Shown here: one piece after another, positions 1 through 50,038 of the stretch
How positions within the stretch are numbered: the first letter of the stretch is position 1
Layout: each line of letters opens with the position of its first letter
Assembly: GCA_018650795.1 (NCBI GenBank)
Contig: JABIFG010000117.1
Location: forward strand, 1 to 50,038
Origin: Fidelibacterota bacterium
GTDB lineage: Bacteria > Fidelibacterota > UBA8477 > JABMPR01
DNA: 50,038 nucleotides
Direction: 5' to 3'
Notes under the pieces: model-generated
The model's database searches: none
Told to the model about the DNA's origin: nothing
What the model saw: the letters and a program-made list of their open reading frames with translations, nothing else
Translations under genes and position numbers: made by a program

Positions 1-87
1 AAATGTCTTAATTGTGCTTTTTACGAACAATGAATACAGCTTCGCTACAATAGTTATAATAGTAGTATATACAATATATTAGAGGTG

Positions 88-172
88 TACCCGGGGCCGG
101 AATCGAACCGGCACGCCTGTTTAGGGCGAGGGATTTTAAGTCCCTTGTGTCTACCAATTCCACCACCCGGGC
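88..172 (-). tRNA. tRNA-Leu (anticodon UAA)
   Basis: Read on the minus strand this folds as a class II tRNA of 85 nt. The acceptor stem GCCCGGG (172-166) pairs with CCCGGGT (95-89), with one G-U at the end and discriminator A at 88. The anticodon loop CTTAAAA gives UAA, and a long variable arm with a CGCC/GGCG stem and a normal TTCGATTC T loop are present. The 3' CCA is not encoded. It reads UUA/UUG leucine codons. Identification rests on the cloverleaf and the long variable arm typical of Leu tRNAs. Confidence 0.95.
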
Positions 173-189
173 CAAACGGTAAGTCTTCT

Positions 190-231
190 GAATAACGAAT
201 AATGAACCAAGAATATCGAATATCGAAGGAG
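190..231 (-). repeat. degenerate heptamer array, six units
   Basis: On the plus strand this reads as six 7-nt units in register: GAATAAC, GAATAAT, GAACCAA, GAATATC, GAATATC, GAAGGAG. Every unit starts with GAA and the other four bases drift. It begins 17 nt upstream of the 5' end of tRNA-Leu. It is the opposite orientation of the TTC-type arrays at 246-294, 6680-6707 and 13314-13369. Confidence 0.6.
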
Positions 232-245
232 CCATCATTCGGTTA

Positions 246-294
246 CTTCATTATTCTGAATTCTCAAATCTCAAATCGATATTCAATTTTCAAA
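246..294 (+). repeat. degenerate heptamer array, seven units
   Basis: Seven 7-nt units in register: CTTCATT, ATTCTGA, ATTCTCA, AATCTCA, AATCGAT, ATTCAAT, TTTCAAA. Positions 3-4 of every unit are TC. It shares a 14-nt stretch (254-267) exactly with the array at 13343-13356 and points away from the array at 190-231. Confidence 0.6.
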
Positions 295-337
295 GAGGCG
301 TGGGTCCGTCGACGCTCTTCGAGCTATGCCGGGACGC
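295..337. repeat. hairpin-rich element starting with a copy of the tRNA-Cys 3' end
   Basis: Bases 295-306 (GAGGCGTGGGTC) repeat exactly bases 404-415, which hold the 3' end of tRNA-Cys. The rest contains the palindrome CGTCGACG and a GCTC/GAGC hairpin and ends in GGGACGC. It may be a small mobile-repeat remnant or chance. No gene is seen here. Confidence 0.35.
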
Positions 338-404
338 ACAATGATGAGAATTAGTTACTTTGATCCAAATTGTGGATCATTAAATAAAACTCTCAGCAAA
401 CCTG

Positions 405-479
405 AGGCGTGGGTCGGATTCGAACCGGCGAATGATGGTTTTGCAAACCACTCCCTTAGACCAACTTGGGCACCACGCC
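405..479 (-). tRNA. tRNA-Cys (anticodon GCA)
   Basis: Minus-strand cloverleaf of 75 nt. The acceptor GGCGTGG (479-473) pairs with CCACGCC (412-406), with U73 at 405, the discriminator typical of cysteine tRNAs. The anticodon loop TTGCAAA gives GCA, and the T loop TTCGAAT is standard. CCA is not encoded. Same strand as the tRNA-Leu but about 230 nt away, so probably separately transcribed or widely spaced. Confidence 0.95.
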
Positions 480-717
480 ATATAAAAGCCGCGCAATATA
501 GTCTGACACAATTCCCATGTCAAACCTTAGAGAGGTGAGATTTAACCCTCATTCAAATATTGTCTTCATGCTCAACCAAAATCAAATAATTCTGAGTAAT
601 ATGATATGATATTCGTATTCCTCTTAACCTTTTCATAATTATGTATGTCGAAGGTCCTATGTAACCGATTGAAGGATCCACCTTCTTTACGTGAGTGATT
701 ATACAGGAGTGTCGATT

Positions 718-3186
718 GTGATCATAAGGATCAGGAAAATTAATAAGTATACCATAATTACATTACAGATAATATTGCTATTCATGGGCTCTGATTTGAC
801 CTATGCCAAATCGAACACGAATGACATTAATGGCTACGTATCTGATACGCAAAATGGTGAGACCTTACCCTATGCTAATGTGAGTCAAGTGGGTACAAAT
901 CGTGGAACAACAACTAACTCAGATGGCTATTTTGTGCTGACCGATGTGCCCGTGGGTCCCTGTTCTCTTCAAGTGAGCTATATGGGATATGAAAATCTGA
1001 AGTTTGGATATTTTGTGGAGCCTGTGGGCCTAGAACCGCTTGAGCTAAAACTAATACCGAAATCCATTGGCGGTGATGAAGTTGAAGTTTACGCTGAACG
1101 TTATGAGCTGATCAAGATTTCTCAACGGACAAGTCAAGTTACGCTGTCGCCCAGAGATCTTCAGATATTACCTAACTTTGGCGAAGTCGATATTTTTAGA
1201 TCCTTACAGCTTTTACCTGGAGTTAGTGGGATTAGCGATGGGAAAGCCGGTCTATATGTCCGAGGTGGCACTCCAGATGAGAATATGGTTATGTATGATG
1301 GAATGACCATCTACCACGTCGATCATTTTTTTGGTATGTTTAGTGCATTCAACCCCGAGGCTGTCAAAGATGTCCAATTTTATAAAGGGGGATTTCCAGC
1401 AAAATATGGTGGTAGACTCTCAAGTGTGGTGGAACTCACCGGTAAGGAGGGGGGTAATGAAACCAATTATGCTGTCGGTCTGAACCTGCTCTCAGCAAAT
1501 GTATTGGCTCAATATTCTTTCTGGGAAAATAAGGGAAGTTGGCTGTTATCTGCACGGCGTTCCTACAATGATCTTATCGAAACTCCGACCTATCAAAGTA
1601 TCTATGAGTTTGCTACCGGGGATGAATCCCTGGCAGAAGCCGCCCAAGGTAAAGCGGGTGGTGGAGGGATGGGATCAGGTGCCATGCAAGCCTCAGTAGT
1701 TCCCAGCTTTTACTATTTTGATGTCAATTCTAAGCTTACCCTTAAACCAACCACACAGGATAAAATCAATTTCAGTCTATATTCTGGTCGCGATTACCTG
1801 GACAAGTCTCAGGAAATGGCCATGCAGGGTAGCTTGCGGAATAGTGAGAGTTCCCAATTCAATACCCGGGTTGATGAGAACTATACGGACTGGGGGAATC
1901 TGGGCGCAAGTCTTCGATACTCACATCAGTGGAGTTCGAGAGGCTTTACCAGTCTCCTTTTATCGGGATCGGAATATACCAGCAGTTATTCTCGAAATTT
2001 GAGTTTTGGAGATGCCAACGTTATTGGGACTGATAGTTCTGGTTCTACCCGAGGTCTGGGTGGTTTTGCCCAGGATGAGTCAAATACTGTACTGGATTAT
2101 ACCTTCAGGTTTGACAATCAATGGCAGTGGACCCCATTGCATAAGCTTGACTTTGGCATTCTACACAGCGATGTCAAGACAGACTATGCTGCCAGCATCA
2201 GAGACACGATTGAGATATTAGCTGTAGCCTCAAAATCCAAAACCACTGCAGCATATATACAGGATGAATGGAAAGTGACCTCCCGGTTGAATGTGACAAT
2301 GGGCTTGCGCTCCACCTACGATCGGAACACCCTGCAAAACTATTTCGCCCCGCGATTTAATTTTGATTGGCACTTTGGGAGGTTCCTCACTTTGAAAGGT
2401 GCCTGGGGAAAATACTATCAATTTATCAATTCGATTGAGAATGAGGATGTGCTCCAGGGAAGTAAGAACTTTTGGCTTTCCGCTGATGAAAACATTAAAC
2501 CCAGTGAGTCCTCACATAGCATTCTGGGGTTCGCCTTAGAAAATAAAGGCTATCTGTTTGATGTAGAAGGGTACTACAAGGAGAGTGAGAATCTGGTTGA
2601 ATTCAATCGCCGCTTTCAGGATCAGGCTGACTACCTCAATTACTTCTATTTTGGTGGCGGGATTGCAAGAGGAATTGATTTCCTGTTACAGAAAAAGCAA
2701 GGTGCCTTTAATGGGTGGATTGGATATACCCTGGGATCTGTTGAGTACACATTCCCTAACTTGAATGAAGGGATTGCCTTTCCAGCTACACATGACCGTA
2801 CCCATGAGCTAAAACTTGTGAACAATTACTCGAGAGGGGCTTGGAGTTTGTCATCTACTTACATTTTTGCCACTGGACGAGCGTATACAGCCCCAGAAAG
2901 TCAATACTTTTTGGAAATGCTGGATGGCTCAATTTTCAGTTATATCCATGTCGGTGATAAAAATGCCTATCGACTTCCTGATAGTCATCAATGGAATATT
3001 AGTGTGTCGCGGAAATTTGAATCACAGGGCTGGGATTGGGATGCAGGTCTGTCCATTTACAATGTCTTGAACTATCCGAATGTCGTCTATCGAGACTATG
3101 ACCTTGACACAAATCCCATTGTTATTACCGATGTGAATACCCTGGGCTTCACGCCAACACTTTACATCAAAGCAAATTTGAAATAG
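718..3186 (+). CDS. TonB-dependent outer-membrane receptor with carboxypeptidase-like N-domain
   Basis: About 822 residues. It imports a substrate across the outer membrane using TonB energy. After a signal peptide (hydrophobic run about 11-25, cut near TYA-KS) comes a carboxypeptidase-regulatory-like beta domain (NDINGYVSDTQNGETLPYANV onward). Next is a plug with the motif YVRGGTPDENMVMYDGM, followed by a 22-strand-type barrel ending in an aromatic-rich C terminus. The frame is open from 691, but a GTG at 718 is preferred because AGGAG at 705-709 lies 8 nt upstream and the resulting signal peptide is normal. The next gene, 8 nt downstream, is a DUF4249-type lipoprotein; this pair is common in Bacteroidetes-like genomes. 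The substrate is unknown. It lacks the LDDDVAW and DPTNDLTPA motifs of the two receptors at 28067 and 33512, so it is a different subfamily. Confidence 0.88.
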   Translation: MIIRIRKINKYTIITLQIILLFMGSDLTYAKSNTNDINGYVSDTQNGETLPYANVSQVGTNRGTTTNSDGYFVLTDVPVGPCSLQVSYMGYENLKFGYFVEPVGLEPLELKLIPKSIGGDEVEVYAERYELIKISQRTSQVTLSPRDLQILPNFGEVDIFRSLQLLPGVSGISDGKAGLYVRGGTPDENMVMYDGMTIYHVDHFFGMFSAFNPEAVKDVQFYKGGFPAKYGGRLSSVVELTGKEGGNETNYAVGLNLLSANVLAQYSFWENKGSWLLSARRSYNDLIETPTYQSIYEFATGDESLAEAAQGKAGGGGMGSGAMQASVVPSFYYFDVNSKLTLKPTTQDKINFSLYSGRDYLDKSQEMAMQGSLRNSESSQFNTRVDENYTDWGNLGASLRYSHQWSSRGFTSLLLSGSEYTSSYSRNLSFGDANVIGTDSSGSTRGLGGFAQDESNTVLDYTFRFDNQWQWTPLHKLDFGILHSDVKTDYAASIRDTIEILAVASKSKTTAAYIQDEWKVTSRLNVTMGLRSTYDRNTLQNYFAPRFNFDWHFGRFLTLKGAWGKYYQFINSIENEDVLQGSKNFWLSADENIKPSESSHSILGFALENKGYLFDVEGYYKESENLVEFNRRFQDQADYLNYFYFGGGIARGIDFLLQKKQGAFNGWIGYTLGSVEYTFPNLNEGIAFPATHDRTHELKLVNNYSRGAWSLSSTYIFATGRAYTAPESQYFLEMLDGSIFSYIHVGDKNAYRLPDSHQWNISVSRKFESQGWDWDAGLSIYNVLNYPNVVYRDYDLDTNPIVITDVNTLGFTPTLYIKANLK

Positions 3187-3194
3187 AGATAATC

Positions 3195-4010
3195 ATGAAA
3201 AAACTTACCATATTTATTGTACCTGTATTAACCCTCCTGTTAGCCTGTAGCGAAGGTACTCCGGTTATTCCTGACGAGGAAATGGTAGCCGTATGGGCTT
3301 ATGTGTATGTAGGTGAAGCCTTAAATGATATCAAGCTGACGTCAACCATAGCTCTGGATGAGGTGAGCGAAATCGCACCCGTCATTTCTGGTGCTGAGGT
3401 TGAAGTCGTTACCGCAAATGGTGGGTATATCTGCAGGGAAGATACTTCACAGCCTGGGATTTATTACTATCCCGGGAGTGATCTTTCGCTCTCTGCTGGT
3501 GACACAATATCACTAAATGTAGTAAGTGAAGATCATATTATCACCAGCACCACAACAGTACCATCACAGCCAGTGAACGTTTCAATCTCACAGACAAGTA
3601 TCACATTACCAGATTTTTCTGATCGTGAATCGCTACGAGGATGGCGTGAGTCAGGAACTGCTGATATTAGCGTCAGTTGGGACAACCCAGACGATGATTG
3701 GTATTACGTGACCCTGAATAACATTGATGCCAATCCTCAAGAGATTAATAACTTTTTCTCCGAACGAATGCGGGAGATTATATTGCCTCCCATCCAAGAT
3801 GATCATTATATGGTTCGAATGCCTAATTTTACCCATACGGGCTTGCATCGAATTACTATTTACAAAGTAAATTCTGAATACGTTGATCTCTATGAGTATC
3901 GAGAGCAAGACTCTCGGGATCTTCAGGAACCGCTCACTAATATTGAAGGTGGACTGGGAATATTCACAGCATTTAACAGCAGTAGTGTCACCTTTACGGT
4001 TTCAATTTAA
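3195..4010 (+). CDS. DUF4249-type surface lipoprotein
   Basis: 271 residues. The N terminus MKKLTIFIVPVLTLLLAC ends in a lipobox, with cysteine 18 as the lipidation site. The mature part has the layout of DUF4249: a WAYVYVGEALNDIKL stretch, then a GAEVEVV..NGG..C segment, then beta-rich sequence. The family is unstudied biochemically but usually sits beside a TonB receptor, as here, where the start lies 8 nt after the receptor stop. I infer a surface-exposed partner of that receptor, comparable in position to SusD but unrelated in sequence. A strong bidirectional terminator follows at 4207-4236. The family call is moderately sure; the lipoprotein call is firm. Confidence 0.75.
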   Translation: MKKLTIFIVPVLTLLLACSEGTPVIPDEEMVAVWAYVYVGEALNDIKLTSTIALDEVSEIAPVISGAEVEVVTANGGYICREDTSQPGIYYYPGSDLSLSAGDTISLNVVSEDHIITSTTTVPSQPVNVSISQTSITLPDFSDRESLRGWRESGTADISVSWDNPDDDWYYVTLNNIDANPQEINNFFSERMREIILPPIQDDHYMVRMPNFTHTGLHRITIYKVNSEYVDLYEYREQDSRDLQEPLTNIEGGLGIFTAFNSSSVTFTVSI

Positions 4011-4089
4011 ATCTATCCACCATTTCAATCGATATGGACCAGGTAGGCGGGAAAACATGCTGTAATACACATCCCACCTTGAGAATCTC

Positions 4090-4162
4090 TCGTCTTCTCC
4101 CTTTCGGGCTTCGCCGTGGTGCAGCAGTGAGACGAAACGGATAACCCACTCCCCGTAGGGGA
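4090..4162. other. hairpin-forming intergenic DNA
   Basis: Between the lipoprotein stop and the groEL terminator. TCGTCT at 4090-4095 pairs with AGACGA at 4130-4135, and TCCCC at 4150-4154 pairs with GGGGA at 4158-4162. The inner segment carries CGCCGTGGT, which also occurs in the hairpin region near 14398-14406. No ORF is convincing. Possibly a degenerate intergenic repeat family. Confidence 0.35.
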
Positions 4163-4206
4163 CTAAAAATATCTCTGCATCCCAAGCGCTCTTCGCCGTT
4201 AAACAA

Positions 4207-4236
4207 AAAAAGGCCGATCAAATGATCGGCCTTTTT
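4207..4236. terminator. bidirectional Rho-independent terminator
   Basis: Perfect hairpin with arms GGCCGATCA (4212-4220) and TGATCGGCC (4223-4231), a 2-nt loop, five A before and five T after. The symmetric A/T tracts suit the convergent arrangement: the lipoprotein operon from the left and groEL from the right. Confidence 0.9.
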
Positions 4237-4257
4237 CGAAAAGCTAGAACGGTAAGC

Positions 4258-5928
<1,671 letters not shown>

Positions 5929-5978
5929 TTAATAATTGTCAGCATAAACTGACTTATAATATTCAAATAATAGCTCTA

Positions 5979-6005
5979 TTAGCACTCAGACCTTTAGAGC
6001 GCCAA
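5979..6005 (-). promoter_or_regulatory. CIRCE operator (HrcA site) of groEL
   Basis: Plus-strand TTAGCACTC, 9-nt spacer, GAGCGCCAA. The known CIRCE consensus is TTAGCACTC-N9-GAGTGCTAA; the first arm is exact and the second matches 7 of 9. It starts directly after the -10 box of the groEL promoter, so HrcA would cover the transcription start. No hrcA gene is in the window. Confidence 0.88.
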
Positions 6006-6034
6006 ATTATATTCAGGTTACAATATGAGTCCAA
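6006..6034 (-). promoter_or_regulatory. sigma70-type promoter of groEL
   Basis: On the minus strand TTGGAC (6034-6029), a 17-nt spacer, TATAAT (6011-6006). The spacing is ideal and the -10 is the exact consensus. The start point is expected near 5999, inside the CIRCE. The remaining stretch up to the dut stop (6035-6217) holds no gene or clear signal that I can see. Confidence 0.85.
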
Positions 6035-6217
6035 GTAAAAATCAGTTAAAAAGGTAGAGGCATTATCATTTATAAAGTAAATAATAACAGCCATATAAGT
6101 TGAGAGCATCGCTTTTTAATGACAAAGAAGTACATCAAAGCATTTGGAAACATTTAGGATAAGTTGAAGCGATTGAAAGAATCAGTCCCGACCACAATTT
6201 ATTGCGAGCTTAATAAA

Positions 6218-6655
6218 CTAATTCCCGGTACTGCCAAATCCTCCCGTTCCACGACTGGTTTCACTAAGGCTTTCCACCAGTTCAAAGGTGATGGGAGAAC
6301 CATCCATTGCAACCAGTTGAAAGAGACGATCTCCTGCAGATACCTGGTAATCTTCGGTCTTGATATTGTCTACCATCCCTATGATCTCACCACGATATCC
6401 GCCATCTATTAAGCCAATTGAATTTGACATCCTTAACGGGGTCTTAGAGATACTTGAGCGGGGCATGAGGTAGTAGGGTTGACCCCCGGCAGTTTCGCAG
6501 GATATTTGCAGTTTTAAGGGTACGGTTTCACCGGCTTTGATGATCTGGTCTTCCATAATGAACAAATCGAGGCCAGCATCACCGGCATGATAGTGTCCAT
6601 GCTGCTCATACTGCTCACGGGATACTGGATTATGTGGTCGAATTCTTATATGCAT
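6218..6655 (-). CDS. dut: dUTP diphosphatase (dUTPase)
   Basis: 145 residues, the usual size of a homotrimeric dUTPase. It hydrolyses dUTP to dUMP and pyrophosphate, keeping uracil out of DNA and supplying dUMP for thymidylate synthesis. All five family motifs are present: AGDAGLDL (24-31), PRSSISK (65-71), GLIDGGYRGEI (81-91), GDRLFQLV (108-115) and the C-terminal RGTGGFGSTGN (135-145) that closes over the substrate. The start ATG has GGAG five bases upstream. The motif 3 aspartate is present; the residues after it are GG. It lies downstream of the GH3 fusion gene on the same strand with only about 50 nt between, so the two are probably cotranscribed. Confidence 0.95.
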   Translation of the reverse strand: MHIRIRPHNPVSREQYEQHGHYHAGDAGLDLFIMEDQIIKAGETVPLKLQISCETAGGQPYYLMPRSSISKTPLRMSNSIGLIDGGYRGEIIGMVDNIKTEDYQVSAGDRLFQLVAMDGSPITFELVESLSETSRGTGGFGSTGN

Positions 6656-6679
6656 CTCTACTCCAACTGGTTTAAATTT

Positions 6680-6707
6680 CTTCTAACTTCTAACTTCCAA
6701 CTTCTTA
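6680..6707 (+). repeat. heptamer array, four units, overlapping a stop codon
   Basis: CTTCTAA, CTTCTAA, CTTCCAA, CTTCTTA in perfect 7-nt register. The last unit contains the stop codon of the gene at 6705-9689 (minus strand), so the array abuts and enters the end of the reading frame. Confidence 0.7.
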
Positions 6708-9689
6708 ATGAAGCAGCCTATACCACCAAGAATTGCGGCGTCGTTCTTCTTTAATCCAGCGCTCACGCCATTCCAGGCCAGGTGTTATTTCTGTAAAGCC
6801 TAAACTTTCATATACCCCTGCATGCACTCGCTGACGCCAATCAAAATAGTTGGGGTATTTATAACTACGATTTGGGTGTACAGCATTGGTTAACAAAATG
6901 ACAAACATTTGGTTGTCCGGGTCGATCCAGATGGAGGTTCCGGTGAATCCTGTATGACCAAAACTATTGGCGCTTAAATAGACACCCCCGGAACTAGCCT
7001 CAGAAGGACTATCCCATCCGAGACAACGAGAGTTTTCCTTTTCCAGCATGTTTGCCCGTTGCGTAAACAATTCAATAGTTTCCGGTTTAAAAATGACGGT
7101 ATCACCCAGTGTGCCCTTATTCAGCATCATCTGGGCAAATCTGGCCAGATCAATTGATGTGGCAAAGAGACCGGCATGGCCGGTAATTCCACCCAGGGAA
7201 TGAGAGTTTTCATCATGGACGAAGCCATGCACCAGCATACTGTCCAGTTCACTGATTTCAGTAGGGACAATTTGATCCAGTTTTTGATCGGGTAGATACC
7301 CCGTTCCATACATAGCCAGGGGTGTAAATATGACGCTATCAGTGAAGGTTTTTAAATCAGTCCCGGCTAGTTTTTCAAGCACTTTCCCCAGAGTAATTAG
7401 TCCAATATCTGAATACATATACTTTGTGCCTGGCAATGTATCTAGTTCAGCTTCAAGCACGCTATCGACCAGGGCTTTCTGGCTGGGAGCTTCCATGGTG
7501 TAAAATTGCTTGAAGGGTTTCATCCCAGCTGTGTGAGTCAACAGGTTCTTTACCGTTATGGTCTGCTTCAAGGAATCAATGGTTGAATCAGGTCCGGCAA
7601 ATTCTGGAAGATAGGATACTACCGTTGTGTCAAGATCGAGTTTACCCTCCTCATATAGCTTCATGGCTGCAGAGGTAGTGGCTATAACTTTGGTAACTGA
7701 TGCCAGATCAAAAATATCCCCACGGTAGGTGCGCCTGTCGGAATCGTAGGTATGTTCGCCAAAGTATTCGTGTATAAATATTTGACCATCTTTGGCTGCC
7801 AGAAGGACACCACCTGGCCAGGCATTTTCCTCAAGAGCTTGGTTTACATATGGCATGATCCTGCCCGGGTCAGATCCAATGTCCTCTGGAGCTACATGTT
7901 GCAGAATCGTAGGCAGGAGGCGGGACTTGACCTGGGTGGTCACACGGGCAAAGGGAATTCCGGTTCTGGTTAAGCCATCGCCACGCTTGGCTATGTCAGG
8001 AATGGTGATGGGAAGTTTACCGCTGATATTTGCTCTCCCAACCAGTGCTTTTGCCACTGCTCGTTGCATCTCAGATTGGTTGCTGTAGGCGACGAGGTAG
8101 GTGGGAATGCCTGGGAAAGCCCGGATTAAGTATGGAGTGCCAAAACTTGTTACAATCATGTTGGGAGTCTTGCGGGATAGGGAATCAACAAAATCGCTTT
8201 GGAGGAGGGGTAGGAGTACACGGTCCTTGTTCATCTTGGTGCGACTGAAAATATTCACAATTACATCAGCTGAATCAGGGATGCTTGCCAGAACATTATC
8301 ATAGGTGGTGGCAAGATCTGTATTATCCAATATCCAGGCTGAAGAATTATTAAGCGATCTCTGTAAATCGGTCTGAATAACTGATCTATCATGATCATGA
8401 TCCCAATCCCGAATATCAACAATATAGACATGTTGGGAGTCATTGGCATTGACTGGCACCAGGTTCAGACTATCCCTGATCAGGGTAATGGCTTTACTCA
8501 TTATCTCACGGGACACAGATTTATTGTGTTGTGTACCTAATCTTGCCTGCATATCAGATAGACTCAAAGTTTTCTTTTTGTTCAGACCTAGCTTTTCCTT
8601 GAGGGTCAGAATCCTGAGGACTGATTCATCAATACGAGATTCGCTGATCAAACCATCTTTGACAGCTTCTTCAACCCAGTCAATTGAGCCTGTGTAATTT
8701 CGATTCTGAATAATGATATCAGAACCAGCTTTTATTGTCTGAATCAAGGCATATCGATCGGGATAGTGCTTGGTGATACCACCCATGGCCATAGCATCGG
8801 TGATGATTGCGCCTTTGAAGCCTTGTTTTTTTCTCAAAATATCATGTAGCCAGTAAGGGGAGAGGCTGGATGGAATACCAGGTTCCATCTGAAAATCACC
8901 AGCATCCAAATGACCCACCATCACCAGATCTACACCAGCATCGATGATGGCCTGAAAAGGTTTGAGCTCAACATCCCACAGACGTGCAGAATCCGAAGGA
9001 ATTTTAGCCAGAGAGATATGTGAATCCGTCTGTGTATCACCATGCCCGGGATAATGCTTGGCAGTCGACAACATGCCCTGTGACTGTAGACCCCGCATGA
9101 AGCTGATGGCATAACGCGAGACTTCATCAGGATCCTCGCTGAAGGCCCGGGTGTTAATAATAGGATTAGACGGATTGTTATTTACATCCACTACTGGAGC
9201 AAGAGCTAAATGTATCCCCAGGGCACGTCCTTCTTCTGCTGTGATGCGACCTGCTTCAAAGGCTAGCGTTGGGTCACCCGTAGCGGCAAGTGCCATGGGC
9301 CAGGGGAGCTGAGTTCCTGCACCAAACCTTGCCTGAAGACCGTATTCAAGATCTGCCTGGACCATAATCGGTACCATGGATCGCGATTGCATTTCATTGA
9401 GGAGTGTTAGCGCTGAAGCGGTTTCACCCCCCCAGACATGCAAAAATCCAATACCATCAGATTCGAGCAGGTTATCAATTTCCTGCCAGCGGGCTGATTC
9501 GGCTGACAAGTAACCCAGTCGCATGGAATAAACCATCATCTGAGAAATTTTTTGCCGAAGCGTAAGTTTCTTTAGAGTTGACCGCACCCAGGGTGAAGAA
9601 TCCACACTGGCAGGTTGACTACTGCATGTAATCAGTACCAACGTTGCAATGAATGTTGCAGTGAGTTTAAAATTCCGAGAATAATTCAT
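6705..9689 (-). CDS. GH3 beta-N-acetylhexosaminidase fused to a serine beta-lactamase-like domain (lipoprotein)
   Basis: 994 residues. The N terminus has a hydrophobic signal with lipobox LVLITC, so it is probably a periplasm-facing lipoprotein. Residues about 35-380 are a NagZ-type GH3 domain with the signature KHYPGHGDTQTDSH near 211-224, whose Asp-His pair acts as acid/base, and IITDAMAMGG, where the nucleophile aspartate resides. A GH3 C-terminal alpha/beta domain follows to about 590. Residues about 605-990 are a class C beta-lactamase/penicillin-binding-protein-like domain with SVTK near 662, YSD near 758 and HTG near 911. The same fusion is known in Bacteroidetes and is thought to work on peptidoglycan or its fragments. 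The ATG has AGGA six bases upstream. The linked roles (GlcNAc release plus peptide hydrolysis) are inference. Confidence 0.9.
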   Translation of the reverse strand: MNYSRNFKLTATFIATLVLITCSSQPASVDSSPWVRSTLKKLTLRQKISQMMVYSMRLGYLSAESARWQEIDNLLESDGIGFLHVWGGETASALTLLNEMQSRSMVPIMVQADLEYGLQARFGAGTQLPWPMALAATGDPTLAFEAGRITAEEGRALGIHLALAPVVDVNNNPSNPIINTRAFSEDPDEVSRYAISFMRGLQSQGMLSTAKHYPGHGDTQTDSHISLAKIPSDSARLWDVELKPFQAIIDAGVDLVMVGHLDAGDFQMEPGIPSSLSPYWLHDILRKKQGFKGAIITDAMAMGGITKHYPDRYALIQTIKAGSDIIIQNRNYTGSIDWVEEAVKDGLISESRIDESVLRILTLKEKLGLNKKKTLSLSDMQARLGTQHNKSVSREIMSKAITLIRDSLNLVPVNANDSQHVYIVDIRDWDHDHDRSVIQTDLQRSLNNSSAWILDNTDLATTYDNVLASIPDSADVIVNIFSRTKMNKDRVLLPLLQSDFVDSLSRKTPNMIVTSFGTPYLIRAFPGIPTYLVAYSNQSEMQRAVAKALVGRANISGKLPITIPDIAKRGDGLTRTGIPFARVTTQVKSRLLPTILQHVAPEDIGSDPGRIMPYVNQALEENAWPGGVLLAAKDGQIFIHEYFGEHTYDSDRRTYRGDIFDLASVTKVIATTSAAMKLYEEGKLDLDTTVVSYLPEFAGPDSTIDSLKQTITVKNLLTHTAGMKPFKQFYTMEAPSQKALVDSVLEAELDTLPGTKYMYSDIGLITLGKVLEKLAGTDLKTFTDSVIFTPLAMYGTGYLPDQKLDQIVPTEISELDSMLVHGFVHDENSHSLGGITGHAGLFATSIDLARFAQMMLNKGTLGDTVIFKPETIELFTQRANMLEKENSRCLGWDSPSEASSGGVYLSANSFGHTGFTGTSIWIDPDNQMFVILLTNAVHPNRSYKYPNYFDWRQRVHAGVYESLGFTEITPGLEWRERWIKEERRRNSWWYRLLH

Positions 9690-9719
9690 TGAGTGTCCTG
9701 AACGAAATTGACAATATGC

Positions 9720-10940
9720 TTAGAAATGAGTGAAGTGAGTATGATCTTCGGCTAAATCTTTGATCAGCTTAATCTGCGTCTCAGTCAAAGATAAGCTCCG
9801 TCGTTTCATCATGAGCTCAGCTGTCTGTATGGCTTTGTCCAATTCATGGGTTCCATTGCCCCATGAGAACGAAGGTATTGCACGGGGTGGAAAATCAGGC
9901 TGGAAGACGTTACAAAATGATCCGATCAGGGTACCGGTATTCAATCGAACCCCAATGGCTGTTTTGCAATGATCTCCGATGATGGAGCCAAGAAATTGAC
10001 GACCACTTTCATAATTATTTCCATCCCAGGAAACGCGGATCTGCTGATAGTTGTTCTTCATATTGCTGGTGGATGTCCCAGCTCCCAGATTTATCCAGGA
10101 ACCCAGAATGGAATCACCTAAAAACCCATCGTGACTCTTATTTGAATAGGGATGGATGATACTGCCCTTGATTTCACCACCTAGATTGCATACCCTGCCC
10201 ACAACAGATTGCCTGATGAATGTGGAGGGTTTGAGAGAGCTTCGCTTTCCCAGATAAGATGGTCCCACGATGGAACTGAATGGACTGATTTTGCAATCTT
10301 GATCAATGATAATAGGTCCATTGCTAGCATCGAGATGTACAAATTTTCCAATCTGGGCTGTGTTATGGATGAAAATATTGCGATCAGTAATTGTAGAAAG
10401 GTCTGGGGGAAGCTTGGTAAGAATATTGTTGTCTTTTTGCCATAGCTTCACATCAAACTCTAGTGCAGGAGCGATATAATCCAGATAATCCCAGATCCAA
10501 TTAGGTTGATGCCTACAAATTTCTGAGTCACACTCTATTTTGTCTAAAGTGTTGAGCGCCTGGTGAAAGTCAGTAGAGAATTTCATTTCTGCCCCAGGTC
10601 GAGCAGCTACAATGTGGCCATCTATAACAACTGCAGTATTAGTAGAATCTTTTAAGATGCTCAATACACTGGGATAAATCCATGCCGGTGTGGCAGCATT
10701 TAGAAAGATGTCATCCTGATCAGCATTTCTGTTAATTTGTGTCTCAGTGTACTTCTCAGCGTGTTCTTTGGCCAGGATGGGACGCACCCAGAGTTGCACA
10801 GAATCTTTTGGTAGAATGCGTTGCGCCCTCTCCAGATTGGAATAAATGCCATAACGAAGCTCAGCGACGGATCGTAAAAGAGTTATGGGGCCAAAAGGGG
10901 AGAGATTCTCCGGTTCAAATAATATATGGGCGCTCATCAT
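9720..10940 (-). CDS. GlmU-like sugar-1-phosphate nucleotidyltransferase/acyltransferase, Bacteroidetes type
   Basis: 406 residues. The N-terminal part starts FEPENLSPFGPITLLRSVAELRYGI, the hallmark of the alternative GlmU family of Bacteroidetes-like bacteria (N-terminal nucleotidyltransferase, C-terminal left-handed beta-helix). From about residue 185 hexapeptide repeats are seen (IFIHNTAQIGKFVHLD, DQDCKISPFSSIVGPSYLG, GEIKGSIIHPYSNKSHDGFLGDSILGSW). The expected role is UDP-GlcNAc synthesis from glucosamine-1-phosphate, feeding peptidoglycan and lipopolysaccharide. It lies 30 nt upstream of the GH3 fusion gene on the same strand, giving a cell-wall-themed operon with that gene and dut. Two adjacent ATGs (10940 and 10937) follow AGGA; either could start. 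Confidence 0.82.
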   Translation of the reverse strand: MMSAHILFEPENLSPFGPITLLRSVAELRYGIYSNLERAQRILPKDSVQLWVRPILAKEHAEKYTETQINRNADQDDIFLNAATPAWIYPSVLSILKDSTNTAVVIDGHIVAARPGAEMKFSTDFHQALNTLDKIECDSEICRHQPNWIWDYLDYIAPALEFDVKLWQKDNNILTKLPPDLSTITDRNIFIHNTAQIGKFVHLDASNGPIIIDQDCKISPFSSIVGPSYLGKRSSLKPSTFIRQSVVGRVCNLGGEIKGSIIHPYSNKSHDGFLGDSILGSWINLGAGTSTSNMKNNYQQIRVSWDGNNYESGRQFLGSIIGDHCKTAIGVRLNTGTLIGSFCNVFQPDFPPRAIPSFSWGNGTHELDKAIQTAELMMKRRSLSLTETQIKLIKDLAEDHTHFTHF

Positions 10941-11101
10941 GTTATCCTGTTTTATGCTGTAATAAAATATCCAGTTAGAAGATATTACCTGTGCTTTTAT
11001 TCCCTGATTCAGGAACTTAGATAGCAGGATTTTGTCTATATTGAGTACTCACTTGAATCTAAGCCGACTCCCTGTTGAATCAACACACAAAGCCATAGCA
11101 T

Positions 11102-11128
11102 TAGTAAGTAAAAAAGATTAACTTACTA
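11102..11128. promoter_or_regulatory. inverted repeat upstream of the ROK gene
   Basis: TAGTAAGT (11102-11109) and ACTTACTA (11121-11128) form a perfect 8-bp inverted repeat with an 11-nt spacer, between two divergent genes. It could be an operator. No protein can be named from sequence alone. Confidence 0.4.
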
Positions 11129-11171
11129 CCCTGTTGCATACAAACTGAAAACAAAGATTGTAAAGTAGACA

Positions 11172-11213
11172 TCAACAAACTGATAATTTCATCGTATTGA
11201 TGCTGTTTGTTGA
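11172..11213. promoter_or_regulatory. second inverted repeat just upstream of the ROK start
   Basis: TCAACAAAC (11172-11180) and GTTTGTTGA (11205-11213) are perfect 9-bp arms around a 24-nt spacer that itself holds CATC-GTATT-GATG. The right arm ends about 15 nt before the ROK start codon, so it would be in the mRNA leader or overlap the start site. Candidate autoregulatory site. Confidence 0.4.
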
Positions 11214-11228
11214 GCTTTGGGGTTAGTC

Positions 11229-12479
11229 ATGAAAAAATCAAATTTCCATTTCGTCCGTCAAATTAATGAAATTTCTGTACTGCGTATTGTACGCGACGAA
11301 GGACCCATTTCCAGATCTGAAGTAGCCCGTCGCATGGGCGTTTCTAAAGTGATTATCGGTGGCATTGTCCGCCGTCTCATTGGAACCAATATTCTTTTCG
11401 AAATCGGTAAAGGGGAATCCACTGTTCAGGGTGGTCGCCGTCCGGTCATGTTGGAGTTTAATGCAAATGCTGGCCTGGCCATTGGAATTGAAATACATTT
11501 ACATCGAGCCACTATCCTCGTCACGAACATGAATGCAGAAATTGTACACGAAGGTGTCGTGAACTTCAATGATAACACTAATCCCAAGGGGATTCTAACC
11601 CGCATCATCAAATCGATTGAAAAGATGATTGGGGATCAGGAGAAAATGAATTCGATTCTGGGAGTAGGTATTGCTTTACCGGGACTCATTGACTATGAAT
11701 CTGGTTCCATCCTAACCACACACTCCTTGAAAGAGTGGGAAGGCTTCCCCATAAAATCTTTTCTTGAAAAGGCACTGGATACCAAAATCTACATGGAGAA
11801 TGATGTAAAGGCAATCACTCTGGGTGAATATCACTGGGGTGCTGGTCAACACGCGAAGAACGTGGTGTACATCTGGTTGGGTGAGGGTATTGGAGCAGGT
11901 ATCATCATCAATGGTGATATATATCGTGGCATCACTGCTTCTGCTGGCGAAATTGGCTATACTGAATTTTCTGCTCGAGGGATTAATCGTGGCAAATATC
12001 CCATTCTCTACCAGGATCAACGTCGATTTGGAGAGATTCTGACCACACCGCATCTTGAAAATTCACTGCAAAAGGCTGTAAATGCCAATGGCAGAATGAC
12101 AAGCCTCAAGGATTCTGAAATCAATCTTCAAAGCATCGCATCCGCTGCAAAGAATCATGATCCTCTCGCTCTTGATGCGCTGAATGAGTTTGGAGAAATT
12201 CTGGGTGTACTTACTATTGGTGTGATCAATTTATTCAATCCAGAGTTGATCATCATGGGTGGTCCGGTCATCGATAAGTGTCCCATGGTGCTTGAAGCAG
12301 CGACTCGGAGTGCCAAAGGAGATGTATTATTGGCTCCTGCTGAAATCGTTGAGATTAAAGCTGGCGCGTTGAAGAATCGGGCAGGGACGCTGGGAGCAGT
12401 GGGCATGGTTCTCCAAGATCTATTTAAACCACCAATTGTTAATCTTGCAACCTATCGGTCGCTGATTTTACCTGAATAA
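11229..12479 (+). CDS. ROK-family transcriptional regulator (NagC/XylR type)
   Basis: About 416 residues: an N-terminal winged helix (about 10-65, with SRSEVARRMGVSKVIIGGIVRRL) and then a ROK sugar-kinase fold. Marks of the fold are GVGIALPGLID, the catalytic-type motif ENDVKA near 190, and GEGIGAGIIINGDIYRG leading to AGEIGYTEF near 239. The CxCGxxGCxE zinc motif that normally follows in ROK proteins is absent (RGINRGKYPILYQDQ instead). ATG 11229 is preferred over the upstream TTG 11217 because GGGG lies 6 nt before it. The likely role is a sugar-responsive repressor or activator; the adjacent divergent GlmU-like/GH3 operon makes amino-sugar control plausible but unproven. Confidence 0.88.
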   Translation: MKKSNFHFVRQINEISVLRIVRDEGPISRSEVARRMGVSKVIIGGIVRRLIGTNILFEIGKGESTVQGGRRPVMLEFNANAGLAIGIEIHLHRATILVTNMNAEIVHEGVVNFNDNTNPKGILTRIIKSIEKMIGDQEKMNSILGVGIALPGLIDYESGSILTTHSLKEWEGFPIKSFLEKALDTKIYMENDVKAITLGEYHWGAGQHAKNVVYIWLGEGIGAGIIINGDIYRGITASAGEIGYTEFSARGINRGKYPILYQDQRRFGEILTTPHLENSLQKAVNANGRMTSLKDSEINLQSIASAAKNHDPLALDALNEFGEILGVLTIGVINLFNPELIIMGGPVIDKCPMVLEAATRSAKGDVLLAPAEIVEIKAGALKNRAGTLGAVGMVLQDLFKPPIVNLATYRSLILPE

Positions 12480-12485
12480 TTGGTA

Positions 12486-13217
12486 TTACTTGGAGGATCG
12501 GGAAATCTGGTCTCGGAGTATGGCTGCTTCCTCATAATTTTCAGAGAGCAGAGCCATTTGTAGCTCAATTTCAAGCTTTTCAAGCACTGGTAATTCGGTA
12601 GGGACGCCATCATCTGTGATACGGTGCTGTAATTCACGAAGCTGGAAAATTTCAGGACTTAAATCGGGCTGGGGGTCTTCGAGCACATTTTTATAGACAT
12701 GTTTGATCTGACGAACGCCCGCTTTTAAAATTCTCAAAGCTTCCAGCTTATCATTATCTTCGAGTTTTAGCATAGTTTTTGCGCTGGTATTCATCATCAT
12801 TACATAAGGTCTATGCTGCTGACTCGTAATGTTTTCAACGGTTCCAGCGTAATTAGCAATGACATTGAGAATATCAAGATTATGGCGCGTATCTCGGATA
12901 ACTCCTTGATAGTCTTTCAATTGATGAAGACTGAGATAGCGATGATAAAATTGCATCCCTTCCTGTCTCAAATTAAAGGATTGCCTCGGATCAAGCGTGA
13001 ACTCTTTTTCTTTGGCTGCGATCGATCTGTACAAGTCGAGATAGGACTCAAAACCCTCAGGACGATAGCCATCAGGTCGACCAGTGTATTCCATCTGGAT
13101 GAGACCAAGATCAACCCTCATCTGAATTAATTTCCGGTCATTTTTGGCCTGAATTATCCGGGCACTCACCGTAAGAGGGTCAAAGGGCCATTCGCTTAAT
13201 ATCTTGCTAATATCCAT
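12486..13217 (-). CDS. UVR-motif (UvrB/UvrC motif) protein
   Basis: 243 residues, no signal or membrane segment. The C terminus, LEKLEIELQMALLSENYEEAAILRDQIS, is a clear UVR motif, the short helical hairpin by which UvrB binds UvrC and which is also found in McsA and ClpC-type proteins. Residues 1-200 are largely helical and I do not recognise a domain there. The gene is convergent with the ROK gene, with only 6 nt between stop codons. No role can be assigned beyond a protein-protein contact through the UVR hairpin. Confidence 0.75.
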   Translation of the reverse strand: MDISKILSEWPFDPLTVSARIIQAKNDRKLIQMRVDLGLIQMEYTGRPDGYRPEGFESYLDLYRSIAAKEKEFTLDPRQSFNLRQEGMQFYHRYLSLHQLKDYQGVIRDTRHNLDILNVIANYAGTVENITSQQHRPYVMMMNTSAKTMLKLEDNDKLEALRILKAGVRQIKHVYKNVLEDPQPDLSPEIFQLRELQHRITDDGVPTELPVLEKLEIELQMALLSENYEEAAILRDQISRSSK

Positions 13218-13275
13218 GGCGTCTAATTAAATCAGAACTCAATGTTCCACAATGAGATTCTTAATTTACTCATAC

Positions 13276-13295
13276 CACCCGAATTAATTCGGGTG
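13276..13295. repeat. 20-bp perfect palindrome, copy 1
   Basis: CACCCGAATTAATTCGGGTG. The identical 20-mer is the core of the terminator at 46623-46657. Here it lies between two divergent genes and has no T tract, so it cannot be a terminator for either; an operator or a REP-like element is possible. Confidence 0.6.
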
Positions 13296-13313
13296 CTAGC
13301 AGAGACTGCAAAA

Positions 13314-13369
13314 CTTCTAACATCTAACTTCTAACTTCTGTCTTCTGAATTCTCAATTCTAGCTTCTTC
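13314..13369 (+). repeat. degenerate heptamer array, eight units
   Basis: CTTCTAA, CATCTAA, CTTCTAA, CTTCTGT, CTTCTGA, ATTCTCA, ATTCTAG, CTTCTTC: eight units in unbroken 7-nt register, each with TC at positions 3-4. It lies 25 nt upstream of the DDAH-like start and therefore occupies the place of its promoter or leader. Confidence 0.75.
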
Positions 13370-13393
13370 CTGCTTCTGTCCTATCTTGACTCG

Positions 13394-14332
13394 ATGAATG
13401 CACACTTACACAATAGAGAAATAATCCTGCTGGGCTTAGCGCCTATAACCAAAGACGTACATGGCATGTGGCATAAAGGGTACCCAATCCATCAGGGTGA
13501 GACAGAATCCAGTATCAATTTTGCCACACTTTATGCACACGAAAAGGGGATTATTCCGGATCAATCACTGCTTAGACAGGAGTGGTTAAACTTTGTTGAC
13601 ACCTTGTTGACGGCGGGTTTCCATCTCCACATCGTGCCTTTTCCAGATGAGTTGAACCGCCCTGATAGCCTCTATCATGATGCTGTTTTTATCCGCGATA
13701 GCGGAATAATATTTCGTGGTATCTGGATAAAGAGTCGTTTTAGTGTAAAAGACCGGATATATGAAGGTGAATTCCATACAAAACTGATTGAAAGCAAATT
13801 AGGCAAGACTGTGGTTACTTTGCCCGAGGGAGCCTTGCTTGAAGGTGGTGATATCAACTATCTGGAAACCAGTCGAGGTAGCTATTATTTTGGGGGTCTG
13901 TCGCGTTCTAATAAGGCAGGGCATGATTTCGTTCGAGGCATCATTCGCCCCGATCACTATATCCTAGTAGAATCTGAAGGATATCATCTGGATACGGTGT
14001 TTACACCAGTCGTCACTGTGGACAACGAGATGGCCGCAGTCATTATCACCGCCAATATGCTCAGTGAAAAAAGCATGCAGGAAATTCGCTCTTTAGGTGT
14101 GAAAATCATGGAAGTATCTCAGATGGACTCATCCGGGGTAGAGGATCAACTGGGGGATTATGCAGTCAATGCCTTGATCGCTCCGGGAATAATGGTGAAT
14201 AGCAGCAAATTCTCAACACCTGGCATCGAAGAACAATTGACTGAATTGGGTATTCAACGCTATGTGACTCCCCTGACCAGCTTCCGTTATGCTGGTGGTT
14301 CAGTTCACTGTCTCACCAACGAAGTCTACTAG
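13394..14332 (+). CDS. dimethylarginine dimethylaminohydrolase / arginine-deiminase-like hydrolase
   Basis: 312 residues, cytosolic. It has the pentein-fold pattern of DDAH: HDAVFIRD (95-102), LEGGDINYL (149-157), the histidine motif GYHLDTVFTPV (196-206), and the catalytic cysteine in GGSVHCLTNEV (Cys306) close to the end. Such enzymes hydrolyse guanidino groups of methylated arginine or related compounds to citrulline and an amine. Length and cysteine position fit DDAH better than the roughly 400-residue arginine deiminase. The substrate is not proven. There is no clear Shine-Dalgarno, and a heptamer array sits immediately upstream. No arginine-pathway genes are adjacent. Confidence 0.75.
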   Translation: MNAHLHNREIILLGLAPITKDVHGMWHKGYPIHQGETESSINFATLYAHEKGIIPDQSLLRQEWLNFVDTLLTAGFHLHIVPFPDELNRPDSLYHDAVFIRDSGIIFRGIWIKSRFSVKDRIYEGEFHTKLIESKLGKTVVTLPEGALLEGGDINYLETSRGSYYFGGLSRSNKAGHDFVRGIIRPDHYILVESEGYHLDTVFTPVVTVDNEMAAVIITANMLSEKSMQEIRSLGVKIMEVSQMDSSGVEDQLGDYAVNALIAPGIMVNSSKFSTPGIEEQLTELGIQRYVTPLTSFRYAGGSVHCLTNEVY

Positions 14333-14374
14333 AATAATTCTTTTCATACTTTGGTAAATATGGGACCCGTCTCC

Positions 14375-14429
14375 GTTCCGACTTACTGTCGGAACTACGC
14401 CGTGGTTATCCTGACAACCTTGTCGGGAT
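14375..14429. other. two tandem hairpins between convergent genes
   Basis: GTTCCGAC (14375-14382) pairs perfectly with GTCGGAAC (14388-14395). ATCCTGACAA (14408-14417) pairs with TTGTCGGGAT (14420-14429), with one G-T. No plus-strand T tract follows. They may protect or end the DDAH mRNA, or be an intergenic repeat; the piece CGCCGTGGT is shared with 4112-4120. Confidence 0.4.
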
Positions 14430-14457
14430 AAAAAAAAGACCGGTGATTCACCGGTCT
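14430..14457 (-). terminator. Rho-independent terminator of rpsT
   Basis: Hairpin AGACCGGTG / CACCGGTCT (14437-14445, 14449-14457) with a 3-nt loop. The A run at 14430-14436 is a T run on the minus strand, so it ends the rpsT transcript. Confidence 0.88.
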
Positions 14458-14501
14458 AAATAACACCATAGTCGTAGCGACTATAAAATGGGAAAAGCGT
14501 C

Positions 14502-14756
14502 TTAAGAAAAGGTAGCCATATGTTTGGCTATGCGTGATTTCTGATTGGCAGCTTTATTCTTATGGATAATTCCATTTCCAGCAACCTTATCAATAATAAC
14601 CATAGCGGAATGTCCGAGAGCAGTTGCGTTCTCGGCATTGTCTGCAGCCATAGCTTTTTTGATAGCACTTTTCATCATTGAATTATAATGTTTATTGCGT
14701 ATACGAGCTTTTTCAGCTTGTCTGATACGTTTTGCGATAGTTTTTGTTACGGGCAT
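14502..14756 (-). CDS. rpsT: 30S ribosomal protein S20
   Basis: 84 residues, very basic. It starts MPVTKTIAKRIRQAEKARIRN and has the conserved KNKAANQKSRIAKH stretch near the C terminus, both typical of bS20, which binds 16S rRNA early in 30S assembly. GAGGAG lies upstream of the ATG. It is monocistronic, with a consensus promoter at 14787-14815 and a terminator at 14430-14457. Confidence 0.96.
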   Translation of the reverse strand: MPVTKTIAKRIRQAEKARIRNKHYNSMMKSAIKKAMAADNAENATALGHSAMVIIDKVAGNGIIHKNKAANQKSRIAKHMATFS

Positions 14757-14786
14757 ATTTATTCATTCTCCTCAAAAATGCCCGCG

Positions 14787-14815
14787 AATATAGATGCGCA
14801 CTACACCTCTGTCAA
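14787..14815 (-). promoter_or_regulatory. sigma70-type promoter of rpsT
   Basis: Minus strand TTGACA (14815-14810), exactly 17 nt, TATATT (14792-14787). The -35 is the full consensus. The start near 14780 gives a leader of about 25 nt containing GAGGAG. Confidence 0.88.
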
Positions 14816-15031
14816 CGCTTTAAGTGGAAATAAAAATCAAGCATTTGCACGTCCTTAAGTCTGAGTAATCCATACTAAATAATTTTCTAATTCGAAAATT
14901 CTGTTTTTGCTTTGCCTCATTTCCTCCTACCTTAACGAATATTTTGTTATGTTGCGATATGAAGAGTTTTAAACATCATGTCTTAAAACTTGAAATATTT
15001 TGGCGATATCGTCACTCAGGAGGAGAGTAAG

Positions 15032-15736
15032 ATGAGCGATCGGATAGAAGAAATCAAAGATTCCTTGAGGTTGGTTCCTCTATTTTCGGATTTAAATGAC
15101 AAAGTACTCGCACGACTTGCTGAGGTTTGTCAGGAAAAATCCTATGATAAAGATCAGCATATCCTCCACCAGGAACAGTCAGGAGACAATTTTTTTATAA
15201 TTGAGAGTGGTTCGGTTAAGGTCACCCGTTTGGCAGAAGATGGTCGTGAAGCAGTGCTGGCCTTCCTGCGTGAAGGCGATTTCTTTGGTGAATTGGCTAT
15301 CCTGGATGGTGAAACCAGATCAGCCAACGTCATTACCCTGAGTGAATGCAAAATTCAAACAATTAACCGACGCGAATTTTTAGATCTCCTGGATCACCAT
15401 CCCTCGGTGGCCACAGCCTTGCTCATGGAATTAGCACTGCGCCTACGGAAAACTGATATGCATTTGGAGTATTTGACACTCAGCGATGCTGAAGGTAAAA
15501 TTGCTTCGATCCTCATCGGATTAGCTGAAGAAAATGGAACCTATAAGATGGGCGACGTGACCTTGGGGAACATGCCCATGCAACAGGATATTGCCAACAT
15601 GGCCGGAACGACACGCGAAACGGTTTCTCGCATGATGAAAAAACTGGAAGAGAAAAACTGGCTAACCAGGGATGGACAAAAAGTAATCATTCGTAAATAC
15701 GGTAAATTTAAGGAAATATATCAGCTCAAATTCTGA
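15032..15736 (+). CDS. Crp/Fnr-family transcriptional regulator
   Basis: 234 residues: cyclic-nucleotide-binding-like beta barrel (about 20-135, with GDFFGELAILDGETRSANV) followed by a Crp-type helix-turn-helix (about 160-225, with MPMQQDIANMAGTTRETVSRMMKKLEEKNWL). There is no N-terminal cysteine cluster, so it is not an FNR-type iron-sulfur sensor. In GELAILDGETRSANV the arginine expected to bind the cAMP phosphate is present, so a nucleotide ligand is possible. The frame is open from 14990, but ATG 15032 follows AGGAGGAG by 6-8 nt and is clearly the start. meaB follows after 10 nt, suggesting cotranscription. Confidence 0.92.
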   Translation: MSDRIEEIKDSLRLVPLFSDLNDKVLARLAEVCQEKSYDKDQHILHQEQSGDNFFIIESGSVKVTRLAEDGREAVLAFLREGDFFGELAILDGETRSANVITLSECKIQTINRREFLDLLDHHPSVATALLMELALRLRKTDMHLEYLTLSDAEGKIASILIGLAEENGTYKMGDVTLGNMPMQQDIANMAGTTRETVSRMMKKLEEKNWLTRDGQKVIIRKYGKFKEIYQLKF

Positions 15737-15746
15737 TTCTATTACC

Positions 15747-16700
15747 ATGAAAATTGATCTCAATGGAATATTAGATTCCAAGCGCCTGGCCATTTCCCGG
15801 GCGCTTTCATTTGTAGAGAATACTGATAATCTTGATATGGCTATCACTGATGCCTTGTTTCAGCATCTCGGTCGTGCCTATCGTATTGGTGTTACCGGTC
15901 CTCCTGGAGCAGGGAAAAGTTCGCTGGTTGATCGGATCATTAGCTATTGGCGTAATCAAGACAAGCGCATTGCTGTGATATCTGTTGATCCCACCAGTCC
16001 GTTCACAGGGGGAGCCATTCTGGGTGATCGTGTCCGCATGGGTAGGCACTATGCTGACAAAGGTGTCTTCATTCGGTCTATGGCCACGCGGGGTAATCAC
16101 GGGGGCTTAGCGCTACGGGCTCAGGATGCTGCAGATATTTTTGATGCGGCTGGCTTTGATATTATTGTCTACGAAACTGTGGGAGTGGGGCAGGTGGAGT
16201 TGGATGTGGCCAAAGCAGCCGATACAACACTGGTTGTGCTAGTCCCTGAATCCGGCGATGACATTCAGGCAATGAAAGCGGGTCTCATGGAAATTGCCGA
16301 CCTGTTTATTATTAATAAGTCAGATAGACAGGGTGCCAATCAGGCTTTCGCCCAAATTCAATCCATGCTTGAGATGAGACATCCAGAAAAAGGATTGTGG
16401 CCACCCCAGGTAATAAAAACCAGTGCACTGAAAGATGAAGGCATTACTACTTTAACGGACGCACTGGTTGAGCATCGTCAATATTTAAATGAACATGGTA
16501 TCATCCGTCAGAATTTCAGGGATAGAATTTTATTTAAAATCAAATCTCATATTGAAGAAAATGTTCTGCATACATTTTGGAGCGAAGAAAGACGAAAACT
16601 ACTCGATCAAGCCATGACGACGGATAGTGTTAAAAACATCTTACCTGGGAAAATTGTGGATTCTCTTTTGAAGGATGAAGCGAAGTCGCCTCAGGTTTAG
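15747..16700 (+). CDS. meaB: MeaB/ArgK-type G3E-related GTPase
   Basis: 317 residues. The P-loop is GVTGPPGAGKSSL (48-60), then VISVDPTSPFTGGAILGDRVRM and IRSMATRGNHGGLA, the signature of MeaB (methylmalonyl-CoA mutase-associated GTPase); the guanine motif is NKSD. MeaB gates and protects loading of adenosylcobalamin into methylmalonyl-CoA mutase. No mutase or B12 gene is in the window, so the partner must be elsewhere. It is 10 nt downstream of the Crp/Fnr gene and convergent with the pseudopilin. Confidence 0.92.
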   Translation: MKIDLNGILDSKRLAISRALSFVENTDNLDMAITDALFQHLGRAYRIGVTGPPGAGKSSLVDRIISYWRNQDKRIAVISVDPTSPFTGGAILGDRVRMGRHYADKGVFIRSMATRGNHGGLALRAQDAADIFDAAGFDIIVYETVGVGQVELDVAKAADTTLVVLVPESGDDIQAMKAGLMEIADLFIINKSDRQGANQAFAQIQSMLEMRHPEKGLWPPQVIKTSALKDEGITTLTDALVEHRQYLNEHGIIRQNFRDRILFKIKSHIEENVLHTFWSEERRKLLDQAMTTDSVKNILPGKIVDSLLKDEAKSPQV

Positions 16701-16730
16701 ATTTTTTAAGATACCCGAGCGAATCGAAGA

Positions 16731-17204
16731 CTATTCATCAACATTTACATCCCAATCTTGAAATTCACCATCCTGGTTGAGGGAGCGATGTAACTCCATT
16801 ACATCACCGCGGTGAACCCCTATCAGGTAGATTGAACCACCTCCCTGGTAGTAATAGGACATTTCAGTGAAATTATTACCGTCTAATTCACCAGATTTAA
16901 TGGTGTGCCAGTCCTGGGTCATAACCTTGCCCAATTCTTCTGTAGGATAAACACCCCACTCGCCATAATACGCTCGGACTTCGTTCCGTATTGATCCCAG
17001 GGCAGCCTCACCTTCAGCTCTGATTGCTTTTTCAATACCACCCCGGTAGATGGGCACAGCAACTGCAGCCAAAATTCCAATGATAAGGATGACAATCATG
17101 AGCTCCACCAGACTGAATCCAGATTTAGAATTATTTAGGGAAGCATAGCCTGCTAAGCCAGGTCGCTTAATTTTTTGTAGGCACATTCGATTCATAATCA
17201 GCAT
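16731..17204 (-). CDS. type IV pilin-like / type II pseudopilin precursor
   Basis: 157 residues. The prepilin peptidase site is SKSG-FSLVELMIVILIIGILAAVAVPIY: glycine 29, methylation phenylalanine 30, and glutamate at +5 of the mature protein, followed by the hydrophobic helix. The mature body of about 128 residues is small and ends in acidic DWDVNVDE. The leader is long (up to 28 residues) if the first ATG is used; ATGs at residues 4 and 7 give shorter ones, and no convincing Shine-Dalgarno decides. No pilus assembly or secretion genes are nearby, so it is an orphan. It may be a minor pilin or a pseudopilin. Confidence 0.85.
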   Translation of the reverse strand: MLIMNRMCLQKIKRPGLAGYASLNNSKSGFSLVELMIVILIIGILAAVAVPIYRGGIEKAIRAEGEAALGSIRNEVRAYYGEWGVYPTEELGKVMTQDWHTIKSGELDGNNFTEMSYYYQGGGSIYLIGVHRGDVMELHRSLNQDGEFQDWDVNVDE

Positions 17205-17273
17205 ATAACATAAAACAGGACATGAGGGAATTCAAACTCAATAATTCCATGTATTAATGGTGCAGAGATTAAT

Positions 17274-17358
17274 TGTTCATGACATATTTTGATTTGATAT
17301 CGTTGGCATATTCAGGAATCCGCTATTTACCAAAAGGGGGGTAGAAATGTTCATGACA
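17274..17358. promoter_or_regulatory. direct repeat TGTTCATGACA upstream of tatC
   Basis: TGTTCATGACA occurs at 17274-17284 and again at 17348-17358, 74 nt apart, in the divergent space between the pseudopilin and tatC. Each contains the palindrome TCATGA. Possible regulator sites; weak. Confidence 0.25.
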
Positions 17359-17408
17359 ACACTCAATTGAGGTTTGTCTCACCTCTAATCCTTTTATCTT
17401 AATAGACT

Positions 17409-18218
17409 ATGTCAAAAGTTACTCATAACGAAATGCCCCTGTTGGATCACCTTGAAGAGTTGAGATGGAGAGTTATTAAGTCATTCAGTAGTATTCTCCT
17501 ATTTGCGATTATTGGGTTTATATTTTCCAACCACCTTATTCATATCTTGAGTATTCCCATTGAGCAAACCGAGCCAAAATTAGACCTTCTGAATACTACG
17601 ATTCTAGGTGTCTTTCTGGCAAAAATGCGGGTAGCTGTGGTTCTGGGAATTGTATTTTCTCTGCCAGTGATCATTCACCAGATCTGGAAATTTATTGCCC
17701 CGGGTCTGCTGGACGATGAACGAGCCTTTGCTCCAATGCTTGTTATCACAACCATCGTGAGTTTCGTCATAGGAGGGCTATTCTCATATTTTGTGATGAT
17801 CCCTTGGTCATTAAAGTTTTTTGCAGTGCTGAATCATGGTCTTGAAGGTTTGGTAAATTATGTAACTATCACTGATTATCTCAACTATATCACCATTCTC
17901 ATCCTTTTTACAGGAATGGCATTTGAGTTACCAGTGGTTGTCTTCATTCTGGCTAAAATTGGCATCGTGACCCCCAATATTTTAAAGAAAGTCCGACGCT
18001 TCGCATATCTCGCCATACTCATGGTAGCTGCTATTTTCACCCCTGCAGATCCATTCACCATGGTTGGTGTAGCACTACCCATGGTTTTGCTATATGAGGT
18101 GAGTATTTTTGTGGCAAAATTTGTGAAGCAAAAAAAGATGGAAAAATCCGATCTGGAAGAAGTTGATTCTGAGGGCATAAATAAAGAGGACGAGTTACTT
18201 GAAGATTTCCTTGGATGA
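17409..18218 (+). CDS. tatC: Sec-independent protein translocase TatC
   Basis: 269 residues with six predicted membrane helices. It starts with the cytosolic motif PLLDHLEELRWRVIKS and has the conserved periplasmic FIAPGLLDDER region, which is the TatC signature. TatC recognises twin-arginine signal peptides and builds the translocon with TatA. No tatA/B gene is adjacent. The C-terminal tail is acidic (DLEEVDSEGINKEDELLEDFLG). Its last 20 nt overlap the start of the polyprenyl synthase gene, so translation is coupled. It heads a run of genes to about 22036. Confidence 0.96.
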   Translation: MSKVTHNEMPLLDHLEELRWRVIKSFSSILLFAIIGFIFSNHLIHILSIPIEQTEPKLDLLNTTILGVFLAKMRVAVVLGIVFSLPVIIHQIWKFIAPGLLDDERAFAPMLVITTIVSFVIGGLFSYFVMIPWSLKFFAVLNHGLEGLVNYVTITDYLNYITILILFTGMAFELPVVVFILAKIGIVTPNILKKVRRFAYLAILMVAAIFTPADPFTMVGVALPMVLLYEVSIFVAKFVKQKKMEKSDLEEVDSEGINKEDELLEDFLG

Positions 18219-19176
18219 TCTCCTACGGCCTATACAGGCTGAGTTGAATAGCTTCCAGCATTATTTTGAGAATGCCCTCAAATCCCATGTCTTCCTGATT
18301 AATCAGGTCATGAAATATGTTATTGCCCAGAAGGGCAAAAAGATGCGTCCCATGTTACTGCTTTTATCGGCAAAACTCAGTGGTGATTGTACTGAACAGA
18401 CCTATTCTGCAGCCACTCTCGTAGAAGTTCTACATACAGCTACTCTGGTTCACGACGATGTTGTCGATGAAGCTGAAACCAGGCGTGGACTCCCCAGTAT
18501 TAATTCAATCTGGCGCAACAAAGTAAGTGTGCTAATTGGTGATTATCTGTTTTCTAAAGCCCTAGTGAAGATGGTAGCATTAAAGCACCCTGAAATGCTA
18601 GAATTGCTGGCTCACACAGCCGATAAGCTGGTGACCGGTGAAATTGATCAAATCGACCGTGCTCGCTCGGATACCATGACTGAAGACGCATACTATGCAA
18701 TGATTGAGGACAAAACTGCCTCACTCCTTGCTACCGGCTGTAAACTGGGTGCCATGACTACCTCAAACGATAAAAAAGTTTGGGATGCCCTGTATGAATA
18801 TGGACGTAACTTTGGAATTGCCTTTCAAATCAAAGACGATTTGTTCGATTTTGAAGGACGTGCATCATCTGTGGGGAAACCCATTGGTTTGGATGTCAAA
18901 CACAACATGGTAACCTTGCCGATAATACATGCTTTGCAACAATGTGGTAAATCAGAACAGCGGGAATTTAAGCGTATGCTTAAACGGGGTACTGATAAAG
19001 TCATTCAGCAAAATGTGCTTGAGTTTATTAATCGCTATGGAGGACTGGAGTACACCAAACAAAGGCTCCAGGACTATTCCGATAAAGCCAAAGCTTCGCT
19101 GGAAGGATTTCCTGATTCACCTATCAAGTATTCCATGATTCAATTTATCGATTTCAATATCCAACGCGAGAAATAA
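18199..19176 (+). CDS. trans-polyprenyl diphosphate synthase (octa/heptaprenyl type)
   Basis: 325 residues. The first aspartate-rich motif is DDVVDEAETRRG (86-97) and the second KDDLFDFEG (near 212), both needed for Mg-bound allylic and isopentenyl diphosphates; GKKMRPMLLLLSA precedes them. Homology is to IspB/HepT-type enzymes that make the quinone side chain. The chain length cannot be read reliably here. The start is a TTG at 18199 with AGAGGA about 8-9 nt upstream inside tatC, giving a 20-nt overlap and translational coupling. Confidence 0.93.
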   Translation: MKISLDDLLRPIQAELNSFQHYFENALKSHVFLINQVMKYVIAQKGKKMRPMLLLLSAKLSGDCTEQTYSAATLVEVLHTATLVHDDVVDEAETRRGLPSINSIWRNKVSVLIGDYLFSKALVKMVALKHPEMLELLAHTADKLVTGEIDQIDRARSDTMTEDAYYAMIEDKTASLLATGCKLGAMTTSNDKKVWDALYEYGRNFGIAFQIKDDLFDFEGRASSVGKPIGLDVKHNMVTLPIIHALQQCGKSEQREFKRMLKRGTDKVIQQNVLEFINRYGGLEYTKQRLQDYSDKAKASLEGFPDSPIKYSMIQFIDFNIQREK

Positions 19177-19179
19177 ACC

Positions 19180-19836
19180 ATGACGTGCCACATTCAGGTC
19201 AATAATCTGGCACTCTCTTATCGCTGGAAAGAATTCAAAAAATATATTTTTGCGGATTTGAATCTATGCATTCCAACTGGGGTATTTGTGACCCTTGTAG
19301 GAGGTAATGGCAGTGGCAAGAGTAGTCTTGTAAAACTAATTATGGGCTTGGCGACACCACAAATCGGCGAAGTTTTAATAAATGATGAATCGGTCAGACC
19401 TGGATATCCAGATGCGGTCAGGCAGAACCGGATTGCTTATCTATCTCAGCAGATTGAAGATCTTTTCTTCTCAGAAACAGTTGCCGAAGAATTGAACTAT
19501 CATCGTACCGCTCTGGCTGATCTGGCTACCCAACAAATCATTGAGTCCCTTGGTTTAGAAACTTTTCTTGATAGACGTGTGGAGAGTCTGTCAGGTGGGG
19601 AACGACAATCTCTGGCATTGGCACAGTTCATGATGCAGGATGCACCGCTGTTAATACTGGATGAACCAAGTTCCTATCTGGATCAGGGAAAAGCTACCAT
19701 ACTCAAATCATTTCTGGAGGAATCTCATAAAAAGGGGAAGACAATCCTGCATGTGACCCAGTTCGATTCAGAGATTAAATGGGGAACTCATGTAATTGAT
19801 CTCGATGAGCCTAAGGTGAAGCTGGCAAGCCTATGA
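19180..19836 (+). CDS. ABC transporter ATPase, EcfA/CbiO-like (first of pair)
   Basis: 218 residues. Walker A GGNGSGKS (41-48), signature LSGGERQSLALAQ (near 138), Walker B LLILDEPSS. The Q-loop segment RIAYLSQQIEDLFFSETVAEEL resembles energy-coupling-factor ATPases. It starts 3 nt after the prenyl synthase stop and overlaps the next ATPase by an ATGA junction. No EcfT permease or S component is present in the neighbourhood. ECF modules import vitamins or metals, so a vitamin or cobalt role is possible; the partners must be elsewhere. Confidence 0.82.
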   Translation: MTCHIQVNNLALSYRWKEFKKYIFADLNLCIPTGVFVTLVGGNGSGKSSLVKLIMGLATPQIGEVLINDESVRPGYPDAVRQNRIAYLSQQIEDLFFSETVAEELNYHRTALADLATQQIIESLGLETFLDRRVESLSGGERQSLALAQFMMQDAPLLILDEPSSYLDQGKATILKSFLEESHKKGKTILHVTQFDSEIKWGTHVIDLDEPKVKLASL

Positions 19837-20492
19837 GTCTTATTATTCCAGCATTGAAAAAACTGTATAGCGATAATTCAGACTTTAACCTTGATTCTGA
19901 TGAGCTCACTCTGAGCGGCGAGGGCTATACCTGCATTATTGGAAAAAATGGCTCGGGAAAAAGTACTTTTGGTGAAGCCCTGGCAGCTTTATCAGTCGCG
20001 GGTATAGAAGATAAGTGGTATTACTTGCCTCAACATCTCGATCGTTTTCTATTTGCTGAAAATGTACGCGAACAATTGAGTGCTTTGCTTTCGCAGCAGA
20101 TTGAAGAGGCCAAATTGGTAAGTCTGATTGAAGAATTGGGGTTCTCAAATGCAGCAGGAATGCTTGAATTCCCGTTTTTGCTCATGAGTGGGGGAGAACG
20201 TCGTCGGATGGCGCTGGTTTGTGTATTCTATCTGGATCCAACCCATTTGATTTTGGATGAGCCAGAGATTGGTGTAACAGCAAAAGAAAACATGGTGCTT
20301 CTATCAAAATTACATAATTTGACCGCCAGAAATGCGAAGCTTATCGTCATCTCGCATAACTATGAATTTATGAGGCAGTCCTCGGATATTATCTGCCTTA
20401 TAAATGGAAAAATTGCTAAAGCGGGTCGGACTCAGGAACTTATATCTGACCCCCTGTTTAAATTAGATGAATATGGAGTTAGGATTAATTAA
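19833..20492 (+). CDS. ABC transporter ATPase, EcfA-like (second of pair)
   Basis: 219 residues. Walker A GKNGSGKST (37-45), signature MSGGERRRMALV, Walker B HLILDEPEIG, H-loop VISHNYEF. The aspartate/glutamate catalytic pair is intact. The first 30 residues are shorter than in typical ATPases, lacking much of the A-loop strand pair. It starts inside the stop of the first ATPase (ATGA), so the two are made in equal amounts, as expected for an EcfA-EcfA' heterodimer. The downstream pgsA-like gene starts 3 nt later. Confidence 0.8.
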   Translation: MSLIIPALKKLYSDNSDFNLDSDELTLSGEGYTCIIGKNGSGKSTFGEALAALSVAGIEDKWYYLPQHLDRFLFAENVREQLSALLSQQIEEAKLVSLIEELGFSNAAGMLEFPFLLMSGGERRRMALVCVFYLDPTHLILDEPEIGVTAKENMVLLSKLHNLTARNAKLIVISHNYEFMRQSSDIICLINGKIAKAGRTQELISDPLFKLDEYGVRIN

Positions 20493-20495
20493 TAG

Positions 20496-21074
20496 ATGGC
20501 TACTTTTGCATCCATGAAAAAGTTCTTCACAGCAGCAAATGTGACCTCAGTGGTTCGTGCTTTTATGGTCTTTCCCATTGTGTATTTATTGAATACCTGG
20601 GAGGGCGGAATCGCGGAATTCCCCCTATGGGCGATTTTCTGGATCGTTATGGCCATGTTTTCAGATTATCTGGATGGTTGGTTCGCGCGCTCCTATCATG
20701 AAGTGAGTCGTTTTGGGAAGTTCCTGGATCCCATTGCTGACAAGATTGTTATTTTTGGTGTGCTTTTCTTTGCAAAGCCAGTCGCTGAAGCGGTACCTGG
20801 TTGGTTTGTGGCTTTTACCATCATTAGAGAAGTATTAATATTTGGATTAGGCTATCTGGTCAGCAAAGATTCAAAGCGTGATATGCAAGCGAATCGGACT
20901 GGTAAATGGTCTATTTTTCTGACCAGCATTACCTTCATTTTGATGATATTTCAACTTGACCCATGGGCTGACTATCTGCTCTACACTACCGTTGCCATCG
21001 GTTCTATTTCGCTCTTCTTCTACATGAAACGTTACTACCATCTCTATCAGGTTGATGTCAAGAAACCCTCGTAG
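20496..21074 (+). CDS. pgsA: CDP-alcohol phosphatidyltransferase (PgsA-like)
   Basis: 192 residues, several membrane helices. The family motif DGxxARx8GxxxDxxxD is complete in the segment at residues 57-82 (D57, D60-G61, A64-R65, G74, D78, D82). It most likely makes phosphatidylglycerol phosphate from CDP-diacylglycerol and glycerol-3-phosphate, the committed step to phosphatidylglycerol and cardiolipin. Another CDP-alcohol substrate is not excluded. A second Met at residue 7 is an alternative start; neither has a near Shine-Dalgarno. Confidence 0.87.
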   Translation: MATFASMKKFFTAANVTSVVRAFMVFPIVYLLNTWEGGIAEFPLWAIFWIVMAMFSDYLDGWFARSYHEVSRFGKFLDPIADKIVIFGVLFFAKPVAEAVPGWFVAFTIIREVLIFGLGYLVSKDSKRDMQANRTGKWSIFLTSITFILMIFQLDPWADYLLYTTVAIGSISLFFYMKRYYHLYQVDVKKPS

Positions 21075-21112
21075 TACCTGATTTATTAAACCTTTAAGTA
21101 AAGTGTTGAGAT

Positions 21113-22036
21113 ATGATATTTTCGTCAGCTTTTAATCGACTAAAACAAGGTTTAAGTCGCTCACGTACCCAATTTAATAATCGCATAAGCAAATTATTTA
21201 CTGGATCTGTACCTCTTACTGATGAATTGCTTGAGGAGATCGAAGAGATACTCATTTCGGCTGATATCGGTGTGGAACTTTCCATGGAGATAATCGAAGA
21301 TCTACGTAAGAATTTTCCTCTCAACCAGGTTGTTGATATGGGTTCTGTGGTAGAATTTCTAAAATCCGACCTCATGCAGCGTATGGAGGTTAAGCAGACT
21401 CCCATTGAACTCACGGAAAAACCACATGTTATTCTTGTGGTGGGAGTGAATGGTACAGGAAAAACCACTTCTATCGGTAAGCTAGCCTATCACTATACCA
21501 GTCAGGGTAAAAGTGTACTCTTGGTAGCGGGAGATACTTTCCGTGCAGCTGCCATAGAGCAACTGGAAATATGGTCCCAGCGGAGTGGGGCAGAGTTGAC
21601 CAAAAAAGAAGCGGCTGACCCAAGTTCTGTCGTTTATGATGCCCTTCAAAGTGCGCGTCAGCGAGGCATAGATGTGGTGCTCATTGATACAGCGGGACGC
21701 TTGCATACCCAGAAAAATCTCATGATTGAATTAGACAAGATTCAGCGTGTTGTGAAAAAGGTTATTCCAAGTGCTCCTCATGAAACCGTATTGACCATTG
21801 ATGCAACTACAGGACAGAATGGTCTTATACAAGCTCGCCAGTTTTCAGAGGTCACACCTGTAGATCATCTCTTTCTCACCAAATTAGATGGAACAGCTAA
21901 GGGTGGGATAGCCATAGCTATTCATCATAACCTTGACATCCCCGTGAAGTACATAGGGATTGGAGAGCAGAGAGAGGATATTCAGGATTTTGATGCTGCC
22001 AGTTATGTGCAGGCCCTATTTGAGGTAGATTCGTAG
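21113..22036 (+). CDS. ftsY: signal recognition particle receptor FtsY
   Basis: 307 residues: N domain (about 1-95) and G domain with G1 GVNGTGKTT (111-119), GDTFRAAAIEQL, DTAGR, and TKLDGTAKGG. There is no methionine-rich M domain, so it is FtsY and not Ffh. The long acidic A domain of the E. coli protein is absent, leaving only a short basic N terminus (RLKQGLSRSRTQFNNRISKLF) for membrane contact, as in many bacteria. It ends 38 nt before the left arm of an inverted repeat that encloses the GxxExxY gene. Confidence 0.96.
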   Translation: MIFSSAFNRLKQGLSRSRTQFNNRISKLFTGSVPLTDELLEEIEEILISADIGVELSMEIIEDLRKNFPLNQVVDMGSVVEFLKSDLMQRMEVKQTPIELTEKPHVILVVGVNGTGKTTSIGKLAYHYTSQGKSVLLVAGDTFRAAAIEQLEIWSQRSGAELTKKEAADPSSVVYDALQSARQRGIDVVLIDTAGRLHTQKNLMIELDKIQRVVKKVIPSAPHETVLTIDATTGQNGLIQARQFSEVTPVDHLFLTKLDGTAKGGIAIAIHHNLDIPVKYIGIGEQREDIQDFDAASYVQALFEVDS

Positions 22037-22074
22037 AAGTCGTGGTTAGGAAGCTGGTGAATATTCATGATTGT

Positions 22075-22102
22075 TCTCGCGGGGTGCGCAGAGTCGCAGA
22101 GA
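22075..22102 (+). repeat. left arm of inverted repeat flanking the GxxExxY gene
   Basis: 28 nt beginning TCTCGC and ending GCAGAGA. It matches the reverse complement of 22546-22573 at 21 of 28 positions without gaps. Both arms are built from CGCAGAGA-like pieces. It lies between the ftsY stop and the GxxExxY start. Confidence 0.6.
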
Positions 22103-22150
22103 CAGAATTTGTAAAAAAATTATCAATAAGCATACGATAGAGTAAACAAC

Positions 22151-22543
22151 GTGCACGAAAATAGCATTTCAAAGATCAACCTAGATTTAAGTATCAAGAT
22201 ACATCAAGAATTAGGTCCAGGGTTGTTTGAGTCTGTATATGAGAGCATTTTATGCTATGAATTGGAGAAAGCTGGATTAACAATTATTGCTCAGGCAGAT
22301 ATTCCCGTGAAATACGACGGAAAGACATTTGGCAAGGGCTTCCGGGCAGACATAATTGTAAATGATAAAGTTCTCATAGAATTGAAGTCTGTTGAGAGGC
22401 TTGGCAATATCCATAAAAAGCAGGTTCTAACGTATCTGAAGCTTACAGATTTAAAACTAGGACTTCTCATTAATTTTAACGAGAAACTGTTAAAACATGG
22501 GTTTGTCCGTATAGTCAACGGTTTGGAAGATAATCTCCTCTAA
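22151..22543 (+). CDS. GxxExxY protein (PD-(D/E)XK nuclease-like fold)
   Basis: 130 residues, soluble. It carries the name-giving motif in LGPGLFESVYE (about 22-32) and the nuclease-like core FRADIIVNDKVLIELKSVE (D about 66, E about 76, K about 78), followed by HKKQVLTYLKLTDLKLGLLINF. This is the GxxExxY family, PDDEXK_3 in Pfam. Such genes are scattered through many genomes and have no established function. The start is GTG at 22151 with no strong Shine-Dalgarno. The gene interrupts a housekeeping run (ftsY and rimO) and is enclosed by inverted repeats at 22075-22102 and 22546-22573, so it looks like a recent insertion of a roughly 500-bp cassette. Confidence 0.9.
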   Translation: MHENSISKINLDLSIKIHQELGPGLFESVYESILCYELEKAGLTIIAQADIPVKYDGKTFGKGFRADIIVNDKVLIELKSVERLGNIHKKQVLTYLKLTDLKLGLLINFNEKLLKHGFVRIVNGLEDNLL

Positions 22544-22545
22544 AT

Positions 22546-22573
22546 TCTCAGCGTCTTTGCGATCTCTGCGAGA
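22546..22573 (-). repeat. right arm of inverted repeat flanking the GxxExxY gene
   Basis: Begins 3 nt after the GxxExxY stop codon. Reverse complement reads TCTCGCAGAGATCGCAAAGA onward and matches the left arm at 21 of 28 positions. Its outer end runs into AGAGGA (22571-22576), the likely Shine-Dalgarno of rimO. Confidence 0.6.
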
Positions 22574-22584
22574 GGAAATATATA

Positions 22585-23919
22585 GTGAATAACATGAATA
22601 AAAAAGTCCACATCATCAGTCTGGGGTGCGTGAAGAATACCGTTGATAGTGAGATCATTGCCGGAGGGTTGGAGTCAGCTGGAATCCAACTTGTGGATGA
22701 GCCCGAGGATGCCAACACCATCATCATCAATACCTGTGGTTTTATTGGCGATGCCAAGCAGGAATCTGTTGAGGTCATACTGGAAGCTGCTCAATTGAAA
22801 ACTGAGGGGAAACTTGAAGAGTTGCTGGTAGCGGGCTGTCTATCAGCACGTTACAAGAAAGAACTCACACAAGAAATGCCAGAAGTTGACAAGTTTTTTG
22901 TTACCGAAGATTATCGAAGGATCTTTGACTCTATCGCTTCGAAACCGCATCTGGCAGACGATCCGGATCATCGCAGAAAGCTCCTGACTCCCAGGCATTA
23001 TGCCTATCTTAAGATTAGTGAAGGCTGTGACAACGTGTGCAGTTTTTGTGCAATACCTCTCATGCGTGGAAAGCAACGCAGTCGAGAAGTAGAATCCTTG
23101 CTGGGTGAAGCAAGATCTCTGGTGGCTCGAGGTGTAAAAGAATTGATTGTGATTGGTCAGGATACAACCACCTATGGATGGGATTTGAAACCGAAGCGTT
23201 ACCTGCATGAACTGTTGGCTGAGTTGGATGAAGTCGAGGGTCTGAAATGGATTCGATTACACTATGCACACCCTTCCCATTTTTCCAGGAAGCTCATTCC
23301 TGTTTTCAGGGAAGCCAAGCGGATACTGCCTTATCTGGATATCCCCATACAACATGCCTCCTCAAATATGCTCACATCAATGAAGCGGGGACTGGATGCT
23401 CAAGGGCTGCGCAGGTTACTATTGGAGCTACGCCAGGAGATACCACAACTGAAATTAAGAACCTCCGTAATTGTAGGATTTCCAGGTGAAACCGAAGAAG
23501 ATTTTGACACCTTATTGGACTTCCTGGAAGAGATTCAATTTGATCGTCTCGGTGTGTTTACTTACTCAGAGGAAGAAGATACCAGTGGGGCAAATCTGGA
23601 AGATGATGTCCCTATGGATGTGAAAATTGAGAGAATGGATGCAGTAATGGATTTACAACACCACCTTTCTTTCAATCGGAATCAAGCCCTGGTAGGTACA
23701 GAGCTTGATGTCATTGTTGATGGTCCTGATCCGGAAAATGACCAACAAATGCTGGGTCGCACCATCTGGGATGCACCTGAGATTGACCAGCAGGTCATTG
23801 TTTCAGGTGAGTTTGAGCCAGGGAGTATTGTCAAACTTACGATCGATGATGCTGGAGCCTATGAATTGTATGCCTCAGGGCAGGGTGATACCACTATTCG
23901 CTCGGACAATATCAACTAA
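22585..23919 (+). CDS. rimO: ribosomal protein uS12 methylthiotransferase RimO
   Basis: 444 residues. N-terminal methylthiotransferase domain with LGCVKNTVDSE (Cys15) and NTCGFI, the radical-SAM cluster CDNVCSFC (cysteines near 148, 152, 155), and a C-terminal TRAM domain. It adds a methylthio group to an aspartate of S12. RimO rather than MiaB is favoured by the LGCVKNTVDSE opening and the RGKQRSREVESLL region. The GTG at 22585 is chosen because AGAGGA (22571-22576) is 8 nt upstream; the ATG at 22594 would be 17 nt away. That Shine-Dalgarno overlaps the repeat arm downstream of the GxxExxY gene. Confidence 0.95.
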   Translation: MNNMNKKVHIISLGCVKNTVDSEIIAGGLESAGIQLVDEPEDANTIIINTCGFIGDAKQESVEVILEAAQLKTEGKLEELLVAGCLSARYKKELTQEMPEVDKFFVTEDYRRIFDSIASKPHLADDPDHRRKLLTPRHYAYLKISEGCDNVCSFCAIPLMRGKQRSREVESLLGEARSLVARGVKELIVIGQDTTTYGWDLKPKRYLHELLAELDEVEGLKWIRLHYAHPSHFSRKLIPVFREAKRILPYLDIPIQHASSNMLTSMKRGLDAQGLRRLLLELRQEIPQLKLRTSVIVGFPGETEEDFDTLLDFLEEIQFDRLGVFTYSEEEDTSGANLEDDVPMDVKIERMDAVMDLQHHLSFNRNQALVGTELDVIVDGPDPENDQQMLGRTIWDAPEIDQQVIVSGEFEPGSIVKLTIDDAGAYELYASGQGDTTIRSDNIN

Positions 23920-24050
23920 ATAATCATTTCGTTTGACTGAGTATAGTCTTCCCATAAGCCCATATCTGGGCATTCGAGTAATTCATACTGGCAAAAGCAT
24001 GTCGAAATGCTTATATCTTTGCAACTTTCAACACATAAGCGGGATGCACT

Positions 24051-26777
24051 ATGACCGATAAAAAATCCAAAGTAATATATTTAATCGATGGCTCAGCCCT
24101 TGTCTATCGATCTCATTTTGCATTCATCAGGAATCCATTGATCAACTCAAAGGGTCAATTGGTCAGTGCTATTTATGGCTTTATGAATGCCCTGTTGAGA
24201 CTGATGACCCGTGAAAATCCTGAGTATCTCGCCGTGATAATGGATACCAAAGAGAAAACTTTTCGACATAAGCAATTTCCTGACTACAAGGCAACTCGTG
24301 AAAAGATGCCAGACGAGCTGGCAGCCCAATTACCAGTGATTGATGATGTGGTTAGCAAATTGAACATTCCCTATGTAAAGAGAGCAGGTTTTGAGGCTGA
24401 TGACATTATTGGAACCATCTGCAAACTTGGCGCAGATCAAGGTTTCGAAGTAAAAGTGCTGTCAGGCGATAAAGATTTTGCCCAGTTGGTCAATGAGCAT
24501 GTCAAAATAGTGAATCCCAAGGACAACAAGGTCTGGACATCTGAATACGTAGAAGAGAAGTGGGGTGTCCCCCCTGAAAAAATTATCGATTTGTTAGGTC
24601 TCATGGGTGATGCCTCAGATAATGTGCCCGGAGTCCCTGGTGTGGGTCCCAAAACGGCCGTAAAACTGATTCAAGCGCATGGCAGCATACTTGAGCTGTT
24701 TGAGAAGCTTGATAATGTTAAAAATCCAAAATTAAAACTCAAGCTTGAGGAGAACAAGGACAAGGCACTGTTGTCTCGAGAACTGGTCACGATTAAAACT
24801 GATATGGACGACATGCCGAGTTGGGATGAGATTCGCATCGAATCCATGGATATTGATGCAGCCAGAACTGTTTTTCAGGAATTTGAACTTTTCAACCTCA
24901 TGAAGCCTCTGGATGATGTGCGAGCGCTATATGCAACTGGAGATGCTCCTGTCAGGGAGGAAAGATCTCACAGCTATACGGTAGTAAAACACATTCCTGA
25001 GCTCATCGAATTAGTCGAAACTCTAAAAACGAAGGAGATGGTAGCCTTTGATCTGGAAACCACCAGTTTAGATGTACTCACCACAGAAATTGTGGGCTTG
25101 TCATTTGCCTGGGAAGCCAATAGTGCAGTGTATATCGCTGTGAAATATCCAAATCCACCTGATGGCTGCTTTACAGCGGACGATATTGGTATCGTGCTTA
25201 GAGAACTCAAACCATTCTGGGAATCTGAGACCATCAAGAAGACGGGTCACAATCTTAAATTTGACTTATCAGTACTGAAAAGCTATGGGATTAACGTATC
25301 CGGGGTTGGTTTTGATTCGCAGATCGCAGGCTATCTGGTTAACCCAGGTGGTCGCGGATATGGTATGAATGACCTTAGTGTACAATACCTGGGCATTGAC
25401 CCCATCCACATTGAAGAGCTGATTGGCAAAGGCAAAGAGCAAATCACCATGGATCTAGTCACTTTGGATGTTATTAGTGAATACGCAGCCGAAGATGCAG
25501 ATATATCTTTTCAACTCTATGAGTACCTCTCTGAAAAAATTGAACAGGATAAGCTCAACTCAGTACTGGCGGACATAGACCTGCCCCTGATCCCCGTACT
25601 CATGGATATGGAGCGAGAGGGCACCTTTGTGGATGCTAAGATCCTGAATGGCATGTCGGAGAGCCTGGGTCAGGAACTGGTTCGTCTTGAGAAAGCGATC
25701 TTTGAAGAGGCTGGAGAAGAATTTAATGTGGCTTCTCCCCGTCAGGTGGCTGAGATTTTATTCGAGAAAAAGGGTATCAAACCTATTCGTAAGACCAAAA
25801 CAGGCTTCTCAACTGATGTAAACGTCCTGCAGATCCTGGCCAAGGAACATGCCATCCCACGTTATATGCTGGATTATCGGCAGGTCGCCAAACTCAAATC
25901 GACCTATACAGATACTTTACCACTATTGATTCATGAAAAAACGGGTCGTATTCATTCAAGCTTTAATCAGACTATTGCTGCAACAGGTCGCTTAAGCTCA
26001 ACCAACCCTAATTTTCAGAATATTCCGGTTCGAACTGAATTAGGTCGGGATATACGTAAGGCATTTCGTCCGCAATCAAGCGGATGGAAAATATTAGCGG
26101 CAGATTATTCTCAGATCGAATTGCGTCTCATGGCTCAGTACTCCAAGGATAAACGCCTGATTGAGGCTTTCAAAAATGGTGAAGACATTCATACTGCCAC
26201 AGCTGCACATGTCTTTGGCACCAACTTATTCGGTGTCTCTGAGGATCAACGCCGTCGGGCCAAAGTGGTTAACTTTGGTATCATGTATGGTGCTGGCCCA
26301 TTCCGGATGTCAAATGAGCTTGAGATTTCCCGGGGTGAAGCTGCTGAATTGATCAGCGATTACTTCAACACATATCCTGGAATCAGAAATTATCTGGATG
26401 AGACCATTGAATTCGCCCGTGAGCATAAGTATGTCCAGACCCTCTTTGGCAGGAAGCGTCCAGTGCCGGATATTGATGCCTCAAATCGAATGAGTAGAGA
26501 AGGGGCAGAACGTATCGCCACCAACATGCCTATTCAGGGTACTGCTGCGGATATTATTAAATTGGCTATGATTCAGGTTCACAAACGGGTTAAAGCTGAG
26601 GGTTTCAAAGCCAAGATGATTCTGCAAGTACATGATGAATTGGTTTTTGAAGTTCCAGATGCTGAAATTGAAGCACTTTCCGTACTGGTGCGAGATACCA
26701 TGGAGCATACAGTCGAGTTGGATATTCCACTTACTGTGGATATCGGTATCGGTGAAAATTGGCTGGAGGCACACTAA
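24051..26777 (+). CDS. polA: DNA polymerase I
   Basis: 908 residues, three domains. The 5'-3' exonuclease is residues 1 to about 290 (YLIDGSALVYRSHFAF, then FEADDIIGTI and DKDFAQLV). The 3'-5' proofreading domain (about 310-500) has an intact Exo I motif FDLETTSLD near 332, followed by NLKFDLSVL and AEDADIS. The polymerase has motif A DYSQIELR near 684, motif B RRRAKVVNFGIMYG near 740, and motif C VHDELVFE near 860. All catalytic acids are visible, so replication-primer removal and repair functions should be complete. It is 131 nt from rimO and probably has its own promoter there. A hairpin at 26784-26806 follows the stop. Confidence 0.97.
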   Translation: MTDKKSKVIYLIDGSALVYRSHFAFIRNPLINSKGQLVSAIYGFMNALLRLMTRENPEYLAVIMDTKEKTFRHKQFPDYKATREKMPDELAAQLPVIDDVVSKLNIPYVKRAGFEADDIIGTICKLGADQGFEVKVLSGDKDFAQLVNEHVKIVNPKDNKVWTSEYVEEKWGVPPEKIIDLLGLMGDASDNVPGVPGVGPKTAVKLIQAHGSILELFEKLDNVKNPKLKLKLEENKDKALLSRELVTIKTDMDDMPSWDEIRIESMDIDAARTVFQEFELFNLMKPLDDVRALYATGDAPVREERSHSYTVVKHIPELIELVETLKTKEMVAFDLETTSLDVLTTEIVGLSFAWEANSAVYIAVKYPNPPDGCFTADDIGIVLRELKPFWESETIKKTGHNLKFDLSVLKSYGINVSGVGFDSQIAGYLVNPGGRGYGMNDLSVQYLGIDPIHIEELIGKGKEQITMDLVTLDVISEYAAEDADISFQLYEYLSEKIEQDKLNSVLADIDLPLIPVLMDMEREGTFVDAKILNGMSESLGQELVRLEKAIFEEAGEEFNVASPRQVAEILFEKKGIKPIRKTKTGFSTDVNVLQILAKEHAIPRYMLDYRQVAKLKSTYTDTLPLLIHEKTGRIHSSFNQTIAATGRLSSTNPNFQNIPVRTELGRDIRKAFRPQSSGWKILAADYSQIELRLMAQYSKDKRLIEAFKNGEDIHTATAAHVFGTNLFGVSEDQRRRAKVVNFGIMYGAGPFRMSNELEISRGEAAELISDYFNTYPGIRNYLDETIEFAREHKYVQTLFGRKRPVPDIDASNRMSREGAERIATNMPIQGTAADIIKLAMIQVHKRVKAEGFKAKMILQVHDELVFEVPDAEIEALSVLVRDTMEHTVELDIPLTVDIGIGENWLEAH

Positions 26778-26783
26778 ATCCTT

Positions 26784-26806
26784 TATCTGGAAATAATTTC
26801 CAGATA
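26784..26806. terminator. hairpin downstream of polA
   Basis: TATCTGGAAA and TTTCCAGATA form a perfect 10-bp stem with a TAA loop, 6 nt after the polA stop. There is no long T tract, so it may be a Rho-dependent 3' end or an mRNA stabiliser and not a classic terminator. Confidence 0.55.
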
Positions 26807-27039
26807 TCCTCAATTAAATAGTTAATAAATATTCCTAATTAACTAACCCGCATTATATTTGACGACATGTTATTTGTCTAAACAGTTTGGTGATTCATTA
26901 AATGGTCCTGTTCCAGGTTCATTTAGTTGAAATATGTTGCGTCTTGTAGCTCTGGATAAATGGATTGAGTCTTGTTTACAGGGGGCAATAATTAATAAAA
27001 ATGATTTATTTGAGAAATTCTGTTGATGGAGGATCTGTC

Positions 27040-28047
27040 ATGAAGAAATTGATCATAATCACTCTCGCTGCAAGTTTGATTGTACAGACTGGTTTTGCTC
27101 AGAATAAAATGGGTCAAACTGGGGCTCAGTTCCTCAGTGTTGCCTCTGATGCCTGGGGTGGAGGCATGGCTGAAGCCATGACGATTATTGAGATGAGGAG
27201 TGCGTCATTGCTCTTTAATCCGGCCGGAATGGCTCGCATGGATGCAACCATCGATGTTATGGCCAGTCAGAATCAATGGATAGCAGATATCACTCACAAT
27301 CTTTTTACGGTAGCTTTTAGTCCTGCTGATGGAAAATATGGTGTTTTTGGTGCCTCGCTAATGACGGTTGACTATGGTGAGATGCAGGGGACCATGGTAT
27401 GGGGGAATGACAAAGGTTATATCGATACAGAAATATTAAACCCCGGCGCCTATGCTGCCGGTGTTGGTTATGCCACAGCACTTAGCGATAAATTTTCAGT
27501 GGGTGGTCAGCTAAAATATATTGGTTTGGATTATGGCAGAAGTGTCTTTCCTGATGAGGATGGCAATGCAGATACGGTGAAAAGCCATATCGCCTTTGCG
27601 AATGCCTTTGATGTTGGCACCATTTTTAAAACAGGCTGGCACAGCCTGGCCTTTGGTATGTCAGTTAGAAATTTTTCTGATGAAGTAAAAATGGAGAAAG
27701 AAAGCTTCCAGTTGCCGCTGACCCTCTCATTAGGTATTGGTATGGATGTTTTTGATTTGTTTCGTGACAGCATGGGCAGTCAACAGCTTCAGGTTGCTGT
27801 GGATGCCCTGCACTATCGCTCGCATCCAGAACAATTGAAAATTGGCATCGAGTATAAACCTGTTGATCTGCTAGCACTTCGAACAGGCTTTTATACAAGT
27901 GAAGATGAGAATACCGGTAGTTTTGACGAGAATGACCTGACTTTTGGGGTGGGCATTCAACAATTCGGTTTAGTGTTTGATTACGCTTACACACCTAAAG
28001 GCGTATGGAATGAAGTACATCGTGTCTCGGCACGATTTTCATTCTGA
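27040..28047 (+). CDS. PorV/PorQ-family outer-membrane barrel (copy A)
   Basis: 335 residues. Signal peptide MKKLIIITLAASLIVQTGFAQ. The mature start GQTGAQFLSVASDAWGGGMAEA and SLLFNPAGMARMD match the PorV/PorQ family (FadL-like barrels; PorV in Bacteroidetes takes part in T9SS cargo release). The C terminus HRVSARFSF ends in an aromatic residue, as barrels do. The frame is open from 27001, but GGAGG sits 8 nt before ATG 27040. It is paralogous to the barrel at 39629: both have YGxMQGTMVWG and NFxLPLT-type segments. The receptor gene follows after 19 nt. Likely an outer-membrane partner of the locus and not a general porin. Confidence 0.85.
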   Translation: MKKLIIITLAASLIVQTGFAQNKMGQTGAQFLSVASDAWGGGMAEAMTIIEMRSASLLFNPAGMARMDATIDVMASQNQWIADITHNLFTVAFSPADGKYGVFGASLMTVDYGEMQGTMVWGNDKGYIDTEILNPGAYAAGVGYATALSDKFSVGGQLKYIGLDYGRSVFPDEDGNADTVKSHIAFANAFDVGTIFKTGWHSLAFGMSVRNFSDEVKMEKESFQLPLTLSLGIGMDVFDLFRDSMGSQQLQVAVDALHYRSHPEQLKIGIEYKPVDLLALRTGFYTSEDENTGSFDENDLTFGVGIQQFGLVFDYAYTPKGVWNEVHRVSARFSF

Positions 28048-28066
28048 GTCTGGGGAGGATAAGATA

Positions 28067-31000
28067 ATGACTTTTGCAAAGAATATTTTAAAAGCTGCTA
28101 TTCTTCTCGCTGCTCTGAACCTCGCTTTTGCAGGTCAGACAGGTAAGATTTCTGGTACCATACGAGATGCCCAGAATGGTGATGCTCTGATAGGTGTCAA
28201 TATCATCGTTGATGAGCTTGGCGTAGGCGCTACTACTGATCTCGATGGTCAATATTACATTCTGAATCTTCCACCTGGATCCTACACTATTCGCTTTTTG
28301 ATGATTGGCTATGGCCCAATTATCAGTGAAGAAGTCCGCGTGGCCATGGATCAGACTACTACGATCAATCATGAGATGAGTTTCAAGGTGTTGGGAGTAG
28401 AAGAAGTCAGAGTCACTGCCACACGTCCCGTTATAGTCAAAGATTTATCTGCCAGCCAAATGTACATAAAGGAAGAAGCCATTGCTGAAATTCCGATTGA
28501 TAATGTGGCCAGTCTGGTTGGTTTGCAGGCAGGAGCCGAAGGGGTTTCAATTCGTGGAGGAGGCAGCGCACAAACTGCATTTATCGTGGATGGTTTCCAA
28601 CTGAATGATGGCCGTTCAAATTTGCCTACATTGGCCCTATCGCTGAGTTCTGTGAAAGAAGTCCAGGTGCAATCTGGTGGCTTCAATGCTGAATATGGTA
28701 ACATCCGATCTGGAATCATTAATGTGATCACAGCTGAGGGTAGTCAAAAAGGATTCGATGGTTCATTTTCATACTATTATTCTCCACCAGCTCCCAAAAA
28801 TTTTGGAATCTCACCATATGATAGCGATGCCTACTATTTAAAACCCTATTTGGATGATGATGTGGCCTGGCTGGGGACCACAGGCGAGAGTTATGAAGAT
28901 TTGAATTCGAACCAGGAATATGATCCTAACGAGCCATTTGATGATTTCAATGGTGACGGGGAATGGACCGGTTGGGACAGCTACACCAGAGCCCAATATG
29001 TGGATTTCGAGGGTTGGAATGCTCGCTCACTGATCACACTTCAAGATGATGATCCAACCAATGATCTAACCCCTGCTGCGGCCCAGCGTGAATTCCTGTG
29101 GAAGCACCGACGAGAAGGCTTTATCACAGAACCTGATTATACCCTCGATTTTGGATTTGGTGGTGGTGTCCCCGGCATGGAATCAATCGGGAATACAAGG
29201 TTTTACCTCAGTCATCGCAGCAAACAGACAAATTTTGTTGTACCCCTGTCACGGGATGCATACACTTCAAATACAACCCGCCTTAAATTGAACTCAAATA
29301 TCTCTAAAAGCATGAAATTGACCACCAGCTTAGCCTATTCAGAGGATCGTTCGGCAAGTACTTATAGCTGGACGACGACACCTACTGGATCGATGGTGAG
29401 CTCAGTCTATAGCGTAGCAAGTCTGGTCAAGGGTGGTAATAACATTCTCTTTATGCCAGCTTATTACAGTCCCGCCGACATTTACCGCACAAACCTGGGC
29501 TTCAAGCTCAATCATATGTTGGATGAGAGCAGCTTCTACGAAGTGGTTTATCAATACTTGAGGAATAAGTATTCAACATTTGCGACTGAAGCTCGCAGTG
29601 ATAGTCTTATTGAAATCTCTCCTGGAGTATGGCGGGATGAAGCCCCTTATGGCTATGATGGAGGAGAGTGGATGAACTTGGGACGCGACAATAGCTTGAT
29701 CCAGAATCATTCATTTAAAATCGATTATACCCGTCAGTTCAATGATAAAAATCAGGTCAAAACGGGCTTTGCCTTAAATTATGCAGACCTGCAGATACGG
29801 TCATCTACCGAAAGTGAAAAAGATACCTGGACAAGAGATCAGATTTATGATCGACCACCCTACAGCATGGCTCTGTATATTCAGGATAAACTAGAATATG
29901 AGGGATTTATTGCCAATATTGGCATACGGGGAGAGCTGAACAACCCCAATGCCCCAATTTATCAGCTTGATGAATATGACCCGACTTTTGGTCAAGGCTA
30001 TGGAGCCGATCTGGAAACGACAGCAGAGACAGAAGAGGCTAAGAGCATCTGGACTTTGAGTCCACGCCTGGGAGTTTCACATCCAATTACGGATCAGTCC
30101 AAACTATACTTCAACTATGGTCATTTCCACTCAGAACCAGCATCATCTTATCGGTTCAGACTCCAACGTGAATCCAATGGGCAAGTTACCTCAATTGGCA
30201 ATCCAAACCTTGAGATGGAACGGACCATTGCATACGAATTGGGATACTCACATAGTATATATGAAACGTATCTTTTGAATGTGGCCACCTATTACAAGGA
30301 TGTATCCAAACAACCTGGGTGGATTACCTATACCAACGTAGGTGGATCAGTTAATTATATCACACCTGAGAATAACAATTATGCGGATATCCGTGGTATT
30401 GAATTCACTCTGTCAAAACTTGAGGGCAAATGGTTTACAGGTTTTGTTAACTACACATATATGGTTCGAACCTCTGGATATTTTGGGTTGCGACACTATT
30501 ATCAGGATCCTATTGAACAGCGCGATTATGAGAACATTAATCCGGTAGAATCAAAGTCAGTACCCACTCCCTATGCCCGCTTGAATATGGTATTTCACAC
30601 ACCGCAAAAATTTGGACCAGGAATAGCTGGTTTCAGACCTCTGGAAGACTGGAGACTGACTCTCCTGACAACTTATCGGGCTGGTTCGACCTGGAATTGG
30701 ACTGAGTCCAACCGTACACGTTACCGTCCCTGGGTTGATACATACAACATGAATAGCAGACTATCGCGAACCTTCAAGACAGATATGGGAGATCTTGAAT
30801 TCTTTATGGATGTCTCCAATGTCCTGAACTCAAAATGGTTGAGCTATTCCGGGTTTGCAGGAAGCAGAGATTGGCAATCCTATAGAGCCTCACTGCATCT
30901 GCCCTGGGAAGAGGGCACGGAGCATGGCAGTGATGAATTGGGTGTCTATAGGTCATGGGACACCGACTATCGACCCATATTTGCAGTTGATAGTATCGGA

Positions 31001-31225
31001 ATCGTCCAGGGTGCACCCCAATCCCATGAGATTTATTGGGACAAGAGTAATGATAGTTACCGAAAGTGGGATGATAGTATAGATGATTGGGATGAAACAC
31101 CTATCAGTCAATCTGACATTGACAAGTTGATTGAAGACAAGGCTTATATTGATATGCCAAATATCCGCTCCATGAGTTTTCTTAATCCTCGCCAGATTAC
31201 ACTTGGCGTAAGAATTAAGTTTTGA
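28067..31225 (+). CDS. TonB-dependent receptor, module A
   Basis: 1052 residues. Signal peptide ending LAFAG, carboxypeptidase-regulatory-like domain (about 24-110, GKISGTIRDAQNGDALIGVNI), plug with SIRGGGSAQTAFIVDGF, long barrel, C terminus ITLGVRIKF. GGGGAGG precedes ATG 28067; an upstream in-frame Met at 27977 lies inside the barrel gene and is rejected. It is a paralog of the receptor at 33512, sharing YLDDDVAW, DPTNDLTPA and NIxGxEF/DIRGxE-type segments. At about residues 275-298 it has an acid loop (EDLNSNQEYDPNEPFDDF followed by NGDGEW) that is absent from the paralog and resembles calcium-binding Dx[DN]xDG loops. It is followed 8 nt later by the FN3 protein gene. No SusD accompanies it. 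Confidence 0.92.
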   Translation: MTFAKNILKAAILLAALNLAFAGQTGKISGTIRDAQNGDALIGVNIIVDELGVGATTDLDGQYYILNLPPGSYTIRFLMIGYGPIISEEVRVAMDQTTTINHEMSFKVLGVEEVRVTATRPVIVKDLSASQMYIKEEAIAEIPIDNVASLVGLQAGAEGVSIRGGGSAQTAFIVDGFQLNDGRSNLPTLALSLSSVKEVQVQSGGFNAEYGNIRSGIINVITAEGSQKGFDGSFSYYYSPPAPKNFGISPYDSDAYYLKPYLDDDVAWLGTTGESYEDLNSNQEYDPNEPFDDFNGDGEWTGWDSYTRAQYVDFEGWNARSLITLQDDDPTNDLTPAAAQREFLWKHRREGFITEPDYTLDFGFGGGVPGMESIGNTRFYLSHRSKQTNFVVPLSRDAYTSNTTRLKLNSNISKSMKLTTSLAYSEDRSASTYSWTTTPTGSMVSSVYSVASLVKGGNNILFMPAYYSPADIYRTNLGFKLNHMLDESSFYEVVYQYLRNKYSTFATEARSDSLIEISPGVWRDEAPYGYDGGEWMNLGRDNSLIQNHSFKIDYTRQFNDKNQVKTGFALNYADLQIRSSTESEKDTWTRDQIYDRPPYSMALYIQDKLEYEGFIANIGIRGELNNPNAPIYQLDEYDPTFGQGYGADLETTAETEEAKSIWTLSPRLGVSHPITDQSKLYFNYGHFHSEPASSYRFRLQRESNGQVTSIGNPNLEMERTIAYELGYSHSIYETYLLNVATYYKDVSKQPGWITYTNVGGSVNYITPENNNYADIRGIEFTLSKLEGKWFTGFVNYTYMVRTSGYFGLRHYYQDPIEQRDYENINPVESKSVPTPYARLNMVFHTPQKFGPGIAGFRPLEDWRLTLLTTYRAGSTWNWTESNRTRYRPWVDTYNMNSRLSRTFKTDMGDLEFFMDVSNVLNSKWLSYSGFAGSRDWQSYRASLHLPWEEGTEHGSDELGVYRSWDTDYRPIFAVDSIGIVQGAPQSHEIYWDKSNDSYRKWDDSIDDWDETPISQSDIDKLIEDKAYIDMPNIRSMSFLNPRQITLGVRIKF

Positions 31226-31233
31226 GGTTCACA

Positions 31234-33351
31234 ATGAAGAAAATGACAATTATTACTTTCTGTCTTACCCTATTTGCTATCAATAGCTATGCTCAGGTCT
31301 CCGGCTCAGAAAAACGTTATCTACGAGTTGGTTCCCTGCAATCACATTTCTCAGCATATGGCTCAGAAAGAGCCTGGACAGGTGCCTATTATGAAGGTTT
31401 ACGCTGGCCAGCCCAATATCCCTATCAAGATAACTCTGTCATTAAGCGTGCCTGGGTTGCCTGTCGGGATTTTGAGGATGAGGAAGGTGTCGACTTCTCC
31501 AGATACGCAGTTTATTTCTATCTTGGTGATGAGGGCATATCTTTGTTTCCAATGGAAATAAAAGAAAGTGCCAAATTTGCTAATCCCAATATTTATGTCG
31601 ATGGAGAAGATTTAACCTCCATCTTTGCCAATGAAATTGATACGCTGGATGAAAACCAGATTCCTGATCGAATCATCACTAATGTGGTCAACACCTCAAT
31701 GGGTCTCACCCAGACTCGTACGGTTCTGGCTTATAGTCAGCAATATCATGACAATTATTTTATCAAGATTTACACCTTTACCAATACAGGTAACATTGAT
31801 TGGGATGCTGATATCGAACTTACAGATTCATTACGTGGGGTTCGGATGGGCTGGGGAACCCGCTACAGTATGGGTCGTGAAACTGCTTCGTATACTGAAG
31901 GGAGTCAATCCTACGGAAAACACAGTTGGGTTACCAGGCGTGGTGAAACTTATGCAGATCACCATCTTGACGCCATTACTGTAGCAGATCCCATCAAAGA
32001 TTGGATCAGAGCTGGATTTTCTTTTCTGGGTCAGTCAAACCTGTTAACCTGGGACAATATTGGTGCTCCTGATGTAAATGGCAGTGGCCGACTGGTTTCG
32101 CCACATCATACTGGATCTGCCATTTTGCATGTTGATGTGAGTGCTTCGGATTCCAGCGATAATATCAATCAGCCGACCTTTTTGGGATGGCATGCTGGCG
32201 ATACCTATCCAGGTGTTGGTTTCCAGCGTGTGGAAGATATTCCAGGGATGACTGCTGTTTACAGCATGCTCAGTGGAAATCCCCATGGTGGAGCTTCCAA
32301 TGGGGGTACCGATCGCATGGATGACCGTTTAACCTCCATTACCCATCGTCTTGATCCATGGACGATTCACGGTGACGGGGGCGGGACCAACGTTATGATG
32401 ACCTATGGTCCATTTGACCTCGCCCATGGAGAGAGCGTCGTTATTATTGAAGCAGAAGGAGTCAGCGGTCTCAATCGTCAAGCGAGTGAAGAGATTGGGG
32501 CAAGATGGCAGCAGGCCTATCAAGATCCATCAGATTCAGGTCCATTTGATTTACCAGATGGGTCAACCACCACTGACAAGGATGAGTACAAAAATTCCTG
32601 GGTCTATACCGGTAAAGACTCCATTATGCTCACATTTAGTCGTGCCTTAAGAAATTTTGACAATGGCTTCGATATTCCCCGAGCTCCACAACCTCCAACA
32701 AGTTTCAATGTTGAGTCTGGTGGAGATCGTATCAGTTTAAGCTGGCTAGCGAGCCCTTCTGAATCCGACCCTGACTTTGCCGGATATCGCATCTTTCGCG
32801 CCATTGGTAAACCTGATACGACTCATGAAGAGATATTTGCCTGTGGAATTGGCACGGATCATCCTGTTATAGATTACTATTTTGATGATACGACGCCTGT
32901 CCGCGGACATGCATATTATTACTACATTGTTGCCTTCAATGATGGTTCAAACAATCAAACTGAAATGAACCCAAAGGGTTCGCTACATAGTGGACGATTC
33001 TATACGCAAACCACAAAATCGGCCGTGCTGAAGCGCAAGGCTGGTAATGATCTGGAATCCATCCGAGTCGTCCCCAACCCATTTAACATTAGACGAAGTG
33101 GTACCAAGCTGGACTACCTGGGAGAGAATAACAAACTCATGTTCCTCGATATTCCTGGCCAGTGCATCATTCGTATTTATACAGAGCGTGGGGATTTGGT
33201 CAAAACTATTGATCATACCGATGGGAGTGGGGATGAAGAATGGAGGGAGATGACTGATTTCAGACAGACTGTCGTGAGTGGCGTCTACCTTGCTCATTTT
33301 GAATTACCCGATGGTCGATCCACCTATCGCAAATTTCTCATTATCAGGTAG
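31234..33351 (+). CDS. secreted FN3 protein with T9SS-like C-terminal domain, module A
   Basis: 705 residues, function unknown. Signal peptide MKKMTIITFCLTLFAINSYA. Residues about 25-480 form a domain I do not recognise, starting RYLRVGSLQSHF and containing SQQYHDNYFI and NSWVYTGKDS, both shared with the protein at 36696. A fibronectin type III domain follows (about 490-590, PPTSFNVESGGDRISLSWLAS). The end, SIRVVPNPFNIRR...GVYLAHFELPDGRSTYRKFLIIR, has the layout of T9SS type A sorting domains. ATG 31234 is preceded by GAGG; the ORF opens slightly earlier at a TTG overlapping the receptor stop. The tight spacing implies a receptor partner exported across the outer membrane. Confidence 0.78.
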   Translation: MKKMTIITFCLTLFAINSYAQVSGSEKRYLRVGSLQSHFSAYGSERAWTGAYYEGLRWPAQYPYQDNSVIKRAWVACRDFEDEEGVDFSRYAVYFYLGDEGISLFPMEIKESAKFANPNIYVDGEDLTSIFANEIDTLDENQIPDRIITNVVNTSMGLTQTRTVLAYSQQYHDNYFIKIYTFTNTGNIDWDADIELTDSLRGVRMGWGTRYSMGRETASYTEGSQSYGKHSWVTRRGETYADHHLDAITVADPIKDWIRAGFSFLGQSNLLTWDNIGAPDVNGSGRLVSPHHTGSAILHVDVSASDSSDNINQPTFLGWHAGDTYPGVGFQRVEDIPGMTAVYSMLSGNPHGGASNGGTDRMDDRLTSITHRLDPWTIHGDGGGTNVMMTYGPFDLAHGESVVIIEAEGVSGLNRQASEEIGARWQQAYQDPSDSGPFDLPDGSTTTDKDEYKNSWVYTGKDSIMLTFSRALRNFDNGFDIPRAPQPPTSFNVESGGDRISLSWLASPSESDPDFAGYRIFRAIGKPDTTHEEIFACGIGTDHPVIDYYFDDTTPVRGHAYYYYIVAFNDGSNNQTEMNPKGSLHSGRFYTQTTKSAVLKRKAGNDLESIRVVPNPFNIRRSGTKLDYLGENNKLMFLDIPGQCIIRIYTERGDLVKTIDHTDGSGDEEWREMTDFRQTVVSGVYLAHFELPDGRSTYRKFLIIR

Positions 33352-33511
33352 GATTTATCGAAATCTGGTAGTTAATAAAGTTTATGTATTAACCGAATGT
33401 GGTTTATATTCGGGCAAGAAAATAGTTAGGAAAAAGTTTTTGGAGTTCCGCTTTAATGTTGACGAATTATAAAATTTGTGTTCAAAAGCATTATAAATCG
33501 AGGATTAGGAA

Positions 33512-36500
33512 ATGAAGAAGCTGTATAGCCTGTTGCTCTTGTGTTTGTTAAGCACAGCAACACTTGCATCAACGACTGGAAAAATCACTGGTATTATCAC
33601 AGATAATGAATCAGGAGAACCGCTCATTGGTGTGAACGTCATTATTAGCGAATTAGGGATTGGTGCTGCGACAGACTTTAATGGGTACTTCGCAATTCTT
33701 ACTGTACCACCAGGCGCCTACTCTCTTGCTGCAAATTATATAGGATATGCCACGGTTACTTACAGTGATGTTCAGGTGAGAATTGATTTGAACACGACAC
33801 AGAACTTTGCATTAACCAGTCTTGCTCTCGAAGGGGAGGAAGTTGTTATTGTAGCGACAAAACCTGTCGTGCAACAGGATGTGGCATCAAGTCAACGTCA
33901 CCTGAGTGCAGATGAGATAGTTGATATGCCTATTAATAGCGTCAATGATGTTATCGGTCTCCAGGCAGGTATTGAAGGCATGGCCATCCGTTTTGGTGGG
34001 GAGGACGAACTGGTTCTCATGATGGATGGAATTACGTTAAAAGATGATCGTACTGGTAAACCGGTATCTGGTATCCCACTGAGTTCTGTGAAAGAAATCA
34101 TGGTGCAGTCGGGTGGTTTTAATGCTGAATACAGCGATCTTCAATCAGGTCTGGTTAATGTGGTGACTCGTGAAGGTGGTAAGGAAAGTTATTCCATGAG
34201 TTTCTCTTATCGTTATAGTCCGCCAACACCCAAACATTTTGGCATGTCTCTATTTGACGAGGATGCCTATTTTATGCGACCTTATCTGGACGACGATGTT
34301 GCCTGGACTGGAACGGACAATGGAACCTGGGATCAGTACACTCAGGACAGGTATCCCACATTTAGTGGCTGGAACAAAGTTTCTGAACAACTTCTGTCCG
34401 ATGAAGATCCCACCAATGATTTAACTCCTGCAGGTGCCAAACGACTGTTTGAATGGCAAGTTCGACGTGACGGTGAAATAACCAAACCAGATTATTCTAT
34501 AGATGCTGGTTTTGGGGGTCCTGTTCCCGGTATCAGCAAAGCCCTGGGGAATATGAGATTTTTTGCATCCTACAATAGCAATCAGAATATGTACCTCACG
34601 CCCATGTCGCGGGATGCTCACCGTGATTGGCTTGGAACTCTGAAAGTCACTTCAGACATTAATACCAAAAGCAAGCTATCCGTTACTGCCTTAAGGAAAG
34701 GGGTTACCGCATCCACATCAAGTGGTACGGGGCAGCCAGATATTTTTAGCAGTATATGGGGCATTGCCAGTGTATTTGGTACCAATTCTCAACAATCATG
34801 GAAGCTTCTATATCCTGACTACTATTGTCTAACAGATATCAATACCAATTTGTATTCTGCGAAGCTTACCACCCTTATTAATACCAATTCTTATTACGAG
34901 GGTATCGTTGAGTATTCGAAAACAAGTTACGATACTAATCCTGGAGAGCGGCGTGATACGACCCTGTATGATATATTTCCTGGAGCTGATGAATTTTTAA
35001 CAGATGAAGGACCATTTGGATTTGATGATGGTACTTCAGCATCTGTAGCTGGCATATTCTCAATGGGACTTAAGAGTAACTCCAGAGATACCTCAAGTAC
35101 ATCACGATTCAAGGCCAAACTCGATTACACCAACCAGGTCAATCAGCATAATCAAATTAAGACTGGTGTTCAGTTTGAATATTTTAACTATAACATGAAT
35201 TACGGCGCCATAAATCCTGTTTTACCAGTAGGTAGACCATATAGTACCTGGGAGCGCAGCCCCTATCAAATGGGCATCTATGTTCAAGATAAACTTGAGT
35301 TTGATGGTTGGATTGCCTCCATCGGTGTGCGCGCTGAATACTTCGACCCCAATACAGAGTGGTACGATGTGGATGATTATGATGACGTCTTTTTCTCTTC
35401 GAATTATAGCGATGGTATCGAGGATGATATCCCCACAAAAAAGGCCAAGGGTACGCTGACTTTCCTCCCTAGAATTGGTATTTCGCATCCCATCTCTATA
35501 AACTCAAAATTGTATTTTAATTATGGTCATATGCGCCAGAAGTTTAGTCCGGATGAACTCTTTGGCGTACGTCGGGTAACAGGCGGGGAAATGTCAACCT
35601 TTGGTGATCCCGAACTTCCCATGGAGAAGACAGTGTCTTTTGAACTGGGATACGACCATTCATTGTTCGACCAGTACCTGATTCACATTTCGGCCTATTA
35701 CAAGGATAAATCGGATCAATCCTCAACCATCGGTTTTGAAAGTAACACAGTGGACTATTCCCGTTATGCAGCCATCTTCTACCAGGATATTCGTGGGCTT
35801 GAGATTGACGTGCGGAAGAGTCGGGGAGAATGGATTACTGCTTTTGCTAACTATACTTATGCCATTTATAGCTCGGGACGATTCGGTGTGCGTAATTTTT
35901 TCCTAAATCCGGCAGATCAGCGTGAAGAAGAAGCTAATTATGCCAGACAAACGCAATACAAACCCTTACCACGACCCCGTGCGAACTTCAACCTCTCTTT
36001 CCATACACCTAATCACTTCGGACCCACCATTGCAGGGGATAAAATTCTTAGTGATTGGCACGCCTCATTTAATGGCAGTTGGAAAGCGGGTGCCTTTGCC
36101 ACATATGGAAATGTTGCCGGTATAGATAACAATGTACGCTGGAAAGATACATACAACGTTAATGGCAAGCTTTCCAAGACCTATCACATGGGAAACGTGA
36201 ATATCACCTTCCTGGCTGAAGCATTCAACCTCTTTAATTTCAAACACTTTTCAACAGCTTCAATGGCCACTGGCCAAAATTATGTTGACTACAAAGAGTC
36301 ACTTCATTTTGGTGAAGAAGTTTACGATGAACTTGGTTTCAACCATATCAGTGGTGATGATCGCTTAGGTGATTATAGACCTCTGGACATCGATTATCAG
36401 GCCATGGATTTTCAATATTCCGCTTATGCTGAAGATGGATCTGCTCTGGGTGGTATTGAGAATATATACTACTGGATCGAAGAAGAGAACATGTACATGA

Positions 36501-36661
36501 GTTATTCAGCAACTGACAATGACTGGAGCCAGGTCAATGATGCTACAGTCCAGAAAGTAATTGACGACAAAGCCTATATTTACAATCCACCCAATGAATC
36601 ACTCATGTTTCTTGCGCCACGTGATATTTTCATGGGTATAAAGCTCTCGTATAATTTCTAA
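33512..36661 (+). CDS. TonB-dependent receptor, module B
   Basis: 1049 residues. Signal peptide MKKLYSLLLLCLLSTATLAS, carboxypeptidase-regulatory-like domain (GKITGIITDNESGEPLIGVNV), plug with IRFGGEDELVLMMDGI, barrel ending MGIKLSYNF. It is collinear with the receptor at 28067 along its whole length (YLDDDVAW, EDPTNDLTPAGA, PNESLMFLAPRDI against PNIRSMSFLNPRQI). It lacks the acidic calcium-like insert. A 160-nt gap with a small CCGAAT/ATTCGG hairpin separates it from module A, so it may have its own promoter; AGGAxx lies before the ATG. The substrate is unknown. Confidence 0.92.
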   Translation: MKKLYSLLLLCLLSTATLASTTGKITGIITDNESGEPLIGVNVIISELGIGAATDFNGYFAILTVPPGAYSLAANYIGYATVTYSDVQVRIDLNTTQNFALTSLALEGEEVVIVATKPVVQQDVASSQRHLSADEIVDMPINSVNDVIGLQAGIEGMAIRFGGEDELVLMMDGITLKDDRTGKPVSGIPLSSVKEIMVQSGGFNAEYSDLQSGLVNVVTREGGKESYSMSFSYRYSPPTPKHFGMSLFDEDAYFMRPYLDDDVAWTGTDNGTWDQYTQDRYPTFSGWNKVSEQLLSDEDPTNDLTPAGAKRLFEWQVRRDGEITKPDYSIDAGFGGPVPGISKALGNMRFFASYNSNQNMYLTPMSRDAHRDWLGTLKVTSDINTKSKLSVTALRKGVTASTSSGTGQPDIFSSIWGIASVFGTNSQQSWKLLYPDYYCLTDINTNLYSAKLTTLINTNSYYEGIVEYSKTSYDTNPGERRDTTLYDIFPGADEFLTDEGPFGFDDGTSASVAGIFSMGLKSNSRDTSSTSRFKAKLDYTNQVNQHNQIKTGVQFEYFNYNMNYGAINPVLPVGRPYSTWERSPYQMGIYVQDKLEFDGWIASIGVRAEYFDPNTEWYDVDDYDDVFFSSNYSDGIEDDIPTKKAKGTLTFLPRIGISHPISINSKLYFNYGHMRQKFSPDELFGVRRVTGGEMSTFGDPELPMEKTVSFELGYDHSLFDQYLIHISAYYKDKSDQSSTIGFESNTVDYSRYAAIFYQDIRGLEIDVRKSRGEWITAFANYTYAIYSSGRFGVRNFFLNPADQREEEANYARQTQYKPLPRPRANFNLSFHTPNHFGPTIAGDKILSDWHASFNGSWKAGAFATYGNVAGIDNNVRWKDTYNVNGKLSKTYHMGNVNITFLAEAFNLFNFKHFSTASMATGQNYVDYKESLHFGEEVYDELGFNHISGDDRLGDYRPLDIDYQAMDFQYSAYAEDGSALGGIENIYYWIEEENMYMSYSATDNDWSQVNDATVQKVIDDKAYIYNPPNESLMFLAPRDIFMGIKLSYNF

Positions 36662-36695
36662 TTCAACTGTATTGAGAATTATTCAAGGAATTCAA

Positions 36696-38909
36696 ATGAA
36701 ACGAAATCTATCAAGAATCAAGATCGGCAGCTCATCAAGTTTGGTGATGCTCGTACTGATCCTTGCATTTGTAAGCCTGAACTTTGCCGCTGAATTCCGG
36801 TGGATCAAGGTAGGCAGCTTACACAACTTCTATCAGGCCATTGGATCAGAACCGGAAGAAGATGTTGGTTCCGAACAGCAGTTTGGAATGCGCTGGAACG
36901 CATTTTACGATCATCAGGATATGCAGGCCGCCAAAGGCATGTGGATTGCTGTCGCTAACTATGAAGATCCCGTAGCCAATGCAACTTTTGAATATAAGAT
37001 TGCCCATTGTGGACCACGTCCACGTCCTGAAATCGCAGCCAATGAATTCATGCCCTCAGCTTTTGGGATGACTGGAAAATTTGCAGCTCCAACCATTATC
37101 GTGGATGGAGAGCTGGCTTCAGACCTGGATTGGGATGATCTTGTTGATGAAGGTGGTTATGATGTATTTCAAAAGGCTGATCGCCAGATTTACAATTCTG
37201 TCAACACTTCAACTGGAATTTCATTCGATAGAAATATATATGCCTTCAGTCAGCAGTATTATGACAATTTCTTCATATATGAATACACCTTTGTAAATAC
37301 TGGCGTAGTTAGTCTGGATGAAACTATCTCCCATGACAACACCCTTGAAGGTGTATATTTTCACTGGCAGTTCCGTAATGCTGTAGCCGGCGAAGGTACT
37401 GTTGAAGGTTCAGTTATTGATTGGCGTGGCCGCAGAGGCTGGGGAACTCCTCAAAATTGTCGCTGGGGTATGAATACCATGAACAGCGTTATCGGCGAGG
37501 ATCCAGACAATCCAGTGACAACTTCAATGTTCGCCGACGAATACGGGCGCATGGGCATAGATGAATTCGACTATGACAATGAATCGATGCGCGCTTATTA
37601 CAGTTGGCATGGACGTCATTCCACATTGAGTTATGATAATATCGGATCGCCGAATTATCAAGGCTGGCTGGCTGATGGTATGTTGGGTGCTTCTCAATTC
37701 ATGGGTGCTGTAGTCTTACATGCCGATATGTCTACCAGCGATAATTCAGACAATGTCTACCAACCAACCACCACTCAAAAAATTGAATCCAATGATGCTG
37801 AAACGGTAAACAACAATCAATTCAGTAGTGCTCGAATGGAGAGAGGCTATACTCAATTCGTGGCTGCCGGTCATGAGCCTCTAAATCATGCTGAACAGGT
37901 AAAATCACAAAACCAGTTCCCAGATCAATTTTCCGTTGCAGGTGGCTATTCTCAGACTTGGTCCTTTGGGCCATATACCATGGCTCCTGGCGATACAGTT
38001 CGTATTGTGGTAGCTGAAGCTGCGGCTGGATTAAGTCGTGAGATGAATCAAAAAGTTGGTAATACCTGGTTTCGTCATGTTGCTTTAGGTGAAACACCAA
38101 CAGCTGAAATGCCTGATGGATCAAGTAAAACACTCGCTAGCGTTTCTGATGCAACTGAGTATAAGAATTCATGGGTATATACAGGTCGTGATAGTCTTAT
38201 GGAAAGCTTCCGTCGAGCTAGATTCCTGTATAAGAATGGTCTGGATATGGGTAGCATGACACCTCCAGATCCACCACAATCCTTTGAAGTGACTTCTCAA
38301 GGCAACAGGATATTCTTGACCTGGTCTGAGAATGCCTCCTTAACACATGCAAATTTTGAAGGATACAAGCTATACCGTGCCAAGGGTCAGTATGACTCAA
38401 CATACTACGAAATAGCTGATTTGAATGAATCAGACGGTTCACTTGCACATGAATATTCAGATATGTCTGCTGAGCGCGGTCAGTTGTATTTCTATTACAT
38501 CGTTTCCTACGATGATGGAACAACTAATGTACTTGAACCAGGTACAGCTTTACACAGTAGCCCTTTCTATACCAGAACCAATAAGGGCGCATCAATGCTG
38601 AAACCACCAGCAGAGAATATTGATAATGTGGTTATTGTTCCAAATCCATATGTGATCTCAAATAATACACTCCAGTATGTGGGTGAGCAGAACAGTATCA
38701 AATTCTGGAATTTGCCCAGCGCTTGTGAGATCAATATCTTCACCGAACGCGGGGATAAGATTTATACTTATGAACATGAGGGGAGTGGTGTTGCAAGTTG
38801 GAATCTTATGACCTCATCTCGCCAGATTATCGTGAGTGGTGTCTATATTGCAACATTTGAGACACCAGATGGTGATAAAGCAATCAAAAAATTTGTAGTC
38901 ATTCGCTAA
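36696..38909 (+). CDS. secreted FN3 protein with T9SS-like C-terminal domain, module B
   Basis: 737 residues, paralog of the protein at 31234. The N-terminal hydrophobic segment SSLVMLVLILAFVSLNFAA is a signal peptide. Shared landmarks are KVGSLHNFYQ, VNTSTGISFDRNIYAFSQQYYDNFFIYEYTF, YSWHGR...LSYDNIGSPN, HADMSTSDNSDN and NSWVYTGRDS. An FN3 domain follows (PPDPPQSFEVTSQGNRIFLTWSEN) and then the C-terminal domain with NVVIVPNPYV and GVYIATFETPDGDKAIKKFVVIR. The proline-asparagine-proline core departs from YPNPFNP, so export by T9SS is probable but not certain. ATG 36696 has AGGA 7 nt upstream. It is cotranscribed with the receptor (34 nt) and the lipoprotein gene (32 nt). Confidence 0.78.
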   Translation: MKRNLSRIKIGSSSSLVMLVLILAFVSLNFAAEFRWIKVGSLHNFYQAIGSEPEEDVGSEQQFGMRWNAFYDHQDMQAAKGMWIAVANYEDPVANATFEYKIAHCGPRPRPEIAANEFMPSAFGMTGKFAAPTIIVDGELASDLDWDDLVDEGGYDVFQKADRQIYNSVNTSTGISFDRNIYAFSQQYYDNFFIYEYTFVNTGVVSLDETISHDNTLEGVYFHWQFRNAVAGEGTVEGSVIDWRGRRGWGTPQNCRWGMNTMNSVIGEDPDNPVTTSMFADEYGRMGIDEFDYDNESMRAYYSWHGRHSTLSYDNIGSPNYQGWLADGMLGASQFMGAVVLHADMSTSDNSDNVYQPTTTQKIESNDAETVNNNQFSSARMERGYTQFVAAGHEPLNHAEQVKSQNQFPDQFSVAGGYSQTWSFGPYTMAPGDTVRIVVAEAAAGLSREMNQKVGNTWFRHVALGETPTAEMPDGSSKTLASVSDATEYKNSWVYTGRDSLMESFRRARFLYKNGLDMGSMTPPDPPQSFEVTSQGNRIFLTWSENASLTHANFEGYKLYRAKGQYDSTYYEIADLNESDGSLAHEYSDMSAERGQLYFYYIVSYDDGTTNVLEPGTALHSSPFYTRTNKGASMLKPPAENIDNVVIVPNPYVISNNTLQYVGEQNSIKFWNLPSACEINIFTERGDKIYTYEHEGSGVASWNLMTSSRQIIVSGVYIATFETPDGDKAIKKFVVIR

Positions 38910-38941
38910 GGGTGATTGGACCCAACGGAGGATTTTTAGAA

Positions 38942-39598
38942 ATGATGAAGTGGAATCAATATTTAAAGGGTGTGATTGGCTTACTAATTGTTAGTCTGGT
39001 ATTCATTACCTGTGAAGATTTCGATGACGAAAAATATGAGTTAAGCGCTCTGGATGAAGCCGCTGTTTCTTCCATGGCAGACACCCTCGAAAATAGTTTG
39101 CTAATGAGAAGTGCTGCCATTTATGATGATGGAACCAATCTGGGCGTTCGTCTTGTTGGAGGAGGCACTGATACCATAATCATGGCAGTCGATACCAGCG
39201 GGTTAGAGCTTATCGATATTTATAATGCTTTGGGAACTGCAGGACGTGGACCTTTTGCAGTGAACGATACAGCATTTGTCACTAGGCTCTCAGCTGACAG
39301 CCTGTCATTTCGTTTATTGTCTGCTACGAGTGCTGGAACCTATGTCATTTACCTAAACCACCATGCTCAACCCAGTATTTTTGAAGAAAATTCAGGAAGC
39401 ATGCTGAGAGTTGAGTTGGAATCAGATGATATGACTCCCGAATTGGTGGCCAGCTTATACAGTTTACCTGGTCCAGTACCAGTTATTAAAGGCAGATACG
39501 AGTTTGAACTTGCAGCTGGTACTTATTTGTTTGAGTTAGCTCGCATGGAAGCCACCACATTGGATGATTTTCGCGTCGTCCTTATGCGCGAACAATAA
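38942..39598 (+). CDS. lipoprotein of unknown family
   Basis: 218 residues. The signal ends LVFITC with cysteine 24 as the lipid site, then an acidic stretch EDFDDEKYELSALDEAAVS. I recognise no domain; the rest looks beta-rich and soluble. Start ATG 38942 (a second ATG follows) comes after GGAG. It sits between the module B FN3 gene and the PorV-like gene with gaps of about 30 nt, so it is almost surely part of that operon. By position it could play the role SusD plays in polysaccharide loci, but it shares no visible motif with SusD and is far shorter. This is inference from context only. Confidence 0.7.
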   Translation: MMKWNQYLKGVIGLLIVSLVFITCEDFDDEKYELSALDEAAVSSMADTLENSLLMRSAAIYDDGTNLGVRLVGGGTDTIIMAVDTSGLELIDIYNALGTAGRGPFAVNDTAFVTRLSADSLSFRLLSATSAGTYVIYLNHHAQPSIFEENSGSMLRVELESDDMTPELVASLYSLPGPVPVIKGRYEFELAAGTYLFELARMEATTLDDFRVVLMREQ

Positions 39599-39628
39599 AA
39601 TGATCAATCGCTAAGGGACATGATGATT

Positions 39629-40633
39629 ATGAAGAACAAACTACTAGCAATTCTAATGACCCTGCTTCTTTCAAGTACGGCGTTTGCAGAATTTACAAAA
39701 CTGGCCCAAACAGGTTTTCAGTTCCTCAGTGTCATCTCTGATGCTAGAGGAGCTGCTCTTGCAGGCGCCATGACCACCATACCTTACGGATCGAGTTCTC
39801 TCTTTTTTAATCCTGCCGGTATGGCCAAAATGGAAGGTAGAGTTGATATCGTAGCCAGTAAGAACACCTGGATTGCAGATATCAATCATACCACATTGAG
39901 TCTGGCCTTCAATCCCGCCCAGAATAGGTATGGAGTGTTTGGATTTACGGCTCAATCTGTGAACTATGGGGATATGCAGGGCACCATGGTTTGGGGTCAC
40001 GAACCTGGCTGGATTGAAACACATACCATCCAACCATCTGCCCTCAGTCTGGGGTTTGGTTATGCAGTTAACTTATCTGATAGATTCTCCATTGGCTCTC
40101 AGGTTAAGTATGCTGCCCAGCAATTGGGTGGTGCCGTTGTGGAAATTCACCCGACCCAGGCAGATGTTGAAGATAGCCTTTCCGTTCAGAAGTTTTCTAC
40201 CTCGGCCATCGCATTTGATTTTGGAACCTTATTCAATACAGGATTCAAAGGAATTTCCTTTGGAATGAATGTGAGAAATTTTTCCAACGAAGTGGCTTAT
40301 CTGGAAGAAAATTTTCAATTGCCACTCACATTTACTATGGGATTGTCCATGGATTTGATCGATCTGATTCCAAATTTTTCTAATGCTCACTCTTTATTGA
40401 TGAGTGTGGATGCAGTTCATTCACGATCCTATCCTGAGTATCTGAATGTTGGTTTGGAATATAAACTTTTGGATATGCTCTATTTTAGATATGGGTACCT
40501 GAACAATCGCGATGAGAGAGCTTCTTCCTTTGGCTTTGGCGTCTCACGTTTTGGTTTGGGTGTTGATTACGCGTATATACCTTTCGGAATACTGGACGAA
40601 GTTCAGATGATAACCGTAAGATTTACATATTAG
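39629..40633 (+). CDS. PorV/PorQ-family outer-membrane barrel (copy B)
   Basis: 334 residues from this ATG. Signal peptide MKNKLLAILMTLLLSSTAFA, then QTGFQFLSVISDARGAALAGAMT and SLFFNPAGMAKMEGR, typical of PorV/PorQ. It is paralogous to the barrel at 27040 (YGDMQGTMVWG, VRNFSNEV, LSMDLIDL). Three in-frame ATGs occur (39620, 39623, 39629); AAGGGA at 39613-39618 fits the third, which also gives the best signal peptide. Copy B keeps the RGAALAGAMT segment close to the family, while copy A has WGGGMAEAMT. It probably helps release or attach the sorting-domain proteins of the same locus. Confidence 0.85.
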   Translation: MKNKLLAILMTLLLSSTAFAEFTKLAQTGFQFLSVISDARGAALAGAMTTIPYGSSSLFFNPAGMAKMEGRVDIVASKNTWIADINHTTLSLAFNPAQNRYGVFGFTAQSVNYGDMQGTMVWGHEPGWIETHTIQPSALSLGFGYAVNLSDRFSIGSQVKYAAQQLGGAVVEIHPTQADVEDSLSVQKFSTSAIAFDFGTLFNTGFKGISFGMNVRNFSNEVAYLEENFQLPLTFTMGLSMDLIDLIPNFSNAHSLLMSVDAVHSRSYPEYLNVGLEYKLLDMLYFRYGYLNNRDERASSFGFGVSRFGLGVDYAYIPFGILDEVQMITVRFTY

Positions 40634-40669
40634 ACAAATGGTCTGTGTAGGATTTGGAGATTTAATATT

Positions 40670-41944
40670 ATGAGAATACAAAATTTATTCAGTTGCTTAA
40701 TCGTTGGCCTCGTTCTCATTGGGGGTATTGGCTGTGAATACGACGATTATCCTGATCCTGTCTGGGATCCAAATGATGAGGGTGGAGCAGCACCAGTAAT
40801 CACTTCTATGGATCCTGCGGATGTGGCCTATGATGGTCTCACCGTAGTAACCATTAACGGGGAGAATTTCTCACCCACACTCACACAGAATCAGGTCACT
40901 TTCAATGGTGTTGTTGCTGAAATTGATATGGACCTTTCTACAGCAGCCCAATTGGTTGTAACCATGCCCGTTGTGATAACTGACGCTGCTTTAAATGCGA
41001 TTAGCGCTGTCCAGGTAATGGTCGCCGTTCAAGGTGCCTACGCTGGTGCAGTCTATGCCCAGGATTTTAGCATTGAGCGTGCTGTGATTGAGTGGGGCGG
41101 ATTCATCGGAGAAAAACCTGAAAAGCTCCCAAATGCTATTGCCGTTGATGCCGATGAGAACGTTTATGTAGCGGCTGGTGATAAAATCTTGTACAAGCTG
41201 GATACGCTGGGTGTCCGGTCAGAGTTTGGTACTGGCTTAAGCTCTGTCACCAATGACTTGAAAATTGGTCCTGGTGGAAACGCCTATTTTGCCAGAAATA
41301 ATCCCTATGTTTACCGCATTGACGTTGCAGGCGGCGCTGCAGATCGCTGGCACAGGGTCGGTTCAAAAATAGCCTGTTTTGATTTCAATGTAGATCAGAA
41401 CATCTATTGCGGTGGTAAAAATGATTCTTTGTATTTTGTTGATGTAACTGCTGAGACAAATCGAGGTGTCGCCTTTTCCGATGAGTACATCTACACAAGT
41501 TTGCGGGTTTACGATGGCTATGTTTACGTTGCAGGTGTTTATGATGGAGATGACACTGCAGTGACAGTCACTCAGGCAATCTGGCGTCACGAAATTTTAG
41601 CTGGAGATGAGTTGGGACCAAGGGAATTGGTCTACGATTGGGCTGATTATGAGTATTCCGAAGAACAGAATATCCTTAGCATGATCGTGAATTCCGATGG
41701 GCTTTTCTATATCGGTGTGAGCGAGGGCACTGGACCAGCTATTATTAATATTAATTTTGGGACGCAGAGTGTGGAACCATTTTATAATGCTGTCCTAACC
41801 TCTCCGGCAACAAGTTTAACCTGGGGTAACAGTAATTATATCTATTGTGTACGCACAATGGTAGCCTCTACTGATGACTTGCCAACAGGGGCGTTTCGCA
41901 TTGCACAATCTTTAACGAGTGCGCTATATTATGGGCGCAATTAG
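40670..41944 (+). CDS. lipoprotein with IPT/TIG domain and beta-propeller-like repeats
   Basis: 424 residues. The signal ends GGIGC (cysteine 22). An IPT/TIG immunoglobulin-like domain is visible at about 40-125 (APVITSMDPADVAYDGLTVVTINGENFSP). From about 145 to the end are repeated segments such as PNAIAVDADENVYVAAGDKILYKLD, LKIGPGGNAYFARN and LSMIVNSDGLFYIGV, as in NHL/SMP30-like propellers. These are typical extracellular recognition domains. It follows the PorV-like gene by 36 nt and ends the tightly spaced run; a leader hairpin separates it from the next gene. The role is probably binding at the cell surface. Confidence 0.78.
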   Translation: MRIQNLFSCLIVGLVLIGGIGCEYDDYPDPVWDPNDEGGAAPVITSMDPADVAYDGLTVVTINGENFSPTLTQNQVTFNGVVAEIDMDLSTAAQLVVTMPVVITDAALNAISAVQVMVAVQGAYAGAVYAQDFSIERAVIEWGGFIGEKPEKLPNAIAVDADENVYVAAGDKILYKLDTLGVRSEFGTGLSSVTNDLKIGPGGNAYFARNNPYVYRIDVAGGAADRWHRVGSKIACFDFNVDQNIYCGGKNDSLYFVDVTAETNRGVAFSDEYIYTSLRVYDGYVYVAGVYDGDDTAVTVTQAIWRHEILAGDELGPRELVYDWADYEYSEEQNILSMIVNSDGLFYIGVSEGTGPAIININFGTQSVEPFYNAVLTSPATSLTWGNSNYIYCVRTMVASTDDLPTGAFRIAQSLTSALYYGRN

Positions 41945-41970
41945 AAAAAAAACAGTAACTCAATTCATGT

Positions 41971-41993
41971 GCTAAACATCAGAAATGTTTGGC
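41971..41993 (+). promoter_or_regulatory. leader hairpin before the sorting-domain protein gene
   Basis: GCTAAACAT (41971-41979) pairs with ATGTTTGGC (41985-41993), nine pairs including one G-T, loop CAGAA. It stands 12 nt upstream of the AGGAGG site of the gene at 42017. It may protect the mRNA or tune expression. Confidence 0.4.
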
Positions 41994-42016
41994 TATACAA
42001 AACTAGGAGGTATTAC

Positions 42017-43348
42017 ATGAAGAGAACGGTAACTATGATGTTAATTCTTTGTCTATTTGCTTTTACAGCATATGGCCAATATTGGGGTGGTTGGACCGGT
42101 GGATTAGGTACAGCAGACGCTGATACATTACCAGCATATGGACAGGGAATGGCCGTAGATGGTGCCGGTAAGATCTGGTACACATCTTATTACAGCTCAG
42201 AAACAGTCATGGTGGATACTGGCAGTGGTACTGCGGATGATGCACAAAACGTTCGTGCAATCTATGTATTCAATCCTGATGGAACTCCAGCCAGTTTTTC
42301 ACCAATCACTGAATTGTCGGTTGATGGTGTGAATGATACGCTTTGGAATTCAAATCGTGGTCTGAGAACTGACCATAATGGTGATATTATCGCTGGCTCA
42401 TGGTGTATGTATTATCGCATAAACCACTTAACTGGTGAAGGTATGGATAAATTAACTCCTTTCCCAACGGCTGATCCAGATGATAGCCCGTGGGATGGTG
42501 AGTCCATTACGGCTGCTGCTGTTGACGCTGATGGTAACATGTACTGTAACGCTGTTGTTGCCAGTGTTGGAGCAATCAAGGCTTTTGATCCAGATTGGGA
42601 ATTGATAGATGACTTGGTACCTGCTGACGTGCTCGGTGGCTACTCACGTACTATTGAAGTTGCCTCAGACGGAAGTGCAGTATATCACTGTAACTTCACA
42701 GGTGCTTTTGGACTCGTACGTTTTAACAGTAGTTCAGGCGATGTCTATGGTGATTTCACAGCTGATGTCGATTCCTTATTTCCAGGTCTCTCCGTAGAGG
42801 CTACAGGCTGGGATCCAGCTGGTCGTCTCTGGGTAGGTAACACAGCTGGTGCAGCTTTTACAAATTGCGCTTTTTATGCTTTTGACCCTACTACTGAAAC
42901 TATGGTAGACAGCTTTATTATTGGTGCATCCCACGTTGCTATGGGTATCAAACCCCGTGGTATTGACTTTGCCGCTGATGGCAACACTGCTTATGTAACA
43001 TATTACAATAGCTGGGATAACGATGCTATCTACAAGATTGAAAAAGATGTTGCTGGCGTGTGGTCACATACAGGTACAATGATCAGTGGCTATGCTCTTA
43101 AAGCTAACTATCCAAATCCCTTCAACCCAAGCACAAAGCTTGATGTTGTGATGAAGGATGGTGGCGTAGCAGATCTTCGCATCTACGATATGCGCGGAGC
43201 TGAAGTTGCTGTATTGAACAACAACTATCTCTCAGCTGGCGAACATACATTCACATTTAATGCTGCTGACTTTGCAGCTGGTGTGTATATCGCTAAATTT
43301 ACTGCTAATGGAGCCATGTATACTCAAAGCATGACTTTGGTTAAGTAA
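42017..43348 (+). CDS. secreted beta-propeller protein with T9SS type A sorting domain
   Basis: 443 residues. Signal peptide (MKRTVTMMLILCLFAFTAYGQ), a propeller-like body with repeated GMAVDGAGKIWYTSYY, AAAVDADGNMYCNAVV and GWDPAGRLWVGNTAG, and a textbook C-terminal sorting domain: LKANYPNPFNPSTKLDVV, then DLRIYDMRGAEVAVL and FAAGVYIAKFTANGAMYTQSMTLVK. In T9SS bacteria this domain directs passage across the outer membrane and is removed by the sortase-like PorU. ATG 42017 follows AGGAGG by 6 nt; the frame is open from 41969. A strong terminator at 43371-43398 ends the transcript. The body resembles that of the lipoprotein at 40670. Confidence 0.9.
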   Translation: MKRTVTMMLILCLFAFTAYGQYWGGWTGGLGTADADTLPAYGQGMAVDGAGKIWYTSYYSSETVMVDTGSGTADDAQNVRAIYVFNPDGTPASFSPITELSVDGVNDTLWNSNRGLRTDHNGDIIAGSWCMYYRINHLTGEGMDKLTPFPTADPDDSPWDGESITAAAVDADGNMYCNAVVASVGAIKAFDPDWELIDDLVPADVLGGYSRTIEVASDGSAVYHCNFTGAFGLVRFNSSSGDVYGDFTADVDSLFPGLSVEATGWDPAGRLWVGNTAGAAFTNCAFYAFDPTTETMVDSFIIGASHVAMGIKPRGIDFAADGNTAYVTYYNSWDNDAIYKIEKDVAGVWSHTGTMISGYALKANYPNPFNPSTKLDVVMKDGGVADLRIYDMRGAEVAVLNNNYLSAGEHTFTFNAADFAAGVYIAKFTANGAMYTQSMTLVK

Positions 43349-43370
43349 TTAGCCGTTATTGTTTGAAGAA

Positions 43371-43398
43371 GGGGCTGTTAATTCAGCCCCTTTTTTTT
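43371..43398 (+). terminator. Rho-independent terminator
   Basis: GGGGCTG (43371-43377), loop, CAGCCCC (43384-43390), then eight T (43391-43398). It closes the surface-protein operon after the gene at 42017. Confidence 0.93.
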
Positions 43399-43470
43399 CG
43401 TTATTTTTAAGTACCATATTTTTTCAACTTAATGCATGTAAATTGTTGAGTGAAAATATTGGAGTCCCAA

Positions 43471-46400
43471 ATGAAAAAAAAATTAATTGCCATCGCGACC
43501 ATTCTGCTTTTAGGGCAGCAAATCGTGGCACAGACGACAAATGATGAGTGGCGAGCAACCTGGGTAATCACCTGGGAACATATCAGTTCAGGCAGCACAA
43601 TCGCACAGAACCAAGCTCGTGTACGACAAATTTTAGACAACCATGTTGATGCCAACATGAATGCTGTTCTATGGCAGGCCCGTCAGGGTGGAACTGCCTA
43701 CTATAATTCATCATTTGAACCATGGGGATATTACGCAGGGGGCTCTGATCCGGGATATGATCCATTAGAGTATGCCATTGAGCAAGCTCACTCACGTGGC
43801 CTTGAGCTGCATGCCTGGTTTAATACGTTTCAAGCTGCTTCGACTGCTCCTGGAACCCCGGCTGGGGACCATCCAGAATGGGTCTGCCGAGATCAGAGCA
43901 ATATAGCGATGCCCTCGTCACGTGCTCTTTCACCAGGGTTGCCCGAAGTTCGAGATTATCTCGTTGATGTCGCTATGGAAATTGTAAATAATTACGATAT
44001 CGATGGAATCCATCTCGACTATGTGCGTTGGAACGAATATAGCGATTTGGCTCTGCGTCAGCAGGCCCTCGATCCAATAGAAGAGATCAGCCAACTTGAT
44101 CAAGTACCCAATGAGGCGATGTTATTGAATTTGCTAGATCCTCAATCGGGTCGTTATCTTTATGATGTTGACCATCCCTATAGCGGTGGTATCCCAGCGG
44201 GTTATGCCAGCTGGCCAGAATTTTGGAGAACCTCAGTAACTACTTTTGTGGAATCACTCCACGATTCCATTCAAACCCAGAAACCCTGGGTTCGTCTATC
44301 TGTAGCTGCCCTTGGAAAGTACAATTGGAGTGGCTGGAACGGCTACAACATCGTCTATCAGGATGCCGCCAAATGGTTTAATGAGGGTAGTATCGATCAA
44401 CTTACACCCATGCATTATCACTGGTTGACCTCAGTCTCATTCATCGGGATGTTACAGGGCAGCTGTCCCGATTGCTGGAGCGAATATATCCAGCCAGGAA
44501 TTAATGCGGGTCGCCTGTATACTGCTGGTCCTGGATCATATTTGCTGGAGGATGCATGGAGCAATCATGTCGGTATAGTTAATGCCGTGAGAAATGTTAA
44601 CTGGGTAGATGGTTTTCAATTTTTCAGCTATGGCAGTTGGAGAGATTTTGATTACTTCGAGGCTGCAGGAATCGGCATGTTTTCTAAAAAGACCAAAGTC
44701 CGCGATACAGGACTCATTGTAGATGCTACGCCAGCAACACCAGCCATTAGCCTGACTCAGTTAGATGAACTCAATGTTCAGCTTGATATTACAACACCAG
44801 CAGGTTTGGCGGAGGATCAATGGTTTGTGGTCTACCGCGATGCTGTGAATAGTATTGATCAGGACCAATCGACCATCATCGATGTCCATTTTGGGCAGGC
44901 CGGCTACACGATCGTGGATGCCTTTGATGGAACTCAGGATCATAACGCGGAATATTATTATGCAACTACCATGCTTGATCGTTACTGGAATGAATCACTT
45001 AGCTCAGCTAGCGTAGTTTCTGATGTTTTACCATCCTATGCGCCAAGAGTTGAGAGTATTGATCCAATGGAAGCAGATACCGTAAGCGTGGTTTCCATCA
45101 TTGATATCATGTTCACAAAGACGATGAACACCACGAGTGTTGATTCAGCCATTATCTTTTCACCAGCGGTAAGCATAGAAGATTATGTCTGGAGTTCTGA
45201 AGATCATCGACTTAGACTTTATGTTGATGGTAGCTACGAATTTGGCACGACCTATACCATGACCATAGCTGAAACAGCCGTGGATATCAACGATGTCCAG
45301 CTGGATGGTAATGGTGACGGTGTCGCCGGAGATGCTTATTCAGTCAGCTTCACAACCCATGGCGTGGATGTGACTGGACCGGAAATTAGATCGATGTATC
45401 CAGATGCAGCTGCTGGTGCAGATTCATTTGATGTCATGGGTGTTGTCAGCTTCACATTTGATGAATTGCTGGATCCGGTGACGGTGAATGAAACCAGTGT
45501 GACTTTGTGGCTTGGAACTCAGCAGGTTGAGGCCGATCCAGTGCACTCTTCAAATGAATTCAGATCTATCATTGATGTTCGCGCAGAAGAGCCGTTGACT
45601 GCCGGTGAGACCTACTCACTCCATCTTGACACAACTATTACTGATACCGCAGGCAACGAACTTGATGAAGAAGTGATCGTCAGCTTTGTCACTCAGCTAA
45701 GACATTATACTGAATCGATTCTTATCGATGATTTGCGCGGAACGATGGGGTCCTGGGCGGATCCTGGTTATAGTGGTACAACAGCTGGAATTCTCGGATC
45801 TCAAACTGAGTTTAATTATACAAGTGCTGTCTATTTGCCAGCCTCCTACGATTATAATTCAAGGAAAAAATCAGCTTATCTGAAATATGCCTGGGATCCT
45901 GAATATGATGGGGGAGACGGTCCCTATATGATCAGAGAATATCTTTCTGGTGGGGCAGCACGGGACATTGTCTTTGATAATTCATATATTTTGCAATGCT
46001 TTGTTTATGGAGATGCCAGCGGAAACCGGCTGCGTTTTGCGTTAGATGAAAAAATTGGTGTTTCCTGGCCCAATCATGAAGTATCCATCTATCATGTGGT
46101 TGATTGGGAAGGTTGGAGGCTACTGGAATGGGATCTCACCGATCCTGAACAAGTAGGCATCTGGATTGGTAACGAATTACTTGATGGAAGTGGTTATCGT
46201 ATTGATAGTTTTCAATTGTCTTACGACGAAGAATCAGGTGATGGCAGTGGACAAATTCATTTTGATGAACTTCGCGCTGTCAAAAAGATGCCTGGCGTTT
46301 TCATTGATCGTTCCATCGAGACACAGCTACCCTCTGAAGTGAGCCTTTATCAGAATTATCCCAATCCCTTTAACCCGGAGACGGTAATTAGTTTTGACCT

Positions 46401-46596
46401 GCCTGCCAATATGCAGACTCAAATTTCCATCTTTGATATTCGGGGCAGGGAGTTGGAAGTACTGGTTAATGACAACCTTCTTGCTGGTAAGCATACCATG
46501 CGTTTTAATGGAAGCGATTATGCGGCTGGAGTTTATATGGTTGTACTGAAGACTGAATTAGGTACACAAGCCAAGCGGATGCTGCTACTGAAGTAG
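43471..46596 (+). CDS. GHL10/DUF187-family glycosidase-like protein with Big_5 domains and T9SS sorting domain
   Basis: 1041 residues. Signal peptide MKKKLIAIATILLLGQQIVAQ. Residues about 25-350 match the GHL10/DUF187 family, a TIM-barrel relative of glycosidases: EWRATWVITWEHI, NAVLWQARQGGTAYYNSSFEPW, GLELHAWFNTF, and GIHLDYVRW near 178 with the likely catalytic-side acid. Two Big_5 Ig-like domains follow (about 525-750, PRVESIDPMEADTVSVVSIIDIMFTK and GPEIRSMYPDAAAG), then a jelly-roll-like region (about 755-945) that could bind sugar. The end is LYQNYPNPFNPETVISFDL...GVYMVVLKTELGTQAKRMLLLK, a type A sorting domain. ATG 43471 has GGAG 7 nt upstream. It has its own start and a terminator at 46623. 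The family acts on poorly known glycans. Confidence 0.88.
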   Translation: MKKKLIAIATILLLGQQIVAQTTNDEWRATWVITWEHISSGSTIAQNQARVRQILDNHVDANMNAVLWQARQGGTAYYNSSFEPWGYYAGGSDPGYDPLEYAIEQAHSRGLELHAWFNTFQAASTAPGTPAGDHPEWVCRDQSNIAMPSSRALSPGLPEVRDYLVDVAMEIVNNYDIDGIHLDYVRWNEYSDLALRQQALDPIEEISQLDQVPNEAMLLNLLDPQSGRYLYDVDHPYSGGIPAGYASWPEFWRTSVTTFVESLHDSIQTQKPWVRLSVAALGKYNWSGWNGYNIVYQDAAKWFNEGSIDQLTPMHYHWLTSVSFIGMLQGSCPDCWSEYIQPGINAGRLYTAGPGSYLLEDAWSNHVGIVNAVRNVNWVDGFQFFSYGSWRDFDYFEAAGIGMFSKKTKVRDTGLIVDATPATPAISLTQLDELNVQLDITTPAGLAEDQWFVVYRDAVNSIDQDQSTIIDVHFGQAGYTIVDAFDGTQDHNAEYYYATTMLDRYWNESLSSASVVSDVLPSYAPRVESIDPMEADTVSVVSIIDIMFTKTMNTTSVDSAIIFSPAVSIEDYVWSSEDHRLRLYVDGSYEFGTTYTMTIAETAVDINDVQLDGNGDGVAGDAYSVSFTTHGVDVTGPEIRSMYPDAAAGADSFDVMGVVSFTFDELLDPVTVNETSVTLWLGTQQVEADPVHSSNEFRSIIDVRAEEPLTAGETYSLHLDTTITDTAGNELDEEVIVSFVTQLRHYTESILIDDLRGTMGSWADPGYSGTTAGILGSQTEFNYTSAVYLPASYDYNSRKKSAYLKYAWDPEYDGGDGPYMIREYLSGGAARDIVFDNSYILQCFVYGDASGNRLRFALDEKIGVSWPNHEVSIYHVVDWEGWRLLEWDLTDPEQVGIWIGNELLDGSGYRIDSFQLSYDEESGDGSGQIHFDELRAVKKMPGVFIDRSIETQLPSEVSLYQNYPNPFNPETVISFDLPANMQTQISIFDIRGRELEVLVNDNLLAGKHTMRFNGSDYAAGVYMVVLKTELGTQAKRMLLLK

Positions 46597-46622
46597 GACC
46601 GTATGGATAATTTGTATCTCTT

Positions 46623-46657
46623 AAAAGCACCCGAATTAATTCGGGTGCTTTTTTTAT
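46623..46657. terminator. bidirectional terminator containing palindrome copy 2
   Basis: AAAAGCACCCGAATT and its exact reverse complement AATTCGGGTGCTTTT form a 30-bp perfect palindrome (46623-46652), followed by more T. It lies between two convergent genes. Its core is the same 20-mer seen at 13276-13295. Confidence 0.9.
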
Positions 46658-48109
46658 CTAGAGAAAAAGAAAATACACAGCTATAAAAATCAGCCCACCA
46701 GATAGAGAACCAGCCACATTAACCCAATCGTTATCCAGCCATAAGATGCCTGATACATGTTTGGTCTCTTCATGACAATGGTTGACTCTCTCAGTATTCT
46801 TCCCACAAACCTCACATTCAAATTTGGCCTGGATGCTGGCACCAAGAATGCTATCGATGACGCTACCCAGAAATCCTGCAATAATTATTAATAAGACGAG
46901 CATCAAATTCCATTCAATAAATCCCATGAGTACAGCTATTGAGACAATGATGGCAGCTCCTAATATTCCACCTGAGGTTCCCAGTAACGAAATCCCACCT
47001 GAATAACCTTTGGGAACTCTTTTCCAGGAGAGAATATTCAGGGGCAGAGTTTTGCTAAAACTACCGATCTCTGTTTCCCATGTGTCAGCTGTAGCACTTG
47101 CCAGAGAGGCCAGAAACGCCCAATAAAGCCAGTCTATCGAGTAGTTGCTAAGATACCATGCAATACTAAAAATGAGCGGGATACCGCCATTTGCGTAGAC
47201 TTGAACAATATCACGCTGGGAACCTTTAGAGGAGATGATATCCTTTTTGGATTGTCTATCCGCAATTTTAGATAAAATACTGGAAAGCACAAAAAATGCG
47301 ATGAGAGGTAACATGGTATGCCAGCTTCCCATTCCAAACATGAATACACCAAGTAGGAAGGCACCAAAACCACCACTCACAGAAAGTGATTTCAGTTTGA
47401 AGGCACCAAAACCCAAAATGATGGAGAAAACAACCCAGCCACCCATAGCTGCAAGCGTTTCTGCCTGCATCGAGGATAAATAAAGATCCATTCCCAGCGC
47501 CGCAGTTAAAGTCAGGGTAAGGTTATCACTGCCGCGCTTGGAGACAGCCTCACCAACAGTGGCTAAAAAAGCAGTAAATATGGCCATGGTCACCAGGTGG
47601 ATAAAGGGTAGAGGGTGATTGTTCATCAAACCTGAATATACGGGAAAAGCAAACAGAACCACAATAAAGGTCATCACAAAAAAGGCAATGCTACCGGGCC
47701 AACTCTTTTTATCATGCCATAGAATAAATTTATGTTTCGAATTAATCCGTTCGCCAACCACTGTCGCTGCTGTGTCTGAGAAGGCTAGAATCAGCATTGA
47801 CACTACAAACAGAACAATATTCCTTTCCCAGAACATGATAACCAGCAGGGTAAATGCGATTGGAAAGTAAACCGTCCCAAAAGACACTCTTTCTGTGGTA
47901 TGCATGCCTTTCAAACTATCCTGCTTTAGTGCTGTATAATTTAGAATCGTAAATATAACCCCCAGGACAATGACTGGTGTACTGGCGTGGAGAAAGAAGG
48001 GGGCCAGAGAGACGAGAATGCCGACCATAACATGGACAAATTTTCTGGAAAGCTCTGGAGAGAGCTTGAAAACTTTTCTCGCAATTTCAGCCAGACCTAT
48101 AAAAACCAT
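46658..48109 (-). CDS. membrane protein: phytol/dolichol-kinase-like domain fused to DUF92 (VTE5-VTE6-like)
   Basis: 483 residues from ATG 48109, many membrane helices. The N-terminal half (about 1-215) has SRKFVHVMVGI, FSDTAATVVGERIN and KSWPGSIAFFV, the pattern of CTP-dependent phytol/dolichol kinases (VTE5/SEC59-like). The C-terminal half (about 225-483) is DUF92/TMEM19, with FGAFLLGVFMFGMGSWHTMLPLIAFFVLSS, SATADTWETEIG, GGISLLGT, a Cys/His cluster CEVCGKNTERVNHCH and DNDWVN; plant VTE6 of this family phosphorylates phytyl-phosphate. So one chain may carry out two consecutive isoprenoid-alcohol phosphorylations. The true start is probably upstream at CTG 48172 (or ATT 48175): AGGAG is placed correctly there and the first helix is completed by 21 extra residues. 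Confidence 0.82.
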   Translation of the reverse strand: MVFIGLAEIARKVFKLSPELSRKFVHVMVGILVSLAPFFLHASTPVIVLGVIFTILNYTALKQDSLKGMHTTERVSFGTVYFPIAFTLLVIMFWERNIVLFVVSMLILAFSDTAATVVGERINSKHKFILWHDKKSWPGSIAFFVMTFIVVLFAFPVYSGLMNNHPLPFIHLVTMAIFTAFLATVGEAVSKRGSDNLTLTLTAALGMDLYLSSMQAETLAAMGGWVVFSIILGFGAFKLKSLSVSGGFGAFLLGVFMFGMGSWHTMLPLIAFFVLSSILSKIADRQSKKDIISSKGSQRDIVQVYANGGIPLIFSIAWYLSNYSIDWLYWAFLASLASATADTWETEIGSFSKTLPLNILSWKRVPKGYSGGISLLGTSGGILGAAIIVSIAVLMGFIEWNLMLVLLIIIAGFLGSVIDSILGASIQAKFECEVCGKNTERVNHCHEETKHVSGILWLDNDWVNVAGSLSGGLIFIAVYFLFL

Positions 48110-48197
48110 GATGATACTGAAGAATACCAGGAAGGCTATCCATTCGTTCGAAAATTCGTAAAATGTTGGCAGAATACACTCCTCTCTGAAATAGACA

Positions 48198-48226
48198 TAA
48201 ATAGATATTTGGCAAATATCTATTTA
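48198..48226. promoter_or_regulatory. 14-bp-arm perfect inverted repeat upstream of the VTE5-VTE6-like gene
   Basis: TAAATAGATATTTG (48198-48211), one central G, CAAATATCTATTTA (48213-48226). It is about 25 nt upstream (minus strand) of the proposed start codon and close to its AGGAG site. No T tract suits a terminator. An operator or translation-control hairpin is possible. Confidence 0.5.
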
Positions 48227-48688
48227 ACAGGCGCTGGATGTGAATAAATAATTCCAGAAAATACGCATATAAGATAAGATTTGGCAAAACAATATCACAC
48301 GAATACCTGACACGTAGTTATGTCAGCAACTCACCCATAATCCTGTTGTATGTTTATTCAGAATGCCGATCTTCGCCCTGCCAGCATGGCCCACCAAAAG
48401 CGCTAATTAATTGTAAGGAAGGTTCAAGTTTAAAGGAGAGTTAGACTGTCATGAAATGTAAATAGAGCATTGTTTGATATAAATGAAATAATAGGTATGA
48501 GTGCTAATATATTGTTAATGCTGTATATAGAAAGTTTGTTTAAAATTATATTATTAACTATAGCTGCGGATATTTATAACGGAAACTAGGTAAGTAAATA
48601 ATCTCAACTAACCAACCATAAAAATGTATCTATGGAAAAGGGTTCAAACTATATTCGTAGGAATATATATAATACAAAGGAGAAATGT
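48227..48688. other. AT-rich intergenic region without a gene
   Basis: Divergent space between the membrane protein and the FG-GAP protein. I see no ORF that I trust. It holds a small hairpin CTGACA/TGTCAG (near 48308-48327) and, close to the FG-GAP gene, TATAAT around 48669-48674, which could be its -10; no good -35 is visible. AAAGGAG at 48677-48683 is the ribosome site of that gene. Confidence 0.4.
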
Positions 48689-50038
48689 ATGAAGTCTAAG
48701 CTACTTTTAATTTCCGTTGTCGTCTGTCTGATGGCCTTTAGCGTCTCAGCCCAGGAAGTATGGGGTGATGGATGGTCAACAGATTTTGAGGTTACTGTGC
48801 ATGAAGGATCACCCTATGGTCCAGATGGTGTCCTTGTTACAGATGAAATTTCATCTGGATGGGATATTGATGCCGATGGAAATCTCGAATTCCTGGTTTT
48901 AACAGATAACTCTAATCCAAACGGTGGTGGTATAGAATATCCCACAGGTTTTTCACTATGGTTGTATGAAGCCAATGCTTCTGGTGGATATGATCTTGCA
49001 TGGTCATTTTGGGATACCACAATGTACACTGGTGGAGCCAGCTTCCCAGCACACACTGTTGGTGATTTAGATGGTGATGGCAATGCTGAGATATTAGTCG
49101 GTGTTCCATACGGAACCGGCAACCCGCCAACTGGATCCGCAACCCGCTTCATGGTCTTCGAAGGTCCAGACCTTCCAAGTACACCTACTGCCACGTATAA
49201 TTTTGGCGTATCGGTGGGTTCAAACACAAGACCATCTGCCATCGCTGTTGGTGATTATGATGGTGATAACGAACAAGAAGTTGCCATGGCTTTTAGAGCC
49301 TTTAGCGATGCTGCAGCTAATGATGCCATGATGATTTTTTCATTAAATGGTGGCTTTTTGGGTGGTTTTACCCAATGGACGGAAGAAGTACTTGATACAC
49401 TCAGTGACGTCAGCAGTATCTATGAGGTTGCAACCTCTGATCTGGATGGTGACGGCATGGAAGAAGCATTTTTCTCTTCTTATAGTCAGGATAAGGCCTT
49501 TATTTTTGAAGGTACAGGAACCGCAGATGAATATAATCTGAATGTCGTTGATGGCAGTCCAAACTGGCTGGGTGGTTTACACGCAGTTTCTGCTTGGGAT
49601 GCTGATGGTGACGGATCAACCGAAGTGTTTATTGGTAATGGACAAGAGAAATTCGTGATTATCGATGGTGTTACCGATGCCATGGACTGGGACAATAGCT
49701 ATGTTCATGCAATTGATGGCCCCGGAACTGGTTTTCGTGGCATGGCAGTTGGTGATTTTGACGCTGATGGTTTAGTAGATGTATTTAGTGGTGACAATTA
49801 CCTCTCTAGTGTAACACACTGGGAATGGGATGGTGTGAATGCACTGACCGACTCGGCCTCCTGGGTAAAATCAGATGTATATGCACAGGATACTTCGGTC
49901 TCCAACGCAGGCCGTACATACTACGTGTCATTTGGCGGCGCTGCTGGACAAGGTGGCACAAGCGCTGATCTGAATGGTGATGGCTTTTCTGATCTTTGTA
50001 TTGGTTACGAAGACGGTGATTCAACTGCTACTTCTTAT
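48689..50038 (+). CDS. secreted FG-GAP/VCBS-repeat protein (cut by window end)
   Basis: 450 codons are present and the frame is open at the window edge. Signal peptide MKSKLLLISVVVCLMAFSVSAQ. The mature part has repeated calcium-type loops, each with a DxDGDG core: VGDLDGDGNAEILVG, VGDYDGDNEQEVAMA, TSDLDGDGMEEAFFS, AWDADGDGSTEVFIG, VGDFDADGLVDVFSG and SADLNGDGFSDLCIG. This is the FG-GAP/VCBS beta-propeller of integrin-like and many secreted bacterial proteins. By style it probably ends in a sorting domain outside the window. ATG 48689 follows AAAGGAG by 5 nt; an ATG at 48685 is out of frame. Confidence 0.88.
   Translation, partial: MKSKLLLISVVVCLMAFSVSAQEVWGDGWSTDFEVTVHEGSPYGPDGVLVTDEISSGWDIDADGNLEFLVLTDNSNPNGGGIEYPTGFSLWLYEANASGGYDLAWSFWDTTMYTGGASFPAHTVGDLDGDGNAEILVGVPYGTGNPPTGSATRFMVFEGPDLPSTPTATYNFGVSVGSNTRPSAIAVGDYDGDNEQEVAMAFRAFSDAAANDAMMIFSLNGGFLGGFTQWTEEVLDTLSDVSSIYEVATSDLDGDGMEEAFFSSYSQDKAFIFEGTGTADEYNLNVVDGSPNWLGGLHAVSAWDADGDGSTEVFIGNGQEKFVIIDGVTDAMDWDNSYVHAIDGPGTGFRGMAVGDFDADGLVDVFSGDNYLSSVTHWEWDGVNALTDSASWVKSDVYAQDTSVSNAGRTYYVSFGGAAGQGGTSADLNGDGFSDLCIGYEDGDSTATSY

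Follow-up and report, generated by a model that had tools for sequence, protein, structure and literature searches.

A recurrent cassette of TonB receptor, T9SS-tailed cargo and PorV-family barrel in a Fidelibacterota bacterium and its relatives: a candidate SusCD-like importer

A 50,038-nucleotide stretch of DNA (the window) from the 4.42 Mb, 91% complete assembly of a Fidelibacterota bacterium (GCA_018650795.1) carries, in one run, two copies each of a TonB receptor, a secreted FN3 protein and a PorV/PorQ-family outer-membrane barrel. All of the genes described here lie on the + strand. The first barrel (PorV_A, 27040-28047) is followed by TonB-dependent receptor A (28067-31225), which contains a carboxypeptidase-regulatory-like domain, plug and barrel (PF13715, PF07715 and PF14905, all above cut-offs), and by secreted cargo A (ORF 31222-33351), which has a signal peptide, a body of ~450 amino acids, an FN3 domain found by PDB sequence search, and a C-terminal tail (33019-33351). 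The second set comprises TonB-dependent receptor B (33512-36661; PF13715 above cut-off, and resemblance to receptor A), secreted cargo B (ORF 36672-38909; tail 38577-38909), a small putative lipoprotein (38912-39598; lipobox-like FITC near residue 31-34) and PorV_B (39620-40633). ATG starts at 31234 and 36696, adopted earlier for the two cargo genes, are plausible within these ORFs. Further downstream are a putative lipoprotein with a TIG domain (40670-41944; PF01833, 34.4 bits, cut-off 20.9), a secreted protein with an ordinary type A T9SS tail (41969-43348) and a GHL10 glycosyl-hydrolase-like protein, also with a type A tail (43450-46596; PF02638, 131.7 bits; PF18962, 36.8 bits), whose membership of the module is uncertain.

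A sequence-only reading of the window had reported three families, each present twice, and the genes are indeed found where it placed them, with identities between copies of 38% end to end for the receptors, 33% over their length for the FN3 cargo proteins and 47% for the barrels. The two lipoproteins that it named, at 38912 and 40670, carry lipobox-like motifs and are putative, and the product that it regarded as a T9SS-sorted propeller, a putative fold, does have a type A tail (PF18962, 30.5 bits against Pfam's 27). Its statement that there was no enzyme set holds only in part, as the T9SS-tailed GHL10 protein starts ~100 bp past the end of that range. In phmmer searches against relatives, homologues of the small lipoprotein, the TIG-domain protein and the type A-tailed protein occurred in 23, 66 and 39 of 77 related loci, respectively.

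Both barrels scored above the cut-off of the PorV/PorQ family (NF033709, 173.8 bits for PorV_A and 169.4 for PorV_B; curated cut-off 90). Neither reached the cut-off for PorV proper (NF033710, 82.2 and 59.6 bits; cut-off 250) or PorQ proper (NF033711, 60.2 and 82.3 bits; cut-off 220), and three other cassette PorVs also fell under these equivalog cut-offs.

A T9SS-like C-terminal domain, overlooked in the earlier reading, is also present at the end of both FN3 proteins. The tails of the cargo proteins form a distinct T9SS-like class, here called c2; cargo A and cargo B scored 128.4 and 126.2 bits with the c2 model and 0 with that of the ordinary type A tails (c1). Among solved structures the best relative of the c2 profile was PorZ (E 1.5e-5), followed by PorU (0.045). 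NCBIfam PorZ was matched by 14 of 18 c2 tails, a likeness not exclusive to c2, as ordinary tails matched PorZ in 7/18 cases and PorU in 17/18. Cargo B itself gave a weak PorZ-tail match (E 3.4e-5), and the tail of cargo A matched no NCBIfam model. The type A cargo model TIGR04183 (domain cut-off 23 bits) gave no match to cargo A and a sub-threshold 18.4 bits for cargo B; at E 0.01 or better, weak matches to it were found for 13/18 c2 tails and 18/18 ordinary tails. Neither type B (TIGR04131; PMC12618676) nor type C (NF033708) was among the NCBIfam families matched by the 18 c2 tails at E 0.01, in a library presumed to hold TIGR04131. In the wide sense the cargo proteins are predicted T9SS substrates: the genome encodes the translocon (SprA, 731.7 bits summed; cut-off 200), an N-terminal hydrophobic stretch was recognised by eye, and the tail is related to those of PorZ and PorU. 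The predicted structure of cargo A (AF2, pLDDT 93.0) showed, in fold searches with its ~450-residue body, a remote beta-supersandwich similarity to carbohydrate proteins (TM 0.25-0.38 to query, rmsd 8-21 Å).

The locus is not an isolated duplication. The same assembly contains 12 further cassettes outside the window, in which a receptor is followed by a secreted cargo and then by a PorV paralogue, and the three-gene set occurs ~14 times in this genome when the window copies are counted. Spacing is tight, at -52 to +34 bp between receptor and cargo (14 cassettes) and -4 to +32 bp between cargo and PorV (the 12 non-window cassettes). Cassettes were also found in relatives (Neomarinimicrobiota, KSB1, Calditrichota and Ignavibacteriae), where receptor, cargo and PorV are again linked, as the earlier reading had suggested checking. 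Loci retrieved with PorV as the query are biased for linkage because PorV was itself the query, and linkage was instead assessed in a sample of 40 regions picked by the c2 tail (at least 5 of the 40 lie on contigs equal in length to those of the PorV-query loci, so the two sets overlap). There, each of the 42 c2 proteins had a PorV paralogue in its same-strand run, directly downstream in 39 cases. The c2 model catches ordinary tails too at E 0.001 (120/120 genomes), and presence of c2 was therefore scored at a best E of 1e-19 or better, which was reached in 115/120 genomes; another c2 search, at E 1e-15, gave 79/148. As far as the literature was searched, the module as such was not found described.

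Receptor and cargo are matched strictly. Among 80 neighbouring receptor-cargo pairs, 31 were A-A, 49 were B-B and none was mixed (clade support: TA 1.0, TB 0.901, CA 1.0; the CB clade used for the counts has 63 tips and node support of 0.115, its inner 62-tip node 0.998). The two copies in the window thus represent old, co-inherited subtypes with their own clades in relatives, which rules out a simple tandem duplication and agrees with the earlier reading on this point. The two checks which that reading had proposed, linkage in related genomes and trees of the copies, thus both turned out in its favour. The PorV barrel follows the A/B split loosely: the 72 next-neighbour cargo-to-PorV pairs comprised 14 CB-PB, 8 CA-PA, 10 CB-PA, 37 CB-other and 3 CA-other. 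Many loci combine two receptor-cargo pairs with a single PorV and so depart from a one-to-one ratio of barrel to cargo. In mirror trees of 13 cassettes from this genome, correlations were 0.85 for receptor/body, 0.82 for receptor/tail, 0.80 for body/PorV, 0.73 for receptor/PorV and 0.65 for tail/PorV, each at the permutation floor (p 0.0002). Co-evolution with PorV specific to the tail was sought in these trees and none was seen, since the tail/PorV value was lower than the body/PorV value. The three genes form a set of constant order, found repeatedly within genomes and across several phyla, whose members have diverged together.

The tail class goes with this context. One cargo body was followed through 56 relatives in 120 genomes: copies behind a receptor had c2 tails and no c1 tails (43/43 readable), and copies outside the cassette had c1 tails and no c2 tails (5/5 judgeable). 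The ordinary-tailed copies come from three lineages, occupy three separate places in the tree and have no PorV nearby. The first selection of such solo bodies was partly steered by where the match ended, which might favour ordinary tails; all 53 matches to the body were then scored, and the separation of c2 from c1 by receptor context remained. The tail therefore switches to the ordinary type when the same body occurs outside the cassette.

The genes around the cassettes include those for GH5, GH16, GH13, GH63-like, GH2, GH31 and GH92 enzymes, a sulfatase, a sugar kinase and a hybrid two-component regulator, and no clear glycan enzyme was found among the tested neighbours of 7 of the 12 non-window cassettes. 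The absence of SusD, noted earlier for the locus, extends genome-wide for PF07980: this genome gave no match while the control, Bacteroides ihuae, did, and matches were found in 0/19 genomes of the genus (this one and 18 congeners) and 30/120 in the phylum. An uptake locus with an overlooked SusD is thereby ruled out for that family.

These observations are best explained, with a probability of about 0.55, by a SusCD-like importer in which the T9SS exports the surface partner and a dedicated PorV barrel, rather than a lipid anchor, holds it. All three functions in this model, namely export, tethering and uptake, are inferred. Each cassette would specify one outer-membrane nutrient import unit, most likely for a glycan. 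The cargo would first pass Sec and next the SprA translocon of the T9SS, from which the PorV-family barrel of the same cassette would receive it via the c2 tail and retain it at the surface, much as PorQ holds PorZ and PorV holds PorU, leaving the tail uncut. The cargo body, at or over its partner receptor, would present substrate, doing the job of the SusD lid by another route; the least certain step is that the cargo binds substrate and touches the receptor. The earlier proposal of an uptake or surface-assembly system, in which receptors work with proteins exported by a PorV-dependent route, is consistent with the data, and the tail class makes it more specific; what it described at one locus is a recurrent cassette, several copies of which have glycan-use neighbours.

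Alternatively, the PorV paralogue could be a dedicated shuttle for export only. A PorU-type sortase would then cleave the cargo and either attach it to LPS or release it; the cargo would be an enzyme or adhesin rather than a lid, and the receptor would import independently. Canonical PorV is described as a shuttle (PMC5562754), the genome has five Peptidase_C25 matches, and the TIGR04183 matches noted above show the c2 tails to be T9SS-CTD-like. However, a second tail class would be needless for this purpose, as this genome is already rich in ordinary tails (24 of them, against 15 c2 tails, in the fetched regions), and the strict subtype matching argues for a relation between receptor and cargo; this explanation is considered unlikely. 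The barrel might instead be a FadL-like uptake channel for small products, with nothing more than co-regulation within one nutrient locus joining cargo, receptor and barrel. PorV is in the FadL superfamily, and the cassette PorV profile matches CymD, TbuX and TodX (E 2e-8 to 4e-5); its best match, however, is F. johnsoniae PorV itself (E 1.1e-29), a channel does not explain the linkage to the cargo tail class, and ordinary-tailed copies of the same body lack a nearby PorV; this reading is improbable. Least probable is surface assembly or signalling, with a secreting or signalling receptor and a cargo that builds a surface layer: large all-beta secreted proteins with FN3 domains and two lipoproteins in the same run would suit it, but the genome's sole STN signalling domain lies on a different contig (C277), ruling out an STN-type signalling receptor here, several cassettes have glycan-use neighbours, and a comparable triplet in Rhodothermus marinus sits in an alginate locus, according to passages of PMC9530828.

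The cassettes may offer an alternative to SusC and SusD, from which better-known bacteria build their nutrient importers. PorV has so far been treated as a single shared shuttle for type A cargo; the PorV-family barrels here comprise numerous paralogues, each next to a single cargo that has a tail class of its own. A tentative proposal, put at somewhat less than even odds, is a further architecture for TonB-driven uptake: where SusD proteins are few or missing among FCB-group phyla, glycans would mainly be imported by receptor-lid pairs in which the T9SS secretes the lid and a private PorV paralogue anchors it non-covalently, by way of a retained tail that forms a separate class, the shuttle family having radiated into sockets for surface proteins. 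Cognate PorV-like barrels that handle a CTD have been hypothesised (PMC10202324) to protect it from cleavage. The natural swaps between c2 and ordinary tails make that hypothesis testable, because the tail class switches when a cargo leaves the cassette and paralogous barrels each stand beside their own cargo.

Several known systems share parts of this arrangement. At the gene level, the R. marinus alginate locus has a TonB receptor, a T9SS-tailed protein and a PorV/PorQ protein adjoining alginate lyases; the relevant passages (PMC9530828) list these as genes rather than as a module. In the PorQ-PorZ and PorV-PorU attachment complex, as in the proposed cassette, a PorV/PorQ-family barrel holds a T9SS-exported protein with a retained CTD at the surface; the tails of PorU and PorZ are reported to stay in place, bound to PorV and PorQ, respectively (PMC10202324; PMC5562754). 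The c2 tails are nearest to that of PorZ among solved structures, and by analogy may be retained. Those complexes are single-copy parts of the secretion machine, whereas in the cassettes such pairs exist as numerous paralogues, each accompanied by a TonB receptor and with a cargo body that resembles neither PorZ nor PorU. Type B CTD cargo is described as having cognate PorP/SprF shuttles (PMC12618676; PMC9143113); there too, the gene for a private barrel directly follows that for its cargo, which the barrel may anchor. The cassette differs in its barrel family (PorV/PorQ), its tail class (c2 is not type B) and the presence of a TonB receptor. The BtuB-BtuG vitamin B12 importers pair a TonB receptor with a non-SusD surface lid in a pedal-bin-like manner, but BtuG, unlike the cassette cargo, is a lipoprotein, and the abstract of PMC10404256 mentions no T9SS tail or PorV partner.

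The SusCD/RagAB importers of the Bacteroidota also resemble the cassette. SusD has an alpha-helical lipoprotein fold. RagB has been called a '4-TPR lid'. There too, a TonB receptor with an N-terminal carboxypeptidase-regulatory-like domain stands beside one large surface partner, pairing is strict, copies are many per genome and loci include glycoside hydrolases. The window receptors nevertheless score far under the SusC/RagA cut-off (TIGR04056, 52.8 and 62.9 against 368.25 bits), their partner is a mostly beta, T9SS-tailed protein rather than an alpha-helical SusD lipoprotein, and the cassette adds a PorV barrel.

The run of genes at 27040-43348, all on the + strand, comprises PorV_A, receptor A, cargo A, receptor B, cargo B, a small putative lipoprotein, PorV_B, a TIG-domain putative lipoprotein and a protein with an ordinary (type A, c1) T9SS tail; next, from 43450, is a GHL10 glycosyl-hydrolase-like protein, also ordinary-tailed. 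The A and B copies of the TonB receptor (38% identity), the secreted FN3 cargo (33%) and the PorV/PorQ-family barrel (47%) are clearly homologous. The closest relatives that have a name belong to Candidatus Neomarinimicrobiota, with PorV_B 82% identical in two of the fetched loci (L057 and L058).

The set recurs across the source assembly (4.42 Mb in 355 contigs, estimated completeness 91%). A PorV/PorQ-family model gave 22 matches, read as 21 ORFs, and when cargo A served as query its C-terminal part was matched immediately upstream of many of them. Annotation of 19 fetched regions revealed 12 loci outside the window with the order receptor, cargo (666-1290 aa), PorV, on contigs C37, C103, C120, C132 (cut by the contig end), C138 (two), C178, C212 (two), C305, C306 and C354; the window, with PorV_A first, departs from this commoner order. 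Receptor and cargo are separated by -52 to +34 bp (14 cassettes), and cargo and PorV by -4 to +32 bp (the 12 non-window cassettes). Fourteen of the 21 PorV-family ORFs lie in cassettes, including the window's, two begin at contig starts (C334 and C335), and five are non-cassette (C69, a second on C178, two on C309, and C269).

Several further features were also recorded. C334 and C335 (L045 1-8000 and L046 1-8000) each start within a PorV gene, at an identical base, and share downstream gene order (sugar kinase-like, ABC permeases) with diverged sequence; they are either paralogous operons or strain variants that assembly has separated. A larger PorV-like barrel (505-514 aa) follows a cassette in both L043 (4299-5843, -) and L044 (5137-6654, -), the former matching BamG weakly (33.8 bits against a cut-off of 250). 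The 439-aa protein on C69 (L035 10307-11626, +) is closest to canonical PorV (202.5 bits, cut-off 250) and adjoins an ordinary-tailed protein of inactivated M6 type. In the window itself, a further TonB-receptor-like ORF (691-3186), matching the receptor model built here, precedes a protein of 271 aa whose start resembles a lipobox (3195-4010), and annotation of that region found no adjoining PorV or cassette-type (c2) cargo. A single ORF at 6705-9689 (-) couples the N- and C-domains of a GH3 glycosidase to a beta-lactamase-type serine hydrolase domain located after them.

The cassette cargoes carry a distinct tail, designated c2. All 14, and one cargo-like protein on C201, scored 57-128 bits with the c2 model and 0-23 bits with the ordinary-tail model, whereas the fetched regions' remaining 24 T9SS-tailed proteins showed the reverse; as the models were built partly from the scored proteins, this split displays two classes and is not independent proof of them. 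Against NCBIfam (E 0.01), c2 tails matched PorZ in 14/18 cases, TIGR04183 in 13/18 and PorU in 8/18; the figures for ordinary tails were 7/18, 18/18 and 17/18, respectively. Among solved structures, the c2 profile best matched PorZ (E 1.5e-5), then PorU (0.045), while ordinary tails matched FlgD first and, after it, CTDs including that of gingipain; PorZ reached 0.011.

In 77 named loci fetched with PorV as query, the cargo body (the part preceding FN3 and tail) was present on 103/103 c2 proteins and 0/53 ordinary-tailed proteins. A receptor lay within 300 bp of 91 of the c2 proteins, the remaining 12 being near a locus end, and of three ordinary-tailed proteins; 21 of the latter lay within 2.5 kb of PorV, as same-locus neighbours. 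Because PorV had been the bait, regions were re-picked by c2 match alone: 19 genomes of the phylum supplied 20, and 20 genomes from the phylum to which the genome of locus L099 belongs supplied the other 20. These 40 regions held 42 c2 proteins (one, in L218, behind shadow ORFs). PorV was directly downstream (≤1.5 kb) of 39, 37 of which also had a receptor directly upstream; for the other three (L189, L191, L220) PorV was elsewhere in the same-strand run. Among the 36 ordinary-tailed proteins in these regions, PorV was directly downstream of 0/28 judgeable cases and a receptor directly upstream of 0/16. Small genomes of one genus (G006, G028, G036, G064, G087, G098, G102 and G115; 0.8-1.0 Mb) still had 2-4 tail matches each, only weak ones in G064 and G087.

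Receptor and cargo trees each contained A and B clades, and adjacent receptor-cargo pairs were A-A (31) or B-B (49), never mixed. Distances among all parts of 13 own-genome cassettes were correlated with or without the window trio (r 0.65-0.89; p at most 0.0014, 5,000 permutations). These sequence comparisons indicate that the A and B copies are inherited as sets. PorV follows the split more loosely, and in many loci a single PorV accompanies two receptor-cargo pairs.

A protein on C289 is 56% identical to cargo A and has an ordinary tail (90.5 bits versus 17.7 for c2); the 19-kb stretch retrieved contains neither a receptor nor PorV. All 53 matches, from 47 of the 120 genomes searched for the body, were examined and yielded 56 body proteins. 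Forty-six lay behind a receptor (43 c2, three with tails cut by a contig end), eight clearly lacked one upstream (five ordinary tails, two cut, one tailless), and for two the contig ended before the upstream region (one ordinary tail and one c2). All readable cases among the 56 obeyed the rule that tail follows context. Ordinary-tailed copies fell in three places in the body tree: L176a inside the B clade (support 0.988), L051/L174/L175 next to the A group of the window (0.886, and 0.986 at the next node outward) and L177/L178 at a deeper position. Outside the cassette the body thus has a different tail, a change that apparently occurred more than once. In L175 (4038-8570, -) and L176 (3127-7743, -), cargo-like bodies sit within ordinary-tailed proteins of 1510 and 1538 aa, outside any cassette.

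A confident AlphaFold2 model of cargo A (pLDDT 93.0, pTM 0.89) comprised the body, an FN3 domain and a C-terminal beta-sandwich; its top Foldseek match was PorZ, over ~140 columns. The body alone (pLDDT 94.1) matched 33 chains at E 0.001 or better, titled as GH94-type phosphorylases, cyclic glucan synthase, dextran dextrinase, exo-arabinanase, GH116 enzymes and mutarotase/epimerase proteins, which are carbohydrate proteins with a beta-supersandwich type of fold; the YidC periplasmic domain came close behind. Since TM-scores were low (0.26-0.38) and rmsd high (8-21 Å), the modelled likeness is a lead rather than an assignment.

Pfam matches near own-genome cassettes included GH5+CBM6 and GH16 (C306), GH13 (C120), GH63-like and GH2 (C305), a weak GH141 and a sulfatase (C138), and MFS (C178) and TRAP (C103) carriers; C334 gave an ABC sugar-type permease. 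Among the hand-chosen proteins tested, no clear glycan enzyme was found near the C37, C103, C132, C178, C212 (both) and C354 cassettes. Ten hand-chosen proteins from relatives' loci included GH31, two GH2, GH13, GH92, an FGGY kinase and a hybrid two-component regulator. SusD (PF07980) was detected in 30/120 genomes of the phylum, 0/19 of this genus and 6/27 genomes behind loci from other groups. The genome encodes SprA and five Peptidase_C25 matches, and its sole STN domain lies elsewhere.

The linkage, order, recurrence, co-inheritance, tail class and tail switch observed here are consistent with an importer of SusCD type whose partner would be exported by the T9SS and held by PorV. The cargo would be exported by the T9SS and keep its tail, by which the PorV-family barrel might tether it; the cargo could then contact the receptor, and the cassette would presumably take up a glycan. 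Published accounts describe the tails of PorZ and PorU as retained and bound by PorQ and PorV (PMC10202324, PMC5562754, PMC8545088). Every principle of the cassette has a precedent: private shuttle-cargo pairs in type B cargo with PorP/SprF (PMC12618676), tails retained on PorV/PorQ barrels, and a lid other than SusD in BtuG (PMC10404256). The triplet is listed in the R. marinus alginate locus and, in the portion of that source available, is not described as a unit (PMC9530828). As far as the searched literature goes, what appears to be new is the combination, the scale on which it occurs and the switch of tails.
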